Positions 1 to 64,000 of a stretch of DNA of 64,000 bases are shown in pieces. This stretch comes from Yoonia sp. R2331 (lineage in GTDB: Bacteria; Pseudomonadota; Alphaproteobacteria; Rhodobacterales; Rhodobacteraceae): the NCBI RefSeq assembly GCF_041103235.1, contig NZ_JBGCUN010000002.1:248001-312000 (forward strand), written 5' to 3'. The notes beneath the pieces are model-generated. The model had not been told where the DNA came from, searched no databases, and saw nothing but the letters and a program-made list of their open reading frames with translations. A program made the translations under genes and the position numbers. The first letter of the stretch is position 1. Every line of letters starts with the position of its first letter.

Positions 1-1
1 G

Positions 2-187
2 GTGATCATCATCCTGTCGGTGCTGCAAATCGGCCTGAGCTACGCGATTCAGTCCATCAGTTTTATGAGCCTTAGCGTGGCAGACATTCTTTCGCTGGTC
101 CTGCAATGGTTCACCCTGTTGCTGGGGATCAGCATGCTGACAACTCTATACGGCCACCTTGTCGAAGGGCGCGATCTACCCCAGTAA
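2..187 (+). CDS. C-terminal end of a membrane protein (partial)
   Basis: Only the last 61 or so codons are in the window; the reading frame is open to the left edge, so the GTG at position 2 is probably internal. The visible part is hydrophobic, with about two likely membrane-spanning stretches and a short polar tail ending in RDLPQ. No family can be named from this fragment. Its stop codon lies inside the 3' end of the convergent Nudix gene, giving a 12-nt tail-to-tail overlap. Confidence 0.5.
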   Translation: MIIILSVLQIGLSYAIQSISFMSLSVADILSLVLQWFTLLLGISMLTTLYGHLVEGRDLPQ

Positions 188-616
188 ATGCCGCGCCACG
201 AAGTCCGCGTCGCCTTCGTTATACACATTCTCAACCGCAAACTCCGGTGGCACCCAGACTGCCGTATGGCTCGGCTCTGACGGGGGGCCCAGCCGCCGCA
301 CGGGCAGGGCGGTGAAGATGTGGCAGACCTTCTCGGCCCACATGTCGTATTCCGGCATAAACGTGAAACGGCGGAACATGCCCAGCCGCCGGGGCCGGGC
401 GATGCGCCAACCGGTTTCCTCAAACACTTCGCGGTGGAGCGCCTGAATGGCCCCTTCGCCGGGGTCAATGCCGCCGCCGGGCAGCTGCAATTCATAGTGC
501 GGATCGTCCTGCCACGTCAGCAAAACCTGCCCATCGCGTGGCAAAACCGCATAGGCCCCGGCCCGCACTTGATACCGTTGCCCTGCAATCGGGGCGCTGC
601 CATACCGCCTGATCAT
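176..616 (-). CDS. Nudix hydrolase
   Basis: A 146-residue protein of the Nudix superfamily, which cleaves nucleoside diphosphates linked to another moiety. The Nudix box is visible as GGGIDPGEG followed by REVFEETGW, which supplies the metal-binding REXXEE core. The frame is open further upstream, but the ATG at 614-616 is chosen because an AAGGGGG-like ribosome site precedes it and the upstream extension is low-quality sequence antisense to the hslO start. The substrate cannot be told from sequence. It is divergent from hslO with a gap of about 77 bp. Confidence 0.85.
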   Translation of the reverse strand: MIRRYGSAPIAGQRYQVRAGAYAVLPRDGQVLLTWQDDPHYELQLPGGGIDPGEGAIQALHREVFEETGWRIARPRRLGMFRRFTFMPEYDMWAEKVCHIFTALPVRRLGPPSEPSHTAVWVPPEFAVENVYNEGDADFVARHLLG

Positions 617-693
617 AGCTTGCCCCCTTGGACCTTGCCTTGCTCTGCCTATATAGGCGCGATATGCCAATTCCCGACACGTTAGGAAACCCC

Positions 694-1686
694 ATGAGCA
701 TCGGCTCTCAAATAGCATGGGACGATACGGTCCTGCCTTTCCAACTGGATGCCTCTGACATCCGGGGGCGCGTCGCGCGCCTTGACGGGGTGTTGGAAAA
801 CGTACTGAAGCAACACGACTATCCACCCCTGATCGAAGGACTCGTGGCCGAGATGGCCCTGCTGACGGCCTTGATCGGGCAAACGATCAAGCTGCGTTGG
901 AAGCTGTCGTTGCAGGTGCGCGGCAATGGCGCGGCCCGGATCATCGCGACCGACTACTATGGTCCAACCGAAGACGGTAAACCAGCACGGATGCGGGCCT
1001 ATGCCAGCTTTGATGCGGAACGTCTGGATCATGATGCGGATCCGTTCAGCCAGATCGGCGACGGATACTTTGCCATTCTCATCGACCAAGGCGAAGGCAC
1101 TGCACCCTATCAGGGCATCACGCCCATTGCCGGTGGATCACTCGCGGCCTGTGCAGAGACTTACTTTGCCCAGTCGGAGCAGATTCCGACGCGGTTTTCG
1201 CTGACCTATGGGCGCAGTACATTGCCGGGCGAAGGCGAGCATTGGCGGGCCGGTGGCGTGATGCTGCAGCATATGCCCAAGGCCTCGCCTCATGTGGCTG
1301 CCGACGGCGGAACGGGTGAAGGTGGCTTGCTTGAAGCGTCCGACATTCTGGATGCGGATGAAGGTGAAAACTGGACCCGCGCCAACACGCTGCTCGACAC
1401 CGTCGAAGAGATAGAGTTGATCGGCCCGTCCGTTCAACCGACCGAGTTATTGGTGCGCCTGTTCCACGAAGAGCAGCCGCGCGTCTTTGACCCGCAACCG
1501 GTGACGTTTGGATGCAGCTGTTCGGATGATCAAGTGCGGCAAAGCCTGTCGATCTATTCGGCCAAGGACATTGCCCATATGACCACAGACGAAGGCATCG
1601 TCACTGCCGATTGTCAGTTCTGCGGTGCGCATTACGAATTTGCGCCGCACACGCTGGGGTTTGAGGCGACAGGTGACGGGGCCTGA
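694..1686 (+). CDS. hslO: Hsp33 redox-regulated chaperone
   Basis: A 330-residue cytoplasmic holdase chaperone activated by oxidative unfolding. The C-terminal zinc/redox centre is complete: C274-S-C276 and C307-Q-F-C310, the CXC...CXXC arrangement that defines the Hsp33 family. The N-terminal part carries the usual Hsp33 core. The ATG at 694 is chosen over an in-frame upstream ATG at 628 because AGGAAA lies just before it and Hsp33 proteins normally start near this point. It is the first gene of a tightly packed forward run reaching to about 8.9 kb, and the next gene starts inside its last codons. Confidence 0.95.
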   Translation: MSIGSQIAWDDTVLPFQLDASDIRGRVARLDGVLENVLKQHDYPPLIEGLVAEMALLTALIGQTIKLRWKLSLQVRGNGAARIIATDYYGPTEDGKPARMRAYASFDAERLDHDADPFSQIGDGYFAILIDQGEGTAPYQGITPIAGGSLAACAETYFAQSEQIPTRFSLTYGRSTLPGEGEHWRAGGVMLQHMPKASPHVAADGGTGEGGLLEASDILDADEGENWTRANTLLDTVEEIELIGPSVQPTELLVRLFHEEQPRVFDPQPVTFGCSCSDDQVRQSLSIYSAKDIAHMTTDEGIVTADCQFCGAHYEFAPHTLGFEATGDGA

Positions 1687-2266
1687 TCTTGAAGGTCGCC
1701 TGAAAGGGGCGTTGTCCGCACCGGGCCGCGCCTCTTCTGACTATGACCTCAATAGCGATATCGCCTTGCCAGCGGCCCGCAAGCTGACACCTGCGTCGGT
1801 GTTGATCGGGGTGCGAGCGGTCAGTGGGCAGGTTGTGTTGACCAAACGCTCTGCCCGGCTGAAGCATCATCCAGGACAGATCGCGTTTGCCGGTGGCAGG
1901 CAAGACCCCGAAGACAGTGATGCGACTGCCGCCGCCCTGAGGGAAGCACGGGAAGAGATTGGCTTGAACCCTGACCAAGTGCGTGTCCTTGGCACTTTGC
2001 CGCCGCATGAAACCGTGACCCGCTATCAGGTGACGCCAGTGGTTGCGTTGATCGAGGGTGACTTTGACCCGATCCCTGAAGAGGGAGAAGTCAGCGAAGT
2101 GTTCGAGGTTCCAATCGCCCATGTCACCGACCCTTTAAATTATCTGATCCAATCCCGTCATTGGCAGGGTCGGGCGCGCTACTACTACACCGTACCCTTT
2201 GGGCCCTATTACATTTGGGGCGCGACGGCGCGTATCCTGCGCAGTCTGGCGGATCGGATGTCATGA
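1673..2266 (+). CDS. Nudix CoA pyrophosphatase-like protein
   Basis: A 197-residue Nudix protein of the CoA-diphosphatase (NudL/YeaB-like) type. It carries TKRSARLKHHPGQIAFAGG directly before the Nudix box; this LTxRSxxLxxHxGQIAFPGG signature marks the CoA pyrophosphatase subgroup, which splits CoA into 4'-phosphopantetheine and 3',5'-ADP. The catalytic REAREEIGL follows. The GTG at 1673 is preferred because it overlaps the hslO stop by 14 nt and matches the family N-terminus; the frame is open upstream to 1625. The gene ends in ATGA with the following gene, suggesting translational coupling. Confidence 0.85.
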   Translation: MTGPDLEGRLKGALSAPGRASSDYDLNSDIALPAARKLTPASVLIGVRAVSGQVVLTKRSARLKHHPGQIAFAGGRQDPEDSDATAAALREAREEIGLNPDQVRVLGTLPPHETVTRYQVTPVVALIEGDFDPIPEEGEVSEVFEVPIAHVTDPLNYLIQSRHWQGRARYYYTVPFGPYYIWGATARILRSLADRMS

Positions 2267-3396
2267 CCCGGATCACTGCGCCTTGGCTGACCGATGCAGC
2301 TTCACAGCAGGTTTGCAAAATGCTGGCAGACGCTGGATTTCAGGCGTTGTTTGTAGGCGGCTGCGTGCGTAACGCTCTGCTTGATGTGCCAGTCAGTGAT
2401 TTGGATATTGCAACCGATGCCTTGCCGGAACAGGTGATGGACCGCGCCGATACGGTTGGACTGCGCGCTGTGCCAACAGGTATCGAACACGGGACCGTAA
2501 CAATCATTTGCGACGGCGTTCCGTTTGAGATCACGACCTTTCGAAAAGATGTTGAAACCGATGGCAGGCGGGCTGTGGTCGCCTTTTCCAAGAATATCGC
2601 CGACGATGCCCGGCGGCGCGATTTTACGATGAACGCGCTATATGCTGGGGCTGATGGTCAAGTGCAGGACCCACTGGGTGGCCTGCCTGACCTGCAAGCT
2701 GGTCGAGTCCGATTCATTGAAGATGCCGACCGCCGCATTGCCGAAGATTACCTGCGCATCCTGCGGTTCTTTCGGTTCACGGCATTTTACGCGGACCCAA
2801 CGCAGAGGATTGATGCGGATGGCTTGGCCGCCTGTGCAGCAGGCGTTGACGGGTTAGACAGCCTTTCTGCTGAACGGATCGGGCAGGAGATGCTCAAACT
2901 GTTATCCGCGCCTGACCCGTCACCAGCGGTGGCTGCGATGGCGTCTAGCGGAGTCTTGTTGCGCGTCTTGCGGGGCGCCTCGACCGAGGTGCTGCCAGTT
3001 CTGGTACATGTCGAACAAGGCATTGATGCCCCGCCCGACCCGATCCGTCGACTTGCGGCGATGGGTGGCGACACCGAACGGTTGCGCCTTTCAAAGAACC
3101 AAGCCAATCGGTTGGGCTTGATCCAAAGCGACACCGCCCCGAAAGAACTGGCATACCGTCACGGTGCAGACGTCGGTCTTGATCGCCTGATGGTATGCGC
3201 GGCAAGCACCGGTCAAACCGTGACGCGGGCCAAGGCAAAATCAATCGCATTTGCTGCGACCCAGACGTTCCCCATATCGGCTTCCGATCTGATGCCGGGT
3301 CTAAGCGGTTCGGCATTGGGCCAAGCGTTGCAAGCGGCAGAGGCGCGATGGATCGCGTCGGACTTTACCTTGACCAAGGACGAGTTGCTTGCCTGA
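2263..3396 (+). CDS. cca: CCA tRNA nucleotidyltransferase / poly(A) polymerase family
   Basis: A 377-residue class II nucleotidyltransferase that adds or repairs the 3' CCA of tRNAs, or is a related poly(A) polymerase. Near the N-terminus are FVGGCVRNALL and SDLDIATDA, the GGxVR turn and the DxD metal ligands (D46, D48). RRRDFTMNALY and the RILRFFRF segment of the neck region follow. The start ATG overlaps the Nudix stop (ATGA). In alphaproteobacteria a Nudix gene directly before this gene is a common arrangement. The length is normal for the family. Confidence 0.9.
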   Translation: MTRITAPWLTDAASQQVCKMLADAGFQALFVGGCVRNALLDVPVSDLDIATDALPEQVMDRADTVGLRAVPTGIEHGTVTIICDGVPFEITTFRKDVETDGRRAVVAFSKNIADDARRRDFTMNALYAGADGQVQDPLGGLPDLQAGRVRFIEDADRRIAEDYLRILRFFRFTAFYADPTQRIDADGLAACAAGVDGLDSLSAERIGQEMLKLLSAPDPSPAVAAMASSGVLLRVLRGASTEVLPVLVHVEQGIDAPPDPIRRLAAMGGDTERLRLSKNQANRLGLIQSDTAPKELAYRHGADVGLDRLMVCAASTGQTVTRAKAKSIAFAATQTFPISASDLMPGLSGSALGQALQAAEARWIASDFTLTKDELLA

Positions 3397-3967
3397 TCTT
3401 GCACTGATCGGCTTTGTCTTCTTTGGCCTGTTTTCGCCGGGTCCAAATGTCATCCTGCTTACGGCGTCTGGTGCACGTTTTGGGGTCCGGGCAACTGTAC
3501 CGCACATCTTAGGCGTGGCGCTGGGCGTTGGGATCACAGCCGCCGTCACCGGCTTTGGCGTCGGTGTTGTGTTGCAAGCGGCACCGGTTCTGACAATTGC
3601 TCTGAAAATCGCGGCTTGCGCTTGGATTTTACTGATGGCCAATCGGCTATGGCACGCCCGGCCTGCCGATGTTGACGATTCAGACCGACCTTTCACGCTG
3701 GTCGAGGCGATCCTGTTCCAATGGGTCAACCCAAAGGTCTGGGCAGTGGCGCTTTCGGCAACCGCCTATATCGCAGATGAGCCACCTTTGGTGCAGGCGC
3801 AGATTCTCTCGGTCACATTCGCCAGCCTCAATCTGGCAGTCTGCACATTCTGGACATTTGCCGGGCACCTGCTGTCACGCTTGTTGCAAACGCCTGCGTT
3901 GTGGCAAGTATTTATGCGGATCATGGCCGTTGCATTGATCGTTTTCTCAGTGCTGGTTTTCCTCTGA
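3389..3967 (+). CDS. LysE/RhtB family amino-acid exporter
   Basis: A 192-residue integral membrane protein of the LysE/RhtB translocator family, which exports amino acids or related metabolites. The N-terminus FFGLFSPGPNVILLTASG is the typical SPGPN motif after the first helix. About six hydrophobic segments are visible, and VNPKVW is the conserved cytoplasmic motif. The start is a TTG at 3389 with AAGGA at 3376-3380, overlapping the previous gene by 8 nt. The exported substrate cannot be predicted. Confidence 0.85.
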   Translation: MPDLALIGFVFFGLFSPGPNVILLTASGARFGVRATVPHILGVALGVGITAAVTGFGVGVVLQAAPVLTIALKIAACAWILLMANRLWHARPADVDDSDRPFTLVEAILFQWVNPKVWAVALSATAYIADEPPLVQAQILSVTFASLNLAVCTFWTFAGHLLSRLLQTPALWQVFMRIMAVALIVFSVLVFL

Positions 3968-4015
3968 TCTGATCCACGCTATATGAGGTGTCTGAATGGC
4001 AGAGGCCTCTCCCCC

Positions 4016-5863
4016 GTGTTTCGATATTTCGAAAGCCTCGTCGATCCCTATACGCCGTATGAGGAGACCGACCACCCGCCGCAGAAACTTGCCCCGTTTC
4101 TGCGCCAATACGCGCGGCCATTTCAAAAGATCTTTGTCTGGACGGCACTGACGTCGATCATCATCGCAGCGATCGAGATTTGGCTGCTGTATTACATGGG
4201 GCAGCTTGTCGATACACTGGGTGATGTCGAACCAGGCAAATTCTGGGCCGAGAACGGGTGGGAACTGGCGCTGGTTGCCCTGTTCATGTTAACGCTGCGG
4301 CCTGCAGTGCAGGCGGTTCAGGTGGCGTTGTTGAACAATACCATCTTGCCGAATTTTGGCGCCGTTGTCCGCTGGCGGTCCCACCGGCAAGTGCTGCGCC
4401 AGTCTGTGGGTTGGTTTGAAAATGACTTTGCCGGGCGCATCGCAAACCGGGTCATGCAGACGCCGGGGGCGGCAGGCGAAGCCGTCTTTCAGGTCTTTGA
4501 TGCCATTACTTTTGCCATCGCCTATCTCATCGGTGCGGCGATCCTTTTGTCGAACGCGGACGCCCGGTTGCTGATTCCAATGTTGTTCTGGCTGGTGCCT
4601 TATCTGGTGCTGTTGCGCTGGGTGATCCTCAGGATTGCGCCCGCGTCCAAGGCCGCTTCAGATGCGCGCAGCGCGGTGACTGGCCGGGTTGTGGACAGCT
4701 ACACCAACATCCATGCGGTCAAGATGTTTGCCCACCACGACCGCGAATTGGCCTATGCAAAAGACGCTATTGAAACTGTTCGCCAGACCTTCATGCGCGA
4801 GATGCGCCTCTATTCCATCATGGATATTGCGCTGATCCTGCTGAACGGGATTCTTGTGCTTGGCGTTGTCGGCTGGGCGATCTGGCTGTGGTCCACCAAT
4901 GCGGCCACCGTTGGCATAGTTGCCGCCGCTGCAGCGATGACACTGCGCCTGAACGGGATGAGTGGTTGGATCATGTGGGCGGTTTCCAATTTCTACCAAA
5001 ACCTCGGGATCGTGTCCGAGGGGATGGAGACCATCGCGCAGCCGATCACGCTGGTTGATAAGCAGGCAGCGACCGCATTGAACGTTTCCAAAGGCCAAAT
5101 CAGGATCGAAGGTCTGTCGCATCATTATGGCAAGCAAACCGGAGGTTTGGATCAGATTGATCTGACCATTGAACCCGGTCAAAAGGTGGGGCTGGTTGGC
5201 ACGTCTGGTGCCGGGAAATCGACCCTGATCAAACTCATCCTGCGGTTCTACGATTCCGAGCGCGGGCGCATCATGATCGACGATCAGGACGTTGCGGGCG
5301 TGACCCAGGACAGCCTGCGCAGCGCCATCGGGATGGTGCAACAAGACAGTGCATTGCTGCACAGGTCCGTGCGCGACAATATTCTTTATGGGAGCCCGGA
5401 TGCGTCAGAGGACCAGATGATTGCCGCCGCCAAACAGGCGGAGGCCCATGATTTCATTCTGGAACTGGAGGATAATGAGGGTCGCAAAGGCTATGACGCG
5501 AAAGTGGGCGAACGCGGCGTAAAGCTGTCGGGCGGCCAGCGTCAGCGCATTTCGCTGGCGCGTGTGATCCTGAAAGATGCACCGATCCTGATCCTGGACG
5601 AAGCGACCTCGGCCCTCGACTCAGAGGTGGAAGCGGCGATCCAATCGACGCTCCGCGGTATGATGGAGGGCAAGACAGTGATCGCAATTGCCCACCGCTT
5701 GTCGACCATCGCGCAAATGGATCGGATCATCGTGATGGAACAGGGTCGGATCATCGAAGACGGCACCCATGACAGCCTGCTGGCAGCCGATGGTCAATAT
5801 GCGCGGTTCTGGGCCCGGCAATCGGGCGGGTTTCTGGGACACGACCGGGCGGCGGCAGAATGA
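4016..5863 (+). CDS. ABC exporter half-transporter (permease-ATPase), first of a pair
   Basis: About 615 residues: an N-terminal six-helix exporter domain followed by an ATPase domain. Visible motifs are Walker A GTSGAGKST near residue 395, signature LSGGQRQR near 504, Walker B ILILDEATSALD near 523, and the H-loop IAIAHRLST. The GTG at 4016 (giving VFRYFESLVDPY) is preferred because AGAGG lies 10 nt before it and related proteins start with this segment; an in-frame ATG at 3983 would add 11 residues. ATGA overlap with the next ABC gene suggests a heterodimer. The substrate is unknown. Confidence 0.88.
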   Translation: MFRYFESLVDPYTPYEETDHPPQKLAPFLRQYARPFQKIFVWTALTSIIIAAIEIWLLYYMGQLVDTLGDVEPGKFWAENGWELALVALFMLTLRPAVQAVQVALLNNTILPNFGAVVRWRSHRQVLRQSVGWFENDFAGRIANRVMQTPGAAGEAVFQVFDAITFAIAYLIGAAILLSNADARLLIPMLFWLVPYLVLLRWVILRIAPASKAASDARSAVTGRVVDSYTNIHAVKMFAHHDRELAYAKDAIETVRQTFMREMRLYSIMDIALILLNGILVLGVVGWAIWLWSTNAATVGIVAAAAAMTLRLNGMSGWIMWAVSNFYQNLGIVSEGMETIAQPITLVDKQAATALNVSKGQIRIEGLSHHYGKQTGGLDQIDLTIEPGQKVGLVGTSGAGKSTLIKLILRFYDSERGRIMIDDQDVAGVTQDSLRSAIGMVQQDSALLHRSVRDNILYGSPDASEDQMIAAAKQAEAHDFILELEDNEGRKGYDAKVGERGVKLSGGQRQRISLARVILKDAPILILDEATSALDSEVEAAIQSTLRGMMEGKTVIAIAHRLSTIAQMDRIIVMEQGRIIEDGTHDSLLAADGQYARFWARQSGGFLGHDRAAAE

Positions 5864-7695
5864 AGCAGCTGTCAGAACTGATCGATTCCTTTGCACCGGC
5901 TGATGGTCCTCCGCCCAACCGGTTAGTGCCTTTCATGCACTGGGCCTTTTCAGGGTCGTTCAAATACATCGGTGTCGGTGCGATCTTTTCCACATTCGGT
6001 GGCGCGATTGAGGTCGCGTCGGCCCTGATCCTTGGCCTTGTTATTGACGCTGCCCTTGCCGGTGATCCTTCTGCGTTCTTTTCCCAGAATGTGGGTCTAA
6101 TGCTGGGTGTTGCGGCCTTTTTCATGCTCTTGCGTCCGGTCATCCTCGGTGCGTCAGGCGTGCTGCAATCGGTCGTTGTTGCTCCGGCCTTGATGAACCA
6201 GATTATGACACGGCTGCATCGTCACACGTTGGGTCAGTCGGTCAGTTTCTTTGACGACGATTTTGCTGGTCGCATCGCGACAAAACAGGGGCAAGCGGCC
6301 CGCGCTGGTACAGATCTGGTTGTGGAAATGATCCACACTGTTTTCTTTGCGCTGGCATCGCTCATTGGGTCGGTTCTCTTGATGCTGACGCTCGATGTTC
6401 GCTCTGCGGGATTGTTGGCGATTTGGGTCGTCGCCTATGTCGCGATGATCCGCTTTTTCATGCCGCGCATCCGCGTCCGGTCCAAGGCCAGGGCGGCAAA
6501 ACGCGCAATGGTGACAGGGCAAATCGTGGACACGATCACGAATATCAAGACGGTCAAACTGTTCGCCCATGCACAATACGAGGATCAGGCCGCGCTGCGT
6601 GCACTGGATGATCTGCGGCAAGTCTCGGTCCAGTTTGGCTGGATGGCCGCGTCGTTCCGGTTCTGCCTGATGACCTTGGCGGGGGCGCTGCCGCTGATCT
6701 TGACCGGAGCAACGCTCTACTTCTGGACCACGGGCGCGGCCAGCGCCGGTGATATCGCCGTGGCGGGCACGATTGGATTGCGGCTTGCGCAAATGACCGG
6801 TTGGGTCAGTTTCACACTGATGGGAATGTACGCCAACGTGGGCGAACTTGAGGACGCCATTCGCACCCTTTCGCCGGCGCATGGTTTGGTTGATGCGCAG
6901 AATGCTGGCACGCTGACTGTTACCGATGGCGCAATTAGAATGGACGATGTTTTGTTCACCTACGGCGGAGGGAATGGCGGTTTGAATGGTGTGTCGCTCC
7001 ATGTCAAACCGGGTGAAAAGCTGGGGATCGTTGGTGCCTCTGGTGCCGGTAAATCGACCTTGGTCGCCTTGCTCTTGCGGCTTTATGATGCCGAGACCGG
7101 GCGCATCCTGATTGACGGGCAAGATGTTTCGCAAGTGACACAGGAAAGCCTGCGGCGGCAGATCGGGATGGTCACGCAGGAAACAGCGATGTTCAACCGC
7201 TCTGCCCGAGACAACATTCTTTATGGCCAACCCGATGCAGAAGACGCAGCGGTCTATGATGCCGCGCGACGGGCCGAGGCCGATGATTTCATCCGTGACC
7301 TGCGCGATTTTGCTGGCCGCGAAGGGTACGAGGCCCATCTGGGTGAACGTGGCGTGAAGCTGTCTGGCGGCCAGCGACAACGGATCGCTATCGCGCGGGC
7401 CATCCTGAAAGATGCGCCTATTCTGGTGCTGGACGAAGCTACGTCGGCGCTTGATTCCGAAGTGGAGGCGAGCATTCAATCAGCTCTTGATAGCGTCATG
7501 GAAGGGAAGACCGTGATCGCGATTGCGCACCGCCTGTCCACACTTAATCAGATGGACCGGATCGTGGTGCTCGACGAAGGCCGCATTGCAGAACAGGGCA
7601 CACATGCCGATCTGCTGGCACAGGGCGGGCTCTATGCCCGCTACTGGAATAGGCAGTCGGGTGGATTCATCAATATCAAGGACGCTGCCGAATAG
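5860..7695 (+). CDS. ABC exporter half-transporter, second of a pair
   Basis: A 611-residue permease-ATPase fusion, clearly paralogous to its upstream neighbour along its whole length. Walker A is GASGAGKST near residue 392, the signature is LSGGQRQR near 500, Walker B is ILVLDEATSALD near 520, and the H-loop IAIAHRLST is intact. Both ATP sites of the presumed heterodimer therefore look catalytically competent, unlike pairs with one degenerate site. It starts in the ATGA overlap with the first subunit and abuts the RNA methyltransferase gene with no gap. Confidence 0.9.
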   Translation: MKQLSELIDSFAPADGPPPNRLVPFMHWAFSGSFKYIGVGAIFSTFGGAIEVASALILGLVIDAALAGDPSAFFSQNVGLMLGVAAFFMLLRPVILGASGVLQSVVVAPALMNQIMTRLHRHTLGQSVSFFDDDFAGRIATKQGQAARAGTDLVVEMIHTVFFALASLIGSVLLMLTLDVRSAGLLAIWVVAYVAMIRFFMPRIRVRSKARAAKRAMVTGQIVDTITNIKTVKLFAHAQYEDQAALRALDDLRQVSVQFGWMAASFRFCLMTLAGALPLILTGATLYFWTTGAASAGDIAVAGTIGLRLAQMTGWVSFTLMGMYANVGELEDAIRTLSPAHGLVDAQNAGTLTVTDGAIRMDDVLFTYGGGNGGLNGVSLHVKPGEKLGIVGASGAGKSTLVALLLRLYDAETGRILIDGQDVSQVTQESLRRQIGMVTQETAMFNRSARDNILYGQPDAEDAAVYDAARRAEADDFIRDLRDFAGREGYEAHLGERGVKLSGGQRQRIAIARAILKDAPILVLDEATSALDSEVEASIQSALDSVMEGKTVIAIAHRLSTLNQMDRIVVLDEGRIAEQGTHADLLAQGGLYARYWNRQSGGFINIKDAAE

Positions 7696-8895
7696 ATGTC
7701 TGTGACCGTCGAAAGCCTGACCCATCTTGGCATGGGCCGCACCGATCAGGGTGACTTTGTCCCGCGTGTTCTACCGGGCGAGCAGATTGAGGTGGCCGAT
7801 GATGCGGTCAGGGTGCTGACGCCGTCGGTTGTACGTGTCGCGCCGCCATGTCGCCATTTCAAAAGCTGCGGCGGATGCGCGATGCAACACGCAGCGGATG
7901 ATTTTGTAAGCGATTGGAAGCTTTCGATCGTGCAAAAGGCGCTGGCCGCGCATGGGTTGGCGCCCGATTTTCTGCCAGTTCATACCTCTCCGCCAAGGTC
8001 GCGCCGCCGTGCAAAGCTTGCGGGCAAACGCACCAAAAAGGGGGCAATGGTGGGTTTTCATGGGCGCGGGTCGGATACCCTGATCCAGGTGCCCGATTGT
8101 CAATTGTTGACGCCAGCGCTGGTGGCGCTTTTCCCTCAGCTAGAACAACTGACGGTCATCGCGGCGTCCCGCAAAGCCGAGATCGCGTTGACCGTCACCG
8201 ATAGCGTGGCAGGCGCAGATATCCACATCGGAACAGAGCTGCCCCTGACGCCGGATCTACGCATCAAGCTGGCGAGTTTTGTCCAAGGCAAACCCGTCGC
8301 GCGACTGACGTGGATGGATGAACCCGTTGTCACAATGCATCCACCACATCAGACTTTTGGCGCAGCAGATGTCACGCCGCCGCCTGGCGCGTTTCTGCAG
8401 GCCACCGCTGATGGTGAAGCGGCCCTTTTGAAGGCCGTGCAAAACGCAGTCGGCAGTGCAAGTCGCATCACTGACCTTTTTGCCGGTTGCGGTACCTTCA
8501 CTCTACCACTTGCTGAACGCGCAGAGGTCCACGCCGTTGAAGGCGAAGATGCGATGCTCGCAGCGCTTGATCGCGGCTGGCGCAATGCGCAAGGTCTTAA
8601 ACAGGTCACCACCGAGACACGTGATCTGTTCCGCCGCCCACTGGAACCTGATGAGTTCCGCCATGTTGAGGCCGTCGTCATCGACCCGCCACGCGCCGGT
8701 GCCGAGGCGCAGATGAAGCCGCTTTCGCAAAGCGATGTGCCACGTATCGCGATGGTGTCATGCAATCCGGTCACTTTTGCCCGCGACGCCGCAACCTTGG
8801 TGCATGCGGGTTTTGCTTTGGACTGGGTTCAGGTGGTGGATCAGTTCCGCTGGTCCACCCATGTCGAGGTCTCGGCACAATTCACACGTCCGTGA
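7696..8895 (+). CDS. RumA/TrmA-type 4Fe-4S RNA (uracil-5-)methyltransferase
   Basis: A 399-residue SAM-dependent m5U RNA methyltransferase of the RlmD/RumA/TrmA family. The iron-sulfur ligands are seen as C52-x5-C58-x2-C61 with C135 (VPDCQ). The SAM-binding loop is DLFAGCGTFTLPLA and the catalytic cysteine lies in MVSCNPVTFARD after DPPRAGA. It starts immediately after the stop of the second ABC gene and is the last gene of the 0.7-8.9 kb run. Whether the target is 23S rRNA or tRNA cannot be read from sequence alone. Confidence 0.88.
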   Translation: MSVTVESLTHLGMGRTDQGDFVPRVLPGEQIEVADDAVRVLTPSVVRVAPPCRHFKSCGGCAMQHAADDFVSDWKLSIVQKALAAHGLAPDFLPVHTSPPRSRRRAKLAGKRTKKGAMVGFHGRGSDTLIQVPDCQLLTPALVALFPQLEQLTVIAASRKAEIALTVTDSVAGADIHIGTELPLTPDLRIKLASFVQGKPVARLTWMDEPVVTMHPPHQTFGAADVTPPPGAFLQATADGEAALLKAVQNAVGSASRITDLFAGCGTFTLPLAERAEVHAVEGEDAMLAALDRGWRNAQGLKQVTTETRDLFRRPLEPDEFRHVEAVVIDPPRAGAEAQMKPLSQSDVPRIAMVSCNPVTFARDAATLVHAGFALDWVQVVDQFRWSTHVEVSAQFTRP

Positions 8896-8977
8896 TGACC
8901 TACGCGCACTGATTGCTACCTTGGGCGGCTGTTTTGTTGTATGAACATGCCAAATCGGCAAAGACCGGGGCAGGACA

Positions 8978-9478
8978 GTGCAGTTTTTTTCAAGACGTTT
9001 CATGCTTTTGGGCGCGGTTTCCGCGCTCGTGACGGCGTGTACACCATCGAAGTTCAGGCGTTACAACGGACCGGAAGTCACCCGCATTCAGGTGTTCAAG
9101 GGCGCGCGCGTGATGCAGCTTTTGCACAACGATACGCAGCTTGCCGCCTACCGCTTTGAGCTTGGCTTCTCGCCCGAAGGTCACAAAGAGATCGAGGGCG
9201 ACGGGAGAACACCAGAAGGTGCCTACCGGATCGACAGACGCAATCCTGCGAGCCGCTTTCATCTGTCACTTGGAATTTCTTACCCCAATGCCGATGATAT
9301 CGCGAAGGCCAAGGCAATGGGTCACAGCCCAGGCGGCGACATTTTCTTTCACGGCACGCCTGACGAATATGTCGGCGAAAGCGATTGGACCTGGGGGTGT
9401 ATCGCGGTGACCAATGAAGAGATGGAAGAGATGTACGCGATGGTGAAGAACGGCACCCTCGTCTACATTTACCCTTAG
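8978..9478 (+). CDS. L,D-transpeptidase family lipoprotein
   Basis: A 166-residue predicted envelope protein. The N-terminus (SRRFMLLGAVSALVTAC) is a lipoprotein signal with lipobox VTAC and C21 as the acylated residue; the SRRF start is twin-arginine-like. The catalytic domain shows FFHGTP and DWTWGCIAVTN, the HG...GCxxV motif of L,D-transpeptidases (YafK-like branch), which cross-link or trim peptidoglycan stem peptides. The start is a GTG at 8978; an ATG at 9002 would leave a shorter signal. It overlaps tail-to-tail by 4 nt with the CAP gene. Confidence 0.85.
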   Translation: MQFFSRRFMLLGAVSALVTACTPSKFRRYNGPEVTRIQVFKGARVMQLLHNDTQLAAYRFELGFSPEGHKEIEGDGRTPEGAYRIDRRNPASRFHLSLGISYPNADDIAKAKAMGHSPGGDIFFHGTPDEYVGESDWTWGCIAVTNEEMEEMYAMVKNGTLVYIYP

Positions 9479-10050
9479 TTCGTCACTGCAGGCGTTGTGA
9501 AAGGGCTGGATGACGGGATTGGCTGGGTCAGTGCGGGGTCGCTGCCCATTGTCAGCGTCCACCACAGCTTGCCCGCAGGCTCTTGAAACCAGGCAAACCC
9601 CATGCGCCGCGCTTGCGCATCAAGCACAACGGCACGGGTATCCGGTTGGCGCATCCATGCAGCCAAGGTCTCAAGCTCTGTCTCGTAGCTTTCGGAAATG
9701 TTCTCACCGGTTACGCGACCCCGGAATCCGACGCGCCGCGCACGGTCAAGTGGCGATGATCCGTCAGACCCAAACAGCCAAGGGCGGTTCTGGATCGACA
9801 TATCGCGTGCATGAGTTGCGGCAGCGGCATTCAGTTGGGAATCAAGCGCCACCGGCGGCACACCCGCCGCCCCGCGCAGTGTGTTAATGCTATCGAGCAT
9901 CCGAAACTGGATGTCGTCGGTGTCTTCCGGTCCAATGTTGTAGACTTGCGGCAACGGCAGCCCATCGGGACCAATCCGGTCGGATGTATTTCCCGCGCAT
10001 CCTGCAAGACCAAAGGCGCCCAGCCCCATCAACACTTCACGTCGCAACAT
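9475..10050 (-). CDS. CAP-domain lipoprotein
   Basis: A 191-residue lipoprotein with lipobox LAGC preceded by MLRREVLMGLGAFG. The mature part resembles the CAP/SCP (YkwD-like) fold: LDSINTLRGAAGVPPV, then LNAAAATHARDM, with the HARDM motif typical of bacterial CAP domains, and GENIS near the middle. Bacterial CAP proteins are extracytoplasmic and their biochemical role is mostly unknown. The ATG at 10050 is chosen over a GTG 12 nt upstream because AAAGG sits at a suitable distance only from the ATG. It sits between two L,D-transpeptidase genes. Confidence 0.8.
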   Translation of the reverse strand: MLRREVLMGLGAFGLAGCAGNTSDRIGPDGLPLPQVYNIGPEDTDDIQFRMLDSINTLRGAAGVPPVALDSQLNAAAATHARDMSIQNRPWLFGSDGSSPLDRARRVGFRGRVTGENISESYETELETLAAWMRQPDTRAVVLDAQARRMGFAWFQEPAGKLWWTLTMGSDPALTQPIPSSSPFTTPAVTN

Positions 10051-10211
10051 TGCCTGATCCACCTTTAACTTTCGCCTGTCTTAGCGTTTTGGGCGCGGCA
10101 CATCAAACACACATCGGCAATGGCCTGCCGTTCTGACATATCTTTGATTTGCGGGGCGCAGGGCAAGTGCTTAGATGACCGCAAACCGATATCCGCCGAA
10201 AGGATTGTGTG

Positions 10212-10805
10212 ATGAACGAGGACAAAAAGAGCAACTTGTCACGCCGTGGCTTCTTGGCCGCCTCTGCTGCCGTTGTGGGCAGTGGTGCAGTGGCCCAGAC
10301 CGCAGGCAGCACCGAGGTTGAGGGCGACATCAGCGGCGCTGTGCAGCGCAACATCTCAAGCTTTCGCTCGCTGGATTGGCAGCCCTATTTCAGCAGCCTG
10401 AAAGGTGGTGCGATCCTATGTGACTTGCAAAGTCGCGCGCTGCATTTCTGGTCCGAGGATCAATCAATCTACAAGCTGTATCCCACATCAGTTCCGCTGA
10501 CCGAGGATCTCACTCGCAAAGGCCGGACTGAAGTGATCCGCAAGGTGGAAGGACCCGATTGGCGCCCAACCCCGTCGATGCGCGAACGCAATCCAGAGTG
10601 GCCCGAATACATTGGCCCCGGACCAGACAATCCGCTGGGCACGCACGCGCTTTATTTGTCGTGGCAGTATTACCGCATCCACGGCACGCACGATACGCGC
10701 AAGATTGGGCGGCGGTCATCAAATGGCTGCATCGGGCTTTACAATGAACATATCGCCGAACTTTTTTCGATGACCGGTGTCGGCACGCAGGTCCTGCTGA
10801 TCTGA
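10212..10805 (+). CDS. L,D-transpeptidase (YkuD domain), Tat-exported
   Basis: A 197-residue protein with a clear twin-arginine signal (SRRGFLAASAAVVG) and a YkuD/ErfK-type catalytic motif near the C-terminus: YRIHGTHDTRKIG followed by SSNGCIGLYNEHI, supplying the catalytic His and Cys. The family makes 3-3 cross-links in peptidoglycan or attaches lipoproteins to it. The ATG at 10212 follows an AAAGGA site; a GTG three bases upstream is the alternative. It is divergent from the CAP gene and ends within a few bases of the convergent MFS gene. Confidence 0.88.
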   Translation: MNEDKKSNLSRRGFLAASAAVVGSGAVAQTAGSTEVEGDISGAVQRNISSFRSLDWQPYFSSLKGGAILCDLQSRALHFWSEDQSIYKLYPTSVPLTEDLTRKGRTEVIRKVEGPDWRPTPSMRERNPEWPEYIGPGPDNPLGTHALYLSWQYYRIHGTHDTRKIGRRSSNGCIGLYNEHIAELFSMTGVGTQVLLI

Positions 10806-10809
10806 GCCG

Positions 10810-11973
10810 TTAAGGCGACTCCACCTTTTTGGGTTCCAGCGCGCCTGACAGTGCCATGCTGATTAAGACCAGCGGCAGGCCTACACCGAAGGTCCAGCGC
10901 AGGCCGAAGTGCTCTGCGACAAAGCCCAGCAATGGCGGGCCGAGAAGAAATGCGACAAACGAAAACTGTGCCAAAGCTGCCACATTGACAGCGGCGGGGC
11001 GGTCGCTGCGCTGCGCGGCAGCTGACATGGTCAGCGGGAACATCACGCTTGTGCCCGCCCCAATCAGGCCGAACCCGATCAATCCGACCACCGGATGCCA
11101 GGCAATAAAGACCGCGACCACACCCAGCGCCATCATCGCCTGCATAGTGCGCGCAACCCGCACAGGGTTGAACCGATCGACAAAACGGTCAGCGAAATAG
11201 CGTACCACCGCCTGGGACAGCGCCGCTGCAGCAATGGCAAGGCCACCCATGAAAGGTGCGGTCGCAAAGACAGACACCATGTAGATTGCCGACCAATCAA
11301 TCGAAGCACCTTCAAGCAGCATCGCTGAGATTGAGATCCCAACCAGCACCAAAATCGCACGGCTTGGCCGCGCAAAGGTTGGCGCATCGCCATTGGTATC
11401 TGTTCCGCGTTTCGAAGCCGGCTGAAAGTCGGACAACAGAAGCCAAATCGCCCCTGTGACCAAAGGCACAACAAGTATCATGTGAAGCTGCGGCGAAATA
11501 CCTATCTGGGCCATCAGCGCACCAAAGATACCTGCGCCAAAGAACCCGATGCTCCAAAACGCATGGGCGCGGTTCATGATCCGGCGGCCAAGCTCGGCCT
11601 CTGTCCGGTCAGCCTCCACGTTGATGACAATCTCAAGCGCGCCGATGGTTAACCCAGCTGGGATCAACAAGAGGAACAGCGCAACGGGCCCCGGTGCGAA
11701 AATTGCAATCGCAAAAAGCACCGATTGTGCAGGCGTCAGCCACAACACTGTGCGTCGATGACCCAATCGTTCGACAACAGAGGCACCAAACGTCAAGGCG
11801 ATCAGCGTGCCAAGCGCCAAGCCCATCAGGGCAAGACCCAATGCACCCTCTTCAATGCCCATTTGGTCCTTTACGGCGGGTAGGCGTGGGTAGATTTGAC
11901 CAAGTCCGAAGGCATATATCGCAAACGACGCAAAAACACGTTGATGCGGGGCAAGGTGGGACGAGAGCGTCAT
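10810..11973 (-). CDS. MFS transporter
   Basis: A 387-residue member of the major facilitator superfamily with about 12 hydrophobic segments. The loop VERLGHRRTVLW between helices 2 and 3 matches the DRxGRR-type MFS motif. The ATG at 11973 (MTLSSHLAPHQRVF) is chosen because AAGGG precedes it; the open frame extends to 12117 but would run through the divergent promoter. It is transcribed away from a DeoR-type regulator gene, with a repeat-rich 82-bp spacer, so that regulator is its likely controller. The substrate is not evident. Confidence 0.85.
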   Translation of the reverse strand: MTLSSHLAPHQRVFASFAIYAFGLGQIYPRLPAVKDQMGIEEGALGLALMGLALGTLIALTFGASVVERLGHRRTVLWLTPAQSVLFAIAIFAPGPVALFLLLIPAGLTIGALEIVINVEADRTEAELGRRIMNRAHAFWSIGFFGAGIFGALMAQIGISPQLHMILVVPLVTGAIWLLLSDFQPASKRGTDTNGDAPTFARPSRAILVLVGISISAMLLEGASIDWSAIYMVSVFATAPFMGGLAIAAAALSQAVVRYFADRFVDRFNPVRVARTMQAMMALGVVAVFIAWHPVVGLIGFGLIGAGTSVMFPLTMSAAAQRSDRPAAVNVAALAQFSFVAFLLGPPLLGFVAEHFGLRWTFGVGLPLVLISMALSGALEPKKVESP

Positions 11974-12001
11974 GGGAAGACCCTTCAAATTTCGGTAGTA
12001 A

Positions 12002-12040
12002 CTTGCATAAACGTGCAGAACGTGCAAGACATCATTGCAC
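12002..12040. promoter_or_regulatory. Candidate DeoR operator cluster between MFS and deoR-type genes
   Basis: The 82-bp divergent spacer is dense in one short word. CTTGCA (12002-12007), GTGCAA (12022-12027) and TTGCAC (12035-12040) form overlapping inverted repeats: CTTGCA with TGCAAG at 12023-12028, and GTGCAA with TTGCAC across a 7-nt spacer. ACGTGCAGA (12011) and ACGTGCAAGA (12020) are a direct repeat. The layout suits a DeoR-family protein that controls both directions. The binding role is inferred from position only. Confidence 0.5.
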
Positions 12041-12055
12041 TTCGAAAGGGCCACA

Positions 12056-12799
12056 ATGCTGACTGCCCAGCGCAAACAGATCATCCAAAGCGAACTTGAC
12101 CGCGCAGGCCGCGTCATCGCGCGAGACCTTGCGCAGCGATTTGACCTGTCAGAGGATACGATCCGACGTGACTTGCGACAGATGGCATCGGCGGGCCTGT
12201 GTCAGCGGGTTTATGGCGGGGCTGTTGCGCCCTCGGCCGGTAAACTGGCGGTACGGCACGATCATCTTTCGGCAGAAAAGACCCGGTTGGCGCAGACGGC
12301 GGTGACCCTATTGCAGCCGGGGCAAACGGTGATGATCGACGCTGGCAGCACCAACACCGCGATTGCGCGCGCTCTCCCAACAGACATGAATCTGACCATT
12401 GCTACCAACGCGCCAGATATTGCACATTTGCTGACCGGGCGCAGCGATCTGCGGCTTATCATGTTGGGTGGGAACTATCACCCCGGCCTAGGCGCTTGCC
12501 TTGGCCGCGAGACCCGCGCCGCGATCACAAATCTGCAGGCCCATTGGCTGTTTCTGGGTACTTGCGGGCTGGATGCCGATGCTGGCGTCACGGCGTTTGA
12601 CGCAGGCGAGGCGGAAGTCAAAGCCACCATGGCAGCCTTCAGCGATCAGGTCGCGATTGCCGTCACTGGGGAAAAGCTGGGAACTGCCGCGCACTTTCCG
12701 GTTTTACCGACCGAAAAGGTCCACAGCCTGATTGCAGAGGACCGATCGGCCCTAACCCCTTATCGTAAAAAGGGTTTGTCAGTGGTGACACCCGGTTAG
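12056..12799 (+). CDS. DeoR/GlpR family transcriptional regulator
   Basis: A 247-residue regulator. The N-terminal helix-turn-helix (RDLAQRFDLSEDTIRRDLRQM) is the DeoR type. It is followed by the C-terminal sugar-isomerase-like effector domain with IDAGSTNTAIA, TIATNAPDIA and the GEAEVKATM segment that usually senses a phosphorylated sugar. The ATG at 12056 is chosen because GAAAGGG precedes it. It is divergent from the MFS gene and probably represses both. The stop overlaps the hemH stop on the other strand by 4 nt. Confidence 0.88.
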   Translation: MLTAQRKQIIQSELDRAGRVIARDLAQRFDLSEDTIRRDLRQMASAGLCQRVYGGAVAPSAGKLAVRHDHLSAEKTRLAQTAVTLLQPGQTVMIDAGSTNTAIARALPTDMNLTIATNAPDIAHLLTGRSDLRLIMLGGNYHPGLGACLGRETRAAITNLQAHWLFLGTCGLDADAGVTAFDAGEAEVKATMAAFSDQVAIAVTGEKLGTAAHFPVLPTEKVHSLIAEDRSALTPYRKKGLSVVTPG

Positions 12800-13872
12800 C
12801 TGGGCATCCAGCCTGCCAAATTGCGGTCAATTACACCGCAAAGCGCGTCGATATGCGCAGCGTCGTCGTTGAGGCAGGGAATGTAGGTAAACTGCTCACC
12901 GCCTGCCTCTTCGAAGCTTTCCTTGATCTCTTCGTTGATCTCTTCCAGCGTTTCGATGCAATCGGCAGAAAAGGCCGGGGCGCAGACGGCGATGTTTTTG
13001 ACGCCCTCCTCCTCCGCCAGACGCGCAACCTCTTGAACGGTATAGGGTTTCAGCCATTCCTCTGGCCCGAAACGGCTTTGGAACGTGGTCACGATCTGGG
13101 TGTCGTCCCAGCCCAACCGTTCCTTCAAAAGCCGCGTCGTTTTCTGACATTGGCAATGATAGGGATCACCTTCGCGCAGGTAGCGTTCCGGCACCCCGTG
13201 ATAAGAGCAGATCAGCTTTTCCGGTTTGGTTTCAGCAGCTTGATAGGCTCGTTCGATGGATTGGGCGAGCGCGTCGATATAAGCCGGATCAGCATAGTAA
13301 GGTTCGACCGTGCGGGTAATCGGTTGCCACTTTTCTTCCATCAAGGCGCGAAAGAACTGGTCGTTTGCGGTGGCTGACGTCGCCCCGGCGTAGTGCGGAT
13401 AGAGCGGGAAAAACAGGATCTTCTGGCAGCCCGCTTCGACCATTTCGCGGACCTTCGATTTGGTCGATGGGTTACCGTAGCGCATGCAAAAATCGACCCG
13501 CACATCATCACCATATCGCGCGGTCATCTGTTCCTTGATAGCGGCAGTCTGGGCCTTGGTGATGGTCAAAAGCGGGCTTTCATCAGCCTCTTCGTTCCAG
13601 ATGGATTTGTAGGCAGCACCCGAGGAAAAAGGCCGTTTTGTCAGGATGATAAGCTGCAACAGCGGCTGCCAAAGCCAGGCGGAATAATCAACGACGCGCT
13701 TGTCTGACAGAAATTCATTCAGGTAGCGACGCATCGACCAATAGTCGGTTCCATCAGGCGTCCCAAGGTTCGCCAAAAGGATGCCGATCCGCGCGGGTTT
13801 GATCGCCGGATGATCCGCCGGGGCATGCATCGGACACGTCGCAGGACGCTCTTGAGTGGTGTCGTCGAACAT
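12796..13872 (-). CDS. hemH: Ferrochelatase
   Basis: A 358-residue ferrochelatase, the last enzyme of protoheme synthesis, inserting Fe2+ into protoporphyrin IX. LLANLGTPD, YLNEFLSDKRVVD, FFPLYPHYAGAT and SYHGVPERY are family signatures; the last holds the catalytic-site histidine. Three in-frame ATGs lie close together at 13890, 13878 and 13872; the last is preferred because GGAG lies 7 nt before it. It lies just downstream of the methyltransferase gene on the same strand (gap about 58 nt) and may share its transcript. Confidence 0.92.
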   Translation of the reverse strand: MFDDTTQERPATCPMHAPADHPAIKPARIGILLANLGTPDGTDYWSMRRYLNEFLSDKRVVDYSAWLWQPLLQLIILTKRPFSSGAAYKSIWNEEADESPLLTITKAQTAAIKEQMTARYGDDVRVDFCMRYGNPSTKSKVREMVEAGCQKILFFPLYPHYAGATSATANDQFFRALMEEKWQPITRTVEPYYADPAYIDALAQSIERAYQAAETKPEKLICSYHGVPERYLREGDPYHCQCQKTTRLLKERLGWDDTQIVTTFQSRFGPEEWLKPYTVQEVARLAEEEGVKNIAVCAPAFSADCIETLEEINEEIKESFEEAGGEQFTYIPCLNDDAAHIDALCGVIDRNLAGWMPS

Positions 13873-13930
13873 CGTCATGCTCCGTTCCATATCCCGCCCA
13901 AGTCGCGGTTCCTAGTGTTTACGATACGCA

Positions 13931-14761
13931 TCATGATTTGGATGTGTTTGGGTCGTGTTCCGGCACACCCAAGGCATCGGCGAGCCGCGCCTTCGCACTT
14001 CCGGGGCGCAGCGGTTTGGGCTGGCTTTCGGCAGGGGCCCAGCCGGTCAGGTTTACGACATCGAAGGTGGCCAAATAGCGTGCACAATCCATGCACATTG
14101 TATGCACATAGAAGTCTTGCAATTTGTTAACCAGTTCACGGCGGGTGAAGGATCTTAACCGATCTGACAGGGCATTCGTTTCACCCATGGCGCGCAGATC
14201 GCGCATCAGATGCAGCGGAGATTCGTATTCCACCGGAACAGTCACAGAATCTGCAACCGGTAGCGCAAAGCCCGCCCGCTGCAGCAAACCGCCTAGATCG
14301 CGGATCTCTGCCATTGGCGCGATGCGCGGGGACAATCCGCCGGTTACGGCCACCTCTGCCTGGGCCAAAGCGGTCCGAAGCTCTGTCAGGGTTTCACCGC
14401 CAAAGAGGGTGCCAATGAACAAACCATCGGGGCGTAGCGCGCGGCGGCACTGGACCAGTTGGCCGACCAGATCATTGGCCCAATGCAGCGTTAGCGCATG
14501 GATCACGAGGTCAAACCGCGCCTGTTCAAGGTTCAGCACGTCATCGTCCGCAATAATCCGCGCATCTGGAAACCGCGATATCCAAACCTGCGGCCAAGGC
14601 GTGACAATCGCGATGTCGGTAAAGGTTCTGTTAACCTCTTGTAGTCTTTCATTAACCTCGTCTGCCACCCATTCGTGCAGGAACAACGCCGGGTTTTTGG
14701 CGGCGCGTTTGCGGTGTGCCAAAAGGGCGGCGCGGTCGGTCAAGGGAGGCGGGGCGGACAT
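13931..14761 (-). CDS. SAM-dependent methyltransferase, BioC/NDUFAF5-like
   Basis: A 276-residue class I methyltransferase of the type found in alphaproteobacteria next to comF and grxC, related to BioC and to the mitochondrial complex I assembly factor NDUFAF5. Recognisable parts are the N-terminal LFLHEWVADEVNERL, the SAM region around DARIIADDD, LTLHWANDLVGQL, and the C-terminal LTGWAPAESQPKPLRPGSA. The segment YVHTMCMDCARYLATF is unusual and is encoded by an 11-bp-phased DNA repeat (14080-14108). The start MSAPPPL is preferred over an ATG three codons upstream. It is divergent from comF. Confidence 0.8.
   Translation of the reverse strand: MSAPPPLTDRAALLAHRKRAAKNPALFLHEWVADEVNERLQEVNRTFTDIAIVTPWPQVWISRFPDARIIADDDVLNLEQARFDLVIHALTLHWANDLVGQLVQCRRALRPDGLFIGTLFGGETLTELRTALAQAEVAVTGGLSPRIAPMAEIRDLGGLLQRAGFALPVADSVTVPVEYESPLHLMRDLRAMGETNALSDRLRSFTRRELVNKLQDFYVHTMCMDCARYLATFDVVNLTGWAPAESQPKPLRPGSAKARLADALGVPEHDPNTSKS
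14080..14108. repeat. 11-bp-phased TGCACA array inside a coding sequence
   Basis: Three copies of the word TGCACA occur at exactly 11-bp spacing: GTGCACA at 14080, ATGCACA at 14091 and ATGCACA at 14102, with variable 4-nt fillers. The array lies inside the methyltransferase gene and encodes its HTMCMDCA segment. The same word with the same spacing occurs at 43861-43898. Confidence 0.7.
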
Positions 14762-14783
14762 GCACCCCATTTAGGAGGGTTCG

Positions 14784-15506
14784 ATGGCAATGCAAAGTCT
14801 GATCCGCGCAATCTACCCGCCGCAATGCGTCGGGTGCGAGGCCGCAGTCGAGTCCGAACATGGGTTGTGTGCGGATTGCTGGAAAGAGACGCGGTTCATT
14901 CAAGGGACCGTTTGCGACAGTTGTGGGGTACCGCTGCTTGGGGACGACACGAGCGAAGGTGTGCAGTGCGATGATTGCATGACCATAGCGCGACCTTGGG
15001 TCAAAGGCCGGTCGGCACTGCTGTATCGCGACAAGGGGCGGCGGTTGGTCCTGGCGTTGAAACATGGTGACCGGACCGATCTTGCGATTCCGGCGGCCCG
15101 CTGGATGGTTCGCTGTGCGGGCGACATTCTGGAAGGTGATCCGGTTTTAGTGCCTGTGCCGCTGCATTGGTCGCGGTTGCTTCGTCGGCGCTATAATCAG
15201 GCGGCGTTGCTGTCGCAACAGATCGGCAAGATCGCCGGTGTTACACATTGCGCCGATGCGTTGATGCGCCCGGTGAAAACCAAGTCGTTGGACGGGCACA
15301 GCAGGGATGCGCGGTTTGCCGCGCTAGAGAATGCAATCACGGATAACCCGCGCCGCGCCGTTTTGATGAAAGGGCGAAAGGTCGTTGTGGTTGATGATGT
15401 GATGACATCGGGCGCGACCTTGGCCGCCGCGGCAGAGGCGGCATTGCGCGCTGGCGCAGGGCAGGTCTGCGTTCTCACACTGGCGCGGGTGACCAAGGAT
15501 GCCTAA
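14784..15506 (+). CDS. ComF family protein (phosphoribosyltransferase-like)
   Basis: A 240-residue ComF-type protein. The N-terminal part has a four-cysteine zinc motif (CVGC and CADC, then CDSC and CDDC). The C-terminal part is a type I phosphoribosyltransferase domain with VVVVDDVMTSGATL, the PRPP-binding loop. In naturally competent bacteria ComF helps in DNA uptake; in others its role is unclear, and no other competence gene is in the window. A strong AGGAGGG site lies at 14772-14778. It is followed by grxC after 35 nt. Confidence 0.88.
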   Translation: MAMQSLIRAIYPPQCVGCEAAVESEHGLCADCWKETRFIQGTVCDSCGVPLLGDDTSEGVQCDDCMTIARPWVKGRSALLYRDKGRRLVLALKHGDRTDLAIPAARWMVRCAGDILEGDPVLVPVPLHWSRLLRRRYNQAALLSQQIGKIAGVTHCADALMRPVKTKSLDGHSRDARFAALENAITDNPRRAVLMKGRKVVVVDDVMTSGATLAAAAEAALRAGAGQVCVLTLARVTKDA

Positions 15507-15541
15507 TTAGGGATCAACCGAAGTTGCCCGAGGATGCAGAT

Positions 15542-15799
15542 ATGCAGACCGTTGAAATTTATACCTCGCCCACCTGTGGCTATTGCCACATGGCCAAACG
15601 CCTTTTGACTGCAAAAGGCGTGTCGTTTCAGGAAATTGATGTTGTCCGTGATCCTGCCAAGCGGGCCGAAATGATGCAGCGCGCCAACGGCGGCCGCACT
15701 GTGCCGCAAATCTTTGTCGGTGCCACCCATGTGGGCGGCTACGACGACATGGCGGCGCTGGATCGTGCTGGCAAGCTGGACCCGCTTTTGGCGGCGTGA
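15542..15799 (+). CDS. grxC: Glutaredoxin 3
   Basis: An 85-residue dithiol glutaredoxin with active site TCGYCHMAK near the N-terminus and the glutathione-binding TVPQIF and GGYDDM segments, all typical of GrxC. It reduces disulfides and mixed glutathione disulfides in the cytoplasm. The ATG at 15542 follows GAGG; a TTG 18 nt upstream is the alternative. The stop overlaps the GTG start of the nitrilase-family gene, so the two are probably translationally coupled. Confidence 0.93.
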   Translation: MQTVEIYTSPTCGYCHMAKRLLTAKGVSFQEIDVVRDPAKRAEMMQRANGGRTVPQIFVGATHVGGYDDMAALDRAGKLDPLLAA

Positions 15800-16638
15800 G
15801 GGTCGGACTGATCCAATTGTCGGTCGGTGATAACCCGGCCGACAACCTGACCACGACGCTGTCGCTGGTGAAGCAGGCAGCGGACCGCGGTGCGACGCTG
15901 ATTTGCACGCCCGAGGTCACCAATGGCGTATCCTCCAGCCGCGCTTTGCAAGAGGCGGTATTAGCCCGCGAGGTGGACGACATAACCTTGGCGGGGTTGC
16001 GTGATACGGCCCGAACTCTGGGCGTTTGGATTGCCGTCGGATCGCTGGCATTGAAGACCGGAGATGCCGATGGGCGGTTTGCGAACCGGTCCATTGTGAT
16101 CTCTGACCAAGGTGAGATTGTGGATCGCTATGACAAGATCCACATGTTTGACGTGCAGGTGTCCGAGACCGAGCAATTTCGGGAATCGGCAGGCTATAGG
16201 CCCGGATCGCGCGCTGTTGTTGCGAAAACCCCGCTGGCCACACTGGGCCTGACGGTGTGTTATGATCTGCGGTTCGCACAGCTTTACCGCGTGTTGGCGC
16301 AGGCTGGGGCAGAGGTGCTGCTGGTGCCGTCGGCATTTCTGCCAACCACCGGGGCCGCGCATTGGGAACCGTTGCTGCGGGCGCGGGCGATAGAAACCGG
16401 ATGTTTTGTCGTCGCAGCGGCGCAGACGGGCACACATGCGATGACGGATCAGGGCAATGCGGGCCAGCCTCGCCAGACCTACGGGCATAGTATGGTGATT
16501 TCACCCTGGGGCAAGGTTTTGGCTGACGCGGGCGCGGCGGTAGGTGTGACGGTGGTTGATTTGGACCTTGCGGAAGTGGCACAAGCACGCAGCCGCCTTC
16601 CGTCGCTGTCGCATGACCGCCCGTTCACAGGACCCTGA
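15796..16638 (+). CDS. Carbon-nitrogen hydrolase (Nit-type, deaminated glutathione amidase-like)
   Basis: A 280-residue nitrilase-superfamily amidase. The catalytic triad is visible: Glu in ICTPEVTNG, Lys in RYDKIHMFDV, and Cys in LTVCYDLRF. The DKIHMFDVQV region and the location after a glutaredoxin gene fit the Nit1/Nit2 branch, which repairs deaminated glutathione or related omega-amides; that assignment is inference. The start is a GTG overlapping grxC (GTGA), and the stop TGATG overlaps the marR start by one base. Confidence 0.85.
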   Translation: MRVGLIQLSVGDNPADNLTTTLSLVKQAADRGATLICTPEVTNGVSSSRALQEAVLAREVDDITLAGLRDTARTLGVWIAVGSLALKTGDADGRFANRSIVISDQGEIVDRYDKIHMFDVQVSETEQFRESAGYRPGSRAVVAKTPLATLGLTVCYDLRFAQLYRVLAQAGAEVLLVPSAFLPTTGAAHWEPLLRARAIETGCFVVAAAQTGTHAMTDQGNAGQPRQTYGHSMVISPWGKVLADAGAAVGVTVVDLDLAEVAQARSRLPSLSHDRPFTGP

Positions 16639-17075
16639 TGCCGGATTCGAACCAAAACCTTGCAGTTTCGCTGTTTTCAGAACTGTTGGCTGTGGATCAG
16701 CTAGCGCGGATAAGCGTGGCACGGGTTTTGCCCAAAGGGATGGAATTGTCGCATTTCATGGTGCTGAACCATTTGGCGCACAGCACGAACGAGAAATCGC
16801 CCGCGCAGCTTGCGCGGTCGTTTCACCTGACCCGTGGGGCGATGACGAATACATTGGCCAAGCTGGAGTGGGCGGGTTGGGTACATGTGCGGCCCGATTG
16901 GGATGATGCGCGGCGCAAGATGGTGTCAATCAGCCCTGCCGGGCTTTCCGCCCGCGATGCAGCTTTGGCGGCGATTGCGCCGATCATTTCCGATGTCGTC
17001 CACACCGTGGGCGAGGACCGCGTGAAGACGACTTTGCCCGTATTGCGGGCGCTGCGGTCAAAACTGTCCGAATAA
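16638..17075 (+). CDS. MarR family transcriptional regulator
   Basis: A 145-residue winged-helix regulator. The DNA-binding region PAQLARSFHLTRGAMTNTLA followed by a wing (RPDWDDARRKMVSISPAG) matches the MarR fold with its conserved D-x-R-x-x wing. Its ATG overlaps the nitrilase stop by one base, so it closes a grxC-nit-marR operon. A hairpin followed by a short T-rich stretch lies directly after its stop. The effector and targets are unknown. Confidence 0.85.
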   Translation: MPDSNQNLAVSLFSELLAVDQLARISVARVLPKGMELSHFMVLNHLAHSTNEKSPAQLARSFHLTRGAMTNTLAKLEWAGWVHVRPDWDDARRKMVSISPAGLSARDAALAAIAPIISDVVHTVGEDRVKTTLPVLRALRSKLSE

Positions 17076-17076
17076 G

Positions 17077-17099
17077 GGCGCAGATGCTGCGCCGGTTTT
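17077..17099 (+). terminator. Hairpin terminator after the grxC-nit-marR operon
   Basis: A perfect 7-bp stem, GGCGCAG (17077-17083) with CTGCGCC (17087-17093) around a 3-nt ATG loop, begins one base after the marR stop and is followed by GGTTTT. The T tract is short, so it is a moderate intrinsic terminator at best. Confidence 0.6.
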
Positions 17100-17182
17100 C
17101 ATTTAGCAGCACGCGGTTTTAGATTTCAGATCAGGATGCAAGAGCCGTTGAGGTCTTTTTGACCTATTCGTTTGCTCCGCAT

Positions 17183-17202
17183 GGTCGCTTTATACAGCGA
17201 CC
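17183..17202. promoter_or_regulatory. Palindrome upstream of uxaC
   Basis: GGTCGCT (17183-17189) and AGCGACC (17196-17202) form a perfect 7-bp inverted repeat around TTATAC, 60 bp before the uxaC start. A smaller AGGTC/GACCT dyad lies about 30 bp upstream. The position suits an operator for the uxaC operon. It does not match the motif near the two GntR genes, so a different regulator is implied. Confidence 0.4.
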
Positions 17203-17261
17203 GCTTTGACCTCTTCCCGCGCGCCACCTATCAGGGCTTCACCTCATTGAATGGGAAGACT

Positions 17262-18668
17262 ATGGCACTTACGGACCCAGATCGGCTATTTCCTGTTGAC
17301 CCTCGGCAACGCGATCTTGCGCGCAGCCTGTATCAATCTGCTGCAGACCTTCCGATCATCAGCCCGCATGGCCACTGCGATCCGCAATGGTTCGCCGAGA
17401 ATGAGCGGTTCCCGAACCCTAGCGCCTTGTTCGTCATGCCAGACCACTATGTGTTTCGCATGTTGGTTAGTCAGGGCATACCGATGGCGGATCTGGGTGT
17501 TGCCCGCGCGGATGGCCGTCCGGTCGAGGCAGACCCGCGCAAAATCTGGCACCGTTTTGCAGCAAATTACCACCTGTTCCGCGGCACACCGTCCGCCATG
17601 TGGCTGGACCATTCGTTCGAACATGTCTTTGGCATTGATGCGGTGCTTGGGTCTGACACGGCGGACGCCATTTATGAACAGATCGAGGCGCAACTGGCCA
17701 CAGATGCCTTCCGCCCCCGTGCGCTGTTTGATGCGTTCAATATCGCGGCTTTGGCGACAACCGAAGGGGCGTTGGACGATCTGCGATGGCACAAACAGAT
17801 TGCTGAGAGCGGCTGGACTGGCCGGGTGATCACGACCTATCGGCCCGATGCTGTCGTTGATCCTGACTTCGAAGGGTTTCGTGAGAACCTTGTCACCTTT
17901 GCTGAATTGACTGGCGAAGACACCACAACCTGGTCGGGCTACCTTGCCGCGCACCGCCAACGGCGGGCGTTCTTTCAGGCACATGGTGCCACTGCGTCGG
18001 ATCATGGGCACCCAAGTGCTACAACGGCAAACCTGCCCGCGCATGAGGCGGAGGCGCTGTTTGAGAAAATCGTTTCCGGAACATTCACCGCGCAAGAGGC
18101 TGACACCTTCCGCGGCCAGATGCTGACCGAGATGGCGAAGATGAGCCTTGAGGACGGGCTGACCTTGCAAATCCACGCAGGATCGCGCCGCAACCACAGC
18201 GCGTCGGTCTTTGCGGAATATGGACGGGACAAGGGTTTCGATATTCCGGGCCCGACCGACTATGTCAGTGCGCTGCAGCCGCTTTTGGATGCGGTCGGCA
18301 TGGAACCCGATTTGACTGTGATCGTCTTTACTTTGGACGAAACAGCATATTCCAGAGAGTTGGCCCCGCTTGCTGGCGCATATCCTGCGCTGAAACTTGG
18401 CCCGCCATGGTGGTTTTTTGACAGCTACGAAGGCATCAAGCGGTTCCGCGAGGCGACAACGGAAACCTGCGGGTTCTACAACACCGCTGGCTTCAACGAT
18501 GATACGCGGGCTTTCTGTTCTATTCCGGCCCGGCATGATGTGTCGCGCAGGTCCGACAGCGCCTATCTGTCAACGCTTGTGACAACGGGCCGCCTGCGTG
18601 AAGCTGATGCGTTTGAGGTCGCACAAGACCTCGCCTATGGCCTGGCCAAATCAGCCTACGGATTGTGA
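17262..18668 (+). CDS. uxaC: Glucuronate isomerase
   Basis: A 468-residue uronate isomerase converting D-glucuronate to D-fructuronate (or galacturonate to tagaturonate), the usual length for UxaC. The metal-binding SPHGHCDPQWFAEN near the N-terminus, TLQIHAGSRRNH and LGPPWWFFDSYEGIKRFRE are family signatures. The ATG at 17262 is chosen on family length and a GGGAAG site; the frame is open to 17172. It forms an operon with the fructuronate reductase gene 14 nt downstream and starts the uronate island. Confidence 0.95.
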   Translation: MALTDPDRLFPVDPRQRDLARSLYQSAADLPIISPHGHCDPQWFAENERFPNPSALFVMPDHYVFRMLVSQGIPMADLGVARADGRPVEADPRKIWHRFAANYHLFRGTPSAMWLDHSFEHVFGIDAVLGSDTADAIYEQIEAQLATDAFRPRALFDAFNIAALATTEGALDDLRWHKQIAESGWTGRVITTYRPDAVVDPDFEGFRENLVTFAELTGEDTTTWSGYLAAHRQRRAFFQAHGATASDHGHPSATTANLPAHEAEALFEKIVSGTFTAQEADTFRGQMLTEMAKMSLEDGLTLQIHAGSRRNHSASVFAEYGRDKGFDIPGPTDYVSALQPLLDAVGMEPDLTVIVFTLDETAYSRELAPLAGAYPALKLGPPWWFFDSYEGIKRFREATTETCGFYNTAGFNDDTRAFCSIPARHDVSRRSDSAYLSTLVTTGRLREADAFEVAQDLAYGLAKSAYGL

Positions 18669-18682
18669 AGGGAAAGAGTCGG

Positions 18683-20125
18683 ATGGCAGACTACGCACGC
18701 CTGACGCGCAGTGGCCCGCCGCCAAAAGTCGGGATTGTCCACCTTGGTCCTGGCGCGTTCTTTCGCGCGTTCAATGCCGTTTACACCCATGAAGCGATGG
18801 AAACGGACAAGGGTGATTGGGGTATTCTTGCTGTCAGCCTGCGCAGCCCGACAGCGCGCGATCAACTTAACCCGCAAGGTGGCACCTATACGGCTGTCAC
18901 CTTGGGTGGGCAGGGAATGGTGCCAAAGCAGATTGAGTCCATTGCCGGGGTTCTGGTCGCGCCAGAGGACCCGAAAGCCGTCGTAGACGCCATGGCTGAC
19001 CCCGCGGTTAAGATCGTATCACTCACGATCACCGAAAAGGGATATTGCCGGTCGCCGTCAACCGGGCGGCTTGATGAGACCCATCCTGATATCGCGCACG
19101 ATCTGGCCGGGCTGGAGGCGCCGGTCTCGGCAATCGGATTCATTGTTGCGGCCCTTGCGGCCAGACGGAAGGCCGGAGTTGCGCCGTTCACTGTGCTGTC
19201 GTGTGATAACCTGCCGTCCAACGGTGCGTTGGTGCGGGACATCGTGCAGGCATTCGCCCGCCTGTTTGACGCTGATCTGGCAAGATGGATCGAAGAACAT
19301 GTTGTGTTCCCATCGACGATGGTGGACCGGATCACACCGGCTACCACGCCGGATGACCGCAAGGTTTTGTCAGAGCTGACAGGGTATCAAGATGAGGCCT
19401 GCGTCTTTCACGAACCATTCCGGCAATGGGTGATTGAGGACAGGTTTCCCCAAGGCAAACCAGCGTGGGGCAAGGTAGGGGCCCAAATGGTGACGTCCGT
19501 CCACGCGCATGAAGTCATGAAGCTACGGTGCCTGAACGGGGCGCATTCCATGCTTGCCTATCTTGGCTATCTGGCTGGTTACGACACCATTGCAGAGACT
19601 GTTGCAGATCCGCATTTTGCGGCCCTGTGCCAAAACGTCTGGCGTGATGAGATCATTCCGACTGTCCCACAGCCTGACGGTGAGGACCTGACAGCCTATT
19701 GCGCGACGTTGATGGAACGTTTCAAGGACCCGGCGATCCGGCATCGGACATGGCAGATCGCGACCGACGGAAGTCAGAAACTGCCGCAGCGGATTCTTGG
19801 CACGTTCGCGGACAATCTGGCACAAGGCCGGTCCCCCAAGGGCCTTGCCCTCGCGGTAGCGGGGTGGATGCGTTACGTGGGCGGTGTCGACGAGAATGGG
19901 GGCGACATCGACGTCCGTGACCCGTTGGCCCAGACCCTGCGCAAAACGAGCGAAAGTGCGCAGTCTGCCACGGGGAAGGTTCAGGCCCTTCTGGACGTCG
20001 AAGATGTTTTTGCCCCGCGATTTGCGCAGGATGCACAGGTTCAACGGCTTCTTTCAGATGCCTACGACGATCTGGTCAACCTCGGCGCGAAGGCCGCCGT
20101 TCAGCGGGCCGCCAGCAATCCATAA
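18683..20125 (+). CDS. uxuB: Fructuronate reductase / mannitol dehydrogenase family
   Basis: A 480-residue NAD-dependent polyol dehydrogenase of the mannitol-dehydrogenase family. VGIVHLGPGAFFRAF is the N-terminal nucleotide-binding region, and KLRCLNGAHSMLAYLG carries the K-x5-N-x2-H active-site motif. Next to uxaC the likely reaction is fructuronate to mannonate (UxuB); mannitol or tagaturonate reductases share the fold, so the symbol rests on context. The ATG at 18683 has a GGGAAAGAG site; a GTG at 18665 overlapping uxaC is the alternative. It converges with the peroxiredoxin gene. Confidence 0.88.
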   Translation: MADYARLTRSGPPPKVGIVHLGPGAFFRAFNAVYTHEAMETDKGDWGILAVSLRSPTARDQLNPQGGTYTAVTLGGQGMVPKQIESIAGVLVAPEDPKAVVDAMADPAVKIVSLTITEKGYCRSPSTGRLDETHPDIAHDLAGLEAPVSAIGFIVAALAARRKAGVAPFTVLSCDNLPSNGALVRDIVQAFARLFDADLARWIEEHVVFPSTMVDRITPATTPDDRKVLSELTGYQDEACVFHEPFRQWVIEDRFPQGKPAWGKVGAQMVTSVHAHEVMKLRCLNGAHSMLAYLGYLAGYDTIAETVADPHFAALCQNVWRDEIIPTVPQPDGEDLTAYCATLMERFKDPAIRHRTWQIATDGSQKLPQRILGTFADNLAQGRSPKGLALAVAGWMRYVGGVDENGGDIDVRDPLAQTLRKTSESAQSATGKVQALLDVEDVFAPRFAQDAQVQRLLSDAYDDLVNLGAKAAVQRAASNP

Positions 20126-20148
20126 CTTTTTGAAGTCACTATAGAAAA

Positions 20149-20667
20149 CTAAGCCGTGCCGCGCACCGGCCGATCATTTTTGATGTTGAAGATCATTCCA
20201 TCCAGCAACTCTTCGAGGTCGGGGCGCGCGGCGGGACCGTTGGAAATGTCGACAAGCATCAAGGTTCCGTCTGGACGCAATCCAAACGCACCGGGCTCAG
20301 CGAAATTTTGCGTTGTCTCCGCCTCTGACAGAGGTGAAGAGACGTAAAGCCCAAGGTCACGCATCTGCGGTTCTGACAGCCCGTAGCACAGATCGAAATC
20401 CCAGCCGAATTCTGCAAGATCTGCTGCGGCTTTGTCTGCCGTATCCGCAGAGGCGACAACGATATCCATGTGCTCTGTCCAGTGGGACAATGCTGCGTTC
20501 AATTTGTTCAAGAAGCGTTTGCATCGAGGACAATGCCGACCGCGATAAATGAAAACCATGCTCCAACGGTCTTTTGTTCCGCCGATTGTTCGCGTCTGGT
20601 CTGAGCCGACCATGGGAAGTTCAATCGGCGCGACAGGAGCGCCAACGTTTGGTTTTTCATGTGACAT
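20149..20667 (-). CDS. Peroxiredoxin-like (AhpC/TSA) family protein
   Basis: A 172-residue thioredoxin-fold protein of the peroxiredoxin-like group. The probable active site is FIYRGRHCPRCKRFLNKL, a CxxC motif at the position of the peroxidatic cysteine. No signal peptide is seen, so it is probably cytoplasmic. The ATG at 20667 follows a GAGGA site; the frame is open to 20700. It lies 38 nt after the stop of a GntR gene on the same strand and may be cotranscribed with it. A role in uronate metabolism is not evident. Confidence 0.78.
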   Translation of the reverse strand: MSHEKPNVGAPVAPIELPMVGSDQTRTIGGTKDRWSMVFIYRGRHCPRCKRFLNKLNAALSHWTEHMDIVVASADTADKAAADLAEFGWDFDLCYGLSEPQMRDLGLYVSSPLSEAETTQNFAEPGAFGLRPDGTLMLVDISNGPAARPDLEELLDGMIFNIKNDRPVRGTA

Positions 20668-20705
20668 GGTGGTGTGTCCTCTTTTGTCCGCCGACGACAT
20701 CAGAT

Positions 20706-21386
20706 TTATTGGAAATAGTCGGCATGGGTATTGTGAATTTCCGTGATGACCGGATCAAGACGGCCAATGTGCTTGCGCAATAGTGCGCGGGTGCGTGGTG
20801 CATCCCTTTGCATCAGTGCGTCTGAGATTTTGATATGTTCGGCCAAGACGTCTTCTCGTTCTTCGTCATGGGACAGGCTGAGCACGCACAGCCGGTCAAC
20901 GTGACGCTTGCATGACTGGATCGTTTCAAAGGCAAGGGGGAGGCCGGCTTCTTCACAGATGAGTTTGTGAAAACCGTAGTCCAATTCATGAAACTTTGCC
21001 GTATTGGAATTTTCCAGCGCGGCCCTTTGCGCCTCGATGTTTTCCGCCAAGGCTGCTGCCTTGGCTTCGGTCCAAATTGCGCAGGCGCGCTCTGCCACTT
21101 CGAGCTCTACGGAGAGACGCAGGAAACGGGCGTTCTGAATTTCAGCCAATGAAAACCTGCGCACGACGGTGGCGCGCTGGGGGCGGATGCTGAGCAAATT
21201 CAAATTGCCCAGACGCCGAAAAGCGTCGCGGATTGGCTGGCGGGAAACACCGAACCGTTTGGCGACCTCGGCTTCGGAAATCTTGGTGCCGGGCAAAAGG
21301 GTCAGCGAGACAATCTCTTCAAAGAGATGGTCAAAGACCACGTCGGCTGTCGAGCGAGTCCCGTCAAGTACCGTGTAATCGTTCAT
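20706..21386 (-). CDS. GntR/FadR-type transcriptional regulator (island regulator 1)
   Basis: A 226-residue regulator with an N-terminal winged helix (ISEAEVAKRFGVSRQPIRDA) and a C-terminal all-helical FCD ligand-binding domain. FadR-type GntR proteins often sense sugar acids. It is plainly paralogous to the regulator at 35910-36596: the recognition helix differs little (VSRQPIRDAFRRL against VSRQPVRDAFSRL). It is divergent from the TRAP operon, and the spacer holds a motif related to the operator near the other regulator. AAGGA precedes the ATG. Confidence 0.88.
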   Translation of the reverse strand: MNDYTVLDGTRSTADVVFDHLFEEIVSLTLLPGTKISEAEVAKRFGVSRQPIRDAFRRLGNLNLLSIRPQRATVVRRFSLAEIQNARFLRLSVELEVAERACAIWTEAKAAALAENIEAQRAALENSNTAKFHELDYGFHKLICEEAGLPLAFETIQSCKRHVDRLCVLSLSHDEEREDVLAEHIKISDALMQRDAPRTRALLRKHIGRLDPVITEIHNTHADYFQ

Positions 21387-21705
21387 CTTGTGTCCTTTTC
21401 CAAACCACCGCTGGGACGTGCGCAGAACGTGTAGTCGAGAGTGGTTCTACTAACAAACCATAACACGCTTGACAATTCTAGGATACTAGTCCTCCATTAG
21501 CGACATGGCTATACAAGCGCACCGCCGACGTTATGGCCCAATCTGGTGCAGTCTGACACTTAGGAGGATCAGTCTGTTTTGGATTGTTGAGGCATGGGGA
21601 GAGACGAGGATTAAATTTCACGTTCAGAACGTCAGGGGCGGCAAGCATTGCCTGCAACCGAGCCCGTTCTAACCCGCGCCAAATTAATCATTCAGGGAGA
21701 AACCA
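21387..21705. other. Divergent regulatory region between gntR and dctP (no gene)
   Basis: This 319-bp spacer holds no convincing reading frame. It contains TTGACA at 21469-21474, directly followed by the CTAGGATACTAG dyad (21478-21489), and a 6-bp inverted repeat ACGTTC-A-GAACGT at 21620-21632 closer to dctP. A good ribosome site (AGGGAG) precedes dctP. The region most likely carries both divergent promoters; I could not place the start sites. Confidence 0.6.
21478..21489. promoter_or_regulatory. Candidate GntR operator upstream of the TRAP operon
   Basis: CTAGGATACTAG is a near-palindrome that differs at one position from the consensus CTRGTATACYAG formed by the two sites at 35812-35823 and 35845-35856. 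It sits just downstream of a TTGACA hexamer, where a bound repressor would block transcription. The two nearby GntR proteins have nearly identical recognition helices. The assignment is inferred from motif likeness and position. Confidence 0.5.
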
Positions 21706-22689
21706 ATGAACAAGATAATGTCTAAAACACTTCCAGCGGTCGCAACCGCCTTGGCACTTTGCGCGACGGCTGCCGTTGCCGAAGATTGGCGCGCATGGAA
21801 CATCCACGTTGACGGCCATCCAAATACGGCCGCAATGGACCGTTTTGCCGAACTGGTTTCTGAAAAGACCGGCGGCGAAGTCACCATCGAAGTTTTCCAC
21901 GGCGGTGTGCTGGGCAGCCAGCCGGATGCACTGGAACAAGTGCAGCTTGGCGCGATTGATATCGGGAACTTCAACCTTGGTCCTGTTGGTCCAATCGTGA
22001 AAGAAGCGAACCTTGTGTCCTTGCCGTTCATCTTCCGCGACGTAGACCACATGTTCCGTGTTTTGGATGGCCCTGCAGGTGACAAAGTTGCAATGGCCAT
22101 GGGTGAAGCGGGCATTCTGCCAATCGGTTGGTTCGACGCAGGCGCGCGGTCCTTCTACAACAACACCGGCCCGATCAATTCGCCTGATGATGTTGCGGGC
22201 ATGAAGATTCGTGTGATGAACAACGACCTGTTCACCGGCATGGTGAACGCGATGGGCGGTAACGGTACACCAATGGCCTTTGCAGAGGTTTACCAGTCGC
22301 TGAGCACGGGTGTTGTGGATGGTGCAGAAAACAACCTGCCATCGTTCCAATCCGTTGGCCACTTTGAGGTTGCAGGTTACTATTCAATGTCAGAGCACCT
22401 GATCATTCCAGAATGCATCTGCGTGAACACGGCCAAGTTCAACGCGCTGTCCGCAGACATGCAGGCCGCTTTGGTCGCAGCCGCAGAAGAAGCGTCGGTT
22501 TTCCAGCGTGAGCTGTGGGCAGAGCAGACCCAAGCCAGCCGCGAAGCGGTTGAAGCCGCTGGTGTCAAGATCAACGAGATTGCCGACAAGGGCCCGTTCC
22601 AGGCTGCGATGGCACCTGTGTACGCAGACTACCTTGCTGCGAACCCAGATATGACCGAATTGGTCGAACTGGCACAATCCACCGAGTGA
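21706..22689 (+). CDS. dctP: TRAP transporter substrate-binding protein (DctP family)
   Basis: A 327-residue periplasmic binding protein with a cleavable signal peptide ending near AAVAEDW. It is a DctP-type receptor: GGVLGSQPDALEQVQLGAID and the long-helix region after GVVDGAENNLPS are characteristic, and the arginine in MKIRVMNND is where acidic substrates are usually clamped. With uxaC, uxuB and uxuA nearby, a uronate such as glucuronate is the likely ligand, but that is inference. It heads a dctP-Q-M operon and is followed by an intercistronic hairpin. Confidence 0.9.
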   Translation: MNKIMSKTLPAVATALALCATAAVAEDWRAWNIHVDGHPNTAAMDRFAELVSEKTGGEVTIEVFHGGVLGSQPDALEQVQLGAIDIGNFNLGPVGPIVKEANLVSLPFIFRDVDHMFRVLDGPAGDKVAMAMGEAGILPIGWFDAGARSFYNNTGPINSPDDVAGMKIRVMNNDLFTGMVNAMGGNGTPMAFAEVYQSLSTGVVDGAENNLPSFQSVGHFEVAGYYSMSEHLIIPECICVNTAKFNALSADMQAALVAAAEEASVFQRELWAEQTQASREAVEAAGVKINEIADKGPFQAAMAPVYADYLAANPDMTELVELAQSTE

Positions 22690-22708
22690 TCAAAATAATA
22701 TAAGAAAT

Positions 22709-22740
22709 AATGACGTCCGGCCTGTAGGCTGGGCGTCATT
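22709..22740 (+). other. Intercistronic hairpin between dctP and dctQ
   Basis: A 14-bp stem (22709-22722 with 22727-22740, two G-U pairs) closes a TGTA loop. AATGACG at the base pairs with CGTCATT. No T tract follows. Stems of this kind after a binding-protein gene usually protect the upstream message or thin out transcription, giving more receptor than permease. Confidence 0.65.
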
Positions 22741-22758
22741 CACATGGAAGGGTGGGGC

Positions 22759-23286
22759 ATGAGCAGCTCTGACAACAAACTAACCGGGCTGGGGCCGATC
22801 GATGCGCTTTTTCGCGGCATCGTTACGGTGTGTCGGGTCATTGCGGGATGCGCCCTTGTGCTGCTGACTGTCTTGCTTGGCTATCAGGTGTTCGGACGAT
22901 ACGTCCTGAACGATACGCCAACATGGGTTGATCCGCTTTCCCTTCTTTTGATCATGCTGATTGCGTTTCTGGGCGCGGGCATTGGCGTCTACGAGCACAC
23001 CCATCTTGCCGTCGTGATGTTGCGCCAAATGGTCACCGCACGGGTGCGCATGGTTATGGTGTTTTTCACCGATCTGGTCATGGCGGTCTTTGGCGGCCTG
23101 ATGATCTGGTATGGTGCGTCGTTGACCATGTTCAAATGGAAAACCGCGATCCCGTTGATTGGTTTGCCCGAGGGGCTCCGGTCGCTTCCGCTGACGATTT
23201 GCGGTGGCATGGTTTTGATCTTTTCGCTGGGCCATCTGGCACGGCTGCTTTTGGGGCGCGATACGCGCGCCGATAGTGTCGAATAG
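22759..23286 (+). CDS. dctQ: TRAP transporter small permease (DctQ family)
   Basis: A 175-residue membrane protein with four predicted helices, the size and layout of the TRAP small subunit. The first helix is followed by GYQVFGRYVLNDTPTWVDPLS, the conserved region of DctQ proteins. The ATG at 22759 is preferred because GGAAGGGTGGGG lies directly before it; an ATG 15 nt upstream would put that purine stretch inside the gene. It is followed by dctM after 10 nt. Confidence 0.88.
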   Translation: MSSSDNKLTGLGPIDALFRGIVTVCRVIAGCALVLLTVLLGYQVFGRYVLNDTPTWVDPLSLLLIMLIAFLGAGIGVYEHTHLAVVMLRQMVTARVRMVMVFFTDLVMAVFGGLMIWYGASLTMFKWKTAIPLIGLPEGLRSLPLTICGGMVLIFSLGHLARLLLGRDTRADSVE

Positions 23287-23296
23287 GGACCTTTAG

Positions 23297-24601
23297 ATGG
23301 GACTTGCGCTTCTTTTGGGGGTTTTCACCCTCTGTGTTGCCTTCGGAACACCGGTGGCCTTCGCTTTGGGCATCTCTGCGATTGCCGCGTTCTGGTTCGA
23401 AGGCTTGCCTTTGGTTGTTGGATTCCAGCGGATCATCTCGGGCATCAATGTATTTTCGTTGCTGGCGATACCGTTTTTCATTTTCGCAGGTGAGCTGATG
23501 TTCCATGGCGGGATCGCCATGCGTCTGGTCAAGTTTGCCCAAGCTGCCGTTGGGGCGGTGCGTGGTGGTCTTGGTATCGTCAACGTGTTTTCCTCTATGT
23601 TGTTCGGGGGTATCTCGGGGTCGGCGATTGCCGATATCTCGGCTCTTGGTTCGATCCTGATCCCGGTGATGAAGGACAAGGGGTACGACGCGGACTATGC
23701 GGTGAACGTCACCGTGACATCGTCAATCGCTGGCATCATCATTCCGCCCAGTCACAACATGATCATTTACTCGATTGCGGTAGGCGCCGGCAGTGGCATG
23801 TCGATTTCGAGCCTGTTTCTGGCTGGCGTTGTGCCCGGTGTCCTGATGTGCGTTTGCCTCGCGCTTGCGGCTTATCTGGTCGCCGTCAAGCGCGGGTACA
23901 GCGCAGAGCGGTTCCCCGGATGGGAAGCGCTGATGTATGCCTTTTTCGGGGCCATTCCCGGATTGATGACCGCTGTTATCATCGTGGGCGGTGTTCTGTC
24001 CGGCGTGTTCACGGTGACGGAATCCGGTGCGTTCGGGGTGATCTATGCGTTTCTTGTGACGCTGATCGTCTACCGTTCTCTTACTTGGGAAAACTTCAAG
24101 ATTGCGGTCAACCAGTCTGTCAAAACCACAGCGATGGTGATGATCCTCATCGCGTGTGCGGCGGCCTTTGCCTATATGCTGACCTACTACCGCGTGCCGT
24201 CCATGATGGTTGGTTTCATGATGGGGCTGACGGAAAACCCGATCCTGATCCTTTTGATGATCAACGCAGTGCTGCTGTTGCTGGGGATGATCATGGATAT
24301 GGCCGCGCTGATCCTGATCTGCACGCCGATCTTCTTGCCCGTTGCTATGGCGCTTGGCATGGATCCGGTCCAGTTCGGCATGGTCCTGCTGGTCAATCTT
24401 GGGCTTGGCCTGTGTACGCCGCCTGTCGGGTCGTGTTTGTTCGTGGGCTGCGCCGTCGGCAAATTGCCGATGGAGAAGGCCGTCAAGACGATCTGGCCGT
24501 TCTATCTGGCGATTTTCGTGGCACTGATGCTGATCACATTTATTCCGGCGATTTCCATGTGGCTGCCGGAAACGGTGAACCGGCTGCTCGCGGATGGCTA
24601 A
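23297..24601 (+). CDS. dctM: TRAP transporter large permease (DctM family)
   Basis: A 434-residue membrane protein with about 12 hydrophobic segments, the ion-coupled channel of a TRAP importer. FAGELMFHGGIAMRLV, FGGISGSAIADISALGSI, IIPPSHNMIIYS and GLCTPPVGSCLFVG are DctM-family signatures. It completes dctP-Q-M, a sodium-driven high-affinity importer for an organic acid, here probably a monomeric uronate. Its stop overlaps the uxuA stop on the opposite strand by 3 nt, so the two operons meet tail to tail. Confidence 0.92.
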   Translation: MGLALLLGVFTLCVAFGTPVAFALGISAIAAFWFEGLPLVVGFQRIISGINVFSLLAIPFFIFAGELMFHGGIAMRLVKFAQAAVGAVRGGLGIVNVFSSMLFGGISGSAIADISALGSILIPVMKDKGYDADYAVNVTVTSSIAGIIIPPSHNMIIYSIAVGAGSGMSISSLFLAGVVPGVLMCVCLALAAYLVAVKRGYSAERFPGWEALMYAFFGAIPGLMTAVIIVGGVLSGVFTVTESGAFGVIYAFLVTLIVYRSLTWENFKIAVNQSVKTTAMVMILIACAAAFAYMLTYYRVPSMMVGFMMGLTENPILILLMINAVLLLLGMIMDMAALILICTPIFLPVAMALGMDPVQFGMVLLVNLGLGLCTPPVGSCLFVGCAVGKLPMEKAVKTIWPFYLAIFVALMLITFIPAISMWLPETVNRLLADG

Positions 24602-25746
24602 CTGAGCGCGGCGATAATCCCGCGCAATTCGGCCAGACCGCGTAAGCGCCCGATCAGGGTGTACCCGGGCTGAAATTCACGGTCGGTGTCATGCAACAGG
24701 GCATGGCCGTGATCGGCGCGGAACGGCAGGGTGGTGCCGCGTTCGGTTTGGGCCTGCAAAAGCTCGTCCACGACGGCCACCAAGTTCACATCCCCAGCCA
24801 GATGGGCGCTTTCAAGGAACGATCCGTCTGGTTGTTTGGCGACATTGCGCAGGTGCACAAAATGGATGCGCGCCCCAAAGGTCTGTGCGATGGCGGGCAC
24901 GTTGTTGTCGGGATGCGACCCGAGCGACCCCGTGCAGAGCGTCAGCCCATTGGCGGGCGCGTCGAAGGCCTTCATGATCCAGTCTATATCATCTGCAGTC
25001 GAAACGATGCGGGGCAGGCCCAATATATCGCGAGGCGGATCATCGGGGTGAATGCACAGATGGACGCCAAGCTCGGTCGCGGCTGGGATCACTTCCGACA
25101 AGAACCGTTTGAGGTTTGCACGTAGATCATCGTGAGTCAGGCCATCGTATGACTGCAGAACTGCCCGCAGGCCGTCGATGTCATAGGTGTCCACGGCACC
25201 CGGTAGGCCAGCCATGACAACCGCAAGAAGCACGTCACGTTCTTGCTGGGTGCTGTGTTCGAACCAGTTCTGCCCGACTGCCAAAGCGGCTGCATCATAA
25301 TCATCCTGCGCTTCGTCCCGGCCCAGCATGTGAACCTCGAACGCGGCCATCTTGGCGGCGGAAAACAGCAGACCTGTCCCGCCCCCCGGAACAGGCGCCG
25401 CCAAATCTGTGCGGGTCCAGTCGAGGATCGGCATGAAGTTATAGCAAACCGTCTTGATGCCTTCGGCCGCAAGGTTGGCAAGGCTTTGGCGATACCGGTC
25501 GAACAGACCGCTGAGATCACCCGCACCGCGTTTGATGTCTTCGTGAACCGGCAGGCTTTCGACCACGTCCCAGGTCAGGCCGGCGCGCTCAATCTCGGCC
25601 TTGCGGGCGGCAATGGCGTCGCGGGGCCAAACCTCTCCATAAGGGATCGCGTGCAGGGCGCTGACGATGCCTTGCGCACCTGTTTGGCGGACCTCGGCCA
25701 GCTCAATCGGATCAAATTCTCCAAACCAACGCCATGTTTCCCGCAT
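24598..25746 (-). CDS. uxuA: Mannonate dehydratase
   Basis: A 382-residue UxuA-type mannonate dehydratase, turning D-mannonate into 2-keto-3-deoxygluconate (KDG). RETWRWFGEFDP at the start, VESLPVHEDIKRG, VCYNFMPILDWTRT, HPDDPPRDILGLPRI and IHFVHLRNV are strong family signatures, including metal and active-site residues. It is the last gene of the ten-gene leftward operon, 68 nt after kdgK. It joins the glucuronate branch (uxaC, uxuB on the other strand) to the KDG pool made by kduI/kduD. The ATG at 25746 is preferred over a start two codons upstream. Confidence 0.95.
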   Translation of the reverse strand: MRETWRWFGEFDPIELAEVRQTGAQGIVSALHAIPYGEVWPRDAIAARKAEIERAGLTWDVVESLPVHEDIKRGAGDLSGLFDRYRQSLANLAAEGIKTVCYNFMPILDWTRTDLAAPVPGGGTGLLFSAAKMAAFEVHMLGRDEAQDDYDAAALAVGQNWFEHSTQQERDVLLAVVMAGLPGAVDTYDIDGLRAVLQSYDGLTHDDLRANLKRFLSEVIPAATELGVHLCIHPDDPPRDILGLPRIVSTADDIDWIMKAFDAPANGLTLCTGSLGSHPDNNVPAIAQTFGARIHFVHLRNVAKQPDGSFLESAHLAGDVNLVAVVDELLQAQTERGTTLPFRADHGHALLHDTDREFQPGYTLIGRLRGLAELRGIIAALS

Positions 25747-25814
25747 CAGCAATCTCGCTTTCTTCCAAGTTTTGACGTGGCCAAGATGTTTGGGTTGGAC
25801 ACAGGATTACCGTT

Positions 25815-26738
25815 TCACGTGGCAGACGGCAGGGGCAGTGCCTTTGGATCCACCGGGACGAGGGCCCCGCGATGGGCGATCACAACCCGCGACAGCGCGC
25901 AGGCTGCTTCGATCCCGCTTTTCAGCGATGCCCCAGCCGCACGCGCCGCGAAGATGCCCGCGTTAAAGCTGTCCCCGGCGGCTGTGGTATCCACAACCGT
26001 ATCAAGCGCGGCGACGGGTACTTCGCCAAACTGTCCGTTGTCTGCATAAAGAACCGCATCAGCCCCGTTCTTGACCACCACCGTTGTAGCGCCTGCATCG
26101 ACGTAGCGTTGCGCTGTGGCCTGCGGAGATGCGTCATTGAACCAATCTGCTTCATCCTCGAACGAGGGCAACACCAAATCGCTGACGGCTGCTCCGCGCA
26201 TGATCCCCGCTGTCATGTCTTTGCCCGATGACCAGAGTTTGGGTCGCAGGTTTGGATCAAAAGCGATGGTCTTTCCGGCGGCCCGCGCATCACCCAATGC
26301 TGCAAGCAAGGCTGCGCGGCCTTCTGGGGGCAGAACGCCAAGTGTGATACCCGAAAAGTAGATCAAATCCGCATCCGCCATCGCAGAGGCCAATGCTGCG
26401 GGATCATCCGCCAGCGTCCGCGCGGCCGATTGCCCACGCCAATAGGAAAAACTGCGTTCGCCGTCTTTCAATGAGATCATGTAAAGACCGACCGTCTTGT
26501 CCGGGGAGGTCTGGATATACCGGTCATTGATATTGCCGTCGCGCATGAAGGCGCGCATATCGCGAGAGATTTCGTCATCTCCGACAGCGGTAAAATAGGC
26601 CACCTGCGCGCTAGGTGCCAAACGCGCAAGATACCACGCTGTGTTCAGCGTATCGCCCGCAAATCCCAAACAGAACTGTCCGTCAGTTTCAGAGGGGGCC
26701 AATTCGGCCATGCATTCCCCAATGGCAAGAACGCGCAT
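25815..26738 (-). CDS. kdgK: 2-dehydro-3-deoxygluconokinase (PfkB family)
   Basis: A 307-residue PfkB-type sugar kinase. The N-terminal GECMAELAPSE and FAGDTLNTAWYLARL resemble KdgK proteins, and VDTTAAGDSFNAGIFAAR is the anion-hole and catalytic-base motif of the family. In this context it phosphorylates KDG to KDPG, the point where all branches of the island meet. The KDPG aldolase needed next is not in the window. It lies between the SDR gene (13 nt gap) and uxuA in the leftward operon. Confidence 0.9.
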   Translation of the reverse strand: MRVLAIGECMAELAPSETDGQFCLGFAGDTLNTAWYLARLAPSAQVAYFTAVGDDEISRDMRAFMRDGNINDRYIQTSPDKTVGLYMISLKDGERSFSYWRGQSAARTLADDPAALASAMADADLIYFSGITLGVLPPEGRAALLAALGDARAAGKTIAFDPNLRPKLWSSGKDMTAGIMRGAAVSDLVLPSFEDEADWFNDASPQATAQRYVDAGATTVVVKNGADAVLYADNGQFGEVPVAALDTVVDTTAAGDSFNAGIFAARAAGASLKSGIEAACALSRVVIAHRGALVPVDPKALPLPSAT

Positions 26739-26751
26739 GTTTTTGCACCCT

Positions 26752-27495
26752 TTATGAAAAGACCATACCGCCGTTGATGTCGATATTTGTGCCTGTCATA
26801 AAGGCGCTGTCATCACATGCAAGGAACAGGATCAGGTTTGCCGTGTCTTCGACATGGCCTTGACGTTTCACCGGGGCGTTCGCCTCGAACCCGCGCCGCC
26901 CAGCATCGGGCGTGTGGATGTTATGGAAATCCGTGTCGATCATGCCGGGACACAGCGCATTGACCCGCACCTTTGGCCCGACCTCTTTGGCGAGGCCACG
27001 GGTCATTGTCATCACAGCCCCTTTGGACGTGGCATAGGCCACCGCACCCGGACCCCCGCCATCACGCCCGGCCTGACTGGCGATGTTGACGATCGCGCCG
27101 GTGTCCATATGTGCAAGGCAGGCCTTGGTCATCATAAAGATGCTGGTCAGGTTCAGTGCCATCACCGTGTTCCAGAACGCGACGTCCATCTCGGCCATGG
27201 TTTTGCGCGCAACAAGGCCGCCCGCGTTGTTGACCAACACATCGACGCCGCCGAAATTTTCAACTGCGGCACCAACAAGTGCATCGACACCGTCTTGCGT
27301 GTTCAGGTCGGCCTGCACAGCCACAGCTTTACCGCCAGCCTTTTCGATATCTGCGACGACGCTGTCGGCCCCGGTGGAGCTTTCAAAATAGCTGATCGCG
27401 ACATTGGCCCCTTCTGAGGCCAGTTTACGGGCCGCAGCGGCCCCGATGTCGCGTCCGCCACCTGTGACGATGGCCGTTTTCCCGGCAAGTTTCAT
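26752..27495 (-). CDS. SDR family oxidoreductase, possible unsaturated-uronate-derived keto-acid reductase
   Basis: A 247-residue classical short-chain dehydrogenase: TGGGRDIGAA nucleotide loop, NNAGG, catalytic serine region IVNIASQAG, and YATSK with the active Tyr and Lys. The C-terminus ends in the usual TGTNIDINGGM. In alginate utilisers an SDR reduces DEH (4-deoxy-5-hexoseulose uronate) to KDG, and its place between a KdgF-like gene and kdgK fits that role; this is inference. It is distinct from the KduD-type SDR at 38883. Confidence 0.85.
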   Translation of the reverse strand: MKLAGKTAIVTGGGRDIGAAAARKLASEGANVAISYFESSTGADSVVADIEKAGGKAVAVQADLNTQDGVDALVGAAVENFGGVDVLVNNAGGLVARKTMAEMDVAFWNTVMALNLTSIFMMTKACLAHMDTGAIVNIASQAGRDGGGPGAVAYATSKGAVMTMTRGLAKEVGPKVRVNALCPGMIDTDFHNIHTPDAGRRGFEANAPVKRQGHVEDTANLILFLACDDSAFMTGTNIDINGGMVFS

Positions 27496-27520
27496 GGTCT
27501 GTCCTTTGTCGTTCGGCCTG

Positions 27521-28402
27521 TCAGCGATTGAGCTTCAGGAAGTAGTCAAAAATCTCAGGCACGTTGCCGTCGCCCATACCCGCATCCAATGCGGCAGACA
27601 GGTTTGCAGAGGTGCCTTCCGCGATTTGGGCGCGGGTGCCCATATCGTTGGCCATCTGCAGGAAATACGCCAAATCCTTGTTGGCATTGGCAATCGAAAA
27701 ACCAAGGTCGCTGATCCCGTCAACGGCGTACTTCTTACAGAACCCCATGAAGGGCGAGTTCGACGGACCAGCTGACATGATGTCATATAGCTGGCCGCGA
27801 TCAACGCCTGCACGGTCGGCGATGGCGAAGGCCTGACTCATCGCGGTGACGGTGGTCATGCCAATAAAGTTGTTGATCAGTTTGGTGACGTGACCGGCCC
27901 CAAGTGCGCCAAGGTAGAAGACATTTTCGCCCTGATCGTCGAGAACCGGCTTTACCTTGTCAAAAACTGCCTTGTCGCCCGCCGCCATGATGTTGAGCAG
28001 ACCATCCTTTGCGTGCGCGGGGGTCCGCCCAAGAGGGGCGTCGATCATGCCTGCACCTTTGGCCGCCAAATCCGCACCGATCTTGCGGGTGCTGTCGGGA
28101 ATGGACGTGCCAAAGTCGATCAGGACCGCGCCGTCCTTGACGCCTGCCAACAGGCCGTCATCACCATAGACAAGACTTTCCACAACCTCGGACGTGGTCA
28201 CGCACAGCATGATGATATCACTCGCCTCGGCCAGTTCCTTGGGGGTGCTGGCCTGCCGCGCGTTGCCGCGGTCCAGCACGGCAGAGACGACATCCGGCTT
28301 GCGGCCCATGACGACAAGCTCATAGCCCCTTGTCTGAAGGTTCTCGACCATATTGCCGCCCATCAGGCCAAGGCCAATGAAACCAATCACAGGTTTGGTC
28401 AT
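27521..28402 (-). CDS. 3-hydroxyisobutyrate dehydrogenase-family (GarR-like) oxidoreductase
   Basis: A 293-residue NAD(P)-dependent beta-hydroxyacid dehydrogenase. GFIGLGLMGGNMVENL is the N-terminal dinucleotide-binding motif, DAPLGRTPAHAKDG the substrate loop, and GHVTKLINNFIG holds the catalytic lysine (K-x3-N). Relatives include tartronate semialdehyde reductase and other sugar-acid reductases. Its exact substrate is unclear; position in the operon suggests a uronate-derived aldehyde or keto acid. The ATG at 28402 has a GGAGA site, and the longer open frame (to 28543) is not supported. Confidence 0.82.
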   Translation of the reverse strand: MTKPVIGFIGLGLMGGNMVENLQTRGYELVVMGRKPDVVSAVLDRGNARQASTPKELAEASDIIMLCVTTSEVVESLVYGDDGLLAGVKDGAVLIDFGTSIPDSTRKIGADLAAKGAGMIDAPLGRTPAHAKDGLLNIMAAGDKAVFDKVKPVLDDQGENVFYLGALGAGHVTKLINNFIGMTTVTAMSQAFAIADRAGVDRGQLYDIMSAGPSNSPFMGFCKKYAVDGISDLGFSIANANKDLAYFLQMANDMGTRAQIAEGTSANLSAALDAGMGDGNVPEIFDYFLKLNR

Positions 28403-28433
28403 GTCGTCGTCTCCGTATATAGGGGGGTTGGCA

Positions 28434-28766
28434 TCACAAGAAGTCTTCGCGATGCGGCGTGAAGACATCCAAGAGCGTGCCCGCCTCAAGGCAGGTCGCG
28501 CCGTGTTCGATGTTTGGCTCTTTATAAAGACTGTCGCCTGCACCCACGATGTAGGTGTTATCCCCCACCGTGAATTCGAATTTGCCCGACATCACGTAGG
28601 TGATTTGTTCGTGGCGGTGATGGTGCAGCGGTGCTGTCACGCCAGCCTCGAAGTGGACTTCAACAACCATCAGGTTGTCGTTGTGCGCACCAACCTTGCG
28701 GCTAAGGCCGGCGTCCACAGTTTCGAGCGTGCCTTCGGCTTGAGGGAAATAGTTTTTGACGTCCAT
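28434..28766 (-). CDS. kdgF: KdgF-like cupin (unsaturated uronate linearising)
   Basis: A 110-residue single-domain cupin. The metal site is visible as LHHHRHEQITYV (H48, H50, Q54) with H88 in EPNIEHGA, spaced like the KdgF ligands. KdgF speeds conversion of the cyclic 4,5-unsaturated uronate released by lyases into the open-chain keto form, for pectin and for alginate. Its position directly after the lyase gene (14-nt gap) supports this. Other small cupins share the fold, so the symbol rests on motif plus context. Confidence 0.82.
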   Translation of the reverse strand: MDVKNYFPQAEGTLETVDAGLSRKVGAHNDNLMVVEVHFEAGVTAPLHHHRHEQITYVMSGKFEFTVGDNTYIVGAGDSLYKEPNIEHGATCLEAGTLLDVFTPHREDFL

Positions 28767-28780
28767 GTGCTATGATTCCT

Positions 28781-31102
28781 TTAGGTGTTCGCCAGTTTCT
28801 TCATGACAACCTTGAACGTGTGTTCGTCAGGGTCCGTGAAATAGAGATCAGCGTCATACCCCTGATCGTCCATGAAATTGAAAATTCGCTTTGGTGCATC
28901 CAGCTTGTACGGCACCAAGAGCGTGGCGATCCGATGCCGTGTGGCTGCCGGGTATTGCGCTGTCAGAACGGTACTGACTGGCAAGCCTTCGTAGTCGGCC
29001 GGGTCCACATCGGTGAATTCGGTTTTCTGTGTGATGACAGGCTTGCCGCCCTCGGACCAGACGACCTGCCCGTAAAACCCTGCACGCTTTTGGGTGTTGC
29101 GGAACGATGTCTTGCCAAGTTCAAAAGGTTCATTGGCGTGCAGCAGCCAGTCCACCGTAACCGGCGTTTCCGCGTCCACCTTGTCTACGATCACAAAATA
29201 CGAATTGCGCACGAAATAGATTTCGCGCTCGGCGCTGGTCACTTCGGGTGACAGGATCTGGTAGGCGGCGGTGGCATCGCCGTGAATGAAGAGGTGGTCG
29301 TCCCGTTCTTCGGCCGCAATGATTTTGCCCTTCGCACGCAATGCTTTTGCTTTGTCTTTCTCGGCGTATTGGCCCTTGCCGTTGATCAGGATCGCGTTCT
29401 TGGACCGGGTCTGGCGCCGCCAATTCCGATGCATCGAGGAGTTAAAAGCGACATAGTGGCCCGATTGGATCGCCAAGTCCTCGCCGTAGGCGGATAGGCA
29501 AAAGGCGTTCTGATCGCCGTGGCTGTGGCTGATCGACCCATAGGTGGAGGATTTGAACACAAATTGGATGTGTTCGTCGGGCTCTGCCATGGCATGTTGG
29601 ACGCCGACCCAGCCGACACCCTTGAAGTGTCGAAAGCCGCTTTCGGGGGGTGTCGCTTCGACCGAGGGCCAATCTGTGCGGAAGGCCAGTTCGTCAAACC
29701 GGGTATCCCACCAGCCCCAATTGTAGAAATCGCCCTCAGTACCGGGGTTCAGCCGGTGGTTTTCGTCACAGTACCACTGATAAGCGCCGTTGCCGGTGAC
29801 GCCGCCAAACTGGCGCAGGTTCATGCCGATCTTGATGCAGCTCAGATCGCCCATTGTGGCGTCGTCGCCAAAGGTGGCGCGCCGTGTATTCGGCGCTTTG
29901 GTAAAAAGCGGGAAATCAGCGGTGTTCTGGAAGAACGGGCGGCGATAGATATCCAGGCCGGTATAGGATTTCAGCCAGTTCGCAGCGTCCAGCAGATAGG
30001 AAATTCCAGTCATCCAGTAGTGCGGACCTTCGGCCCAGCCGCCCTCGGCGTCGCCCCAAGGCGAATAGACTGTGTAGAGAAATTCGATTGAGTAGTTGAG
30101 CCAGTCGCGGGCCTGACCCGTTTCATCATCGTGCAGCAAGGCGATACAGGCGGGAATGATGCAGGACGACACGGACCTCACAGCGTGGCTGTCATAAGGG
30201 AACAGGTGAATTTTGGCGTTCAGAATCGCGTGCTCAGCGATATCGCGCGTGCGTTCCAACAGGGCTGCGCGCACTGTGGCACGTTCCTCTTCGGTCAGGT
30301 CATCATGCAGCCAGTCATATCCCCAAGCGAGCGCATTGCAGACGCGGTAGGCCCATTCATCGGTATAGGCACGGGATGTCACGCCCAAGGGTTCCCAGCT
30401 TGCGACCTCTAGCAGCCATTCTTTGGCGCGGGCGGTCATGGCCGGGTCGTCTGTCACCTTGCCGCCGATGGCAAGGTGGCGGATCGCGTACCAGACTTCT
30501 TGCAATTCGATATAGGTTTTGCGCCAGACTGGCGCCGTGCGTGTGTTGTTGGGGTAGCCCGCCGGTTCACCCATCACGTCCCGGTCCATCCACGGGAGAA
30601 CGGATTTCTGGTAAAATGTCGCCCAGGTGCAGTGATCAGGGTCTTCCTTGACGGCCTTTTTGAAGTCGGACAGGCGGTCGCTTGTCATCCACAAGCGTGG
30701 GTGATCCACCGCAACGTCCGCCAAACGGTTGTCTCGCGCGGGGAGCGGGGTTTCGGGGAGGTCTTTGGCCACTGTGAAGCTGCGGGTGCTGCTCCAATCG
30801 CTGGACGCTTCGCCCTTGGCGTTGTCCCATGTGGCGTAGGACCAGTGATAGTCCCCCGGCGCCAAGACATCGTCGGGGGTAAAGAAATTCAAAGGCAGAT
30901 TTTCGTAGACTTGCGTTTTGCCTTTTGGAAACGCGGGGTCGCTGGAAATGCGCAGCACATAGGTCGCGTCATCATCGAGGACCGGGAGCCAGGTAAAACG
31001 CGGCGGGTTTTCCACCAGTTCGGTGTCAGCCACCGGACCATATTGAATGGTCAATAGGCCCGCTTTGGGTTCGTCGAGTTGTGGCAGTGCTGCAGTTGGC
31101 AT
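28781..31102 (-). CDS. Heparinase II/III-like exo-oligouronate lyase, PL15-like
   Basis: A 773-residue polysaccharide lyase with an N-terminal beta domain, a helical barrel from about residue 130 to 400, and a C-terminal beta-sandwich. Length and sequence resemble the PL15 exo-oligoalginate lyase of Agrobacterium (Atu3025). Candidate active-site residues are R194, H306 (YDSHAVRS), Y362 (AEGPHYWM) and the SHSHGDQNAF segment (H526, H528). There is no signal peptide, so it should act in the cytoplasm on oligomers brought in by the adjacent ABC importer, releasing unsaturated monouronate. The true substrate (alginate, glucuronan or another polyuronate) cannot be settled. The start lacks a strong ribosome site. 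Confidence 0.88.
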   Translation of the reverse strand: MPTAALPQLDEPKAGLLTIQYGPVADTELVENPPRFTWLPVLDDDATYVLRISSDPAFPKGKTQVYENLPLNFFTPDDVLAPGDYHWSYATWDNAKGEASSDWSSTRSFTVAKDLPETPLPARDNRLADVAVDHPRLWMTSDRLSDFKKAVKEDPDHCTWATFYQKSVLPWMDRDVMGEPAGYPNNTRTAPVWRKTYIELQEVWYAIRHLAIGGKVTDDPAMTARAKEWLLEVASWEPLGVTSRAYTDEWAYRVCNALAWGYDWLHDDLTEEERATVRAALLERTRDIAEHAILNAKIHLFPYDSHAVRSVSSCIIPACIALLHDDETGQARDWLNYSIEFLYTVYSPWGDAEGGWAEGPHYWMTGISYLLDAANWLKSYTGLDIYRRPFFQNTADFPLFTKAPNTRRATFGDDATMGDLSCIKIGMNLRQFGGVTGNGAYQWYCDENHRLNPGTEGDFYNWGWWDTRFDELAFRTDWPSVEATPPESGFRHFKGVGWVGVQHAMAEPDEHIQFVFKSSTYGSISHSHGDQNAFCLSAYGEDLAIQSGHYVAFNSSMHRNWRRQTRSKNAILINGKGQYAEKDKAKALRAKGKIIAAEERDDHLFIHGDATAAYQILSPEVTSAEREIYFVRNSYFVIVDKVDAETPVTVDWLLHANEPFELGKTSFRNTQKRAGFYGQVVWSEGGKPVITQKTEFTDVDPADYEGLPVSTVLTAQYPAATRHRIATLLVPYKLDAPKRIFNFMDDQGYDADLYFTDPDEHTFKVVMKKLANT

Positions 31103-31141
31103 TGATCAATCGGGTCCGCATTTCAGAACGTTAAGAGTATC

Positions 31142-31168
31142 TGGGGGCGATCCTGTGGACCGCCCCCA
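31142..31168 (-). other. Intercistronic hairpin between binding protein and lyase genes
   Basis: A 12-bp stem (31142-31153 with 31157-31168, one mismatch that can pair G-U) closes a 3-nt loop, 11 nt after the binding-protein stop. No T tract follows on the transcribed strand. It probably stabilises the upstream message or reduces read-through so that the binding protein is made in excess. The TRAP operon has a similar stem after its own binding-protein gene. Confidence 0.65.
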
Positions 31169-31179
31169 AAAAGGGAGAA

Positions 31180-32739
31180 TTAACCGCCGTACTGACGGTC
31201 GTAGGCGGCCTGCATCACTGTAAGCAGCTCTTGCATGCCCATCTCGTCCAGAGTGGCGAGGTATGCATCCCAGTCTGCCATCACGTCACCGTTGCCCAAG
31301 ATCCAGCCTTGCTGGCGCTCGAGCATGTAGTCGCGAATGGACCCCCAGGTGCGGTCATAGATCGCCTGTTCGTCAGCCGTGAAGGACACACCAAGGAAGT
31401 CCTCGATCAGCAAGTCCTGGGTGTCATAGAGCGCGATGCCTTCAAGGGCGAATTCGTTGCTCCACTGGATTTCATAGGCGTAATCCTGGAAGTAACCACG
31501 GCCCTGAAGTTGTGCGCCGACCTGATAGAGGGACCGGTTCACGGGACCTGCATCAAGGAACTCTTGCTTGAAGATCGGCTGACCGTCGATCATGTCGTAG
31601 TGCATGCCTTCGACGCCAAAGTTGGCCAGACGGCGGCCCTCTTCGGTGAACCAGAAGTCAAAGTACTTGATCGTTTCGACCACATTTTCGTTCTCAAAAC
31701 CGATGGCCCAACCGTCTGGCTTTACCAGAATGCGGCGATGCTCTTCGATGCGGCGACCGGATGGGGACGCGGGTGGCAGGAATGCCTCGAAGGCGAACCC
31801 GTCAATTTCGGACGACAGTCGATTGTAGCCAGAGGTGGATGCAAACCAGTCGTGGGTCGAACCGCCGAGGTTTTCGGACAGCAGGAAGTCACGCGCGGAC
31901 GAACCACGGGTGAAGATTTCTGCGTCGATCAGGCCTTCTTCGTACCAACGCGCAAGGTTCGAGATACCGTCCCGGTAGCCTTCGCCGATATAGCCGTGTC
32001 CGATGACACCGTCCTCGATCAGGAAGTCGTGGTAGGTGTCAGAGCCGTGCGCGCGGCCGTCCCAGAGTGTCACAAGACGGATCAGCTCTGGCCACTGGCG
32101 GGCAAAGAATGGCACTTCGTCGGCCAGACCGTTGCCGTTGGGGTCTTGTGTCTTAAAGGCGCGCAGGACCGCTTCGTACTCTTCCACAGTTTCAGGGACG
32201 TCAAGGTCCAACGCCTCAAGCCAGTCTGTACGAATCCAGTAGCCGCGACCGTATTTGCCGTCGGGCAGATAGGGGATGTAATACATCTGGCCGTCGGATG
32301 CTTTCACCGCGGCCTCGATGTCGGGGCGGGTGGCATAGTAGGCAGAGATGTTTGGCGCGTGTTCTTCGATCAGATCGTTGAGAGGCACAAACGCACCTTC
32401 AGGCCCGAACTGGTTCACAAAGTCGCGAATCCGGCTGGAGCCTACGATGTCAGGGATGTTGCCACCCGCCAGCATGAGATTCAGTGCTTCCGTCCGTCCG
32501 GTATTCTCGTCCGTCCGCATGTTTGCACCGACCGTGTCGTTGATCAGGTGGATACCTGTCAGTTCGCGGGCGACCTGTTCAACGGGCCATTGCTCATCAT
32601 AGATGGGGTAGGCGCGATGGTTCATCTGGATGGTCAGCTCGATCGGTTCCTCCGAGATCCGCAAGTGTCCATCCGCGAAAGCGGGTGTTGTGATGGCGCT
32701 GCCTGCTAGCAGGGCTGCCGCTAGGGTAATTTTACGCAT
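31180..32739 (-). CDS. Extracellular solute-binding protein, AlgQ-like (oligosaccharide ABC importer)
   Basis: A 519-residue periplasmic binding protein with a clean signal peptide (start MRKITLAAALLAG, end near AFADGH). It belongs to the large AlgQ/LipO-type family. FKTQDPNGNGLADEVPF is the calcium-site loop (DxNxNxxxDE) typical of alginate-oligosaccharide binding proteins, and many aromatic residues (W, Y) could stack on sugar rings. GGGAGGAA precedes the ATG. It is the fourth gene of the operon, behind its ATPase and permeases, and the lyase gene follows. Confidence 0.85.
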   Translation of the reverse strand: MRKITLAAALLAGSAITTPAFADGHLRISEEPIELTIQMNHRAYPIYDEQWPVEQVARELTGIHLINDTVGANMRTDENTGRTEALNLMLAGGNIPDIVGSSRIRDFVNQFGPEGAFVPLNDLIEEHAPNISAYYATRPDIEAAVKASDGQMYYIPYLPDGKYGRGYWIRTDWLEALDLDVPETVEEYEAVLRAFKTQDPNGNGLADEVPFFARQWPELIRLVTLWDGRAHGSDTYHDFLIEDGVIGHGYIGEGYRDGISNLARWYEEGLIDAEIFTRGSSARDFLLSENLGGSTHDWFASTSGYNRLSSEIDGFAFEAFLPPASPSGRRIEEHRRILVKPDGWAIGFENENVVETIKYFDFWFTEEGRRLANFGVEGMHYDMIDGQPIFKQEFLDAGPVNRSLYQVGAQLQGRGYFQDYAYEIQWSNEFALEGIALYDTQDLLIEDFLGVSFTADEQAIYDRTWGSIRDYMLERQQGWILGNGDVMADWDAYLATLDEMGMQELLTVMQAAYDRQYGG

Positions 32740-32763
32740 TTTGTTCCTCCCTTATGCGTTAGG

Positions 32764-33645
32764 TTATTCCTTTACACCTCCGAGCAGGATGCCCTTCTCG
32801 AAGTATTTCTGAATGAACGGGTAGACGATCAGCACAGGGATGATCGAACAGACGATAATGGCCGCAGTGACCGTTTCAGCGCTAAAGGCCGCTTCGGTCT
32901 GGACGATGGCAAATTCATCGTCATCAGACAGTTGCGCGATGGTATGGCGCAAAAAGACCTGAAGCGGGATTTTGTCTTCGGACTGAAGCAGGACCATGGC
33001 CCAGAAAAAGCCGTTCCAGCGGGATACGATGCAAAAGAGTGTGATCGTTGCGATGGCCGGTTTGGAGAGCGGAACGAAAACCTTCCACAGTACCTGAAAA
33101 TCATTGGCCCCGTCCATGCGCGCGGCTTCTTCGAAACTTTGCGGGATGGCCTCAAAGAAGTTGCGCAGCAGGATGATGTTGAAGGCGTTGACAGCGAACG
33201 CAAGGATGATGCCGAACATGGAGTCGAGCAGGTTCAAATCACGCATGTTCAGGAAGAACGGGATCAGGCCTGCGTTGAACCACATCGTAAAGGCGATGAA
33301 GAGGTTGAAGAACCGCCGTCCCTTCAGCTGCGGCCGCGACAAGGCATAGGCACCGGGGATGATGAACAACATCGACATGATTGTGCCGCCGATGGTGTAG
33401 ATGAAGGTGTTCCGGTAGCTGATCCAGAATTTCGGGTCCGAGATGATGTAGCCATATGCTTCGAGTGTGGCGTCAATCGGCGTCAACACGACCTTGCCAG
33501 CCTGGGCTGCAAATCCCGAGCTAAAGGACACCGCTGCGATATAGATGAAGGGATATAGGGTCGCCGCCGTGAACATCCCGATCAGAACCGACACAGTGAT
33601 CGCAAAGACCTTGTCTCCGCCGGAATAGAGGTTCCATTTTTGCAT
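32764..33645 (-). CDS. ABC sugar importer permease, AlgM2/LplC-like
   Basis: A 293-residue inner-membrane permease with six predicted helices. The cytoplasmic coupling loop is FEEAARMDGANDFQVLWKVF, the EAA motif that docks on the ATPase, and it ends in QKYFEKGILLGGVKE, as is usual for the LplC/AlgM2 branch. It pairs with the larger permease encoded 11 nt upstream. Together with the ATPase and binding protein it forms a complete importer for oligosaccharides, presumably oligouronates. Confidence 0.88.
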   Translation of the reverse strand: MQKWNLYSGGDKVFAITVSVLIGMFTAATLYPFIYIAAVSFSSGFAAQAGKVVLTPIDATLEAYGYIISDPKFWISYRNTFIYTIGGTIMSMLFIIPGAYALSRPQLKGRRFFNLFIAFTMWFNAGLIPFFLNMRDLNLLDSMFGIILAFAVNAFNIILLRNFFEAIPQSFEEAARMDGANDFQVLWKVFVPLSKPAIATITLFCIVSRWNGFFWAMVLLQSEDKIPLQVFLRHTIAQLSDDDEFAIVQTEAAFSAETVTAAIIVCSIIPVLIVYPFIQKYFEKGILLGGVKE

Positions 33646-33656
33646 GTGCTATCCCC

Positions 33657-34670
33657 CTACCAGAGCGATGTGCGCGAGAATTTGCGCGACAACGTGTTGG
33701 CGGTCATCACCAGGACAAAGGCAACAACTGCGTTAAAGAGCCCGGCAGCGGCGGCAAGGTCGTACTGACCCGACTGAAGGCCCTGACGATACACCCATGT
33801 GTTCACAACATCGGCGGTCTCGTAGGTGGCGGGCTGATAGAGCAGGATCACCAGTTCGAACGACACCTCCATCACGTTGCCGATGCGGATGATCAGCATG
33901 ATCAGGATGGTCGGCAGGATCGACGGAATGGTGATTTTCCACATCATCTGCCAGCGGTTCGCCCCGTCCACCACGGCGCTTTCATAAAGTGACGGGTTCA
34001 CGCCTGCGATGGCGGCCAAAAAGACGATGGAGCCAAAGCCCGCTTCTTGCCAAATGCCTGTCCCCACAAAGATCGGGCGGAACCACTGGGGCTGCGTCAG
34101 GAAGTAAACCGGATCAAACCCCAGCCAGCTAATGACCGTGTTGATGACACCAACCGTCGGCGAGAAGGCCGTGATCACGATACCTGCAATAATCACAGAG
34201 GAAATGAAGTGCGGCAGATACACGATCGTCTGGGCGGTGCGCTTGTAGGTGGCGTGCAGGATTTCGTTGAACATCAATGCCAGGATGATGGGCGCTGGAA
34301 ATCCGAACAGCAGATTGTAGAAACTGATGGTGATCGTGTTTTTGACCGCGCGGATGAACTGATCATTCGAGAACAGCGTTTCAAAGTGCTCGAAACCGAC
34401 CCAGGGGCTACCTGCTGCACCTCTGAAAATCGAATAGTCTTTGAATGCGATCTGAAGCCCGTACATTGGCTTGTACAGAAAGACGATGAACCAAATGATG
34501 GTCGGAAGCAGCATGGCATAGATTTGCCATTCTCGTTTGAAGTGATCCAAAGTGCGGACCCAAGTGCTGTCGGGCGTCCGCGTTTGCTTTCGATCTCGTA
34601 GGGCTTCGCCCGCTTCGACGACGATCTCTTCAATAGGGGCGCCACCGACGTCAGAGTTTCGGTCCGACAT
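33657..34670 (-). CDS. ABC sugar importer permease, AlgM1/LplB-like
   Basis: A 337-residue permease with an extended N-terminal cytoplasmic region of about 50 residues before the first helix, then six helices. NPSLYESAVVDGANRWQMMWKI is the EAA coupling region, and PMYGLQIAFKDYSIFRG after the first helix is typical of the LplB/AlgM1 branch. It starts 3 nt after the ATPase gene, so translation is probably coupled. It forms the heterodimeric channel with the 293-residue permease. Confidence 0.88.
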   Translation of the reverse strand: MSDRNSDVGGAPIEEIVVEAGEALRDRKQTRTPDSTWVRTLDHFKREWQIYAMLLPTIIWFIVFLYKPMYGLQIAFKDYSIFRGAAGSPWVGFEHFETLFSNDQFIRAVKNTITISFYNLLFGFPAPIILALMFNEILHATYKRTAQTIVYLPHFISSVIIAGIVITAFSPTVGVINTVISWLGFDPVYFLTQPQWFRPIFVGTGIWQEAGFGSIVFLAAIAGVNPSLYESAVVDGANRWQMMWKITIPSILPTILIMLIIRIGNVMEVSFELVILLYQPATYETADVVNTWVYRQGLQSGQYDLAAAAGLFNAVVAFVLVMTANTLSRKFSRTSLW

Positions 34671-34673
34671 GTC

Positions 34674-35750
34674 TTAGCCCCCTACGGTCAACGCGCGGCC
34701 GGTTCCGGCGTCGAAGACCTTTACCAAGTGGGATGGCACGTGGACGGTTTTGACACCCGACAGATGCGCGATGTCGCCGTTGGTGTCGGCCTTGAAGACC
34801 AGATTGTCCTGGCCGTGGCGAGCGTGAAGCAAAGCCTCGGAGCCCAGTGGCTCGACCAGATCAAGGTCGATGGGGAGGGCGGTTGTGGCTTGACCTTCGC
34901 CCAGCATCACGTGTTCCGGCCGAATGCCGAGAATGACATCACGACCCTGATCTTTGGCCGTAAGACCGTCGATCTTGATCTCAGTATCGCCAACCTTAGC
35001 GCCGATGTCTGTCAGCGTCCCTTTCATCTGGTTCATTGGGGGGGACCCAAGGAAACCGGCGACGAATGTGTTTACGGGATTGTTGAACAGCTCCATCGGA
35101 GTGCCGACCTGTTCAATCCGGCCATCGTTCATCACGACGATACGGTCTGCCAATGTCATGGCTTCGACCTGATCATGGGTGACGTAAATGGAAGTGACGC
35201 CAAGGCGGTTGTGCAGGCGTTTGATTTCAGCCCGCATTTGCGTGCGCAGTTTGGCGTCCAGATTGGACAGCGGTTCGTCAAACAGGAACACCTTGGGGTG
35301 GCGCACAATCGCGCGGCCCATAGCCACACGTTGCCGTTGCCCACCGGACAAATCAGCAGGGCGACGATCAAGATAGGGGGTCAGGCCAAGGATTTCTGCA
35401 ACGTCATCAATTGTTGTTTTGATCTCGGCTTTTGGCATCTTACGAATGCGAAGGCCAAAGGCCATATTGTCGGCCACGTTGAGGTGCGGGTAGAGCGCGT
35501 AGTTCTGAAACACCATCGCGACATCGCGGTCTTTGGGGGCCACGCGGTTCATACGGCGCCCGTCAATCATCAGATCGCCAGAGGTGATTTCCTCTAGCCC
35601 TGCAATCATCCGCAAGGTCGTTGACTTGCCGCAACCTGACGGGCCGACGAGAACGACGAATTCTTTTTCAGCAACATTAAGATCGATACCGTGCACAACC
35701 TGCAAGGCACCGTAGCACTTTACAATCTCGTTCAGATCTACGCCGGCCAT
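34674..35750 (-). CDS. ABC sugar importer ATPase (AlgS/UgpC/MsmK-like)
   Basis: A 358-residue ATPase of the carbohydrate-importer type. Walker A is GPSGCGKST, the signature LSGGQRQRVA, Walker B VFLFDEPLSNLD, and the H-loop YVTHDQVEAMT; the C-terminal third is the regulatory OB-like domain (GIRPEHVMLGEG). It is the first gene of the leftward ten-gene operon and has a strong GGGAGGG ribosome site. The promoter lies in the 159-bp spacer shared with the divergent gntR gene. Confidence 0.92.
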   Translation of the reverse strand: MAGVDLNEIVKCYGALQVVHGIDLNVAEKEFVVLVGPSGCGKSTTLRMIAGLEEITSGDLMIDGRRMNRVAPKDRDVAMVFQNYALYPHLNVADNMAFGLRIRKMPKAEIKTTIDDVAEILGLTPYLDRRPADLSGGQRQRVAMGRAIVRHPKVFLFDEPLSNLDAKLRTQMRAEIKRLHNRLGVTSIYVTHDQVEAMTLADRIVVMNDGRIEQVGTPMELFNNPVNTFVAGFLGSPPMNQMKGTLTDIGAKVGDTEIKIDGLTAKDQGRDVILGIRPEHVMLGEGQATTALPIDLDLVEPLGSEALLHARHGQDNLVFKADTNGDIAHLSGVKTVHVPSHLVKVFDAGTGRALTVGG

Positions 35751-35790
35751 CTAGCCCTCCCTAAAGCGTTGCCGAAGGAATGCTCGTTCT

Positions 35791-35877
35791 GTGACGAATC
35801 ACTCACTCCCACTGGTATACTAGTCTAAAAAGTTCATTGCTAGTCTAGTATACCAGTTTGGTCAGTGATAACGTCAC
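35791..35877. promoter_or_regulatory. Nested dyad operator between the ABC operon and gntR
   Basis: An 87-bp symmetric block centred near 35834. The inner arms ACTGGTATACTAG (35811-35823) and CTAGTATACCAG plus T (35845-35857) are perfect inverted repeats, and each arm is itself nearly palindromic (CTRGTATACYAG), with site centres 33 bp apart. The outer arms GTGACGAATCACT (35791) and AGTGATAACGTCAC (35864-35877) are inverted around the same centre. TAGTCTA repeats directly at 35821 and 35841. TATACT inside the sites could serve as a -10 element. It is a likely cooperative GntR operator for both directions. Confidence 0.7.
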
Positions 35878-35909
35878 GGACGTCTTTGGACGAAAGTGAG
35901 GACTGAAAG

Positions 35910-36596
35910 ATGATCCCGAATTCAGCGAAAACCGAACGCCGCACAAGCGTGGATGATGTATTTGACGCGCTTCATGAGCAGATTGCGACGCTCCAGTTGA
36001 AGCCCGGGGACCGTATTTCCGAGGCTGATATCGCCGCGCAGTTCGGGGTGTCACGGCAACCTGTCCGGGATGCGTTCAGCCGCCTTGCCAATCTTGACCT
36101 GCTTTTGATCCGCCCGCAGCGCAGCACGGAAGTGAGACGCTTTTCGATGCGGCAGATCGAAAAGGCGCGGTTCATTCGCGCCGCAATCGAAACGGAGGTT
36201 TTGCGCCGCGCCGCCACTTTGTGCGATGCGGCGGGCGAAGCGCTTTTGCATGACTCGTTGGAGCTACAAATGGAGGCGATGAACGCCAAAGACGTCGCGC
36301 GTTTCGGGAAGCTCGATTATCAATTCCATCAGATCCTGTGTCAGATCGGACAGGTCGATTATGCCTTTGACGTTATTCTTGAAGAGAAGGCGAAGGTAGA
36401 CCGCTTGTGTATGCTGGGGCGCGAGAAAGAACAGCGCATGCCAGAGCTCGCAGCGGATCACACAAAAATTGCCAAAGCGGTCATCAAGCACGATCCCGAT
36501 GCAGCCGTCGCAGCGGGGCTAAAGCACTTGTCTCGTCTCGATGAGACGATTGAACGGATAAGTGCCACGAATGCCAATTACTTTGATCACGCGTAA
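35910..36596 (+). CDS. GntR/FadR-type transcriptional regulator (island regulator 2)
   Basis: A 228-residue GntR regulator: winged helix with ISEADIAAQFGVSRQPVRDA, then a helical FCD effector domain. It resembles the regulator at 20706-21386 closely over the DNA-binding half (RPQRSTEVRRFSMRQIEKARF against RPQRATVVRRFSLAEIQNARF). It is divergent from the ABC/lyase operon across a dyad-rich spacer and is followed by the MATE, kduI and kduD genes. It probably represses both directions until a uronate intermediate such as KDG binds. Confidence 0.9.
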   Translation: MIPNSAKTERRTSVDDVFDALHEQIATLQLKPGDRISEADIAAQFGVSRQPVRDAFSRLANLDLLLIRPQRSTEVRRFSMRQIEKARFIRAAIETEVLRRAATLCDAAGEALLHDSLELQMEAMNAKDVARFGKLDYQFHQILCQIGQVDYAFDVILEEKAKVDRLCMLGREKEQRMPELAADHTKIAKAVIKHDPDAAVAAGLKHLSRLDETIERISATNANYFDHA

Positions 36597-36656
36597 CACG
36601 GGCCGGGCCGAAGGCCCTGTTCCAAGTGGCGTCATAGCTGGATTTGAGATACCCCG

Positions 36657-38030
36657 ATGACCGATCATGTGCCGCAATCCACGGAGCGGCAAACACCAGG
36701 TGCAGCGCAGGTCTTTTCATTGGCCTGGCCGATGACCCTGAAAGCGATTTTTCTGCACGGAACTGTCGTGGTCGACGGGTTTCTTTTGTCCGCACTGGGC
36801 GAAGGCGCGCTGGCCGCTATGGGGTTGGCAGCTGCTTTGGGCGGAATCGTCCTTGGCGTCATCTTTGCGTTTTCCCACGCCATGCAAATCCGAACGGCAC
36901 AGGCGTTTGGTAGCGGCGACTCTGTCTTTCTGAAATCAGTGCTGGCGTCGGGTCTGACGGTCAGCGTGGCTATTGGTGCCGTCGGGGTTGGTGTCATATT
37001 CATGTGGGGGCCTTTGCTGATCGGCATGCTCGCCCCCTCTGATGCGATCGCGGCGCAGGCTCAGAGCTACCTTTGGATATTCACGATCGTGATCCTTGCG
37101 GAGGCCATCGGCCAATGCATCGCCAGCTTTTTCAACGGATGCAGTAAAAGCAAATTGCCGCTTTATGGCTATCTGATTTCGGTGCCCATCAACATCACGG
37201 CGAGCATCATCCTGATCCACGGCTATATGGGATTTCCTGCGCTGGGCGTTGCGGGTGCCGCACTTGGCAGTGCTATCGCGATTACGCTGCAAACGGGGTT
37301 CTGGATTGCGTTACTGGTTTCGACCGATGGGCGGCTAAGGCGCGTTGTTGGCTGGCACCACGGAACGTTCAAGCCGACGCTGATCCGGCATGTCCGGTTT
37401 TCGCTGCCAATCGCGGCGACCTTCGTCAGCGCAACATTGGCAACGCATGTCTGTTCACTGATCTACGCGAATATGTCGCTGAACGACTTTGCCGCGCTGA
37501 CCCTGATTGCGCCATGGAACCTTTTGGCGGGACAAGTCGCGATGCAATGGACCCAGGCCACAGGGATCATGGTCGCACAATTGTTGGGTCAACGCACACC
37601 AGAGGCCACGCTGGATATGTTTCTGGCGCGCGCGTGGCGTGGGGCATTTGTGGCTGCGGCGATTGTCGCGCTGATCTTTCTTGTCATGTGTCTGTCGCTG
37701 GACTGGATCTATCCTAACCTCGAGCCGCAGACGCGGACGATCCTGTTCGGGTTTATGCCGATCCTGCTGATCATCCAGTTTCCCCGCGCCACCAACGCGA
37801 TCTGTGGGAACACGCTGCGCGCTGCCGGCGACACTGTCTACGTCATGCACATTTTCATCTGGTCGCAATGGGCATTCCGCGTTCCAGCGACTGCCCTTCT
37901 GATCCTGTACTTTGACCTTTCTGCCTTTTGGATCCTCTCACTGTTCCTTTGGGAAGAGGTCATCAAATTTCCCGCCTTTCACCGCCGCCTTTGGCGCGGG
38001 GACTGGAAACACGTTCACGTCACGGCCTGA
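36657..38030 (+). CDS. MATE family efflux transporter
   Basis: A 457-residue membrane protein with about 12 hydrophobic segments in two repeats, typical of MATE antiporters. FSLAWPMTLKAIFLHGTVVVD is cut to its first helix here; the repeat linker and a second half with FSLPIAATFVSATLATHV follow. MATE proteins usually expel cationic drugs or organic compounds using Na+ or H+. Its place between gntR and kduI in a uronate operon is unusual and suggests export or overflow of a uronate-related compound, but no sequence feature proves this. It starts 60 bp after gntR. Confidence 0.85.
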   Translation: MTDHVPQSTERQTPGAAQVFSLAWPMTLKAIFLHGTVVVDGFLLSALGEGALAAMGLAAALGGIVLGVIFAFSHAMQIRTAQAFGSGDSVFLKSVLASGLTVSVAIGAVGVGVIFMWGPLLIGMLAPSDAIAAQAQSYLWIFTIVILAEAIGQCIASFFNGCSKSKLPLYGYLISVPINITASIILIHGYMGFPALGVAGAALGSAIAITLQTGFWIALLVSTDGRLRRVVGWHHGTFKPTLIRHVRFSLPIAATFVSATLATHVCSLIYANMSLNDFAALTLIAPWNLLAGQVAMQWTQATGIMVAQLLGQRTPEATLDMFLARAWRGAFVAAAIVALIFLVMCLSLDWIYPNLEPQTRTILFGFMPILLIIQFPRATNAICGNTLRAAGDTVYVMHIFIWSQWAFRVPATALLILYFDLSAFWILSLFLWEEVIKFPAFHRRLWRGDWKHVHVTA

Positions 38031-38058
38031 TTGCCGCACAACAACTAAGGAGACTCCC

Positions 38059-38886
38059 ATGATAAAAACAAACCTGCGCCGCGCCATTGACCCGCGCCAC
38101 GCCAAGACCTTCGACACGACGCAACTGCGCGATGAATTCCTGATCGACAATCTGTGGCAGGACGATGAAGTCAGCCTGACCTACACACAATATGACCGCA
38201 TGATCGTCGGGGGCGCGATCCCGAAATCGGGCCCTTTGACCATCGACGGGGTTGATCAAACCGGGACGCCGTCATGGCTGGACCGCCGCGAAGCGGTTCT
38301 GGTCAACCTTGGCCCATCCGGCACGGTTGAGGCTGCGGGCGAAACCTATGAATTGGGCCGGTTTGACATGGTCTATCTTGGTATGGGGTCTGGCGCCGTC
38401 ACAGTTAGCGGTGCCGACGCACGGTTCTACATCATCTCGGCACCCGCACACCGCGCGATCCCGGCGCAGCTGGCGACAATCGATGAGGCGAACCAGGTTC
38501 CATTGGGCAGCCGCGAGACGTGCAATGAACGCACGATCTATCAGTTCATCCACCCTGACGGGATCGAGAGCTGCCAGATTGTGATGGGCATGACCAAATT
38601 CGAGTCGGGGTCGATCTGGAACACGATGCCTGCGCATATCCACGAACGCCGGTCCGAGATCTATATCTACCTCGATCTTCCGGAGGGCCAGAACATCGTG
38701 CACCTGATGGGGGAACCCGACGAGACGCGGCACCTGATTGTGCGGAATGAACAATGCGTGCTTTCGCCACCCTGGTCGATCCATAGCGGCGCGGGCACTG
38801 CGGCGTATTCGTTCATTTGGGCCATGGCTGGCGATAACATGGCCTTCACCGATATGGACATGGTTGCCATGGAAGACCTGCGATGA
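38059..38886 (+). CDS. kduI: 5-dehydro-4-deoxy-D-glucuronate isomerase
   Basis: A 275-residue KduI, which isomerises 5-keto-4-deoxyuronate (DKI) to 2,5-diketo-3-deoxygluconate (DKII). The zinc site is seen in MPAHIHERRSEIYIY (two His and a Glu), with a further His in PPWSIHSGAG. RRAIDPRHAKTFDT at the start and VGGAIPKSGPLTIDG are family signatures. A strong AAGGAG site precedes the ATG at 38059. It shares an ATGA overlap with kduD, so the two steps are translationally coupled. Confidence 0.95.
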   Translation: MIKTNLRRAIDPRHAKTFDTTQLRDEFLIDNLWQDDEVSLTYTQYDRMIVGGAIPKSGPLTIDGVDQTGTPSWLDRREAVLVNLGPSGTVEAAGETYELGRFDMVYLGMGSGAVTVSGADARFYIISAPAHRAIPAQLATIDEANQVPLGSRETCNERTIYQFIHPDGIESCQIVMGMTKFESGSIWNTMPAHIHERRSEIYIYLDLPEGQNIVHLMGEPDETRHLIVRNEQCVLSPPWSIHSGAGTAAYSFIWAMAGDNMAFTDMDMVAMEDLR

Positions 38887-39638
38887 GCCGCTTTTCCCTG
38901 GACGGAACCCGTGCGCTTGTGACCGGTGCCAACACTGGCATCGGTCAGGCCATTGCCGTTGATCTGGCCCGGGCGGGCGCGCATGTGATTGCGGTCGGGC
39001 GGTCCTCTATGGAGGACACGCTTGCCAAGGTGTCGGATGTCGGGGGCAAGGCGGATGCCTTGAAGGCCGATCTGTCCACCGTGGCGGCCGCGCAGGAGAT
39101 GTTCGCGCAGGCGGTTGCTGATTTTGGGCCGATTGACACGTTGGTGAACAACGCGGGTATCATCCGGCGCGCGGACAGTCTGGACTTTTCCGAGGCCGAT
39201 TGGGACGCGGTGATGGATATCAACCTTAAGGTCGTGTTCTTCCTGAGCCAGGCCTTTGCCAAGGCCCGTATTGGTGCCGGACAAGGGGGGAGCATCGTCA
39301 ACATCGCGTCGCTTCTGTCCTATCAAGGTGGCATCCGTGTGCCGTCCTATACGGCGTCAAAAAGTGCCGTTGCGGGTGTGACCAAAACGCTGTCGAATGA
39401 GTGGTCTGCCCAAGGCATCACGGTCAATTGCGTCGCACCTGGATACGTGGTCAGCAACAACACGACCGACCTGCGCAACGATCCGGATCGCAACAAGGCC
39501 ATCCTGGACCGCATCCCGCTGGGTCGTTGGGCCGAGCCCGAAGACATTGCGGGCGCAGTGACCTATCTTGCCTCACCGGCAGCGCGCTATGTGACGGGCA
39601 TCACACTTCCCGTTGATGGAGGGTGGCTCGGCCGATGA
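38883..39638 (+). CDS. kduD: 2-dehydro-3-deoxy-D-gluconate 5-dehydrogenase
   Basis: A 251-residue SDR with TGANTGIGQAIAVDL, NNAGIIRRADS, IVNIASLLSYQGG and YTASKSAVAG, all typical of KduD, which reduces DKII to KDG using NADH. The ATG overlaps the kduI stop. Together with KdgF and KduI it converts the unsaturated uronate freed by the lyase into KDG for the KdgK step. It is the last intact gene of the rightward arm; a decayed enolase-superfamily gene follows after about 80 bp. Confidence 0.93.
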   Translation: MSRFSLDGTRALVTGANTGIGQAIAVDLARAGAHVIAVGRSSMEDTLAKVSDVGGKADALKADLSTVAAAQEMFAQAVADFGPIDTLVNNAGIIRRADSLDFSEADWDAVMDINLKVVFFLSQAFAKARIGAGQGGSIVNIASLLSYQGGIRVPSYTASKSAVAGVTKTLSNEWSAQGITVNCVAPGYVVSNNTTDLRNDPDRNKAILDRIPLGRWAEPEDIAGAVTYLASPAARYVTGITLPVDGGWLGR

Positions 39639-39719
39639 ACGCGATCCGGGCCCTTGTTGCCAGCTGTGATTCTGTGCCCGAATATCCAAGGCGCGACGGA
39701 CCACATCCCGCCCGCTTAG

Positions 39720-40008
39720 ATGAACGTCACTGACGCAAAAGTCTTTGTGGGCGGACCCGGCAAGAACGAGGTCACGACCGATCTGGGCGTCCATGGCGTT
39801 GATGATGCGACACTGATAACCGGGAAACCTTGCCCGCCGCATATCTGCGCGACGTCCAGTTCCAGAACCTGATCGGGTTGGGCCCGCGCAAGTTCGAAGG
39901 CTTTTGGCAGGTCTTTTTTACGGGGCCTAATTTCGGTGAAGACCAAATTCCATGGCGGCCAACTTGACGGACCTGCCGCACTATCAATTGTTTGGCGGTG
40001 AAGGCAGC
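39720..40008 (+). pseudogene. Decayed mannonate-dehydratase-like (ManD/RspA, enolase superfamily) gene
   Basis: No intact gene lies between kduD and the tRNA, but three forward-frame fragments read in order like the N-terminal domain of ManD/RspA proteins. Frame 1 from 39720 gives MNVTDAKVFVGGPGKN then TTDLGVHGVDDATL. After a shift near 39817, a second frame gives ETLPAAYLRD, NLIGLGPRKFEGFWQVFFTG. A third frame gives LTDLPHYQLFGGEGS near 39964-40008. The catalytic C-terminal domain is missing. Since uxuA already supplies mannonate dehydratase, loss would be tolerated. Beyond 40008 I recognise nothing. Confidence 0.72.
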
Positions 40009-40233
40009 TGCGTGGCAGGGCACATCGAACCACCGATGATCGGCTGTGCAACTCTCCTAGTCGGCGAGCGAACCAGGGTCCCTGAGATATGAGAAGGATC
40101 GCGAGCACTTTTGCTGATCGGCTCGGTGCGTCAACTCCGGGTTCATGTCTGCAAGAGTAGGTGGCGTTGGTCTGTGGGCTGACAGTTCAGAGCCGGTCGA
40201 AACTCCGACGTTTGACTGCTTTTTTGGGATATT
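40009..40233. other. Non-coding stretch between ManD remnant and tRNA-Leu
   Basis: I see no supported gene here. A forward frame from the pseudogene stays open to 40092 without recognisable protein. On the minus strand, just past the 3' end of the tRNA, the sequence becomes AAAAAAG-rich (40209-40216 region on the complement), not a standard terminator. The 80 bp between kduD and the remnant (39639-39719) hold only an unsupported 32-codon ATGA-overlapping frame. Confidence 0.5.
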
Positions 40234-40319
40234 TGGTGCCCAGGAGAGGACTCGAACCTCCACGTCCATACGGACACCAGCACCTGAAGCTGGCGCGTCT
40301 ACCATTCCGCCACCTGGGC
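40234..40319 (-). tRNA. tRNA-Leu(CAG)
   Basis: On the minus strand the sequence folds as an 86-nt type II tRNA with encoded CCA. The acceptor stem is GCCCAGG paired with CCTGGGC, the anticodon stem is CCAGC/GCTGG around the loop TTCAGGT (anticodon CAG), a long variable arm follows (TGTCCG...CGGACG-type pairing), and the T loop is GTTCGAGTC. The long variable arm and the CAG anticodon identify leucine. It is the only RNA gene I found in the window. Confidence 0.95.
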
Positions 40320-40468
40320 AGGTGTCGTGAAGCGCGATGTAGCGAGGCGGAAACAGGGTGTCAACGCGATTCCGACGTGGCGGTGCTTATTCTTGCGCGC
40401 TTGTTTCGCCTTGTCTGAAACCGGGTGCGCGGGTAAACCCAAAGCGAATTGCGCAAAGAGGCTATGCC

Positions 40469-41449
40469 ATGTCCAATCTTGTCACCATCTTCGGCGGTTC
40501 CGGCTTTGTCGGACGCTATATCGCGCGGCGAATGGCTAAGGCAGGATGGCGGGTGCGGGTGGCCGTGCGCAATCCGGACGAGGCGCTTTTTGTGAAGCCA
40601 TACGGCGTGGTCGGGCAGGTCGAACCGGTCTTTTGCAACATCCGTGATGACGCCAGCGTTGCCGCTGTGATGGGCGGCGCTGATGTGGTGATCAACTGCG
40701 TTGGTGTGCTGGAAGAGGTTGGCAAGAACACCTTTGACGCCGTACAGGCCGAAGGCGCTGAACGCATTGCACGTATGGCAGCCCAACACGGCGTGGCGCG
40801 GATGGTCCATATCTCGGCCATCGGGGCCAATGCGGACGCCGCGAGCGACTATGCCCGGACCAAAGCCGAGGGCGAGGCGGGTGTCTTGGCCCATATGCCC
40901 GATGCCGTGATTTTGCGCCCGTCGATCATTTTTGGTCAGGAAGATCAGTTCTTTAACCGTTTTGCCGGCATGTCGCGCTTTGGCCCTGTGTTGCCGGTTG
41001 CCGGGGCGGAGACGCGGTTTCAGCCTGTGTTCGTCGATGATGTCGCCGCCGCAGCAGAGGCAGGGGCCTTGGGTGCCGCAAGCGGCGTCTATGAACTAGG
41101 CGGGCCGGAAGTTGATACCTTCCGCGGGTTGATGCAGCGGATGCTGGATGTGGTGCAGCGTCGCCGCCTTGTGATCAATATGCCATTCTGGATGGCGCGG
41201 ATTGTCGCCTCGGTTTCGGGTGCGGTGCAGTTTCTATCACTCGGCATCGTGAAGGCCCCGATCACCGGCGATCAGGTCAAGAACCTGGCCGTCGACAACG
41301 TGGTAAGCGAGGGGGCCAAGACGCTGGCCGATTTGGGCATTCAGCCCACCGCGATGGAGGCGATCCTGCCCGACTATCTGTGGCGCTTCCGCCCCTCGGG
41401 CCAATACGCGGCGATCAAGGATTCGGCCAAGAACCTGCGTAAGACCTGA
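40469..41449 (+). CDS. Complex I NDUFA9-like NAD(P)-binding protein (atypical SDR)
   Basis: A 326-residue extended/atypical SDR. The N-terminus VTIFGGSGFVGRYIARRMA is the NAD(P)-binding motif, and INCVGVLEEVGKNTFDAVQAEGA plus VHISAIGANADAAS are typical of the NDUFA9-like group found in alphaproteobacteria, related to the mitochondrial complex I accessory subunit. The ATG at 40469 follows AAAGAGG; the frame is open to 40358, into tRNA-flanking sequence. Its stop overlaps the uppP start by one base (TGATG). Confidence 0.85.
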   Translation: MSNLVTIFGGSGFVGRYIARRMAKAGWRVRVAVRNPDEALFVKPYGVVGQVEPVFCNIRDDASVAAVMGGADVVINCVGVLEEVGKNTFDAVQAEGAERIARMAAQHGVARMVHISAIGANADAASDYARTKAEGEAGVLAHMPDAVILRPSIIFGQEDQFFNRFAGMSRFGPVLPVAGAETRFQPVFVDDVAAAAEAGALGAASGVYELGGPEVDTFRGLMQRMLDVVQRRRLVINMPFWMARIVASVSGAVQFLSLGIVKAPITGDQVKNLAVDNVVSEGAKTLADLGIQPTAMEAILPDYLWRFRPSGQYAAIKDSAKNLRKT

Positions 41450-42249
41450 TGGACAGCACGATTGTTGCGGGCCTTCTGGGAATCCTTGAAGGCCTGACAG
41501 AGTTCATCCCTGTTTCATCGACCGGGCACCTGCTGCTTGTCGGGCATTTTCTTGGCTTTGACAGTGCGGGAAATACCTTTGAGGTTGTGATCCAGATCGG
41601 TGCCGTCATGGCGCTGGTTGTGCTTTATTTTCAAAGACTTTGGGGTGCTGTTGCCACCGCCCCGTCCGACCCTGCATCGCGCCGGTTTATTGCATCCATC
41701 GTGGTCGCTGCGATCCCGGCCGTGGTGCTGGGTGTGCTGATGCATGACCTGATCAAAACGGTGCTGTTTGAAACCCCTATGTTGATTGCGGTGATGCTGA
41801 TCATCGGTGGTGTGATCCTGTTGTTCGTGGACCGGCTGAACCTGCACGAAGAGCATCAGGATGCGATGCGCCTGCCGGTCAAAACGGCGCTGGGCATTGG
41901 TCTGTTTCAATGCCTTTCGCTGATCCCTGGCACCTCTCGGTCAGGGTCGACCATTGTGGGGGCCTTGTTGCTGGGTGTCAGCAAGCGTGCAGCGGCAGAG
42001 TTTTCGTTCTTCCTGTCGATCCCGATGATGTTCGGGGTATTCGGCTATGACCTTTACAAGAACCGCGATGTGCTGGATTTCAGCGCCCTGACAGAGATCG
42101 CGATTGGCCTGATCATGGCCTTTGTCACCGCCCTTTTCGTCGTCAGATGGTTGCTGAACTACGTTAGCAGCCATGGTTACGCATTGTTCGGGTGGTGGCG
42201 AATCGGTGTTGGCAGTGTTGCGCTGACTGCGCTTTTGTTGGGTTTCTAG
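41449..42249 (+). CDS. uppP: Undecaprenyl-diphosphatase (BacA type)
   Basis: A 266-residue membrane phosphatase that recycles undecaprenyl pyrophosphate for peptidoglycan and other envelope polymers, giving bacitracin tolerance. The first conserved motif is GLTEFIPVSSTGHLLLVGH with its essential Glu, the second is LIPGTSRSGSTIVGALLLG, and about eight hydrophobic segments are present. The length is normal. It overlaps the NDUFA9-like gene by one base and is followed by a 160-bp regulatory region before gltD. Confidence 0.95.
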   Translation: MDSTIVAGLLGILEGLTEFIPVSSTGHLLLVGHFLGFDSAGNTFEVVIQIGAVMALVVLYFQRLWGAVATAPSDPASRRFIASIVVAAIPAVVLGVLMHDLIKTVLFETPMLIAVMLIIGGVILLFVDRLNLHEEHQDAMRLPVKTALGIGLFQCLSLIPGTSRSGSTIVGALLLGVSKRAAAEFSFFLSIPMMFGVFGYDLYKNRDVLDFSALTEIAIGLIMAFVTALFVVRWLLNYVSSHGYALFGWWRIGVGSVALTALLLGF

Positions 42250-42256
42250 CAAAGTA

Positions 42257-42273
42257 GGTCACGAATAGTGACC
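42257..42273. promoter_or_regulatory. 17-bp dyad GGTCA-N7-TGACC, copy 1, upstream of gltD
   Basis: GGTCACGAATAGTGACC is an inverted repeat with 5-bp arms (8 bp counting flanking bases) around CGAATAG. A second copy with the same GGTCA-NN-AAT-NN-TGAC layout lies at 42331-42347, exactly 74 bp downstream. A run of T lies 12 bp after this copy, so it could also act as a weak terminator for uppP, but the paired spacing suggests an operator. Confidence 0.55.
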
Positions 42274-42330
42274 TAAAATACCCACTTTTTTCGGCGCGTG
42301 ATCGCTGACATCACAAAAATTCAGCATTTA

Positions 42331-42347
42331 GGTCAGTAATGTTGACT
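42331..42347. promoter_or_regulatory. 17-bp dyad GGTCA-N7-TGACT, copy 2, upstream of gltD
   Basis: GGTCAGTAATGTTGACT repeats the layout of copy 1, sharing the arms and the central AAT. It ends 62 bp before the chosen gltD start, in or near the expected promoter. The 74-bp offset is about seven DNA turns, so two bound proteins would face the same side and could loop the DNA. The regulator is unknown; Lrp/AsnC or LysR types often control glutamate synthase. Confidence 0.5.
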
Positions 42348-42409
42348 TTTCATCTGATGAACAGGGTATTAAACCGCAGGTCTGATCTTCGAGAAGAATG
42401 GAGTCTGCG

Positions 42410-43837
42410 ATGGCCGGGCAAAAGATGCTGAAATTCACGACCGTAGACCGCGACATGCCGGAAAAGCGTGCGCCCAATCTACGCCGCAGCGATTTCGCAG
42501 AGATTTACGCCGAGTACGCAACTGCCAAGGCCGAAGAGCAGGCCAGCCGCTGCAGCCAGTGCGGCGTGCCCTATTGTCAGTCGCATTGCCCGCTGCACAA
42601 CAACATCCCCGATTGGCTGCGCCTGACCGCCGAAGGGCGTCTGGAAGAGGCGTATGAGATCAGCCAAGCCACCAATACCTTCCCAGAGATTTGTGGCCGC
42701 ATTTGCCCGCAGGACCGCCTGTGCGAAGGCAACTGCGTGATCGAACAATCGGGCCACGGCACCGTCACCATCGGGTCCGTTGAAAAGTACATCACCGATA
42801 CCGCGTTTGAGGAAGGCTGGGTCAAGCCGATCCGCCCGCACACAGAGCGCGCGGAAAGCGTGGGCATCATTGGTGCCGGTCCCGGCGGCCTTGCCGCAGC
42901 GGATATGCTGCGCCGTCAGGGTGTGCAGGTCACGGTCTATGACCGCTATGATCGGGGTGGCGGTTTGCTGACCTACGGCATCCCAGGCTTCAAGCTTGAG
43001 AAAGACATCGTGATGCAGCGTATGGCGCAGTTGGAAGACGGCGGCGTGAAATTCGTGATGAATTGCAACGTGGGCGAAGACCTGAGCTTTGGCGCGATCC
43101 GCGGCGAACATGACGCGGTGCTGATCGCCACAGGTGTCTATAAATCAAGGGATTTGCCGGATGCGGATGCTGCCGGCATCGTGCGCGCGATCGACTATCT
43201 GACGGCCAGCAACCGCAAAAGCTTTGGTGATGAAGTTGCGGAATTTGATAGCGGTGAATTGAACGCACAGGGCAAGAAGGTCGTCGTCATCGGCGGCGGT
43301 GACACCGCGATGGACTGTGTGCGCACCGCGATCCGTCAAGGCGCTGAAAGCGTGAAGTGCCTGTATCGTCGCGACAAGGCTAACATGCCCGGATCGCAGC
43401 GCGAGGTGCAGAACGCAGAGGAAGAAGGCGTCGAATTTGTCTGGCTGTCCGCGCCCGCAGGATTCGAAGGCGATGCCGTCACCGGCGTGAACGTCAGCAA
43501 GATGCGTCTGGGCAAGCCCGACGCATCCGGCCGCCAGTTCCCCGAAGTGATCGAAGGTGCCGACTATGTTGAAGAGTCTGATCTGGTGATCAAGGCGCTG
43601 GGTTTTGAACCAGAGGACCTCCCTACGCTTTGGGGCGAGGACGCGCTGGAAGTGACCCGTTGGGGCACGATCAAGGCGGACTTTGGCACCGGCAAGACCA
43701 ACCTTGATGGGGTCTATGCCGCAGGCGACATCGTGCGCGGCGCAAGTCTTGTGGTCTGGGCCATTCGTGACGGGCGCGAAGCGGCAGAGGCGATCCTGGG
43801 CTATCTGGCCAACACGGATGCGGTGGCAGCGGAATGA
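42410..43837 (+). CDS. gltD: Glutamate synthase (NADPH) small subunit
   Basis: A 475-residue FAD- and iron-sulfur-containing subunit that passes electrons from NADPH to GltB. The N-terminal cysteine cluster CSQCGVPYCQSHCPLHNNIP, a first dinucleotide motif GIIGAGPGGLAAADMLRRQG (FAD), a second VVIGGGDTAMDCVRTA (NADPH), and GVYAAGDIVRGASLVVWAI are all present. The ATG at 42410 is preferred because GGAG lies 6 nt before it; an in-frame ATG at 42398 is the alternative. Unusually, two small genes separate it from gltB. Confidence 0.95.
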   Translation: MAGQKMLKFTTVDRDMPEKRAPNLRRSDFAEIYAEYATAKAEEQASRCSQCGVPYCQSHCPLHNNIPDWLRLTAEGRLEEAYEISQATNTFPEICGRICPQDRLCEGNCVIEQSGHGTVTIGSVEKYITDTAFEEGWVKPIRPHTERAESVGIIGAGPGGLAAADMLRRQGVQVTVYDRYDRGGGLLTYGIPGFKLEKDIVMQRMAQLEDGGVKFVMNCNVGEDLSFGAIRGEHDAVLIATGVYKSRDLPDADAAGIVRAIDYLTASNRKSFGDEVAEFDSGELNAQGKKVVVIGGGDTAMDCVRTAIRQGAESVKCLYRRDKANMPGSQREVQNAEEEGVEFVWLSAPAGFEGDAVTGVNVSKMRLGKPDASGRQFPEVIEGADYVEESDLVIKALGFEPEDLPTLWGEDALEVTRWGTIKADFGTGKTNLDGVYAAGDIVRGASLVVWAIRDGREAAEAILGYLANTDAVAAE

Positions 43838-43860
43838 CCCACCGCACGCCCCAAACCCGG

Positions 43861-43898
43861 ATGCACAAAGCATGCACATCCGATGCACATGCCATGCA
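43861..43898. repeat. 11-bp-phased ATGCACA array between gltD and the next gene
   Basis: ATGCACA starts at 43861, 43872 and 43883, and ATGCAAC at 43894: four units with an exact 11-bp period and variable fillers (AAGC, TCCG, TGCC, CCCG). The array lies between the gltD stop and the chosen start of the downstream gene. The same word and period occur at 14080-14108. Phasing by one helical turn suits stacked protein binding, or the array may be a small tandem duplication. Confidence 0.75.
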
Positions 43899-43935
43899 AC
43901 CCCGAAGCCAAACGCGCGTTAAGACTGCGGAACGC

Positions 43936-44625
43936 ATGCTGACCCTTTTGGTTTTTGTCGCCGCGATTTTCTGGGCCAACAGCCTGAAAGCGCAGGACCT
44001 TTTCAGCCTGCCCGCCGGGTGCGATGCCTTTGTCACGATCCAGAATGCCGACTGCAGCGTTGACCATAATTTCATATGTGCGGGCGACCCCGAGGGCCAC
44101 AAGCAGCGTGTCAGTCTGGATGAACAAGGCATGACCTATCTGGGCACCACGGATGACCAGACGCAGTGGATCAATTCCTTTCACCCGCTGACCGGCCACA
44201 CTGAACGGTTGGAAGACAACCCCGTAGATCGCGCCAATCTGGATGAGCTGATCCAGACCGGTCAGGACACCTATGACTTCAAAACCCTGTCGGATGAATT
44301 TGGCGTCACGCGCTATGTCGGGCAGGACGCGCTGACCGGGCGCGAGATCACGATTGATGACGTGACCCTGGCCGAGACGGAATACAACATCACCGCCTAT
44401 GCCGAGGACGGCACCGAGATCTGGCGGTCGTCAGGCAATGAGTTCATCAGCCGCAACTGGCGGATGTTCCTGTCGGGCGTTGGGACAATTGTGACGGCGT
44501 CGGATTCATTCGAGCGTGACGGACGCCCAGTCGAATTCATCTACCCCGGCGAGCCGGGATTCCTGAGCGCCAATCCCAAGCATGGCTGCGGCGTTGTGAT
44601 GTCCAGCTTTGAGGTGCTGGAATGA
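43936..44625 (+). CDS. Hypothetical secreted protein between gltD and gltB
   Basis: I do not recognise a family. From the ATG at 43936 the product has 229 residues and begins with a signal-peptide-like stretch (MLTLLVFVAAIFWANSLKAQ), so it is probably periplasmic. The mature part is acidic with several cysteines, including CDAFVTIQNADCSVDHNFIC. The frame is open back to an ATGA overlap with gltD at 43834, but that adds a repeat-encoded N-terminus ahead of the signal, so the later start is preferred. Its stop overlaps the GFA gene (ATGA). Confidence 0.7.
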   Translation: MLTLLVFVAAIFWANSLKAQDLFSLPAGCDAFVTIQNADCSVDHNFICAGDPEGHKQRVSLDEQGMTYLGTTDDQTQWINSFHPLTGHTERLEDNPVDRANLDELIQTGQDTYDFKTLSDEFGVTRYVGQDALTGREITIDDVTLAETEYNITAYAEDGTEIWRSSGNEFISRNWRMFLSGVGTIVTASDSFERDGRPVEFIYPGEPGFLSANPKHGCGVVMSSFEVLE

Positions 44626-45053
44626 CCAAGCGCGACGGTGCCTGTTTGTGCGGTGCGGTGCGCATCGCGGGGGATTTCGACGATACCTTGCAGGCCTGCC
44701 ATTGCGGCATGTGCCAGACCTGGACCGGCGGCGGGCCGCTTTATGCGGTCCGGGTCAAGGGTGACCTGCAGATCACCGGGCTTGAGGCCACGCAAAGCTA
44801 TTGCGCAAGCAAGTGGGGCGAGCGGGTGTTTTGCAGCACTTGTGGCGCCAACTTGTGGTGGAAGATGCAGGGCAAACCGGTGAGCTTTGTCGCCCCGGGG
44901 CTGTTTGCAGGTCAGGGCGGACTGACGCTGAGCGAAGAAATTTTTGTAGATCACCGCGCCGCGTGGATGGCAGAAGCACCGGGTGCCAGCCAGAGCACGG
45001 AAGCGGACGAGAAGGCCAAGTTAGAGGCCTATTTGAAAGGGCAAAACACATGA
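44622..45053 (+). CDS. GFA family protein (glutathione-dependent formaldehyde-activating-like)
   Basis: A 143-residue zinc-binding protein of the GFA/CENP-V fold. The cysteine ligands are ACLCGAVRI near the start, CHCGMC, and VFCSTCGANLWW. The family name comes from a Paracoccus protein linked to formaldehyde and glutathione, but most members have no known reaction. It overlaps both neighbours by ATGA, so gltD-hypothetical-GFA-gltB reads as one operon. Confidence 0.85.
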   Translation: MTKRDGACLCGAVRIAGDFDDTLQACHCGMCQTWTGGGPLYAVRVKGDLQITGLEATQSYCASKWGERVFCSTCGANLWWKMQGKPVSFVAPGLFAGQGGLTLSEEIFVDHRAAWMAEAPGASQSTEADEKAKLEAYLKGQNT

Positions 45054-48000
45054 CCACTTACGATGACAACTGGGTCGCTGCCGAAGAAGCAAAGCGCAAG
45101 TGGATGGCCGAGAATGGCCTGTATCGGGACGACGATGAACATGCGTCCTGTGGCGTGGGCCTTGTGGTGTCGATCGACGGCACTGCGTCCCGCGATGTGG
45201 TCGAAAAGGGTATCAATGCGTTGAAAGCGGTCTGGCACCGGGGTGCAGTCGATGCAGACGGCAAAACCGGCGACGGCGCAGGCATTCACGTGCAAATCCC
45301 AGAGCCGTTCTTTCAGGATCAGATCCGTCGCACGGGCCATGAGCCGATTGAAGGCGAGCGGATTGCCGTGGGCCAGATTTTCCTGCCGCGCACGGATTTT
45401 GGCGCGCAGGAACGCTGCCGGACCATCGTGGAAAGCGAAGTGCTGCGGCTGGGCCATTACATCTATGGCTGGCGTCATGTGCCGGTAAACAACGAGGTTC
45501 TGGGTGAAAAGGCCAATGCGACCCGCCCCGAGATCGAGCAAATCCTGATCCGCTGTGAAAAGGACATGACCGAGGAAGAGTTCGAGCGCGAGCTTTACAT
45601 CATTCGCCGCCGGATCGAGAAAGCGGCCGCAGGCATCGACCTTTATGTTTGTTCGCTGTCGTGCCGGTCGATCATCTACAAGGGCATGATGCTGGCTGAA
45701 CAGGTCGCGGTTTTCTACCCTGATCTGATGGACGAACGCTTTGAAAGCGCCTTTGCGATCTATCACCAGCGCTATTCCACCAACACATTCCCGCAGTGGT
45801 CGCTGGCCCAGCCATTCCGCATGTTGGCCCACAACGGTGAGATCAACACGCTCAAGGGTAACGTGAACTGGATGCGCAGCCATGAGATTCGCATGGCCTC
45901 TGCCGCCTTTGGTGAGATGGCCGAAGACATCAAGCCGATCATCCCGGCGGGCGCATCGGATTCGTCCGCATTAGACTCTGTTTTTGAGGTTCTGGTACGG
46001 GCTGGTCGGACAGCGCCGATGGCCAAGACGATGATGGTGCCGGAAAGCTGGTCCAAGCAGGCAGTTGAAATGCCGCAGGCCTGGCAGGACATGTATTCCT
46101 ATTGCAACGCGGTGATGGAGCCTTGGGATGGGCCGGCGGCGCTGGCGATGACCGATGGCCGTTGGGTCTGTGGCGGGCTGGACCGGAACGGCTTGCGCCC
46201 GCTGCGCTATGTCGTGACTGGCGATGGCCTGTTGGTGGCGGGGTCCGAGGTCGGCATGGTCGCGGTGGACGAATCCACCGTGGTCGAAAAAGGCGCGTTG
46301 GGTCCGGGGCAGATGATTGCCGTAGACATGCAAAAGGGACTGCTGTTTCACGACACCGAAATCAAGGACAAGCTGGCGCGCGCGCTACCGTTTGGCGATT
46401 GGGTCGAGAAGGTCACGAACCTCAACGACATGCTGCGCGACATCCCCGAGACGACGATCTACGAAGGCGCTGATCTGCGTCAGCGTCAGGTCGCAGCCGG
46501 TTACAGCATCGAGGAACTGGAACAGGTGCTGGCCCCGATGGCCGAAGACGGCAAGGAAATGATCGCCAGCATGGGTGACGACACGCCTAGCGCCGTGTTG
46601 TCCAAGACCTATCGCCCGCTCAGCCACTTTTTCCGCCAGAACTTTAGCCAGGTCACAAACCCGCCGATTGACTCACTTCGTGAAAGCCGGGTGATGTCGC
46701 TGAAAACGCGGTTCGGCAACCTTAAGAACGTGCTGGACGAAGACAGCAGCCAGACAGAGATTCTGGTGCTGGAAAGCCCCTTTGTCGCGAATGCGGAATT
46801 CGACGAGATGGTCAAACATTTCGGCGATGGCGTCGTGATGATTGATTGTACCTTTACCGAAGGGTCAGGTGCGCTGTCGCGCGGGCTTGCGCGTATCCGG
46901 AACGAGGCGGAAGATGCCGTGCGGTCCGGTGCTGGACACATCGTCCTGACCGATCAGCATCAGTCGGCCACGCGCGTTCCGATGCCGATGATCCTTGCCA
47001 CGAGCGCTGTGCATTCGGGGCTGACCAAGAAGGGGCTGCGCACCTTCTGTTCGATCAACGTGCGGTCGGCGGAATGTATTGATCCACATTACTTTGCTGT
47101 GCTGATTGGCTGCGGTGCTACCACGGTCAACGCCTATCTGGCGCAAGACAGCATCGCGGACCGTTTGCGCCGCGGTTTGATTGACGGAAATCTGACCGAC
47201 GCCTGCCGCCGCTACCGCGCGGCGATTGACGCCGGGTTGCTGAAAATCATGTCTAAGATGGGAATTAGTGTCCTGTCTTCCTATCGCGGCGGCCTGAACT
47301 TTGAAGCCGTTGGCCTGTCCCGCGCGATGGTCGCGGAATACTTCCCCGGGATGCACAGCCGGATTTCGGGCATCGGGACAAACGGCATTCAGACCAAGCT
47401 GGAAGAGGTGCATGCCAAGGGCTGGAAGCAGGGGCAGGATGTGCTGCCTATTGGTGGCTTCTACAAAGCGCGCCGGTCGGGCGAAAAGCACGCCTGGGAA
47501 GCGCAGACCATGCACATGATGCAGGCCGCGTGTAACCGCGCCAGCTATGAGATGTGGCAACAGTATTCCAAGGCGATGCAGTCCAACCCGCCGATCCATC
47601 TGCGCGATTTGTTGGCGATCAAGCCGCTGGGGACACCTGTTCCGATTGAAGAGGTCGAAAGCATCACCGCGATCCGCAAGCGGTTTGTGACACCGGGCAT
47701 GTCGCTGGGTGCGCTGTCGCCTGAGGCGCACCGGACGCTGTCGATTGCGATGAACCGGATTGGTGCAAAGTCCGACAGTGGCGAAGGTGGCGAAAGCCCC
47801 GATGATTTCACGCCGGAACCCAATGGCGACAATGCGAGTGCGAAGATCAAGCAGGTCGCCTCTGGCCGGTTTGGTGTGACAGCGGAATATCTGCTGGCCT
47901 GCGAAGAGCTGGAGATCAAAGTGGCGCAGGGGGCCAAGCCCGGTGAGGGCGGCCAGTTGCCGGGGATGAAGGTCACTGACCTGATCGCCAAGCTGCGGCA

Positions 48001-49573
48001 CTCGACCAAAGGGGTGACGCTGATTTCACCGCCGCCGCACCACGATATCTATTCGATCGAGGATCTTGCGCAGCTGATCTACGACCTCAAGCAGATCAAC
48101 CCGCGCTGTAAGGTGACGGTGAAGCTTGTGGCGTCATCTGGCGTTGGCACGATTGCCGCCGGTGTCGCCAAGGCGAAGGCCGATATCATCCTGATTTCGG
48201 GGCATAATGGCGGCACGGGTGCCTCACCCGGCACCTCGATCAAATACGCAGGTTTGCCGTGGGAAATGGGCCTGACAGAGGCGCATCAGGTGCTGGCGAT
48301 GAACAATCTGCGCGAGCGGATCACGCTCCGCACCGATGGTGGTTTGCGCACGGGCCGCGACATCGTGATGGCAGCAATGCTGGGGGCCGAGGAATACGGC
48401 ATCGGCACAGCCGCGCTGATCGCGATGGGTTGCATCATGGTGCGCCAGTGTCAGTCCAACACCTGCCCGGTGGGGGTCTGCACGCAGGATGAAGCGCTGC
48501 GCGACAAGTTCACCGGCAATGCCGACAAGGTGGTGAACCTGATCACTTTCTACGCCACAGAAGTTCGCGAAATCCTGGCAAGCATTGGTGCGCGGTCGCT
48601 GGATGAGGTGATTGGACGCGCCGATCTGTTGGCACAGGTCAGCCGTGGGTCCGCGCATCTGGATGATCTGGACCTGAACCCGCTGCTGATCACCGTCGAT
48701 GGGGCCAGCAAGATCACCTACAACCGTGACAAAGACCGCAACCCGGTCGATGACACGTTGGATGCGCAGATCGTCAAGGATGCGGACCGCTTCCTGAAGG
48801 ATGGCGAGAAGATGCAGCTGGAATATGCGGTGCAAAACACGCTGCGGACCATCGGCACGCGCACGTCGAGCCACATCGTGCAGGAACACGGGATGCGTAA
48901 CAATTTGCAACCCGATCACCTGACGGTAAAGCTGCGCGGTTCTGCCGGGCAAAGCCTTGGCGCCTTTGCGGTGCACGGGCTGAAGCTGGTCGTGTCGGGT
49001 GACGCCAACGACTATGTCGGTAAGGGTCTGTCGGGGGGTACCGTGGTGGTGCGTCCGCAGATGCAAAGCCCGCTGGTGGCGGCTGAGAATACGATCATCG
49101 GCAACACGGTGCTTTATGGTGCGACCGATGGGTACCTTTTTGCCGCGGGTCGCGCGGGTGAACGGTTTGCTGTGCGCAATTCGGGCGCAAATGTTGTGAT
49201 CGAGGGCTGCGGAACCAACGGCTGCGAATACATGACCGGCGGTGTCGCCGTGATTCTGGGCGAGATTGGTGCCAACTTTGGCGCAGGCATGACCGGCGGG
49301 ATGGCCTATCTTTACGATCCCGACGGGACCGCGCCTGCGTTGATGAACATGGAAACGCTGGTGACATGCCCCGTCACGGTCGACCACTGGGAGGCACAGT
49401 TGCGCGGGCTGGTCGCACAGCACGCAGAAGAGACCGGCAGCGTGAAAGCGGCTGAAATCCTTGCCAACTGGGAAGAAGCCCAGATGCACTTTATCCAAGT
49501 TTGCCCGAAAGAAATGTTGGTGCATCTGCCGGCACCGCTTAGCATCGAAGAAACAGCTATCCCTGCGGAATAG
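45050..49573 (+). CDS. gltB: Glutamate synthase (NADPH) large subunit
   Basis: A 1507-residue subunit that makes two glutamates from glutamine and 2-oxoglutarate. After a 33-residue propeptide, C34 (HASCGVGLV) becomes the N-terminal nucleophile of the class II glutaminase domain. The central and FMN-binding synthase domains follow; CIMVRQCQSNTCPVGVC holds the C-x5-C-x4-C [3Fe-4S] ligands. The C-terminal beta-helix (GTNGCEYMTGG) is complete. The ATG at 45050 overlaps the GFA stop, and an upstream extension to 44801 is the GFA gene in another frame. A hairpin terminator follows. Confidence 0.96.
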   Translation: MTTYDDNWVAAEEAKRKWMAENGLYRDDDEHASCGVGLVVSIDGTASRDVVEKGINALKAVWHRGAVDADGKTGDGAGIHVQIPEPFFQDQIRRTGHEPIEGERIAVGQIFLPRTDFGAQERCRTIVESEVLRLGHYIYGWRHVPVNNEVLGEKANATRPEIEQILIRCEKDMTEEEFERELYIIRRRIEKAAAGIDLYVCSLSCRSIIYKGMMLAEQVAVFYPDLMDERFESAFAIYHQRYSTNTFPQWSLAQPFRMLAHNGEINTLKGNVNWMRSHEIRMASAAFGEMAEDIKPIIPAGASDSSALDSVFEVLVRAGRTAPMAKTMMVPESWSKQAVEMPQAWQDMYSYCNAVMEPWDGPAALAMTDGRWVCGGLDRNGLRPLRYVVTGDGLLVAGSEVGMVAVDESTVVEKGALGPGQMIAVDMQKGLLFHDTEIKDKLARALPFGDWVEKVTNLNDMLRDIPETTIYEGADLRQRQVAAGYSIEELEQVLAPMAEDGKEMIASMGDDTPSAVLSKTYRPLSHFFRQNFSQVTNPPIDSLRESRVMSLKTRFGNLKNVLDEDSSQTEILVLESPFVANAEFDEMVKHFGDGVVMIDCTFTEGSGALSRGLARIRNEAEDAVRSGAGHIVLTDQHQSATRVPMPMILATSAVHSGLTKKGLRTFCSINVRSAECIDPHYFAVLIGCGATTVNAYLAQDSIADRLRRGLIDGNLTDACRRYRAAIDAGLLKIMSKMGISVLSSYRGGLNFEAVGLSRAMVAEYFPGMHSRISGIGTNGIQTKLEEVHAKGWKQGQDVLPIGGFYKARRSGEKHAWEAQTMHMMQAACNRASYEMWQQYSKAMQSNPPIHLRDLLAIKPLGTPVPIEEVESITAIRKRFVTPGMSLGALSPEAHRTLSIAMNRIGAKSDSGEGGESPDDFTPEPNGDNASAKIKQVASGRFGVTAEYLLACEELEIKVAQGAKPGEGGQLPGMKVTDLIAKLRHSTKGVTLISPPPHHDIYSIEDLAQLIYDLKQINPRCKVTVKLVASSGVGTIAAGVAKAKADIILISGHNGGTGASPGTSIKYAGLPWEMGLTEAHQVLAMNNLRERITLRTDGGLRTGRDIVMAAMLGAEEYGIGTAALIAMGCIMVRQCQSNTCPVGVCTQDEALRDKFTGNADKVVNLITFYATEVREILASIGARSLDEVIGRADLLAQVSRGSAHLDDLDLNPLLITVDGASKITYNRDKDRNPVDDTLDAQIVKDADRFLKDGEKMQLEYAVQNTLRTIGTRTSSHIVQEHGMRNNLQPDHLTVKLRGSAGQSLGAFAVHGLKLVVSGDANDYVGKGLSGGTVVVRPQMQSPLVAAENTIIGNTVLYGATDGYLFAAGRAGERFAVRNSGANVVIEGCGTNGCEYMTGGVAVILGEIGANFGAGMTGGMAYLYDPDGTAPALMNMETLVTCPVTVDHWEAQLRGLVAQHAEETGSVKAAEILANWEEAQMHFIQVCPKEMLVHLPAPLSIEETAIPAE

Positions 49574-49595
49574 GGTCTGTTTTTGCGAAAAATTG

Positions 49596-49627
49596 CGCCC
49601 CGTGGCTGACCGGCTGCGGGGCGTTTT
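49596..49627 (+). terminator. Rho-independent terminator after gltB
   Basis: CGCCCCG (49596-49602) pairs with CGGGGCG (49617-49623), with a 14-nt loop that can pair partly, followed by TTTT. It lies 23 nt after the gltB stop and before mtgA, marking the end of the gltD-gltB operon. Confidence 0.8.
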
Positions 49628-49664
49628 GCTTGACCCTGTGCGGGGCAAATGAGTTAAGAGGCCT

Positions 49665-50387
49665 ATGGCGAAGGCGAAGACATCCCGGAAAAAGAAAGCC
49701 GAGACACCCCGCAAGGGACCCTTGCGGCGCGTGACCGGGTGGTTTTGGCGTTTCATTGCGGGGGCGGTGCTGATGGTTGTCTTGCTGACGTTTCTTTATG
49801 CGCTGATCAATCCGCCCAGCACGCCCTATGCGTTGTCCGAAAGCCGCCGCCTTGGCGGGGTTGAGATGGACTGGGTTGCAATGGAAGACATCGCGCCGGT
49901 CATGGCGCGGTCCGCTGTTGCAGCAGAAGACGCCAATTTCTGCCTGCATTGGGGGCTGGATGTGGATGCGATCCAGACTGCGCTTGAGGCAGGGGGCAAT
50001 CGCGGCGCTTCGACCATTTCGCAGCAAGTCGTGAAGAATGTCTATCTGTGGCAGGGTCGATCGTGGTTGCGCAAATCAATGGAGGCCGTCTGGACCCCGC
50101 TGACCGAAGCGGTCTGGTCAAAGCGGCGAATTCTGGAGCTGTATCTGAACGTGGCCGAGTTCGACGAGGGTGTGTTTGGTGTGCAGGCGGCGGCGCAGCA
50201 TTACTTTGGCGTGGATGCGGCCGATCTGACCAATGTGCAGGCCGCACGGCTGGCGGCAATCCTGCCCGCGCCCAAGACGCGGTCAGCCGCGCAGCCCAGT
50301 GACGCGGTGCGCAGAAGGGCGGCGGGCATTCTAGATGGGGCGGCAACAATCGCTGCTGACGGGCGGGCAGCCTGTTTTGAGGATTGA
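49665..50387 (+). CDS. mtgA: Monofunctional biosynthetic peptidoglycan transglycosylase
   Basis: A 240-residue GT51 glycosyltransferase that polymerises lipid II into glycan strands. A basic N-terminus (KAKTSRKKKAETPRKGPLRR) precedes one transmembrane helix. The catalytic motif SAVAAEDANFCLHWGLD holds the essential Glu, and GASTISQQVVKNVYLW plus KRRILELYLNVAEFDEGVFG are the remaining GT51 motifs. There is no transpeptidase domain, so it is the monofunctional form. It fits with uppP and the L,D-transpeptidases elsewhere in the window. Confidence 0.94.
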   Translation: MAKAKTSRKKKAETPRKGPLRRVTGWFWRFIAGAVLMVVLLTFLYALINPPSTPYALSESRRLGGVEMDWVAMEDIAPVMARSAVAAEDANFCLHWGLDVDAIQTALEAGGNRGASTISQQVVKNVYLWQGRSWLRKSMEAVWTPLTEAVWSKRRILELYLNVAEFDEGVFGVQAAAQHYFGVDAADLTNVQAARLAAILPAPKTRSAAQPSDAVRRRAAGILDGAATIAADGRAACFED

Positions 50388-50439
50388 ACGCACGCGCGCC
50401 TTGCGGCATTGAAGATGGACCACCACCAAAGGGCAAACG

Positions 50440-51105
50440 ATGAACCGGCTTTATCATTATCCTCTGTCACCGTTTTCGCGCAAAGTGCGGCTGAGCCTTG
50501 CGGAAAAGAAGATCGAGGTCGAGCTGGTCGAAGAGCGGTATTGGGAAAAGGACACTGATTTCCTGCGCCGCAATCCCGCAGGCAAGGTACCGGTTCTGAA
50601 GATGGGCAACCGCACAATGGCCGATAGCACGGCGATTTGCGAATACATCGAAGAGGTGCATCCCAGCCCCGCGCTTTTGCCCAAAGACGCAGAAAGTCGA
50701 TACGAGGTGCGGCGGCTTGTGGGGTGGTTTGATGACAAGTTTTACGCGGAATGCACGCAAAAGCTGGTGGGCGAGCGGGTGTTTCGCAAGGTGATGGGAA
50801 CCGGATACCCCGACAGCACAAACGTCAAGGAAGGTGCCAAGGCGATCAAGTATCATCTGGATTACATGGCGCATCTGCTGGATCAGCGCCGGTGGTTGGC
50901 GGGCAACGACATGAGCCTGGCCGATTTCGCCGCTGCCGCACAGTTGAGCTGTTTGGACTATATCTCGGACGTGGATTGGAACCGGTCAGAGGTGGTGAAG
51001 GATTGGTATGCCAAGATCAAATCGCGGCCCGCGTTCCGGTCATTGCTGGCCGATCAGGTGCCAGGGTTTCCGCAGCCGGGGCATTATGCGGACCTTGATT
51101 TTTGA
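50440..51105 (+). CDS. Glutathione S-transferase family protein
   Basis: A 221-residue two-domain GST. The thioredoxin-like N-terminal domain starts LYHYPLSPFSRKVRLSLAEK, where SPFSRKVR is the glutathione-site loop, and NPAGKVPVL with DSTAICEYIEE are the cis-proline and glutathione-binding motifs. The helical C-terminal domain contains LAGNDMSLADFAAAAQLSCL. The substrate is not evident. It is followed by a GC-rich hairpin repeat that runs into the queG start. Confidence 0.88.
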   Translation: MNRLYHYPLSPFSRKVRLSLAEKKIEVELVEERYWEKDTDFLRRNPAGKVPVLKMGNRTMADSTAICEYIEEVHPSPALLPKDAESRYEVRRLVGWFDDKFYAECTQKLVGERVFRKVMGTGYPDSTNVKEGAKAIKYHLDYMAHLLDQRRWLAGNDMSLADFAAAAQLSCLDYISDVDWNRSEVVKDWYAKIKSRPAFRSLLADQVPGFPQPGHYADLDF

Positions 51106-51142
51106 TCTTTGGCGGGGGGGCCCGCCCCCCCACCCCTTTTTC

Positions 51143-51187
51143 GGGGGCTTTGCCCCCGGACCCCCAGGATATTTTTGGCCAGAAGAA
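51143..51187. repeat. Dispersed hairpin repeat, copy 1 (before queG)
   Basis: GGGGGCTTTGCCCCCG (51143-51158) forms a tight hairpin, then CCCCCAGGAT and a T-rich stretch lead into GGCCAGAAGAA (ending 51187). A near-identical block occurs at 58853-58909. The AGAAG at its end is the only plausible ribosome site for queG, whose ATG begins at the last base of the block. A G7/C7 run at 51113-51130 lies just upstream and may add to the folding. Confidence 0.7.
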
Positions 51188-52218
51188 TGAAGGACCGGTT
51201 GATCGCATATGCGCGGGAAGCGGGGTTTGCGGGTGTGGGTGTGTGCAGGCCCGACGCGGCCCCGGAACTGGCGGCGCGCTTGCAGGCGTTTGTGGATGCC
51301 GGGTGGCATGGGCAGATGGGTTGGATGGCGGAGCGCATGGGTTGGCGCGGTGATCCGGCAGCCCTGTGGCCGGATGCGAAATCGGTCGTCATGCTGGCCG
51401 AGAATTATGCGCCTGCCCATGATCCGCTGGCGGTGCTGGATCAGCCCGACCGCGCGGCCATCAGTGTCTATGCGCAGGGCCGCGATTATCATGATGTGGT
51501 CAAGAAGCGGCTGAAGAAAGTCGGGCGCTGGTTGATCGAACAAGCGCCGGGCACCGAGATCAAGGTGTTCGTGGACACGGCCCCGGTGATGGAGAAACCG
51601 CTGGCGCAGGCAGCAGGGCTGGGCTGGCAGGGCAAACATACCAACCTGTTGTCGCGCGAATTGGGCAATTGGTTCTTTCTGGGGGCGATCTTTACCACGC
51701 TCGAATTAGACCCTGATACAGGGGAAAACGAGCATTGCGGGTCCTGCCGGGCCTGTCTGGACATCTGTCCGACCGATGCTTTCCCGGCGCCTTTCCAGTT
51801 GGATGCGCGGCGCTGCATTTCCTATCTGACGATTGAACACAAAGGCCCGATTGACCCCGAATTGCGCGCCCGCATGGGCAACCGGATTTATGGCTGTGAC
51901 GATTGTCTGGCGGTTTGCCCGTGGAACAAGTTTGCGGCCACCGCCAAGGATCAGCGGTTGGCCGCGCGTGATGATCTGGTGGCCCCGCCGCTGGCCGACC
52001 TTGCGACGCTGGATGATGCGGGGTTTCGCGCAAAGTTCAGCGGATCGCCGATCAAGCGGATCGGGCGCGACCGGTTCCTGCGCAATGTGCTTTATGCGAT
52101 GGGCAATGCGGCGGACCCGGCATTGCTGACCCCGGCTGAGGCCCTCGTCAATGACCCGGACCCGGTTGTCGCGGATGCGGCGCGTTGGGCGGTGGCAAGG
52201 TTACGCGCAATCGCGTGA
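51187..52218 (+). CDS. queG: Epoxyqueuosine reductase
   Basis: A 343-residue cobalamin- and iron-sulfur-dependent enzyme that reduces epoxyqueuosine to queuosine at the wobble base of tRNAs. Two ferredoxin-like clusters are visible: [16 protein letters not shown] and [13 protein letters not shown]. The [15 protein letters not shown] segment between them is characteristic, and a C-terminal HEAT-like stretch ([19 protein letters not shown]) is present. The ATG at 51187 fits the family N-terminus; the frame is open upstream into the dispersed repeat. Confidence 0.93.
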
Positions 52219-52284
52219 TCGCCCCGCGACAGGGTCACATTTCGCCCTATCTTGAAGGGGTGAAACGCTGATGAAGGAGTGTCC

Positions 52285-53433
52285 ATGCGCCTTGCCATTC
52301 TGTTTGCCATGATCCCGATGATGTCGCTTGCGCAGGTCAGTCAGGGCCCGCCGAACGCCGATTTTCAGCCCGCTTTTGCCAATCAGACGCGCGCACCAGC
52401 GATGGCCGCCACCCCGGTGACGGTGACGCGGTTTGCGCGCGGGTTGGATGCGCCTTGGGGCATTGCAAGGCTACCGTCGGGCCAATTTCTGGTGACGGAA
52501 AAGGGCGGTGCTATGCGGATTGTTAACAGTGATGGCGCAGTCTCTGCCCCTTTGGGCGGTGTGCCACGTGTGGCCGCTGGCGGGCAGGGCGGGCTGTTGG
52601 ATGTAGCAGTCTCGCCCGATTTCAGCCGCGACCGCACAGTGTTCTGGACCTATGCCAAGCCGGTCAGCGGTGGCGCGGTGACGGCTGCGGCGCGTGGCAC
52701 CTTGGGTGCGGATGGGCAGCTGAGCGATGTGCGCGATATCTTTGTGCAGGGGCCTGCGACCTCTGGCGGGCGACACTTTGGCAGCCGGATCGTGCCGGAC
52801 CCGGATGGCACCGTCTGGATCACCACCGGTGATCGGGGCGCGGGCGATCGTGGGACGCTGGTGCAGGACCCCGGCAGCACACATGGCAAGGTGATCCGGG
52901 TGAATGCCGATGGAACGATCCCGACGGATAACCCTTTTGTCGGACGCGCGGGCGATGATGCGATCTGGTCACTGGGGCACCGCAATGCGCAGGGCGCGGC
53001 CCTAGGCCCCGGCGGGCTTTGGGCCGTGGAACACGGGCCGCGTGGGGGTGATGAGCTGAACCAACCACGGGCGGGGCGCAACTATGGCTGGCCGCTGGTG
53101 TCCTATGGGATCAACTATCGCGGCAGCGACATTGGTGCGGGACAGGCCCGCGCCGCCGGGATGGAAGAGCCGGTTTATTATTGGGACCCGGTGATCGCGC
53201 CCAGCAATATGGCGTTCTACGCGGGCAGCTATGCGCCATGGCGCGGGGATATTCTGGTGGGGTCGCTCAACCCCGGCGGGCTGGTCCGGCTGACGCTGGA
53301 TGGTGGCCGGGTCACGGGTGAGGAAAGGCTGTTGGATGGTGTGGGCCGAGTCCGCGATGTGGAAGTGTTGCCAGATGGCGCGGTGCTGGTGCTGACCGAC
53401 GCCGGAGAGATCCTGCGGGTGCAACCGGGATGA
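52285..53433 (+). CDS. PQQ-dependent sugar (aldose) dehydrogenase-like protein
   Basis: A 382-residue periplasmic protein of the soluble glucose/sorbosone dehydrogenase family (YliI/Asd-like beta-propeller). It has a signal peptide (MRLAILFAMIPMMSLAQ). Family landmarks are GLDAPWGIARLPSGQFLVTEK, GGQGGLLDVAVSPDF, SLGHRNAQGAALGPGG and EHGPRGGDELNQPRAGRNYG. PQQ and Ca2+ are the usual cofactors; no PQQ synthesis genes are nearby. The ATG at 52285 follows AAGGAG. The stop overlaps the next gene (ATGA). Confidence 0.88.
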   Translation: MRLAILFAMIPMMSLAQVSQGPPNADFQPAFANQTRAPAMAATPVTVTRFARGLDAPWGIARLPSGQFLVTEKGGAMRIVNSDGAVSAPLGGVPRVAAGGQGGLLDVAVSPDFSRDRTVFWTYAKPVSGGAVTAAARGTLGADGQLSDVRDIFVQGPATSGGRHFGSRIVPDPDGTVWITTGDRGAGDRGTLVQDPGSTHGKVIRVNADGTIPTDNPFVGRAGDDAIWSLGHRNAQGAALGPGGLWAVEHGPRGGDELNQPRAGRNYGWPLVSYGINYRGSDIGAGQARAAGMEEPVYYWDPVIAPSNMAFYAGSYAPWRGDILVGSLNPGGLVRLTLDGGRVTGEERLLDGVGRVRDVEVLPDGAVLVLTDAGEILRVQPG

Positions 53434-54425
53434 GCCTGAAGCTGTGGTTGGCGCGTGGGGCAGCCCGGATCGAACGCGGGATCGAGCAGGTCATCGTCAG
53501 GCCGCGCACGGCGCAGGTGATCGCGCCCTACGCAGGCTATGCGACGCCCGATCATCTGGTGGTGCGGGGCCGTGTGTTGGCCGCGCAACGGGTGGAACAG
53601 GTGCAAACCAGACAAAGCCGGATGCGCAACATGCGGTCGATGTTGCGGATGTTCCTGACCGATGAGGTGGCGGATGTCGCGGTGCGCGCAGGCGGGGTCG
53701 AAGGGCGCAGTGATGAAGAGGGGTATTTCACCTTGCTTTTGCCGCGCGGCCAGAAGAGCGGCTGGGTCGATGTGACCGTGACAGCCGGAGATATCGAAGC
53801 CATTTGCCCAGTGCGTGTGACAGGGCCGGGGGCGGACTTTGCCGTCATCTCGGACGTGGATGACACGATGATGGCAACCGGTGCGTGGTCACTCAGGCGC
53901 AATTTGTGGACGACGCTGACCGGCAATTCGGCCACGCGCGAGGTCTTTGCCGGCGCGGTGGACCTGATGGATGTGCTGCGCGGACAGGACCGCAACCCAA
54001 TCTACTATGTCAGCTCTTCCCCGTGGAACCTGCATGATTTTCTGGCCGCGGTCTTTGCCCGCGCGGGGCTGCCGCGCGGGCCGATGTTTCTGCGCGACTA
54101 TGGGATCAGCGAGACCCAGTTCATCACCGGCACACACGGTGATCACAAGGGGGCGGCGATTGATATCTTGATGGCCGCGCACCCCGATCTGCCCTTTGTG
54201 CTGGTGGGTGACACCGGTCAGCATGATCCGCATGTCTATGCCGCAGCGGCCCAGCGGCATCCCGGGCGCATCGCACGGGTCATCTTGCGGACCGCTGGGG
54301 CCATCGGACCAGAGGATGAAGCCGAGGTCGCCGTGCTGAAAGCGGCTGGCGTCAAGGTGCATATGGCGGACGACTATCGCGCGGCCATTGCGGACCTGAA
54401 AGACAGCCACGCGCCAGACGCATAG
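53430..54425 (+). CDS. App1-like phosphatase domain protein (DUF2183)
   Basis: A 331-residue protein with a C-terminal HAD-like domain of the App1/DUF2183 type, known in yeast as a phosphatidate phosphatase. ISDVDDTMMATG is the DxDxT catalytic motif, YYVSSSPWNLHDFL the second motif, and GDHKGAAIDIL with LVGDTGQHDPHVY the lysine and GDTGQxD motifs. The N-terminal part is a probable beta-rich domain. The bacterial substrate is unknown. It overlaps the sugar dehydrogenase gene by ATGA. Confidence 0.85.
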   Translation: MSLKLWLARGAARIERGIEQVIVRPRTAQVIAPYAGYATPDHLVVRGRVLAAQRVEQVQTRQSRMRNMRSMLRMFLTDEVADVAVRAGGVEGRSDEEGYFTLLLPRGQKSGWVDVTVTAGDIEAICPVRVTGPGADFAVISDVDDTMMATGAWSLRRNLWTTLTGNSATREVFAGAVDLMDVLRGQDRNPIYYVSSSPWNLHDFLAAVFARAGLPRGPMFLRDYGISETQFITGTHGDHKGAAIDILMAAHPDLPFVLVGDTGQHDPHVYAAAAQRHPGRIARVILRTAGAIGPEDEAEVAVLKAAGVKVHMADDYRAAIADLKDSHAPDA

Positions 54426-54480
54426 CAGCTAACACCAGATCACGGATTGAAGGCCGAACGCCGCTGCGTAGTTTGCGCCT

Positions 54481-55404
54481 ATGCATCCCCTGCGCGGCAT
54501 CCTGTTCAAAATCCTGTCGGTCGTGACCTTTATGGGCATGGCCTCGATGGTGAAAGCAGCAAGCGTCGATGTCCCACCCGGTCAGGCGGTATTTTTCCGG
54601 TCGTTCTTTGCCTTGCCGGTCATTTTCGGCTGGCTGGCGTTTCGGGGTGAATTGCGCAGTGGCTTGAAGACCCAAAACCCGATGGGCCATGTTTGGCGCG
54701 GGCTGGTGGGGACAACGGCCATGGGGCTGATGTTCACCGGATTGGGTCTGTTGCCGCTGCCAGAAGTGACGGCCATCGGCTATGCCGCGCCACTGTTGGT
54801 GGTGATCTTCGCGGCGATGTTTCTGGGCGAAGAGGTGCGCGGCTTTCGCCTGTCAGCCGTGGCGCTGGGGATGGTCGGTGTGCTGATCGTGTTGTCGCCG
54901 CGCCTTTCGGTCGGCGCAGGCCTGAACACGGCAGAAACGCTGGGTGCGGTGGTCGTGTTGATGGGGGCCATGATGGCCGCAATGGCGCAGGTTTTCGTGC
55001 GCAAACTGGTTCAGACCGAAGGCACCGCTGCAATCGTGTTCTGGTTTTCCGTGACCTCCAGCACATTGGCGCTGTTCACGCTGCCTTGGGGATGGGCGAT
55101 GCCCTCGCCCACAGTGGTGGTGCTGCTGGTCACGGCTGGGCTTTTGGGCGGGACCGGGCAAATTCTGCTGACATCAAGCTATCGCTATGCCGATGCGTCA
55201 CTGGTGGCGCCCTTTGATTATACCTCGATGCTGCTGGCGCTGATCATTGGCTATCTGGTCTTTGACGAAGTGCCGACAGGCACCATGCTGCTGGGTGCGG
55301 GCATTGTGATCCTTGCTGGTGTGCTGATTATCTGGCGCGAACGGAAACTGGGACTGGCCCGCGCGCAGCAACGCAAGGCGATGGGACACCCGGGCGGAAA
55401 TTAG
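54481..55404 (+). CDS. EamA/DMT family transporter
   Basis: A 307-residue membrane protein with ten predicted helices formed by two EamA repeats. The first has PGQAVFFRSFFALP and ends LLPLPEVTAIGYAAPLLVVIF; the second has YRYADASLVAPFDYTSMLLAL and FDEVPTGTMLLGAGIVILAGV, typical of the RhaT/RarD-like drug/metabolite transporters. The substrate is not predictable. It starts 55 bp after the App1-like gene on the same strand. Confidence 0.88.
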   Translation: MHPLRGILFKILSVVTFMGMASMVKAASVDVPPGQAVFFRSFFALPVIFGWLAFRGELRSGLKTQNPMGHVWRGLVGTTAMGLMFTGLGLLPLPEVTAIGYAAPLLVVIFAAMFLGEEVRGFRLSAVALGMVGVLIVLSPRLSVGAGLNTAETLGAVVVLMGAMMAAMAQVFVRKLVQTEGTAAIVFWFSVTSSTLALFTLPWGWAMPSPTVVVLLVTAGLLGGTGQILLTSSYRYADASLVAPFDYTSMLLALIIGYLVFDEVPTGTMLLGAGIVILAGVLIIWRERKLGLARAQQRKAMGHPGGN

Positions 55405-55462
55405 CGCCGCCGCGTCCGGCAAGACTCCGCCCGCGAAATGTGGTAGAAATAAGGCCTGTTCG

Positions 55463-55684
55463 ATGTTTCGTGTGATGAGAGTAATGAATATGAATGCCAC
55501 GGGTGGTGTGCAGGGCGCGTTTCTGGAACGCGCGGTTCGCAAGCAAAAACAAGCGGTTGAGGCGTCTAAAGCGCTGCCGCCTGAAGAACCGGAACCGTTG
55601 AAAACTCAAGAAGAATCGCCACTGGATCGCGCAAAAAGCAACTTGCGGTATCTTTTGGGCATTGGGCCCGTGCGAAAGCACTAG
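55463..55684 (+). CDS. Small hypothetical protein
   Basis: An open frame of up to 73 codons with roseobacter-like codon use. The product is polar and charged (ERAVRKQKQAVEASK, PLDRAKSNLRYLLGIGPVRKH) with no signal peptide or membrane segment. Several ATGs near the start (55463, 55484, 55490) make the true start uncertain. I do not recognise a family. It lies 58 bp after the EamA gene on the same strand. Confidence 0.5.
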   Translation: MFRVMRVMNMNATGGVQGAFLERAVRKQKQAVEASKALPPEEPEPLKTQEESPLDRAKSNLRYLLGIGPVRKH

Positions 55685-55747
55685 CCCCCGGTTTTTTGGC
55701 GATTTCGCCGACATCTGTTAGACTGCGGTCATGGATGGAGGATTGAG

Positions 55748-55924
55748 ATGATTGCACAACGCACCCAAGACCAACCCGCCCCACGGACCAAACGGCTGGT
55801 TGATATCGAAAAGTCCAAATACCCCAGCAAGGCCACGCTTGCGCTGCAAAAGCGGCCCAGACGCGAAAATGCCGCGCAACGGGCACGGCATTTCCTGCGG
55901 ATTGAAAAGGGTGGTGAGGCCTAA
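55748..55924 (+). CDS. Small basic hypothetical protein, 58 residues
   Basis: A short frame with a strong GGAGG site at 55737-55741, six bases before the ATG. The product is highly basic (KRLVDIEKSKYPSKATLALQ, QKRPRRENAAQRARHFLRI) and soluble, with no known motif. Its stop overlaps the hicA stop on the opposite strand by 4 nt. The excellent ribosome site and tight packing argue for a real gene; no function can be named. Confidence 0.55.
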   Translation: MIAQRTQDQPAPRTKRLVDIEKSKYPSKATLALQKRPRRENAAQRARHFLRIEKGGEA

Positions 55925-56115
55925 AAGCGGTTCTTGAGGCCAGCCGATTTCAGTATCGCATTGGCGGTGTGGCGGCTTTTCAGATTCTTGGGCACAGTCA
56001 ACGTGACCTTTGGCTGCCCGCCACGCCACTTTTCGTGTGACCCTTTACCACCGGGAACCTTTTCGAAAAGGTGTTGGCGCAGCAGCGCTGTGACCTTGCG
56101 GTGAAACTCTGACAC
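55921..56115 (-). CDS. hicA: HicA-type mRNA interferase toxin
   Basis: A 64-residue HicA/YcfA-like toxin with a double-stranded-RNA-binding-like fold. GGKGSHEKWRGG contains the catalytic histidine (H27), and VPKNLKSRHTANAILKSAGL is the C-terminal family segment. Such toxins cut mRNA when freed from the antitoxin. It follows the antitoxin gene after 4 nt, so the order is hicB then hicA. It overlaps the convergent small basic gene by 4 nt. Confidence 0.88.
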   Translation of the reverse strand: MSEFHRKVTALLRQHLFEKVPGGKGSHEKWRGGQPKVTLTVPKNLKSRHTANAILKSAGLKNRF

Positions 56116-56119
56116 GGGA

Positions 56120-56374
56120 TCAGGATGTGGCTGGGCCGCTTGACGCCTGACGCCAGAATACCGTTGGGATCAATTCGCGCAAAGGCTTGCTGGCAAGATC
56201 TGCCTTTGCGATGTGATTTTCGACAATCAGGTCTGTCGCGTGCGCGCGCACTTCGCTTTCGAATTCTTCAAGCGTGTCGGCTTCGATGTGAAGTCCGGTG
56301 ATGTTGCTTTCGGAAATCCAGACCTCTGCCTCGTTATCCCAGACAGCTGTCACTTCGAAATTGAGGTTGGACAT
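56120..56374 (-). CDS. hicB: HicB-type antitoxin (DUF1902-like)
   Basis: An 84-residue protein with a partial HicB/DUF1902 fold: FEVTAVWDNEAEVWISES and GLHIEADTLEEFESEVRA. It should bind and block HicA. There is no obvious C-terminal helix-turn-helix or ribbon-helix-helix, so how it would bind DNA for autoregulation is unclear. The ATG at 56374 has a well-placed AGGAG site; the frame is open upstream to 56425 through the palindromic leader. Confidence 0.82.
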   Translation of the reverse strand: MSNLNFEVTAVWDNEAEVWISESNITGLHIEADTLEEFESEVRAHATDLIVENHIAKADLASKPLRELIPTVFWRQASSGPATS

Positions 56375-56386
56375 CGGATGCTCCTG

Positions 56387-56430
56387 CCCGGTTGCTATGA
56401 CGCAAGATTCGCATATTGCGAACAACCGGG
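56387..56430. promoter_or_regulatory. Palindromic leader upstream of hicBA
   Basis: TTCGCA-TAT-TGCGAA (56408-56422) is a perfect 15-bp dyad, enclosed by the longer inverted repeat CCCGGTTG (56387-56394) and CAACCGGG (56423-56430). It lies 13-56 bp before the hicB start, where an autoregulatory operator would be expected. It could also fold in the transcript. Confidence 0.5.
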
Positions 56431-56446
56431 CAAGTGTCGCGGCGGC

Positions 56447-57313
56447 TTAGACCCGCACCAGTTTCTCGTAGCTGTCGGCCACGTCCAGTGTCAAAGCGCC
56501 GACCTCAAAGGTGTAGTCGCCAATTTGGCCGACGGGCGTGACCTCGGCCGCGGTGCCGGTCAGCCAGCATTGCTGAAAACCCTCAAGTTCTTCAGGCATG
56601 ATGTGGCGTTCGTGGACAGTCACGCCCTTTTCGCGCAGCATCTTGATGACCGTCTGGCGGGTCAGGCCGTTCAGGAAGGCATCAGCGGTGGGGGTGTGGA
56701 CCTCTCCGTCTTTCACAAAGAACAGGTTCGCGCCCGTGCATTCGGCAACATAGCCGCGATAGTCGAACATCAGCGCGTCTGAGCAGCCTTTTGCCTCTGC
56801 AGCGTGTTTCGACATGGTGGCGATCATGTAGAGCCCTGCCGCCTTGGCGTCATGCGGGATGGTTTCGGGGCTGGGGCGCTTCCATTTGGCGATGTCGAGT
56901 TTCGCGCCCTTGGTTTTAGCGTCGCCATAGTAGTTGCCCCAGGCCCAGGCCGCGATGCAGGTGCGCACCGGGTTCTTGGCAGAGGCGACGCCCATGTCCT
57001 CACCCGCGCCGCGCCACGCAAAGGCGCGCACGTAAGCATCGGTCAGATTGTTGGCGGCCAGAACCTTTGCCTTGGCGGCGGAAAGTTCGTCAGAAGTGTA
57101 GGGAATTTCGAAATCCATGCGGCTGGCAGAGAAATGCAGCCGGTCAGAATGTTCACGGTCAAGGAAGATCTTGCCGTTATAGCAGCGTTCGCCCTCGAAC
57201 ACTGAAGAGGCATAGTGCAGCGCGTGGGTCAGGACGTGAACCTGTGCGCCGCGCCAGTCAACCAATTGGCCATCCAGCCAGATTTTGCCATCACGATCAT
57301 CGTAACCCGCCAT
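56447..57313 (-). CDS. ilvE: Branched-chain amino acid aminotransferase
   Basis: A 288-residue fold-type IV PLP enzyme that makes leucine, isoleucine and valine from their keto acids. HALHYASSVFEGERCYNGK, the PLP-lysine region TIPHDAKAAGLYM, RGYVAECTGANLFFVKDG and the cofactor-phosphate loop LTGTAAEVTPVG are all present. GGGAGG precedes the ATG. It is divergent from petP across 147 bp, and hicBA follows on the same strand about 70 bp downstream. Confidence 0.94.
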   Translation of the reverse strand: MAGYDDRDGKIWLDGQLVDWRGAQVHVLTHALHYASSVFEGERCYNGKIFLDREHSDRLHFSASRMDFEIPYTSDELSAAKAKVLAANNLTDAYVRAFAWRGAGEDMGVASAKNPVRTCIAAWAWGNYYGDAKTKGAKLDIAKWKRPSPETIPHDAKAAGLYMIATMSKHAAEAKGCSDALMFDYRGYVAECTGANLFFVKDGEVHTPTADAFLNGLTRQTVIKMLREKGVTVHERHIMPEELEGFQQCWLTGTAAEVTPVGQIGDYTFEVGALTLDVADSYEKLVRV

Positions 57314-57460
57314 TGGAACCTCCCGCTACGGATTTGCATTTGTTGCGTAAGTAGGTCCGCATCGGACATAAAATTGCGCAAATTCTGTGAATCGGTATCA
57401 ATCGCGCCTTGGAATGTCAACAAGGCTGACGTATCTTCACACCAAAGAGGGGGAGACACA

Positions 57461-57973
57461 ATGGCGCAGGGGACACCCGGAGGGACCGGACAAAGCCTGC
57501 TGTTCCTGACCGACGAGCAGTTGCGCAAGGGGATCGAGGCGATGTTTTTCGCCTATCGCGGCTTTACGGCTGATCCGGATCGCATCCTGTCGGATCAAGG
57601 CTATGGCCGGGCGCATCATCGGGCGATCCATTTCATCCATCGCAGCCCCGGCACAACGGTCAATAACCTGTTGTCGGTGCTTGGCGTGACGAAACAATCG
57701 CTTAATCGTGTATTGCGCACTTTGATCGAGGACGGTTTGGTAGCGAGCACGGTAGGCAAGCGCGACAAGCGCGAGCGACATTTGACGCTGACCGATGCCG
57801 GGGCCGCGCTGGAACGGGCCCTGTCGGACGCACAACGCGACCGGATGCGCCACGCTTACCGCACCGCCGGGCCAGAGGCCGTGGCGGGCTTTCGGCAGGT
57901 GCTGGAGGCGATGATGGATGAAGAAATGCGCTTTTACTATGACGCGCTGAAGGACCAGGTTGATGAACGCTGA
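57461..57973 (+). CDS. petP: MarR family regulator PetP
   Basis: A 170-residue MarR-type winged-helix protein. The core GTTVNNLLSVLGVTKQSLNR is the recognition-helix region, and GKRDKRERHLTLTDAG the wing. Together with the response regulator directly downstream it matches the petP-petR pair first described in Rhodobacter capsulatus near the cytochrome bc1 genes, though no petABC is in this window. A strong GAGGGGGAG site precedes the ATG; the frame is open to 57215 without support. It overlaps petR by 11 nt. Confidence 0.88.
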   Translation: MAQGTPGGTGQSLLFLTDEQLRKGIEAMFFAYRGFTADPDRILSDQGYGRAHHRAIHFIHRSPGTTVNNLLSVLGVTKQSLNRVLRTLIEDGLVASTVGKRDKRERHLTLTDAGAALERALSDAQRDRMRHAYRTAGPEAVAGFRQVLEAMMDEEMRFYYDALKDQVDER

Positions 57974-58664
57974 CGACGCCCATTTGTTGATTGTTGACGA
58001 TGACGAACGCATTCGGACGTTGTTGCAGAAGTTCCTGATGCGGTCGGGGTTTCTGGTCAGTGGCGCGCGCGATGCCGCCCACGCGCGGCGCATTCTGTCG
58101 GGGTTGGAATTCGATCTGATCGTGCTGGATGTGATGATGCCGGGCGAAGATGGCATGAGCCTGTGCCGCGATCTGCGCAAGACCATCACCACGCCGATCC
58201 TGTTGTTGACCGCTAAAGGTGAGACGGATGACCGGATCACCGGGTTGGAAGCAGGGGCCGATGACTATCTGGCCAAGCCGTTTGAACCCAAAGAGCTGTT
58301 GTTGCGGATCAATGCGATCCTGCGGCGCGTGCCACAGGCCGAGCCGGTGGTGGTTGCACCCAAGGTGCTGAACCTGGGCCCGATCCGCTATGACATCGCG
58401 CGCGGTGAGATGTGGCAGGGTGATGATCTTGTGCGGTTGACCGCCACCGAGAGCCAGTTGATGCGCATCTTTTCCAGCGCGCCGGGCGAGGCGATGACCC
58501 GCGCGCGGCTGGTCGAAGAGCTCAGCCGGTCCGGTGGGCAAACGCAGGAACGCGCCGTCGACGTGCAGATCACCCGGCTGCGTCGCAAGATCGAGGCCGA
58601 TCCCAAACAGCCCCGCTATCTGCAAACCGTCCGCGGTGCCGGATATATGTTGGCCCCCGATTAA
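57963..58664 (+). CDS. petR: OmpR-family response regulator PetR
   Basis: A 233-residue two-domain response regulator. The receiver has the acidic pair in LLIVDDDERI, the phospho-acceptor Asp in DLIVLDVMMPGEDG, and the KPFEPKELLLR lysine motif. The C-terminal OmpR winged helix ends with RAVDVQITRLRRKIEADPKQ and LQTVRGAGYML. It partners PetP; no cognate histidine kinase is nearby. The ATG at 57963 lies inside the petP end. A perfect 18-bp hairpin covers its last codons and stop. Confidence 0.9.
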   Translation: MNADDAHLLIVDDDERIRTLLQKFLMRSGFLVSGARDAAHARRILSGLEFDLIVLDVMMPGEDGMSLCRDLRKTITTPILLLTAKGETDDRITGLEAGADDYLAKPFEPKELLLRINAILRRVPQAEPVVVAPKVLNLGPIRYDIARGEMWQGDDLVRLTATESQLMRIFSSAPGEAMTRARLVEELSRSGGQTQERAVDVQITRLRRKIEADPKQPRYLQTVRGAGYMLAPD

Positions 58665-58690
58665 GGGGCAACGCCCCTTAATCGGGGGCC
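58652..58690 (+). terminator. 18-bp perfect hairpin over the petR stop codon
   Basis: The arms at 58652-58669 and 58673-58690 are perfectly complementary over 18 bp with a 3-nt AAC loop. The left arm encodes the last petR codons and includes the TAA stop (58662-58664). No T tract follows, so it may be a factor-assisted terminator, an mRNA 3'-end protector or a mobile palindromic unit. A smaller ATTTTGC-TT-GCAAAAT dyad follows at 58705-58720. Confidence 0.7.
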
Positions 58691-58852
58691 GGTGCGGGTA
58701 AGCGATTTTGCTTGCAAAATTGCGGCCGCACACAGGTGGGCAGTGCGAAACAGCCAGCGTCGCGCTTCGTTTGCTCTCTTGGGGTGGGGGCGGTGCCCGC
58801 CCGTCGCCATTTCCCCTCGGACCAATGGCGCGAAAATCACGACCCCCTTTTT

Positions 58853-58909
58853 GGGGGCTTTGCCCCCGTCCGCAAGCGGACTCCCCCAGGATTATTTTGG
58901 CCAGAAGAA
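58853..58909. repeat. Dispersed hairpin repeat, copy 2 (before the deacetylase gene)
   Basis: GGGGGC-TTT-GCCCCC (58853-58867) is followed by a second hairpin GTCCGC-AA-GCGGAC (58868-58881), then CCCCCAGGATTATTTTGGCC and AGAAGAA. The first hairpin and the tail match copy 1 at 51143-51187 almost base for base; the GTCCGC hairpin is extra here. The 281-bp region 58665-58945 holds no supported gene. Confidence 0.72.
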
Positions 58910-58945
58910 GTTGCAGGTTCCGGCGCGATGGGGGAGGTTGCGGGC

Positions 58946-59869
58946 ATGACCACAGCATTGATCACCCACCCCGATTGTTATGACCATGTGACCCCGCCCG
59001 GCCACCCCGAACAGGTGGCGCGGTTGGATGCCGTTTTGGGCGCGCTGAACGGGATGGACCTTTTGCGCGTGAAGGCCCCATTGGGGGCAGAGGACGACAT
59101 TCTGCGCTGTCATCCGCAGGGACATATCAACAGCATCCGCCGTGCCGCCCCTACCGAAGGCTGGCGGTCGCTGGATGCGGATACCCATATGTCCGTGGGC
59201 ACGCTGGCCGCCGCGTTCCGTGGGGTGGGCGGGATTGTCCGCGCGGTTGATCTGGTGATGGCGGGCGAGGCCGGCAATGCCTTTGTCGCGATGCGCCCAC
59301 CCGGCCACCATGCAGAGCGTGAGACGGCGATGGGGTTTTGTTTCTTTGGCAATGTCGCGATTGCGGCGAAATATGCGCTGGATCATCACGGGTTGGACCG
59401 TGTGGCGATTGTCGATTTCGACGTGCATCACGGCAATGGCACGCAGGATCTGGTCGAAGAAGACGCACGCATCCTGTTCTGTTCCACCCATCAAAGCCCG
59501 CTGTATCCCGGCACCGGGGCCGCGCATGAAACGGGCGTGGGCAATGTGCTGAACGTGCCCTTGCCGGGCGGCACCGGTTCAAAGCCGTTTCGCGATGTGA
59601 TGGAGCGGGTCGTGTTGCCAAGGGTCGATGCGTTCTCTCCGCAACTTCTGCTGATTTCGGCGGGATTTGATGCACATGAGGCTGATCCATTGGCGGGGAT
59701 GAACCTGACGACAGAGGATTTTGCCTGGGTGACGGACCGGCTGTGCGATGTGGCGGCTGAACATTGCGCGGGCCGGGTGGTATCAAGCCTTGAGGGCGGG
59801 TATGACCTTGAGGCGCTGGGTGCGGCTGCGGCGGCCCATGTGACAGTATTGAAGGAGCGGGCGACATGA
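58946..59869 (+). CDS. Histone deacetylase-like (class II HDAC/acetylpolyamine amidohydrolase) protein
   Basis: A 307-residue zinc amidohydrolase. RPPGHHAERETAMGFCFFGN holds the catalytic His pair, and VAIVDFDVHHGNGTQD the Asp-x-His zinc ligands; LLISAGFDAHEADPLAGM supplies the third ligand. Bacterial members remove acetyl groups from polyamines, proteins or small molecules. The ATG at 58946 follows GGGGAGG; the frame is open upstream through the repeat region to 58712 without support. It overlaps xseB by ATGA. Confidence 0.9.
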   Translation: MTTALITHPDCYDHVTPPGHPEQVARLDAVLGALNGMDLLRVKAPLGAEDDILRCHPQGHINSIRRAAPTEGWRSLDADTHMSVGTLAAAFRGVGGIVRAVDLVMAGEAGNAFVAMRPPGHHAERETAMGFCFFGNVAIAAKYALDHHGLDRVAIVDFDVHHGNGTQDLVEEDARILFCSTHQSPLYPGTGAAHETGVGNVLNVPLPGGTGSKPFRDVMERVVLPRVDAFSPQLLLISAGFDAHEADPLAGMNLTTEDFAWVTDRLCDVAAEHCAGRVVSSLEGGYDLEALGAAAAAHVTVLKERAT

Positions 59870-60099
59870 GTGATGTCGATGCGATGAGCTTTGAAGACGC
59901 GATGAAAGAGCTGGAACAGGTTGTGGGCCAGTTGGAGCGCGGTGATGTGGCGCTGGACGAGTCGATCAAGCTGTACGAGCGGGGGGCTGCGTTGAAAGCC
60001 CGCTGTGAAGCCAAGCTGAAAGAGGCCGAAGAAAAGGTCGCCAAGATTACGCTGGATGGCTCCGGTCAACCCACCGGGACCGCGCCGCTGGATGACTGA
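59866..60099 (+). CDS. xseB: Exodeoxyribonuclease VII small subunit
   Basis: A 77-residue helical protein with MSFEDAMKELEQVVGQLERG and VALDESIKLYERGAALKARC, typical of XseB, which joins several copies to XseA to form the single-strand-specific nuclease. The xseA gene is not in the window. It overlaps the deacetylase gene by ATGA and ispA by 8 nt; xseB-ispA-dxs is a common order in proteobacteria. Confidence 0.93.
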   Translation: MSDVDAMSFEDAMKELEQVVGQLERGDVALDESIKLYERGAALKARCEAKLKEAEEKVAKITLDGSGQPTGTAPLDD

Positions 60100-60958
60100 C
60101 TTTGCCGACGCATTGCGTCAGGCGCAGGCGGTTGTTGCGGCCCGGATGGCGGCCGCGATGGCCCCGCGTGATGGCGTCCTGAAAGAGGCGGCGACCTATG
60201 CGCTGGAAGGTGGCAAGACGCTGCGCGGATTTCTGGTGTTGGAAGGTGCGGCGCTGCACGGGATCAGCGCCGGTCAGGCCGGGGATGCGGCACTGGCGAT
60301 TGAAGCCTTGCACGCCTATTCGCTGATCCACGATGATCTGCCGTGCATGGATGACGACGACCTGCGCCGGGGCAAGCCAACCGTGCATCGCAAATGGGAT
60401 GAGGCGATTGCCGTGCTGACGGGTGACGCGCTTCAGACGTTGGCGTTCGAGGCGCTGGGCGATCTGGGGCTTGATGATGCGGCCAAACTGCGGTTGATCC
60501 GCACGTTGGCGCATGCCGCAGGCATCGACGGGATGATCGGCGGGCAAATGCTGGACATTGCTGCAGAGACCGCAGCCACGCCGCTGACGCTAGATCAGAT
60601 CATCACCTTGCAAAGTGGCAAGACCGGCGCGCTGATCACCTGGTCCTGCTGTGCGGGCCCCCGGATGGCGGGCGCGGATGAGGCGCCTTTGCGGGCCTAT
60701 GGCGATGCACTTGGCCTCGCCTTTCAAATCGCGGATGACATTTTGGACGTGGAAGGCGATGCCGCCGCCGTGGGCAAGGCCGTACGCAAGGACGATGCTG
60801 CCGGAAAGGCGACATTTGTTTCGCTTTTGGGGCTGGATGGGGCGAAAAGCCGCGCAAGCGAACTGGTGGATTCGGCCTGTGATGCGCTAAATCCCTATGG
60901 GGCGAAGGCTGACACCTTGCGCGAGGCTGCGCAATTTGTCATCGCCCGGGACAGATAG
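60092..60958 (+). CDS. ispA: Farnesyl/geranyl diphosphate synthase
   Basis: A 288-residue short-chain trans-prenyl diphosphate synthase. The first Asp-rich motif is [20 protein letters not shown], in the DDxxxxD form typical of bacterial IspA, and the second is [23 protein letters not shown] is the diphosphate-binding region near the start. It condenses C5 units into geranyl and farnesyl diphosphate for quinones and undecaprenol. The ATG at 60092 overlaps xseB; the longer frame is xseB antisense to nothing useful and is rejected. Confidence 0.93.
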
Positions 60959-60966
60959 GAAACGAC

Positions 60967-62880
60967 ATGACCGAACGCCCTGTGACCCCCCATTTGGATC
61001 GTGTCACCACACCTGCCGATATGAAGGGGATGTCTGATGCCGAGTTGCGCCGGCTTGCCGATGAGGTCCGCGAAGAGATGATCAGTGCGGTCAGCGTCAC
61101 CGGCGGGCATCTGGGCGCGGGCCTGGGTGTGGTGGAACTGACCGTGGCGCTGCACGCGGTTTTTGCTGCGCCCAAGGACAAGATCATCTGGGACGTCAGC
61201 CACCAATGTTATCCGCACAAGATTCTGACTGGGCGGCGTGACCGCATCCGTACCTTGCGGATGAAGGACGGGCTATCGGGGTTCACCAAGCGCAGCGAAA
61301 GCGAATATGACCCCTTTGGTGCCGCGCATTCCAGCACCTCGATTTCCGCCGCACTTGGCTTTGCCACGGCGCGCGATCTGGGCGGTGAAGGCGGTGATGC
61401 GATTGCGGTGATCGGTGACGGCGCGATGTCGGCGGGCATGGCCTATGAGGCGATGAACAACGCGGGCCATCTGAAAAAACGGCTGATTGTGATCCTGAAC
61501 GACAACGAAATGTCGATTGCCCCGCCGGTGGGCGCGATGTCGTCTTATCTGAGCCAGCTTTATGCAGGTGAGCCGTTTCAAGAGCTAAAGGCGGCAGCGA
61601 AGGGGGCCGTCAGCCTGCTGCCCGAACCCTTCCGCGAAGGGGCCAAGCGGGCCAAGGATATGGTCAAGCACATGACCGTGGGCGGCACGCTGTTTGAACA
61701 ACTGGGGTTCAGCTATCTGGGCCCGATTGACGGGCATGACATGGATCAGCTGCTGGCTGTCTTGCGTACGGTCAAGGCACGCGCCACAGGGCCGATCCTG
61801 ATCCATGCGATCACAAAGAAGGGCAAAGGCTATGGCCCGGCAGAGGCCGCGCGCGACAAGGGCCACGGGGTTGGCACGTTCAACGTGGTCACGGGTGAGC
61901 AGAAGAAAGCCCCGTCCAACGCGCCCAGCTATACGAGCGTTTTTGCCGACACATTGGTCAAAATGGCCGAAACAGACTCTAAAATCTGCGCGATCACGGC
62001 GGCAATGCCCGATGGCACCGGGTTGAACAAGTTCATGCAGCGCTATGCCTCGCGCTGCTTTGACGTGGGGATAGCCGAACAACACGCGGTGACCTTTGCC
62101 GCTGGGTTGGCCGCCGGTGGGATGAAGCCGTTTTGCGCGCTTTATTCGACGTTCTTGCAGCGCGGCTATGATCAGGTGGTGCATGATGTGGCGATCCAGC
62201 GCCTGCCAGTACGCTTTGCGATTGACCGTGCCGGGCTGGTGGGGGCTGACGGCGCAACCCATGCGGGCGCGTTTGATGTGGCCTATCTGGCAAACCTGCC
62301 GGGGTTTGTGGTGATGGCCGCCGCGGATGAGGCCGAGCTGGTGCGCATGGTCGCGACGGCCGCGGCCTATGAGGACGGGCCGTCCGCCTTCCGGTTCCCA
62401 CGTGGCGAAGGCGTGGGCGTCGAGATACCCGAGGGTGCGGAGCCATTGGAGATCGGCAAGGGCCGGATCGTCAAAACAGGCTCTAAAGTAGCGATTTTGT
62501 CGTTTGGAACGCGCCTCGCAGAGGTCGAAACCGCCTGTGAAGCACTTGCGGCAAAGGGCATCACCCCAACGATTGCCGATGCCCGTTTCGCCAAGCCGCT
62601 GGACAGGGACATGATCCTGAAACTGGCAGCAGAGCACGACGCGCTGATAACCATTGAGGAAGGGTCAGTCGGTGGATTTGGGTCACATGTGGCGCAGTTG
62701 CTGGCGGATGAGTGTGTGTTCGATCACGGGCTGAAGTATCGCTCGATGGTGCTGCCCGATATCTTCATCGACCAAGCCAGCCCGCGCGACATGTACGCGG
62801 TCGCGGGCCTGAATGCCGAGGATATCGAGGCGAAGGTGCTTGAGGTGCTGGGCGTGGCGTCTGTGGGGAAGCGGGCGTAG
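60967..62880 (+). CDS. dxs: 1-deoxy-D-xylulose-5-phosphate synthase
   Basis: A 637-residue thiamine-diphosphate enzyme, the first step of the MEP isoprenoid pathway, joining pyruvate and glyceraldehyde 3-phosphate. [36 protein letters not shown] with the TPP Mg2+ site, [16 protein letters not shown] and [15 protein letters not shown] are strong family motifs. The length is standard. An AGGAAA site precedes the ATG, 8 nt after ispA. A hairpin lies 20 nt after the stop. Confidence 0.96.
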
Positions 62881-62900
62881 TCTGATAGGTTCCGCTTGGC

Positions 62901-62940
62901 GATGGGCCCGGAGGGCAGAAGCCCTTGCTCTGGGCCCGTC
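62901..62940 (+). terminator. Hairpin after dxs
   Basis: The 13-nt arms at 62901-62913 and 62928-62940 pair fully when G-U pairs are allowed (GGGCCC core), with an inner GGC-AGAA-GCC stem-loop. There is no T tract, so it is a weak or factor-dependent terminator or a message-end stabiliser for the xseB-ispA-dxs operon. Confidence 0.5.
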
Positions 62941-63060
62941 AGCGCTGCGCTCCAAGGTAGCAAGTTCTAGGTCGCTGTCCTGACAGCATGTAAGCTCGAA
63001 GGTCCGCAACGAAGAAACACCTTCCTTCAATCGCAAAAGGTCTGGTGGTACGAAGTCCCT

Positions 63061-63357
63061 ATGACTAATCGCCACTTTAGCAGGCTATTTGGGTCCAGTC
63101 CCCGAACAACCTTCCAGTTTCAACCCCGTTGGAAGGAAGAACTGGTTGTGACGGGCCCAGGCGGTTCGTTCATTCTCGAACTCGCGATGGGTGCGTATTC
63201 TGTATATCTGCCAACTCAGGAGGTTTGGGAAAAGAAGGCCCCAGGGTGGGCAAGAGACCTTTGGCCGGTTCTAAAAAATGAACTGGAGGACTGGTGCGCC
63301 CAAAACAACGCTGAGCTTTACATCGAAGACGAGTCGCCCGTGTACGTGGAGAGATAG
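63061..63357 (+). CDS. Hypothetical protein, 98 residues
   Basis: I do not recognise this protein. It is soluble, rich in Trp and aromatic residues (WEKKAPGWARDLWPVLKNEL) with an acidic end (LYIEDESPVYVER). No clear ribosome site precedes the ATG, and base and codon use are less GC-rich than in the neighbours, which could mean recent transfer. The 180 bp between dxs and this gene hold one hairpin and nothing else I can support. Confidence 0.5.
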   Translation: MTNRHFSRLFGSSPRTTFQFQPRWKEELVVTGPGGSFILELAMGAYSVYLPTQEVWEKKAPGWARDLWPVLKNELEDWCAQNNAELYIEDESPVYVER

Positions 63358-63386
63358 AGATCGCAACTTATGTCCTGTTGCAGACC

Positions 63387-64000
63387 CTACCCCCGCCCTT
63401 CCAACCGCTTCTCAATCGCGTCCAGCTTCGCCATCACCTCATCCCGGTAGGCATCGGTAGCGGCGACGTCCTCTTCGTGGTGGGCGTCTTGCATGGAGTT
63501 CACGATCAGACCCACCAGCAGGTTCACCACCGCAAAGGTCGTGACCATGATGAAGGGGATGAAGAAGGCCCAGGCATATGGGTAGACCTCCATCACCGGG
63601 CGGACGATTCCCATGGACCAGCTTTCCAGCGTCATGATCTGAAACAACGAATAGGCCGATTGCCCGAGTGACCCGAACCATTGCGGGAAACTTGCGCCGA
63701 AGAGTTTGGTCGCCATGACAGCGCCGATGTAGAAGATGATCCCCATCAGCATGAAAACCGACCCCATGCCGGGCAGCGCTGTGATGAAACCTTCGACCAC
63801 GCGGCGCAGGCTGGGCGCGACCGAGACGACGCGCAGCACCCGCAGGATGCGCAGCGCCCGCAGGACTGACAGCCCTTGGGCGGCGGGCACCAAGGCGATG
63901 CCGACGATCACAAAATCAAAGATGTTCCAGCCATCGCGGAAGAACGCGAGGCGATGGGCGAAAAGTTTCAGCGCAATCTCGGTCACGAAGATCGCCAGAC
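63387..64000 (-). CDS. Bacterial voltage-gated sodium channel (ion transport protein), partial
   Basis: About 204 C-terminal residues are in the window; the frame continues past the right edge, so the 5' end is missing. The voltage sensor S4 is LRALRILRVLRVVSVAPSLR with arginines every third residue, and the pore motif TLESWSMG is the BacNav selectivity filter. After S6 (VVNLLVGLIVNSMQDA) comes a short C-terminal coiled coil (AKLDAIEKRLEGRG), as in four-subunit NaChBac-like channels. An apparent GTG at 63984-63986 is internal. Confidence 0.92.
   Translation of the reverse strand, partial: LAIFVTEIALKLFAHRLAFFRDGWNIFDFVIVGIALVPAAQGLSVLRALRILRVLRVVSVAPSLRRVVEGFITALPGMGSVFMLMGIIFYIGAVMATKLFGASFPQWFGSLGQSAYSLFQIMTLESWSMGIVRPVMEVYPYAWAFFIPFIMVTTFAVVNLLVGLIVNSMQDAHHEEDVAATDAYRDEVMAKLDAIEKRLEGRG

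Follow-up and report, generated by a model that had tools for sequence, protein, structure and literature searches.

A Candidate Oligo-Alginate Regulon with a Mannonate Branch in a Marine Rhodobacterial Genome

Alginate is the main polymer of brown seaweed, and it is not at first clear why an island built around an alginate-type lyase should also carry the genes of a glucuronate branch. Such an island is found in the 64-kb stretch of DNA analysed here (the window). A sequence-only reading of the window had named twelve functions between positions 17262 and 39638, and all of them were recovered by profile and structure-sequence matches (Table 1). The island also encodes a MATE exporter, two GntR/FCD regulators that are 45% identical to one another, and one AhpC/TSA peroxiredoxin-like protein, the gene for which recurs near gntR1, dctP, or uxaC in four related loci (L008, L036, L042, and L043). 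The order of the 21 genes from kduD to uxaC is identical in Pseudooctadecabacter jejudonensis CECT 8397 (L036/L114), and thus the cluster is not a product of chance.

Table 1. Features of the island, with positions in the window and supporting matches.
Feature	Position	Strand	Evidence
uxaC, uronate isomerase	17262..18668	+	NCBIfam NF002794 562 bits, cut-off 387; Pfam UxaC
uxuB-like fructuronate reductase, mannitol dehydrogenase superfamily	18665..20125	+	Pfam Mannitol_dh, Mannitol_dh_C
AhpC/TSA peroxiredoxin-like protein	20149..20700	-	Pfam AhpC-TSA
GntR/FCD regulator 1 (gntR1)	20706..21386	-	Pfam GntR + FCD
Variant operator TTCTAGGATACTAGTC, gap gntR1-dctP	21476..21491		16.6 bits, matrix from relatives' alginate promoters
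TRAP solute-binding protein DctP, hexuronate type	21706..22689	+	487 bits to 4ovq; 242 bits to 4mhf
TRAP small permease DctQ	22744..23286	+	Pfam DctQ
TRAP large permease DctM	23297..24601	+	Pfam DctM
uxuA, D-mannonate dehydratase	24598..25746	-	TIGR00695 437 bits, cut-off 200; 389 bits to 4eac
kdgK, KDG kinase	25815..26738	-	Pfam PfkB; best NCBIfam model KdgK 246 bits, below cut-off 400
SDR, likely DEH reductase and possible mannuronate reductase	26752..27495	-	130 bits to 4tkl
DehR-like beta-HAD reductase (GarR-like)	27521..28402	-	Pfam NAD_binding_2, NAD_binding_11
KdgF-like cupin	28434..28766	-	66 bits to KdgF 5fpx; 96 bits to cupin 7zyb
PL15 exo-type oligo-alginate lyase (predicted)	28781..31102	-	1043 bits to Atu3025 3a0o
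AlgQ-like oligo-alginate binding protein	31180..32739	-	509 bits to AlgQ1 3vlu; 501 bits to AlgQ2 4tqu
AlgM2-like permease	32764..33645	-	Pfam BPD_transp_1
AlgM1-like permease	33657..34670	-	Pfam BPD_transp_1
AlgS-like ATPase, UgpC/MalK family	34674..35750	-	NF008653 501 bits, cut-off 432
Operator copy 1 CACTGGTATACTAGTC	35810..35825		24.9 bits; conserved between algS and gntR2 in relatives
Operator copy 2 GTCTAGTATACCAGTT, opposite in orientation to copy 1	35843..35858		25.1 bits
GntR/FCD regulator 2 (gntR2), divergent from alginate operon	35910..36596	+	Pfam GntR + FCD
MATE family exporter	36657..38030	+	Pfam MatE
kduI	38059..38886	+	NF002091 392 bits, cut-off 250
kduD	38883..39638	+	TIGR01832 369 bits, cut-off 339

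The lyase was found to be similar to Atu3025 (3a0o) over its full length (1043 bits, residues 8-769 of 773). The catalytic residues His311, Tyr365, and His531 of Atu3025, the first two of which have described roles in catalysis (PMC11921355), are retained as His306, Tyr362, and His526 (numbered by alignment count), and no signal peptide is apparent by eye. The remaining PDB relatives are heparinase II/III-like or DUF4962 proteins at no more than 62 bits, and the PDB search with the lyase returned no relative with glucuronan or ulvan activity. The binding protein of the ABC importer is nearest to AlgQ1 and AlgQ2 (509 and 501 bits, versus 331 bits for the next relative, 5xs8), and its genes include two permeases and one ATPase, as expected for an importer of the AlgQ type. 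From its sequence, the enzyme is a PL15 oligo-alginate lyase, predicted to be exolytic. PL15 is rare in a class-wide draw of 385 genomes, where it was found in the window's own genome and as one 40% partial match.

The position of the glucuronate branch and a hexuronate TRAP importer beside this lyase is what would favour a polyuronate of mixed composition (glucuronan, for example, or ulvan fragments) that gives both saturated glucuronate and unsaturated uronate. The sequence-only reading had proposed such a substrate rather than plain alginate. We reject glucuronan and ulvan because the lyase and the binding protein resemble, by far most closely, proven alginate proteins, and a mixed polyuronate of any kind is highly improbable. 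No lyase of a glucuronan or ulvan family was found in the island or the 30 flanking ORFs, PL15 being the sole lyase found, and a similar operon belongs to a proven alginate user, Falsirhodobacter sp. alg1 (PMC4866713). The premise that alginate yields only unsaturated uronate was also incorrect, since alginate itself gives saturated residues: for every oligomer degraded by an exo-lyase, a single M or G remains in saturated form. With a disaccharide as substrate, a PL17 exo-lyase releases the saturated monomer in equimolar amount (PMC12336832), and M and G are described besides the unsaturated units as exo-lyase products (PMC5809466). The window does appear to be free of endolytic lyases, as had been stated; none was found by a Pfam scan of the 30 larger flanking ORFs, three of which had no Pfam match. 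In the whole genome of this strain the PL5, PL6, and PL7 models gave no match; the PL7 model matched in 13 of 49 other genomes searched.

On balance, we think it probable, by a modest measure, that the island forms a regulon for taking up and breaking down alginate oligomers, and that a mannonate branch is part of it. In the pathway that we infer from the observed gene families, operon layout, synteny, and operator sites, alginate oligomers would be taken up by the AlgQ/M1/M2/S importer, and the cytoplasmic PL15 enzyme would remove the unsaturated units. These would be converted to KDG through KdgF and the SDR/DehR reductases, or through KduI-KduD, and passed onward by KdgK. One saturated residue would remain per oligomer. 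Saturated D-mannuronate would be reduced to D-mannonate by one of the island's reductases or converted via UxaC and the UxuB-like enzyme, a route that would be open to mannuronate because mannuronate and glucuronate have fructuronate as their common keto form. UxuA would then convert D-mannonate to KDG. The dehydratase step probably salvages saturated mannuronate ends, and co-imported glucuronate may also have a role in the branch, for which free hexuronates would enter through the TRAP importer. The best match of DctP is 4ovq (487 bits), the ligand of which we take to be glucuronate. Its resemblance to 4mhf (242 bits), a D-glucuronate/D-galacturonate binder (PMC7660916), predicts binding of these sugars.

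Among the enzymes of the branch, UxaC and UxuA score above the curated cut-offs, and each is the single match in a search of the window's genome. (The uxaC start was placed at ATG 17262; its ORF opens at TTG 17172.) The best NCBIfam model of the UxuB-like protein is fructuronate reductase at 460 bits, below the cut-off of 603. By family assignment the three proteins would catalyze the same reactions as the UxaC-UxuB-UxuA glucuronate pathway of E. coli, but here uxuA closes the alginate operon and is separated from uxaC-uxuB, and uptake would depend on a TRAP system. The GarR-like reductase scores 193 bits against the GarR-type model (cut-off 397) and belongs to the beta-HAD superfamily, which includes a known DEH reductase (PMC8778563). 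The SDR matches the uncharacterised 4yqy at 302 bits and the DEH reductase structure 4tkl at 130 bits, and is probably a DEH reductase. The DEH reductase of strain A1, of which the window's SDR is only a distant relative, oxidises D-mannonate and D-gluconate with 37 and 79% of its efficiency for KDG, respectively (PMC6011931).

The surroundings of PL15 were compared in a sample of 80 loci, 57 of which have at least 9 kb on both sides (fully flanked). A D-mannonate dehydratase was found within 10 kb on either side of PL15 in 38 of the 80 loci (UxuA in 18, ManD in 22, both in 2; an incomplete UxuA at the edge of L003 is not counted). UxuA and ManD are unrelated proteins, ManD being a member of the enolase superfamily. 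One or the other is present in 33 of the fully flanked loci and absent from 24, and therefore the mannonate branch may not be universal, although the 10-kb limit undercounts these enzymes, as ManD was seen further out. In nine of the 80 loci the same operators precede a glucarate-dehydratase-family gene that is placed between gntR2 and algS, and eight of these loci lack both UxuA and ManD within 10 kb; some acid-sugar dehydratase, of three kinds, is thus present in 40 of the 57. Mutual exclusion of UxuA and ManD was considered and rejected: it is not significant within 10 kb (p = 0.059), ManD appears 5.5 kb further out in both UxuA loci checked (L002 and L004), and one genome (G193) has both. 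The SDR, gntR2, and MATE genes accompany 54, 54, and 51 of the 57 fully flanked loci, respectively; the gntR1 count (54/57) was set aside since it is inflated by gntR2 matches. The PL15 loci are related by descent, and therefore no count reflects independent events.

UxuA follows kdgK or a kinase gene directly, on the operon strand, in 12 of the 80 loci. Ten UxuA proteins from operons, that of the window included, form an operon-only clade with support of 100/100 in a tree of 53 rows (59 sequences were extracted, 7 were dropped as duplicates or as L003, and the window's own was added). UxaC is present in 56 of 76 other PL15 genomes tested and has no match in, for example, Cognatishimia sp. F0-27; these genome-wide searches leave out L024 and L061 and do not tell L050 and L051 apart from L045, with which they have an organism name in common. 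In three genomes (G199, G200, and G206) a UxaC match is absent, the PL15 operon holds the sole UxuA match, and UxuB-like matches reach at most 41% genome-wide. In G199 and G200, Gfo and ManD genes stand directly after gntR2-mate-kduI-kduD, in the other arm of the alginate divergon, and the UxuB-like matches adjoin a sorbitol/L-iditol dehydrogenase gene; even so, fructuronate reductase is the NCBIfam model that fits them best (334 and 336 bits, cut-off 603). Among 198 genomes of the family, uncorrected for kinship, UxaC was found in 13 of 19 genomes with PL15 versus 51 of 179 others (Fisher p = 0.001), and UxuA in 13 of 19 versus 70 of 179 (p = 0.025).

The operator is 16 bp long and recurs almost only upstream of genes of PL15 loci. 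A scan of the 80 loci (1.63 Mb) gave 162 matches of at least 16 bits, compared with an average of 2.0 in all for 60 column-permuted matrices. The alginate/gntR2 promoter holds 126 of the matches; of the remaining 36, 35 lie upstream of genes in the searched set, including 9 at dctP, 7 at gfo-manD, and 3 at uxaC. With the matrix from relatives' alginate promoters, three sites of at least 11 bits were found in the window, the variant between gntR1 and dctP among them. No such site was found in the window's uxaC promoter; an operator precedes uxaC in three of the five relatives with uxaC inside the locus. The two predicted operator variants are near-identical, and it is through these that GntR2 would act on the alginate operon and GntR1 on the TRAP genes. 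Across 11 dctP operators of at least 14 bits the core was GGATAC in five, GTATAC in five, and GCATAC in one, and therefore a one-base rule is weak, holding only with gntR1-like genes or in arrangements like that of the window. What stands of the sequence-only reading is that a glucuronate-type branch is tied to the island, through uxuA in the alginate operon and through operators before that operon, the TRAP genes, and, in relatives, uxaC; the non-alginate substrate is not supported. The additional "glucuronate" genes appear to be tied to the alginate unit, maybe rescuing saturated units, and not to be the sign of a different polymer.

The alginate operon might instead simply adjoin a standard module for glucuronate and galacturonate (TRAP, uxaC, and uxuB), since the two pathways converge on KDG and seaweed surfaces carry both sugars; UxuA/ManD and KdgK would then be a shared lower pathway, with UxuA unrelated to alginate. 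Consistent with this, DctP is of the glucuronate/galacturonate type, uxaC lies inside only 5 of the 57 fully flanked loci, a free-standing uxaC-kduI-kduD-uxuB-uxuA cluster is found in one genome (G006, L119), and both the regulator and the operator occur in two versions in the window. Furthermore, the five genomes with UxaC and no UxuA (G198, G210, G211, G232, and G235) all carry ManD in the PL15 locus, where it looks as if it were serving glucuronate. However, 11 of the 38 dehydratase-bearing loci, with UxuA or ManD near PL15, come from genomes that lack a UxaC match (several are MAGs and may be incomplete), and G193 has both dehydratases in the PL15 operon despite a separate uxaC-uxuA-uxuB cluster. 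Of the 10 loci in which gfo adjoins ManD, 4 have an alginate-type operator upstream of gfo. The genomes with no UxaC match and the operator sites weaken this arrangement, which we consider a serious but rather unlikely one. It has also to be asked whether KduI and KduD could stand in for UxaC and UxuB, converting glucuronate to mannonate for UxuA or ManD to finish. kduI accompanies the operon uxuA in 8 of 11 loci, versus 12 of 52 otherwise, and gfo-manD follows kduI-kduD in L002 and L004, which are from genomes with no UxaC match. For E. coli under osmotic stress, KduI has been proposed to isomerise uronates and KduD to act perhaps as a reductase, but the same source calls the proposed route in need of verification (PMC3578941). 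No kduI was found in three loci with an operon UxuA (L042, L043, and L008, the last with kduD), and we give this substitution very little credence.

The island may be compared with three known systems. The AlyFRB operon of Falsirhodobacter sp. alg1, also from the Rhodobacteraceae, has an ABC importer, binding protein, PL15 lyase, and DehR-like reductase arranged, as here, in the order ABC-PL15-reductase, and DEH is what its lyase produces from alginate (PMC4866713). Unlike the window, its published ten-gene list has no mannonate dehydratase, TRAP, MATE, uxaC, or uxuB, and that genome has an endolytic PL7 lyase (PMC4866713). The Agrobacterium Atu3025 system (3a0o; A. pusense pR76, L124) shares GntR, ABC importer, PL15, and SDR with the order kept. 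It continues with a GDSL hydrolase, a hydroxyacid dehydrogenase, a TIM-barrel protein, and a glucarate-dehydratase-family gene where the window has kdgF, dehR, kdgK, and uxuA, and no MATE is annotated within the stretch of pR76 examined. The third is the operon of Pseudooceanicola algae p202 (L123), with MATE, TRAP, GntR, ABC importer, PL15, SDR, cupin, kinase, and mannonate dehydratase; its dehydratase is ManD with a Gfo/Idh/MocA partner instead of UxuA, and TRAP lies between MATE and GntR.

The alginate-use schemes of PMC6353982 and PMC12336832 stop at DEH and KDG, with the fate of the saturated M and G units unstated, and the alginate table of PMC13274419 lists UxuA, UxuB, and UxaC without a saturated-end role. 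Among the matches listed for open-licence papers, no title or abstract places a mannonate dehydratase in an alginate operon for saturated ends, and no open-licence paper was found on "mannuronate reductase". New here are the linkage of dehydratases to PL15 and the 16-bp operator common to the genes of these loci. We tentatively suggest, as a possibility somewhat less likely than not, that marine Rhodobacterales routinely form mannonate as an intermediate when they break down alginate, the mannuronate end of every oligomer passing through mannonate to KDG by UxuA or by ManD with its Gfo/Idh/MocA partner, both recruited into the PL15 regulon, and that a similar function falls to a glucarate-dehydratase-like enzyme in other lineages. 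The unrelated acid-sugar dehydratases so recruited and their shared operator make this a concrete, testable route. The candidate enzymes could be of use for the conversion of brown seaweed, and the regulon motif could flag alginate loci in marine metagenomes. If true, the mannonate route would supply a step missing from the usual alginate pathway, which tracks the unsaturated units only; for a scavenger importing di- to pentamers, the saturated units would amount to half to a fifth of the residues.

The island extends from uxaC to kduD and is flanked by housekeeping-type genes, with ferrochelatase and carbon-nitrogen hydrolase genes on one side and uppP and gltDB on the other. The cluster is real, and the gene inventory of the sequence-only reading was found to be correct. 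The intergenic gaps of the algS-uxuA operon, determined from gene coordinates, are 3 to 77 bases, and 4 bases are shared between uxuA and the end of dctM, which is on the opposite strand. Among the PL15-bearing genome stretches of relatives (loci, L numbers; their genomes carry G numbers), the AhpC/TSA-like gene accompanies the TRAP/uxaC module in L008, L036, L042, L043, L065, and L076.

Coordinates of the island features in the window and of related genes in three PL15 operons
Feature	Position	Strand	Content
Island	17262-39638		uxaC to kduD
Alginate operon	35750 down to 24598	minus	algS, algM1, algM2, algQ, PL15, kdgF, dehR, SDR, kdgK, uxuA
Divergent genes		plus	gntR2, MATE gene, kduI, kduD
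Remaining genes			TRAP genes, gntR1, AhpC/TSA-like gene, uxuB-like gene, uxaC
AhpC/TSA (peroxiredoxin-like) gene	20149-20700		183 codons
MATE family exporter gene	36657-38030	plus	
kduI-kduD	38059-39638	plus	
Operator, algS-gntR2 gap	35810, 35843		16-base site, present twice in mutually inverted orientation
L123, Pseudooceanicola algae p202	16611-17750		Gfo/Idh/MocA oxidoreductase gene (gfo)
L124, A. pusense pR76	15079-19317		genes after SDR
L125, Devosia	15065-19288		genes after SDR

The window lyase was matched over its full length to Atu3025 with a score of 1043 bits in a PDB comparison, where its heparinase-like and DUF4962 relatives reached at most 62 bits. The equivalents of His311, Tyr365, and His531 are retained in the alignment to Atu3025; the proposed base and acid are His311 and Tyr365 (PMC11921355). 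The binding protein scored 509 bits with AlgQ1 and 501 bits with AlgQ2, and the next PDB family scored 331. Mori and co-workers reported that a Falsirhodobacter PL15 enzyme, encoded in the same kind of operon, converts alginate to the unsaturated uronate DEH (PMC4866713). Based on these matches and this activity, alginate is the likely substrate of the lyase and importer, as agreed by all of the sequence tests made, and plain alginate is likely the main substrate of the island. A substrate other than plain alginate had been proposed earlier on the premise that alginate yields unsaturated units only; the scores with Atu3025, AlgQ1, and AlgQ2 do not bear out this proposal, and the premise is wrong. 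From an n-mer that already has an unsaturated end, an exo-lyase yields a single saturated unit in addition to n-1 unsaturated ones. Two reports describe such saturated mannuronate (M) or guluronate (G): equimolar saturated monomer was directly observed with a PL17 exo-lyase (PMC12336832), and exo-lyases, Atu3025 named among them, yield M, G, and mainly unsaturated units (PMC5809466). Saturated uronate is thus expected from alginate.

Gene conservation was determined in 80 genome stretches, the best of 215 that encode a relative; 57 of the 80 are fully flanked, with at least 9 kb on each side. Counts in the fully flanked loci were 57 for algS and for algM1, 56 for algM2 and for algQ, 54 for SDR and for gntR2, 51 for the MATE gene, 49 for the KdgF-like cupin, 27 for kdgK and for the GarR-like reductase gene dehR, 15 for kduI and for uxuA, 14 for dctP, 5 for uxaC, and 4 for uxuB. 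The alginate core is therefore the fixed part of these loci and the glucuronate genes are the optional part. The MATE exporter gene is among the best-kept genes of the rhodobacterial loci; our guess is that it might expel surplus reactive DEH. With kinship ignored, kduI is commoner beside an operon UxuA (8 of 11 loci) than without one (12 of 52; p = 0.003).

In two plasmid-borne PL15 operons, the place that UxuA takes in others is occupied by ManD, a D-mannonate dehydratase of the enolase superfamily (the L123 copy scores 635 bits against a cut-off of 550). Within 10 kb on either side of PL15 in the 80 loci, ManD was found in 22, UxuA in 18, either in 38, and both in 2; arithmetically, a single gene of a 4-Mb genome would fall there by chance about once per 200 genomes. 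A near-exclusion of UxuA and ManD was considered and dropped because further ManD genes were found in loci already containing UxuA. In a tree of 53 UxuA sequences, the window copy belongs to a clade of 10 rows that all come from PL15 operons (support, 100/100), and the 14 operon UxuAs need 2 label changes against a shuffled mean of 12.5.

A third dehydratase, of the glucarate-dehydratase family, is encoded between gntR2 and algS in 9 of the 80 loci (L024, L035, L041, L054, L055, L057, L060, L068, and L073). It is 56-62% identical to the gene of this family in the Agrobacterium PL15 operon and runs divergent from algS, downstream of the same alginate operators. No UxuA or ManD was found within 10 kb of PL15 in 8 of these 9 loci, and 40 of the 57 fully flanked loci contain UxuA, ManD, or this third acid-sugar dehydratase. 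In the Agrobacterium and Devosia operons, SDR is followed by a GDSL hydrolase, a hydroxyacid dehydrogenase, a TIM-barrel protein, and a glucarate-dehydratase-family enzyme.

The island dehydratase could serve glucuronate too in G198, G210, G211, G232, and G235, where UxaC is present, UxuA was not matched, and ManD is found in each of their PL15 loci (L001, L017, L018, L047, and L052). Of the other 76 PL15 genomes tested, 20 gave no UxaC match, and genomes of this kind account for 11 of the 38 loci with UxuA or ManD. In G199, G200, and G206 (a 2.5-Mb MAG, possibly incomplete) the PL15 operon carries the only UxuA of the assembly, and UxuB-like matches reach at most 41%. The UxuB-like match of G199 and G200 lies with an L-iditol 2-dehydrogenase gene scoring above cut-off, suggesting a polyol enzyme; the best NCBIfam model for the protein is still fructuronate reductase, far under the cut-off. 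In these two genomes gfo and manD directly follow gntR2-mate-kduI-kduD, so that each arm of the alginate divergon has a mannonate dehydratase gene at its end where UxaC has no match. The G193 operon carries Gfo, ManD, kdgK, and uxuA, and a second uxuA lies elsewhere with uxaC and a uxuB-like gene. In G213, G216, G221, and G228, UxuA adjoins a 45-47% UxuB-like gene and UxaC was not matched. The Gfo/Idh/MocA oxidoreductase, found in 14 of the 80 loci, adjoins ManD in 10 of the 22 ManD loci and follows kduD in L002, L004, L006, and L007. It has no good NCBIfam fit (best 84 bits, cut-off 650) and is a candidate uronate reductase.

The pattern TNGTATACNA is confined to the algS-gntR2 gap within the 64-kb window and occurs in this gap in 43 of the 56 loci where the two genes lie near each other; 62 of its 72 matches in 1.17 Mb lie within 16.6 kb of algS-gntR2 gaps. 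A matrix trained on those 62 sites gave 162 sites of at least 16 bits in the 80 loci, 126 of them, counting training sites, in the alginate/gntR2 promoter. Others precede dctP (9), gfo-manD (7, in 4 loci), mate (6), and uxaC (3), and also cupin, kinase, dehR, gntR1, and ahpC, with 1 elsewhere; a single site may be assigned to both genes of a divergent pair. With 60 column-permuted matrices the mean was 2.0 sites (largest, 23), almost none at alginate-locus genes. The TRAP promoter of the window carries the variant CTAGGATACTAG. Its GGATAC core recurs before dctP in L008, L014, L015, L036, and L076, and of the six further dctP sites, five have GTATAC and one has GCATAC. In the alginate promoters, the core is GTATAC in 76 and GGATAC in 9 of 132 sites scoring at least 14 bits. 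The two GntR/FCD regulators, GntR1 and GntR2, are 45% identical, and we infer two paralogous regulators with closely related operators, as well as the pairing of regulator with operator.

Gene families, layout, synteny, and operator sites were observed directly. In the pathway proposed here, oligo-alginate would be imported and then cut stepwise, DEH would be converted to KDG through SDR, DehR, or KduI-KduD, and saturated mannuronate would be reduced to mannonate; L-guluronate would yield gluconate by the same type of reduction. UxaC may also accept mannuronate, whose keto form is the same as that of glucuronate. Oxidation of D-mannonate gives D-mannuronate, by the symmetry of mannitol. The reduction of mannuronate is chemically plausible, since the DEH reductase of Sphingomonas sp. 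A1 is described as oxidizing D-mannonate as well as D-gluconate, from which it forms L-guluronate (PMC6011931); the window SDR is distant from this enzyme (130 bits). The new part of the finding is the dehydratase branch together with the operator, and the dehydratase branch is a testable pathway that would fill a gap.
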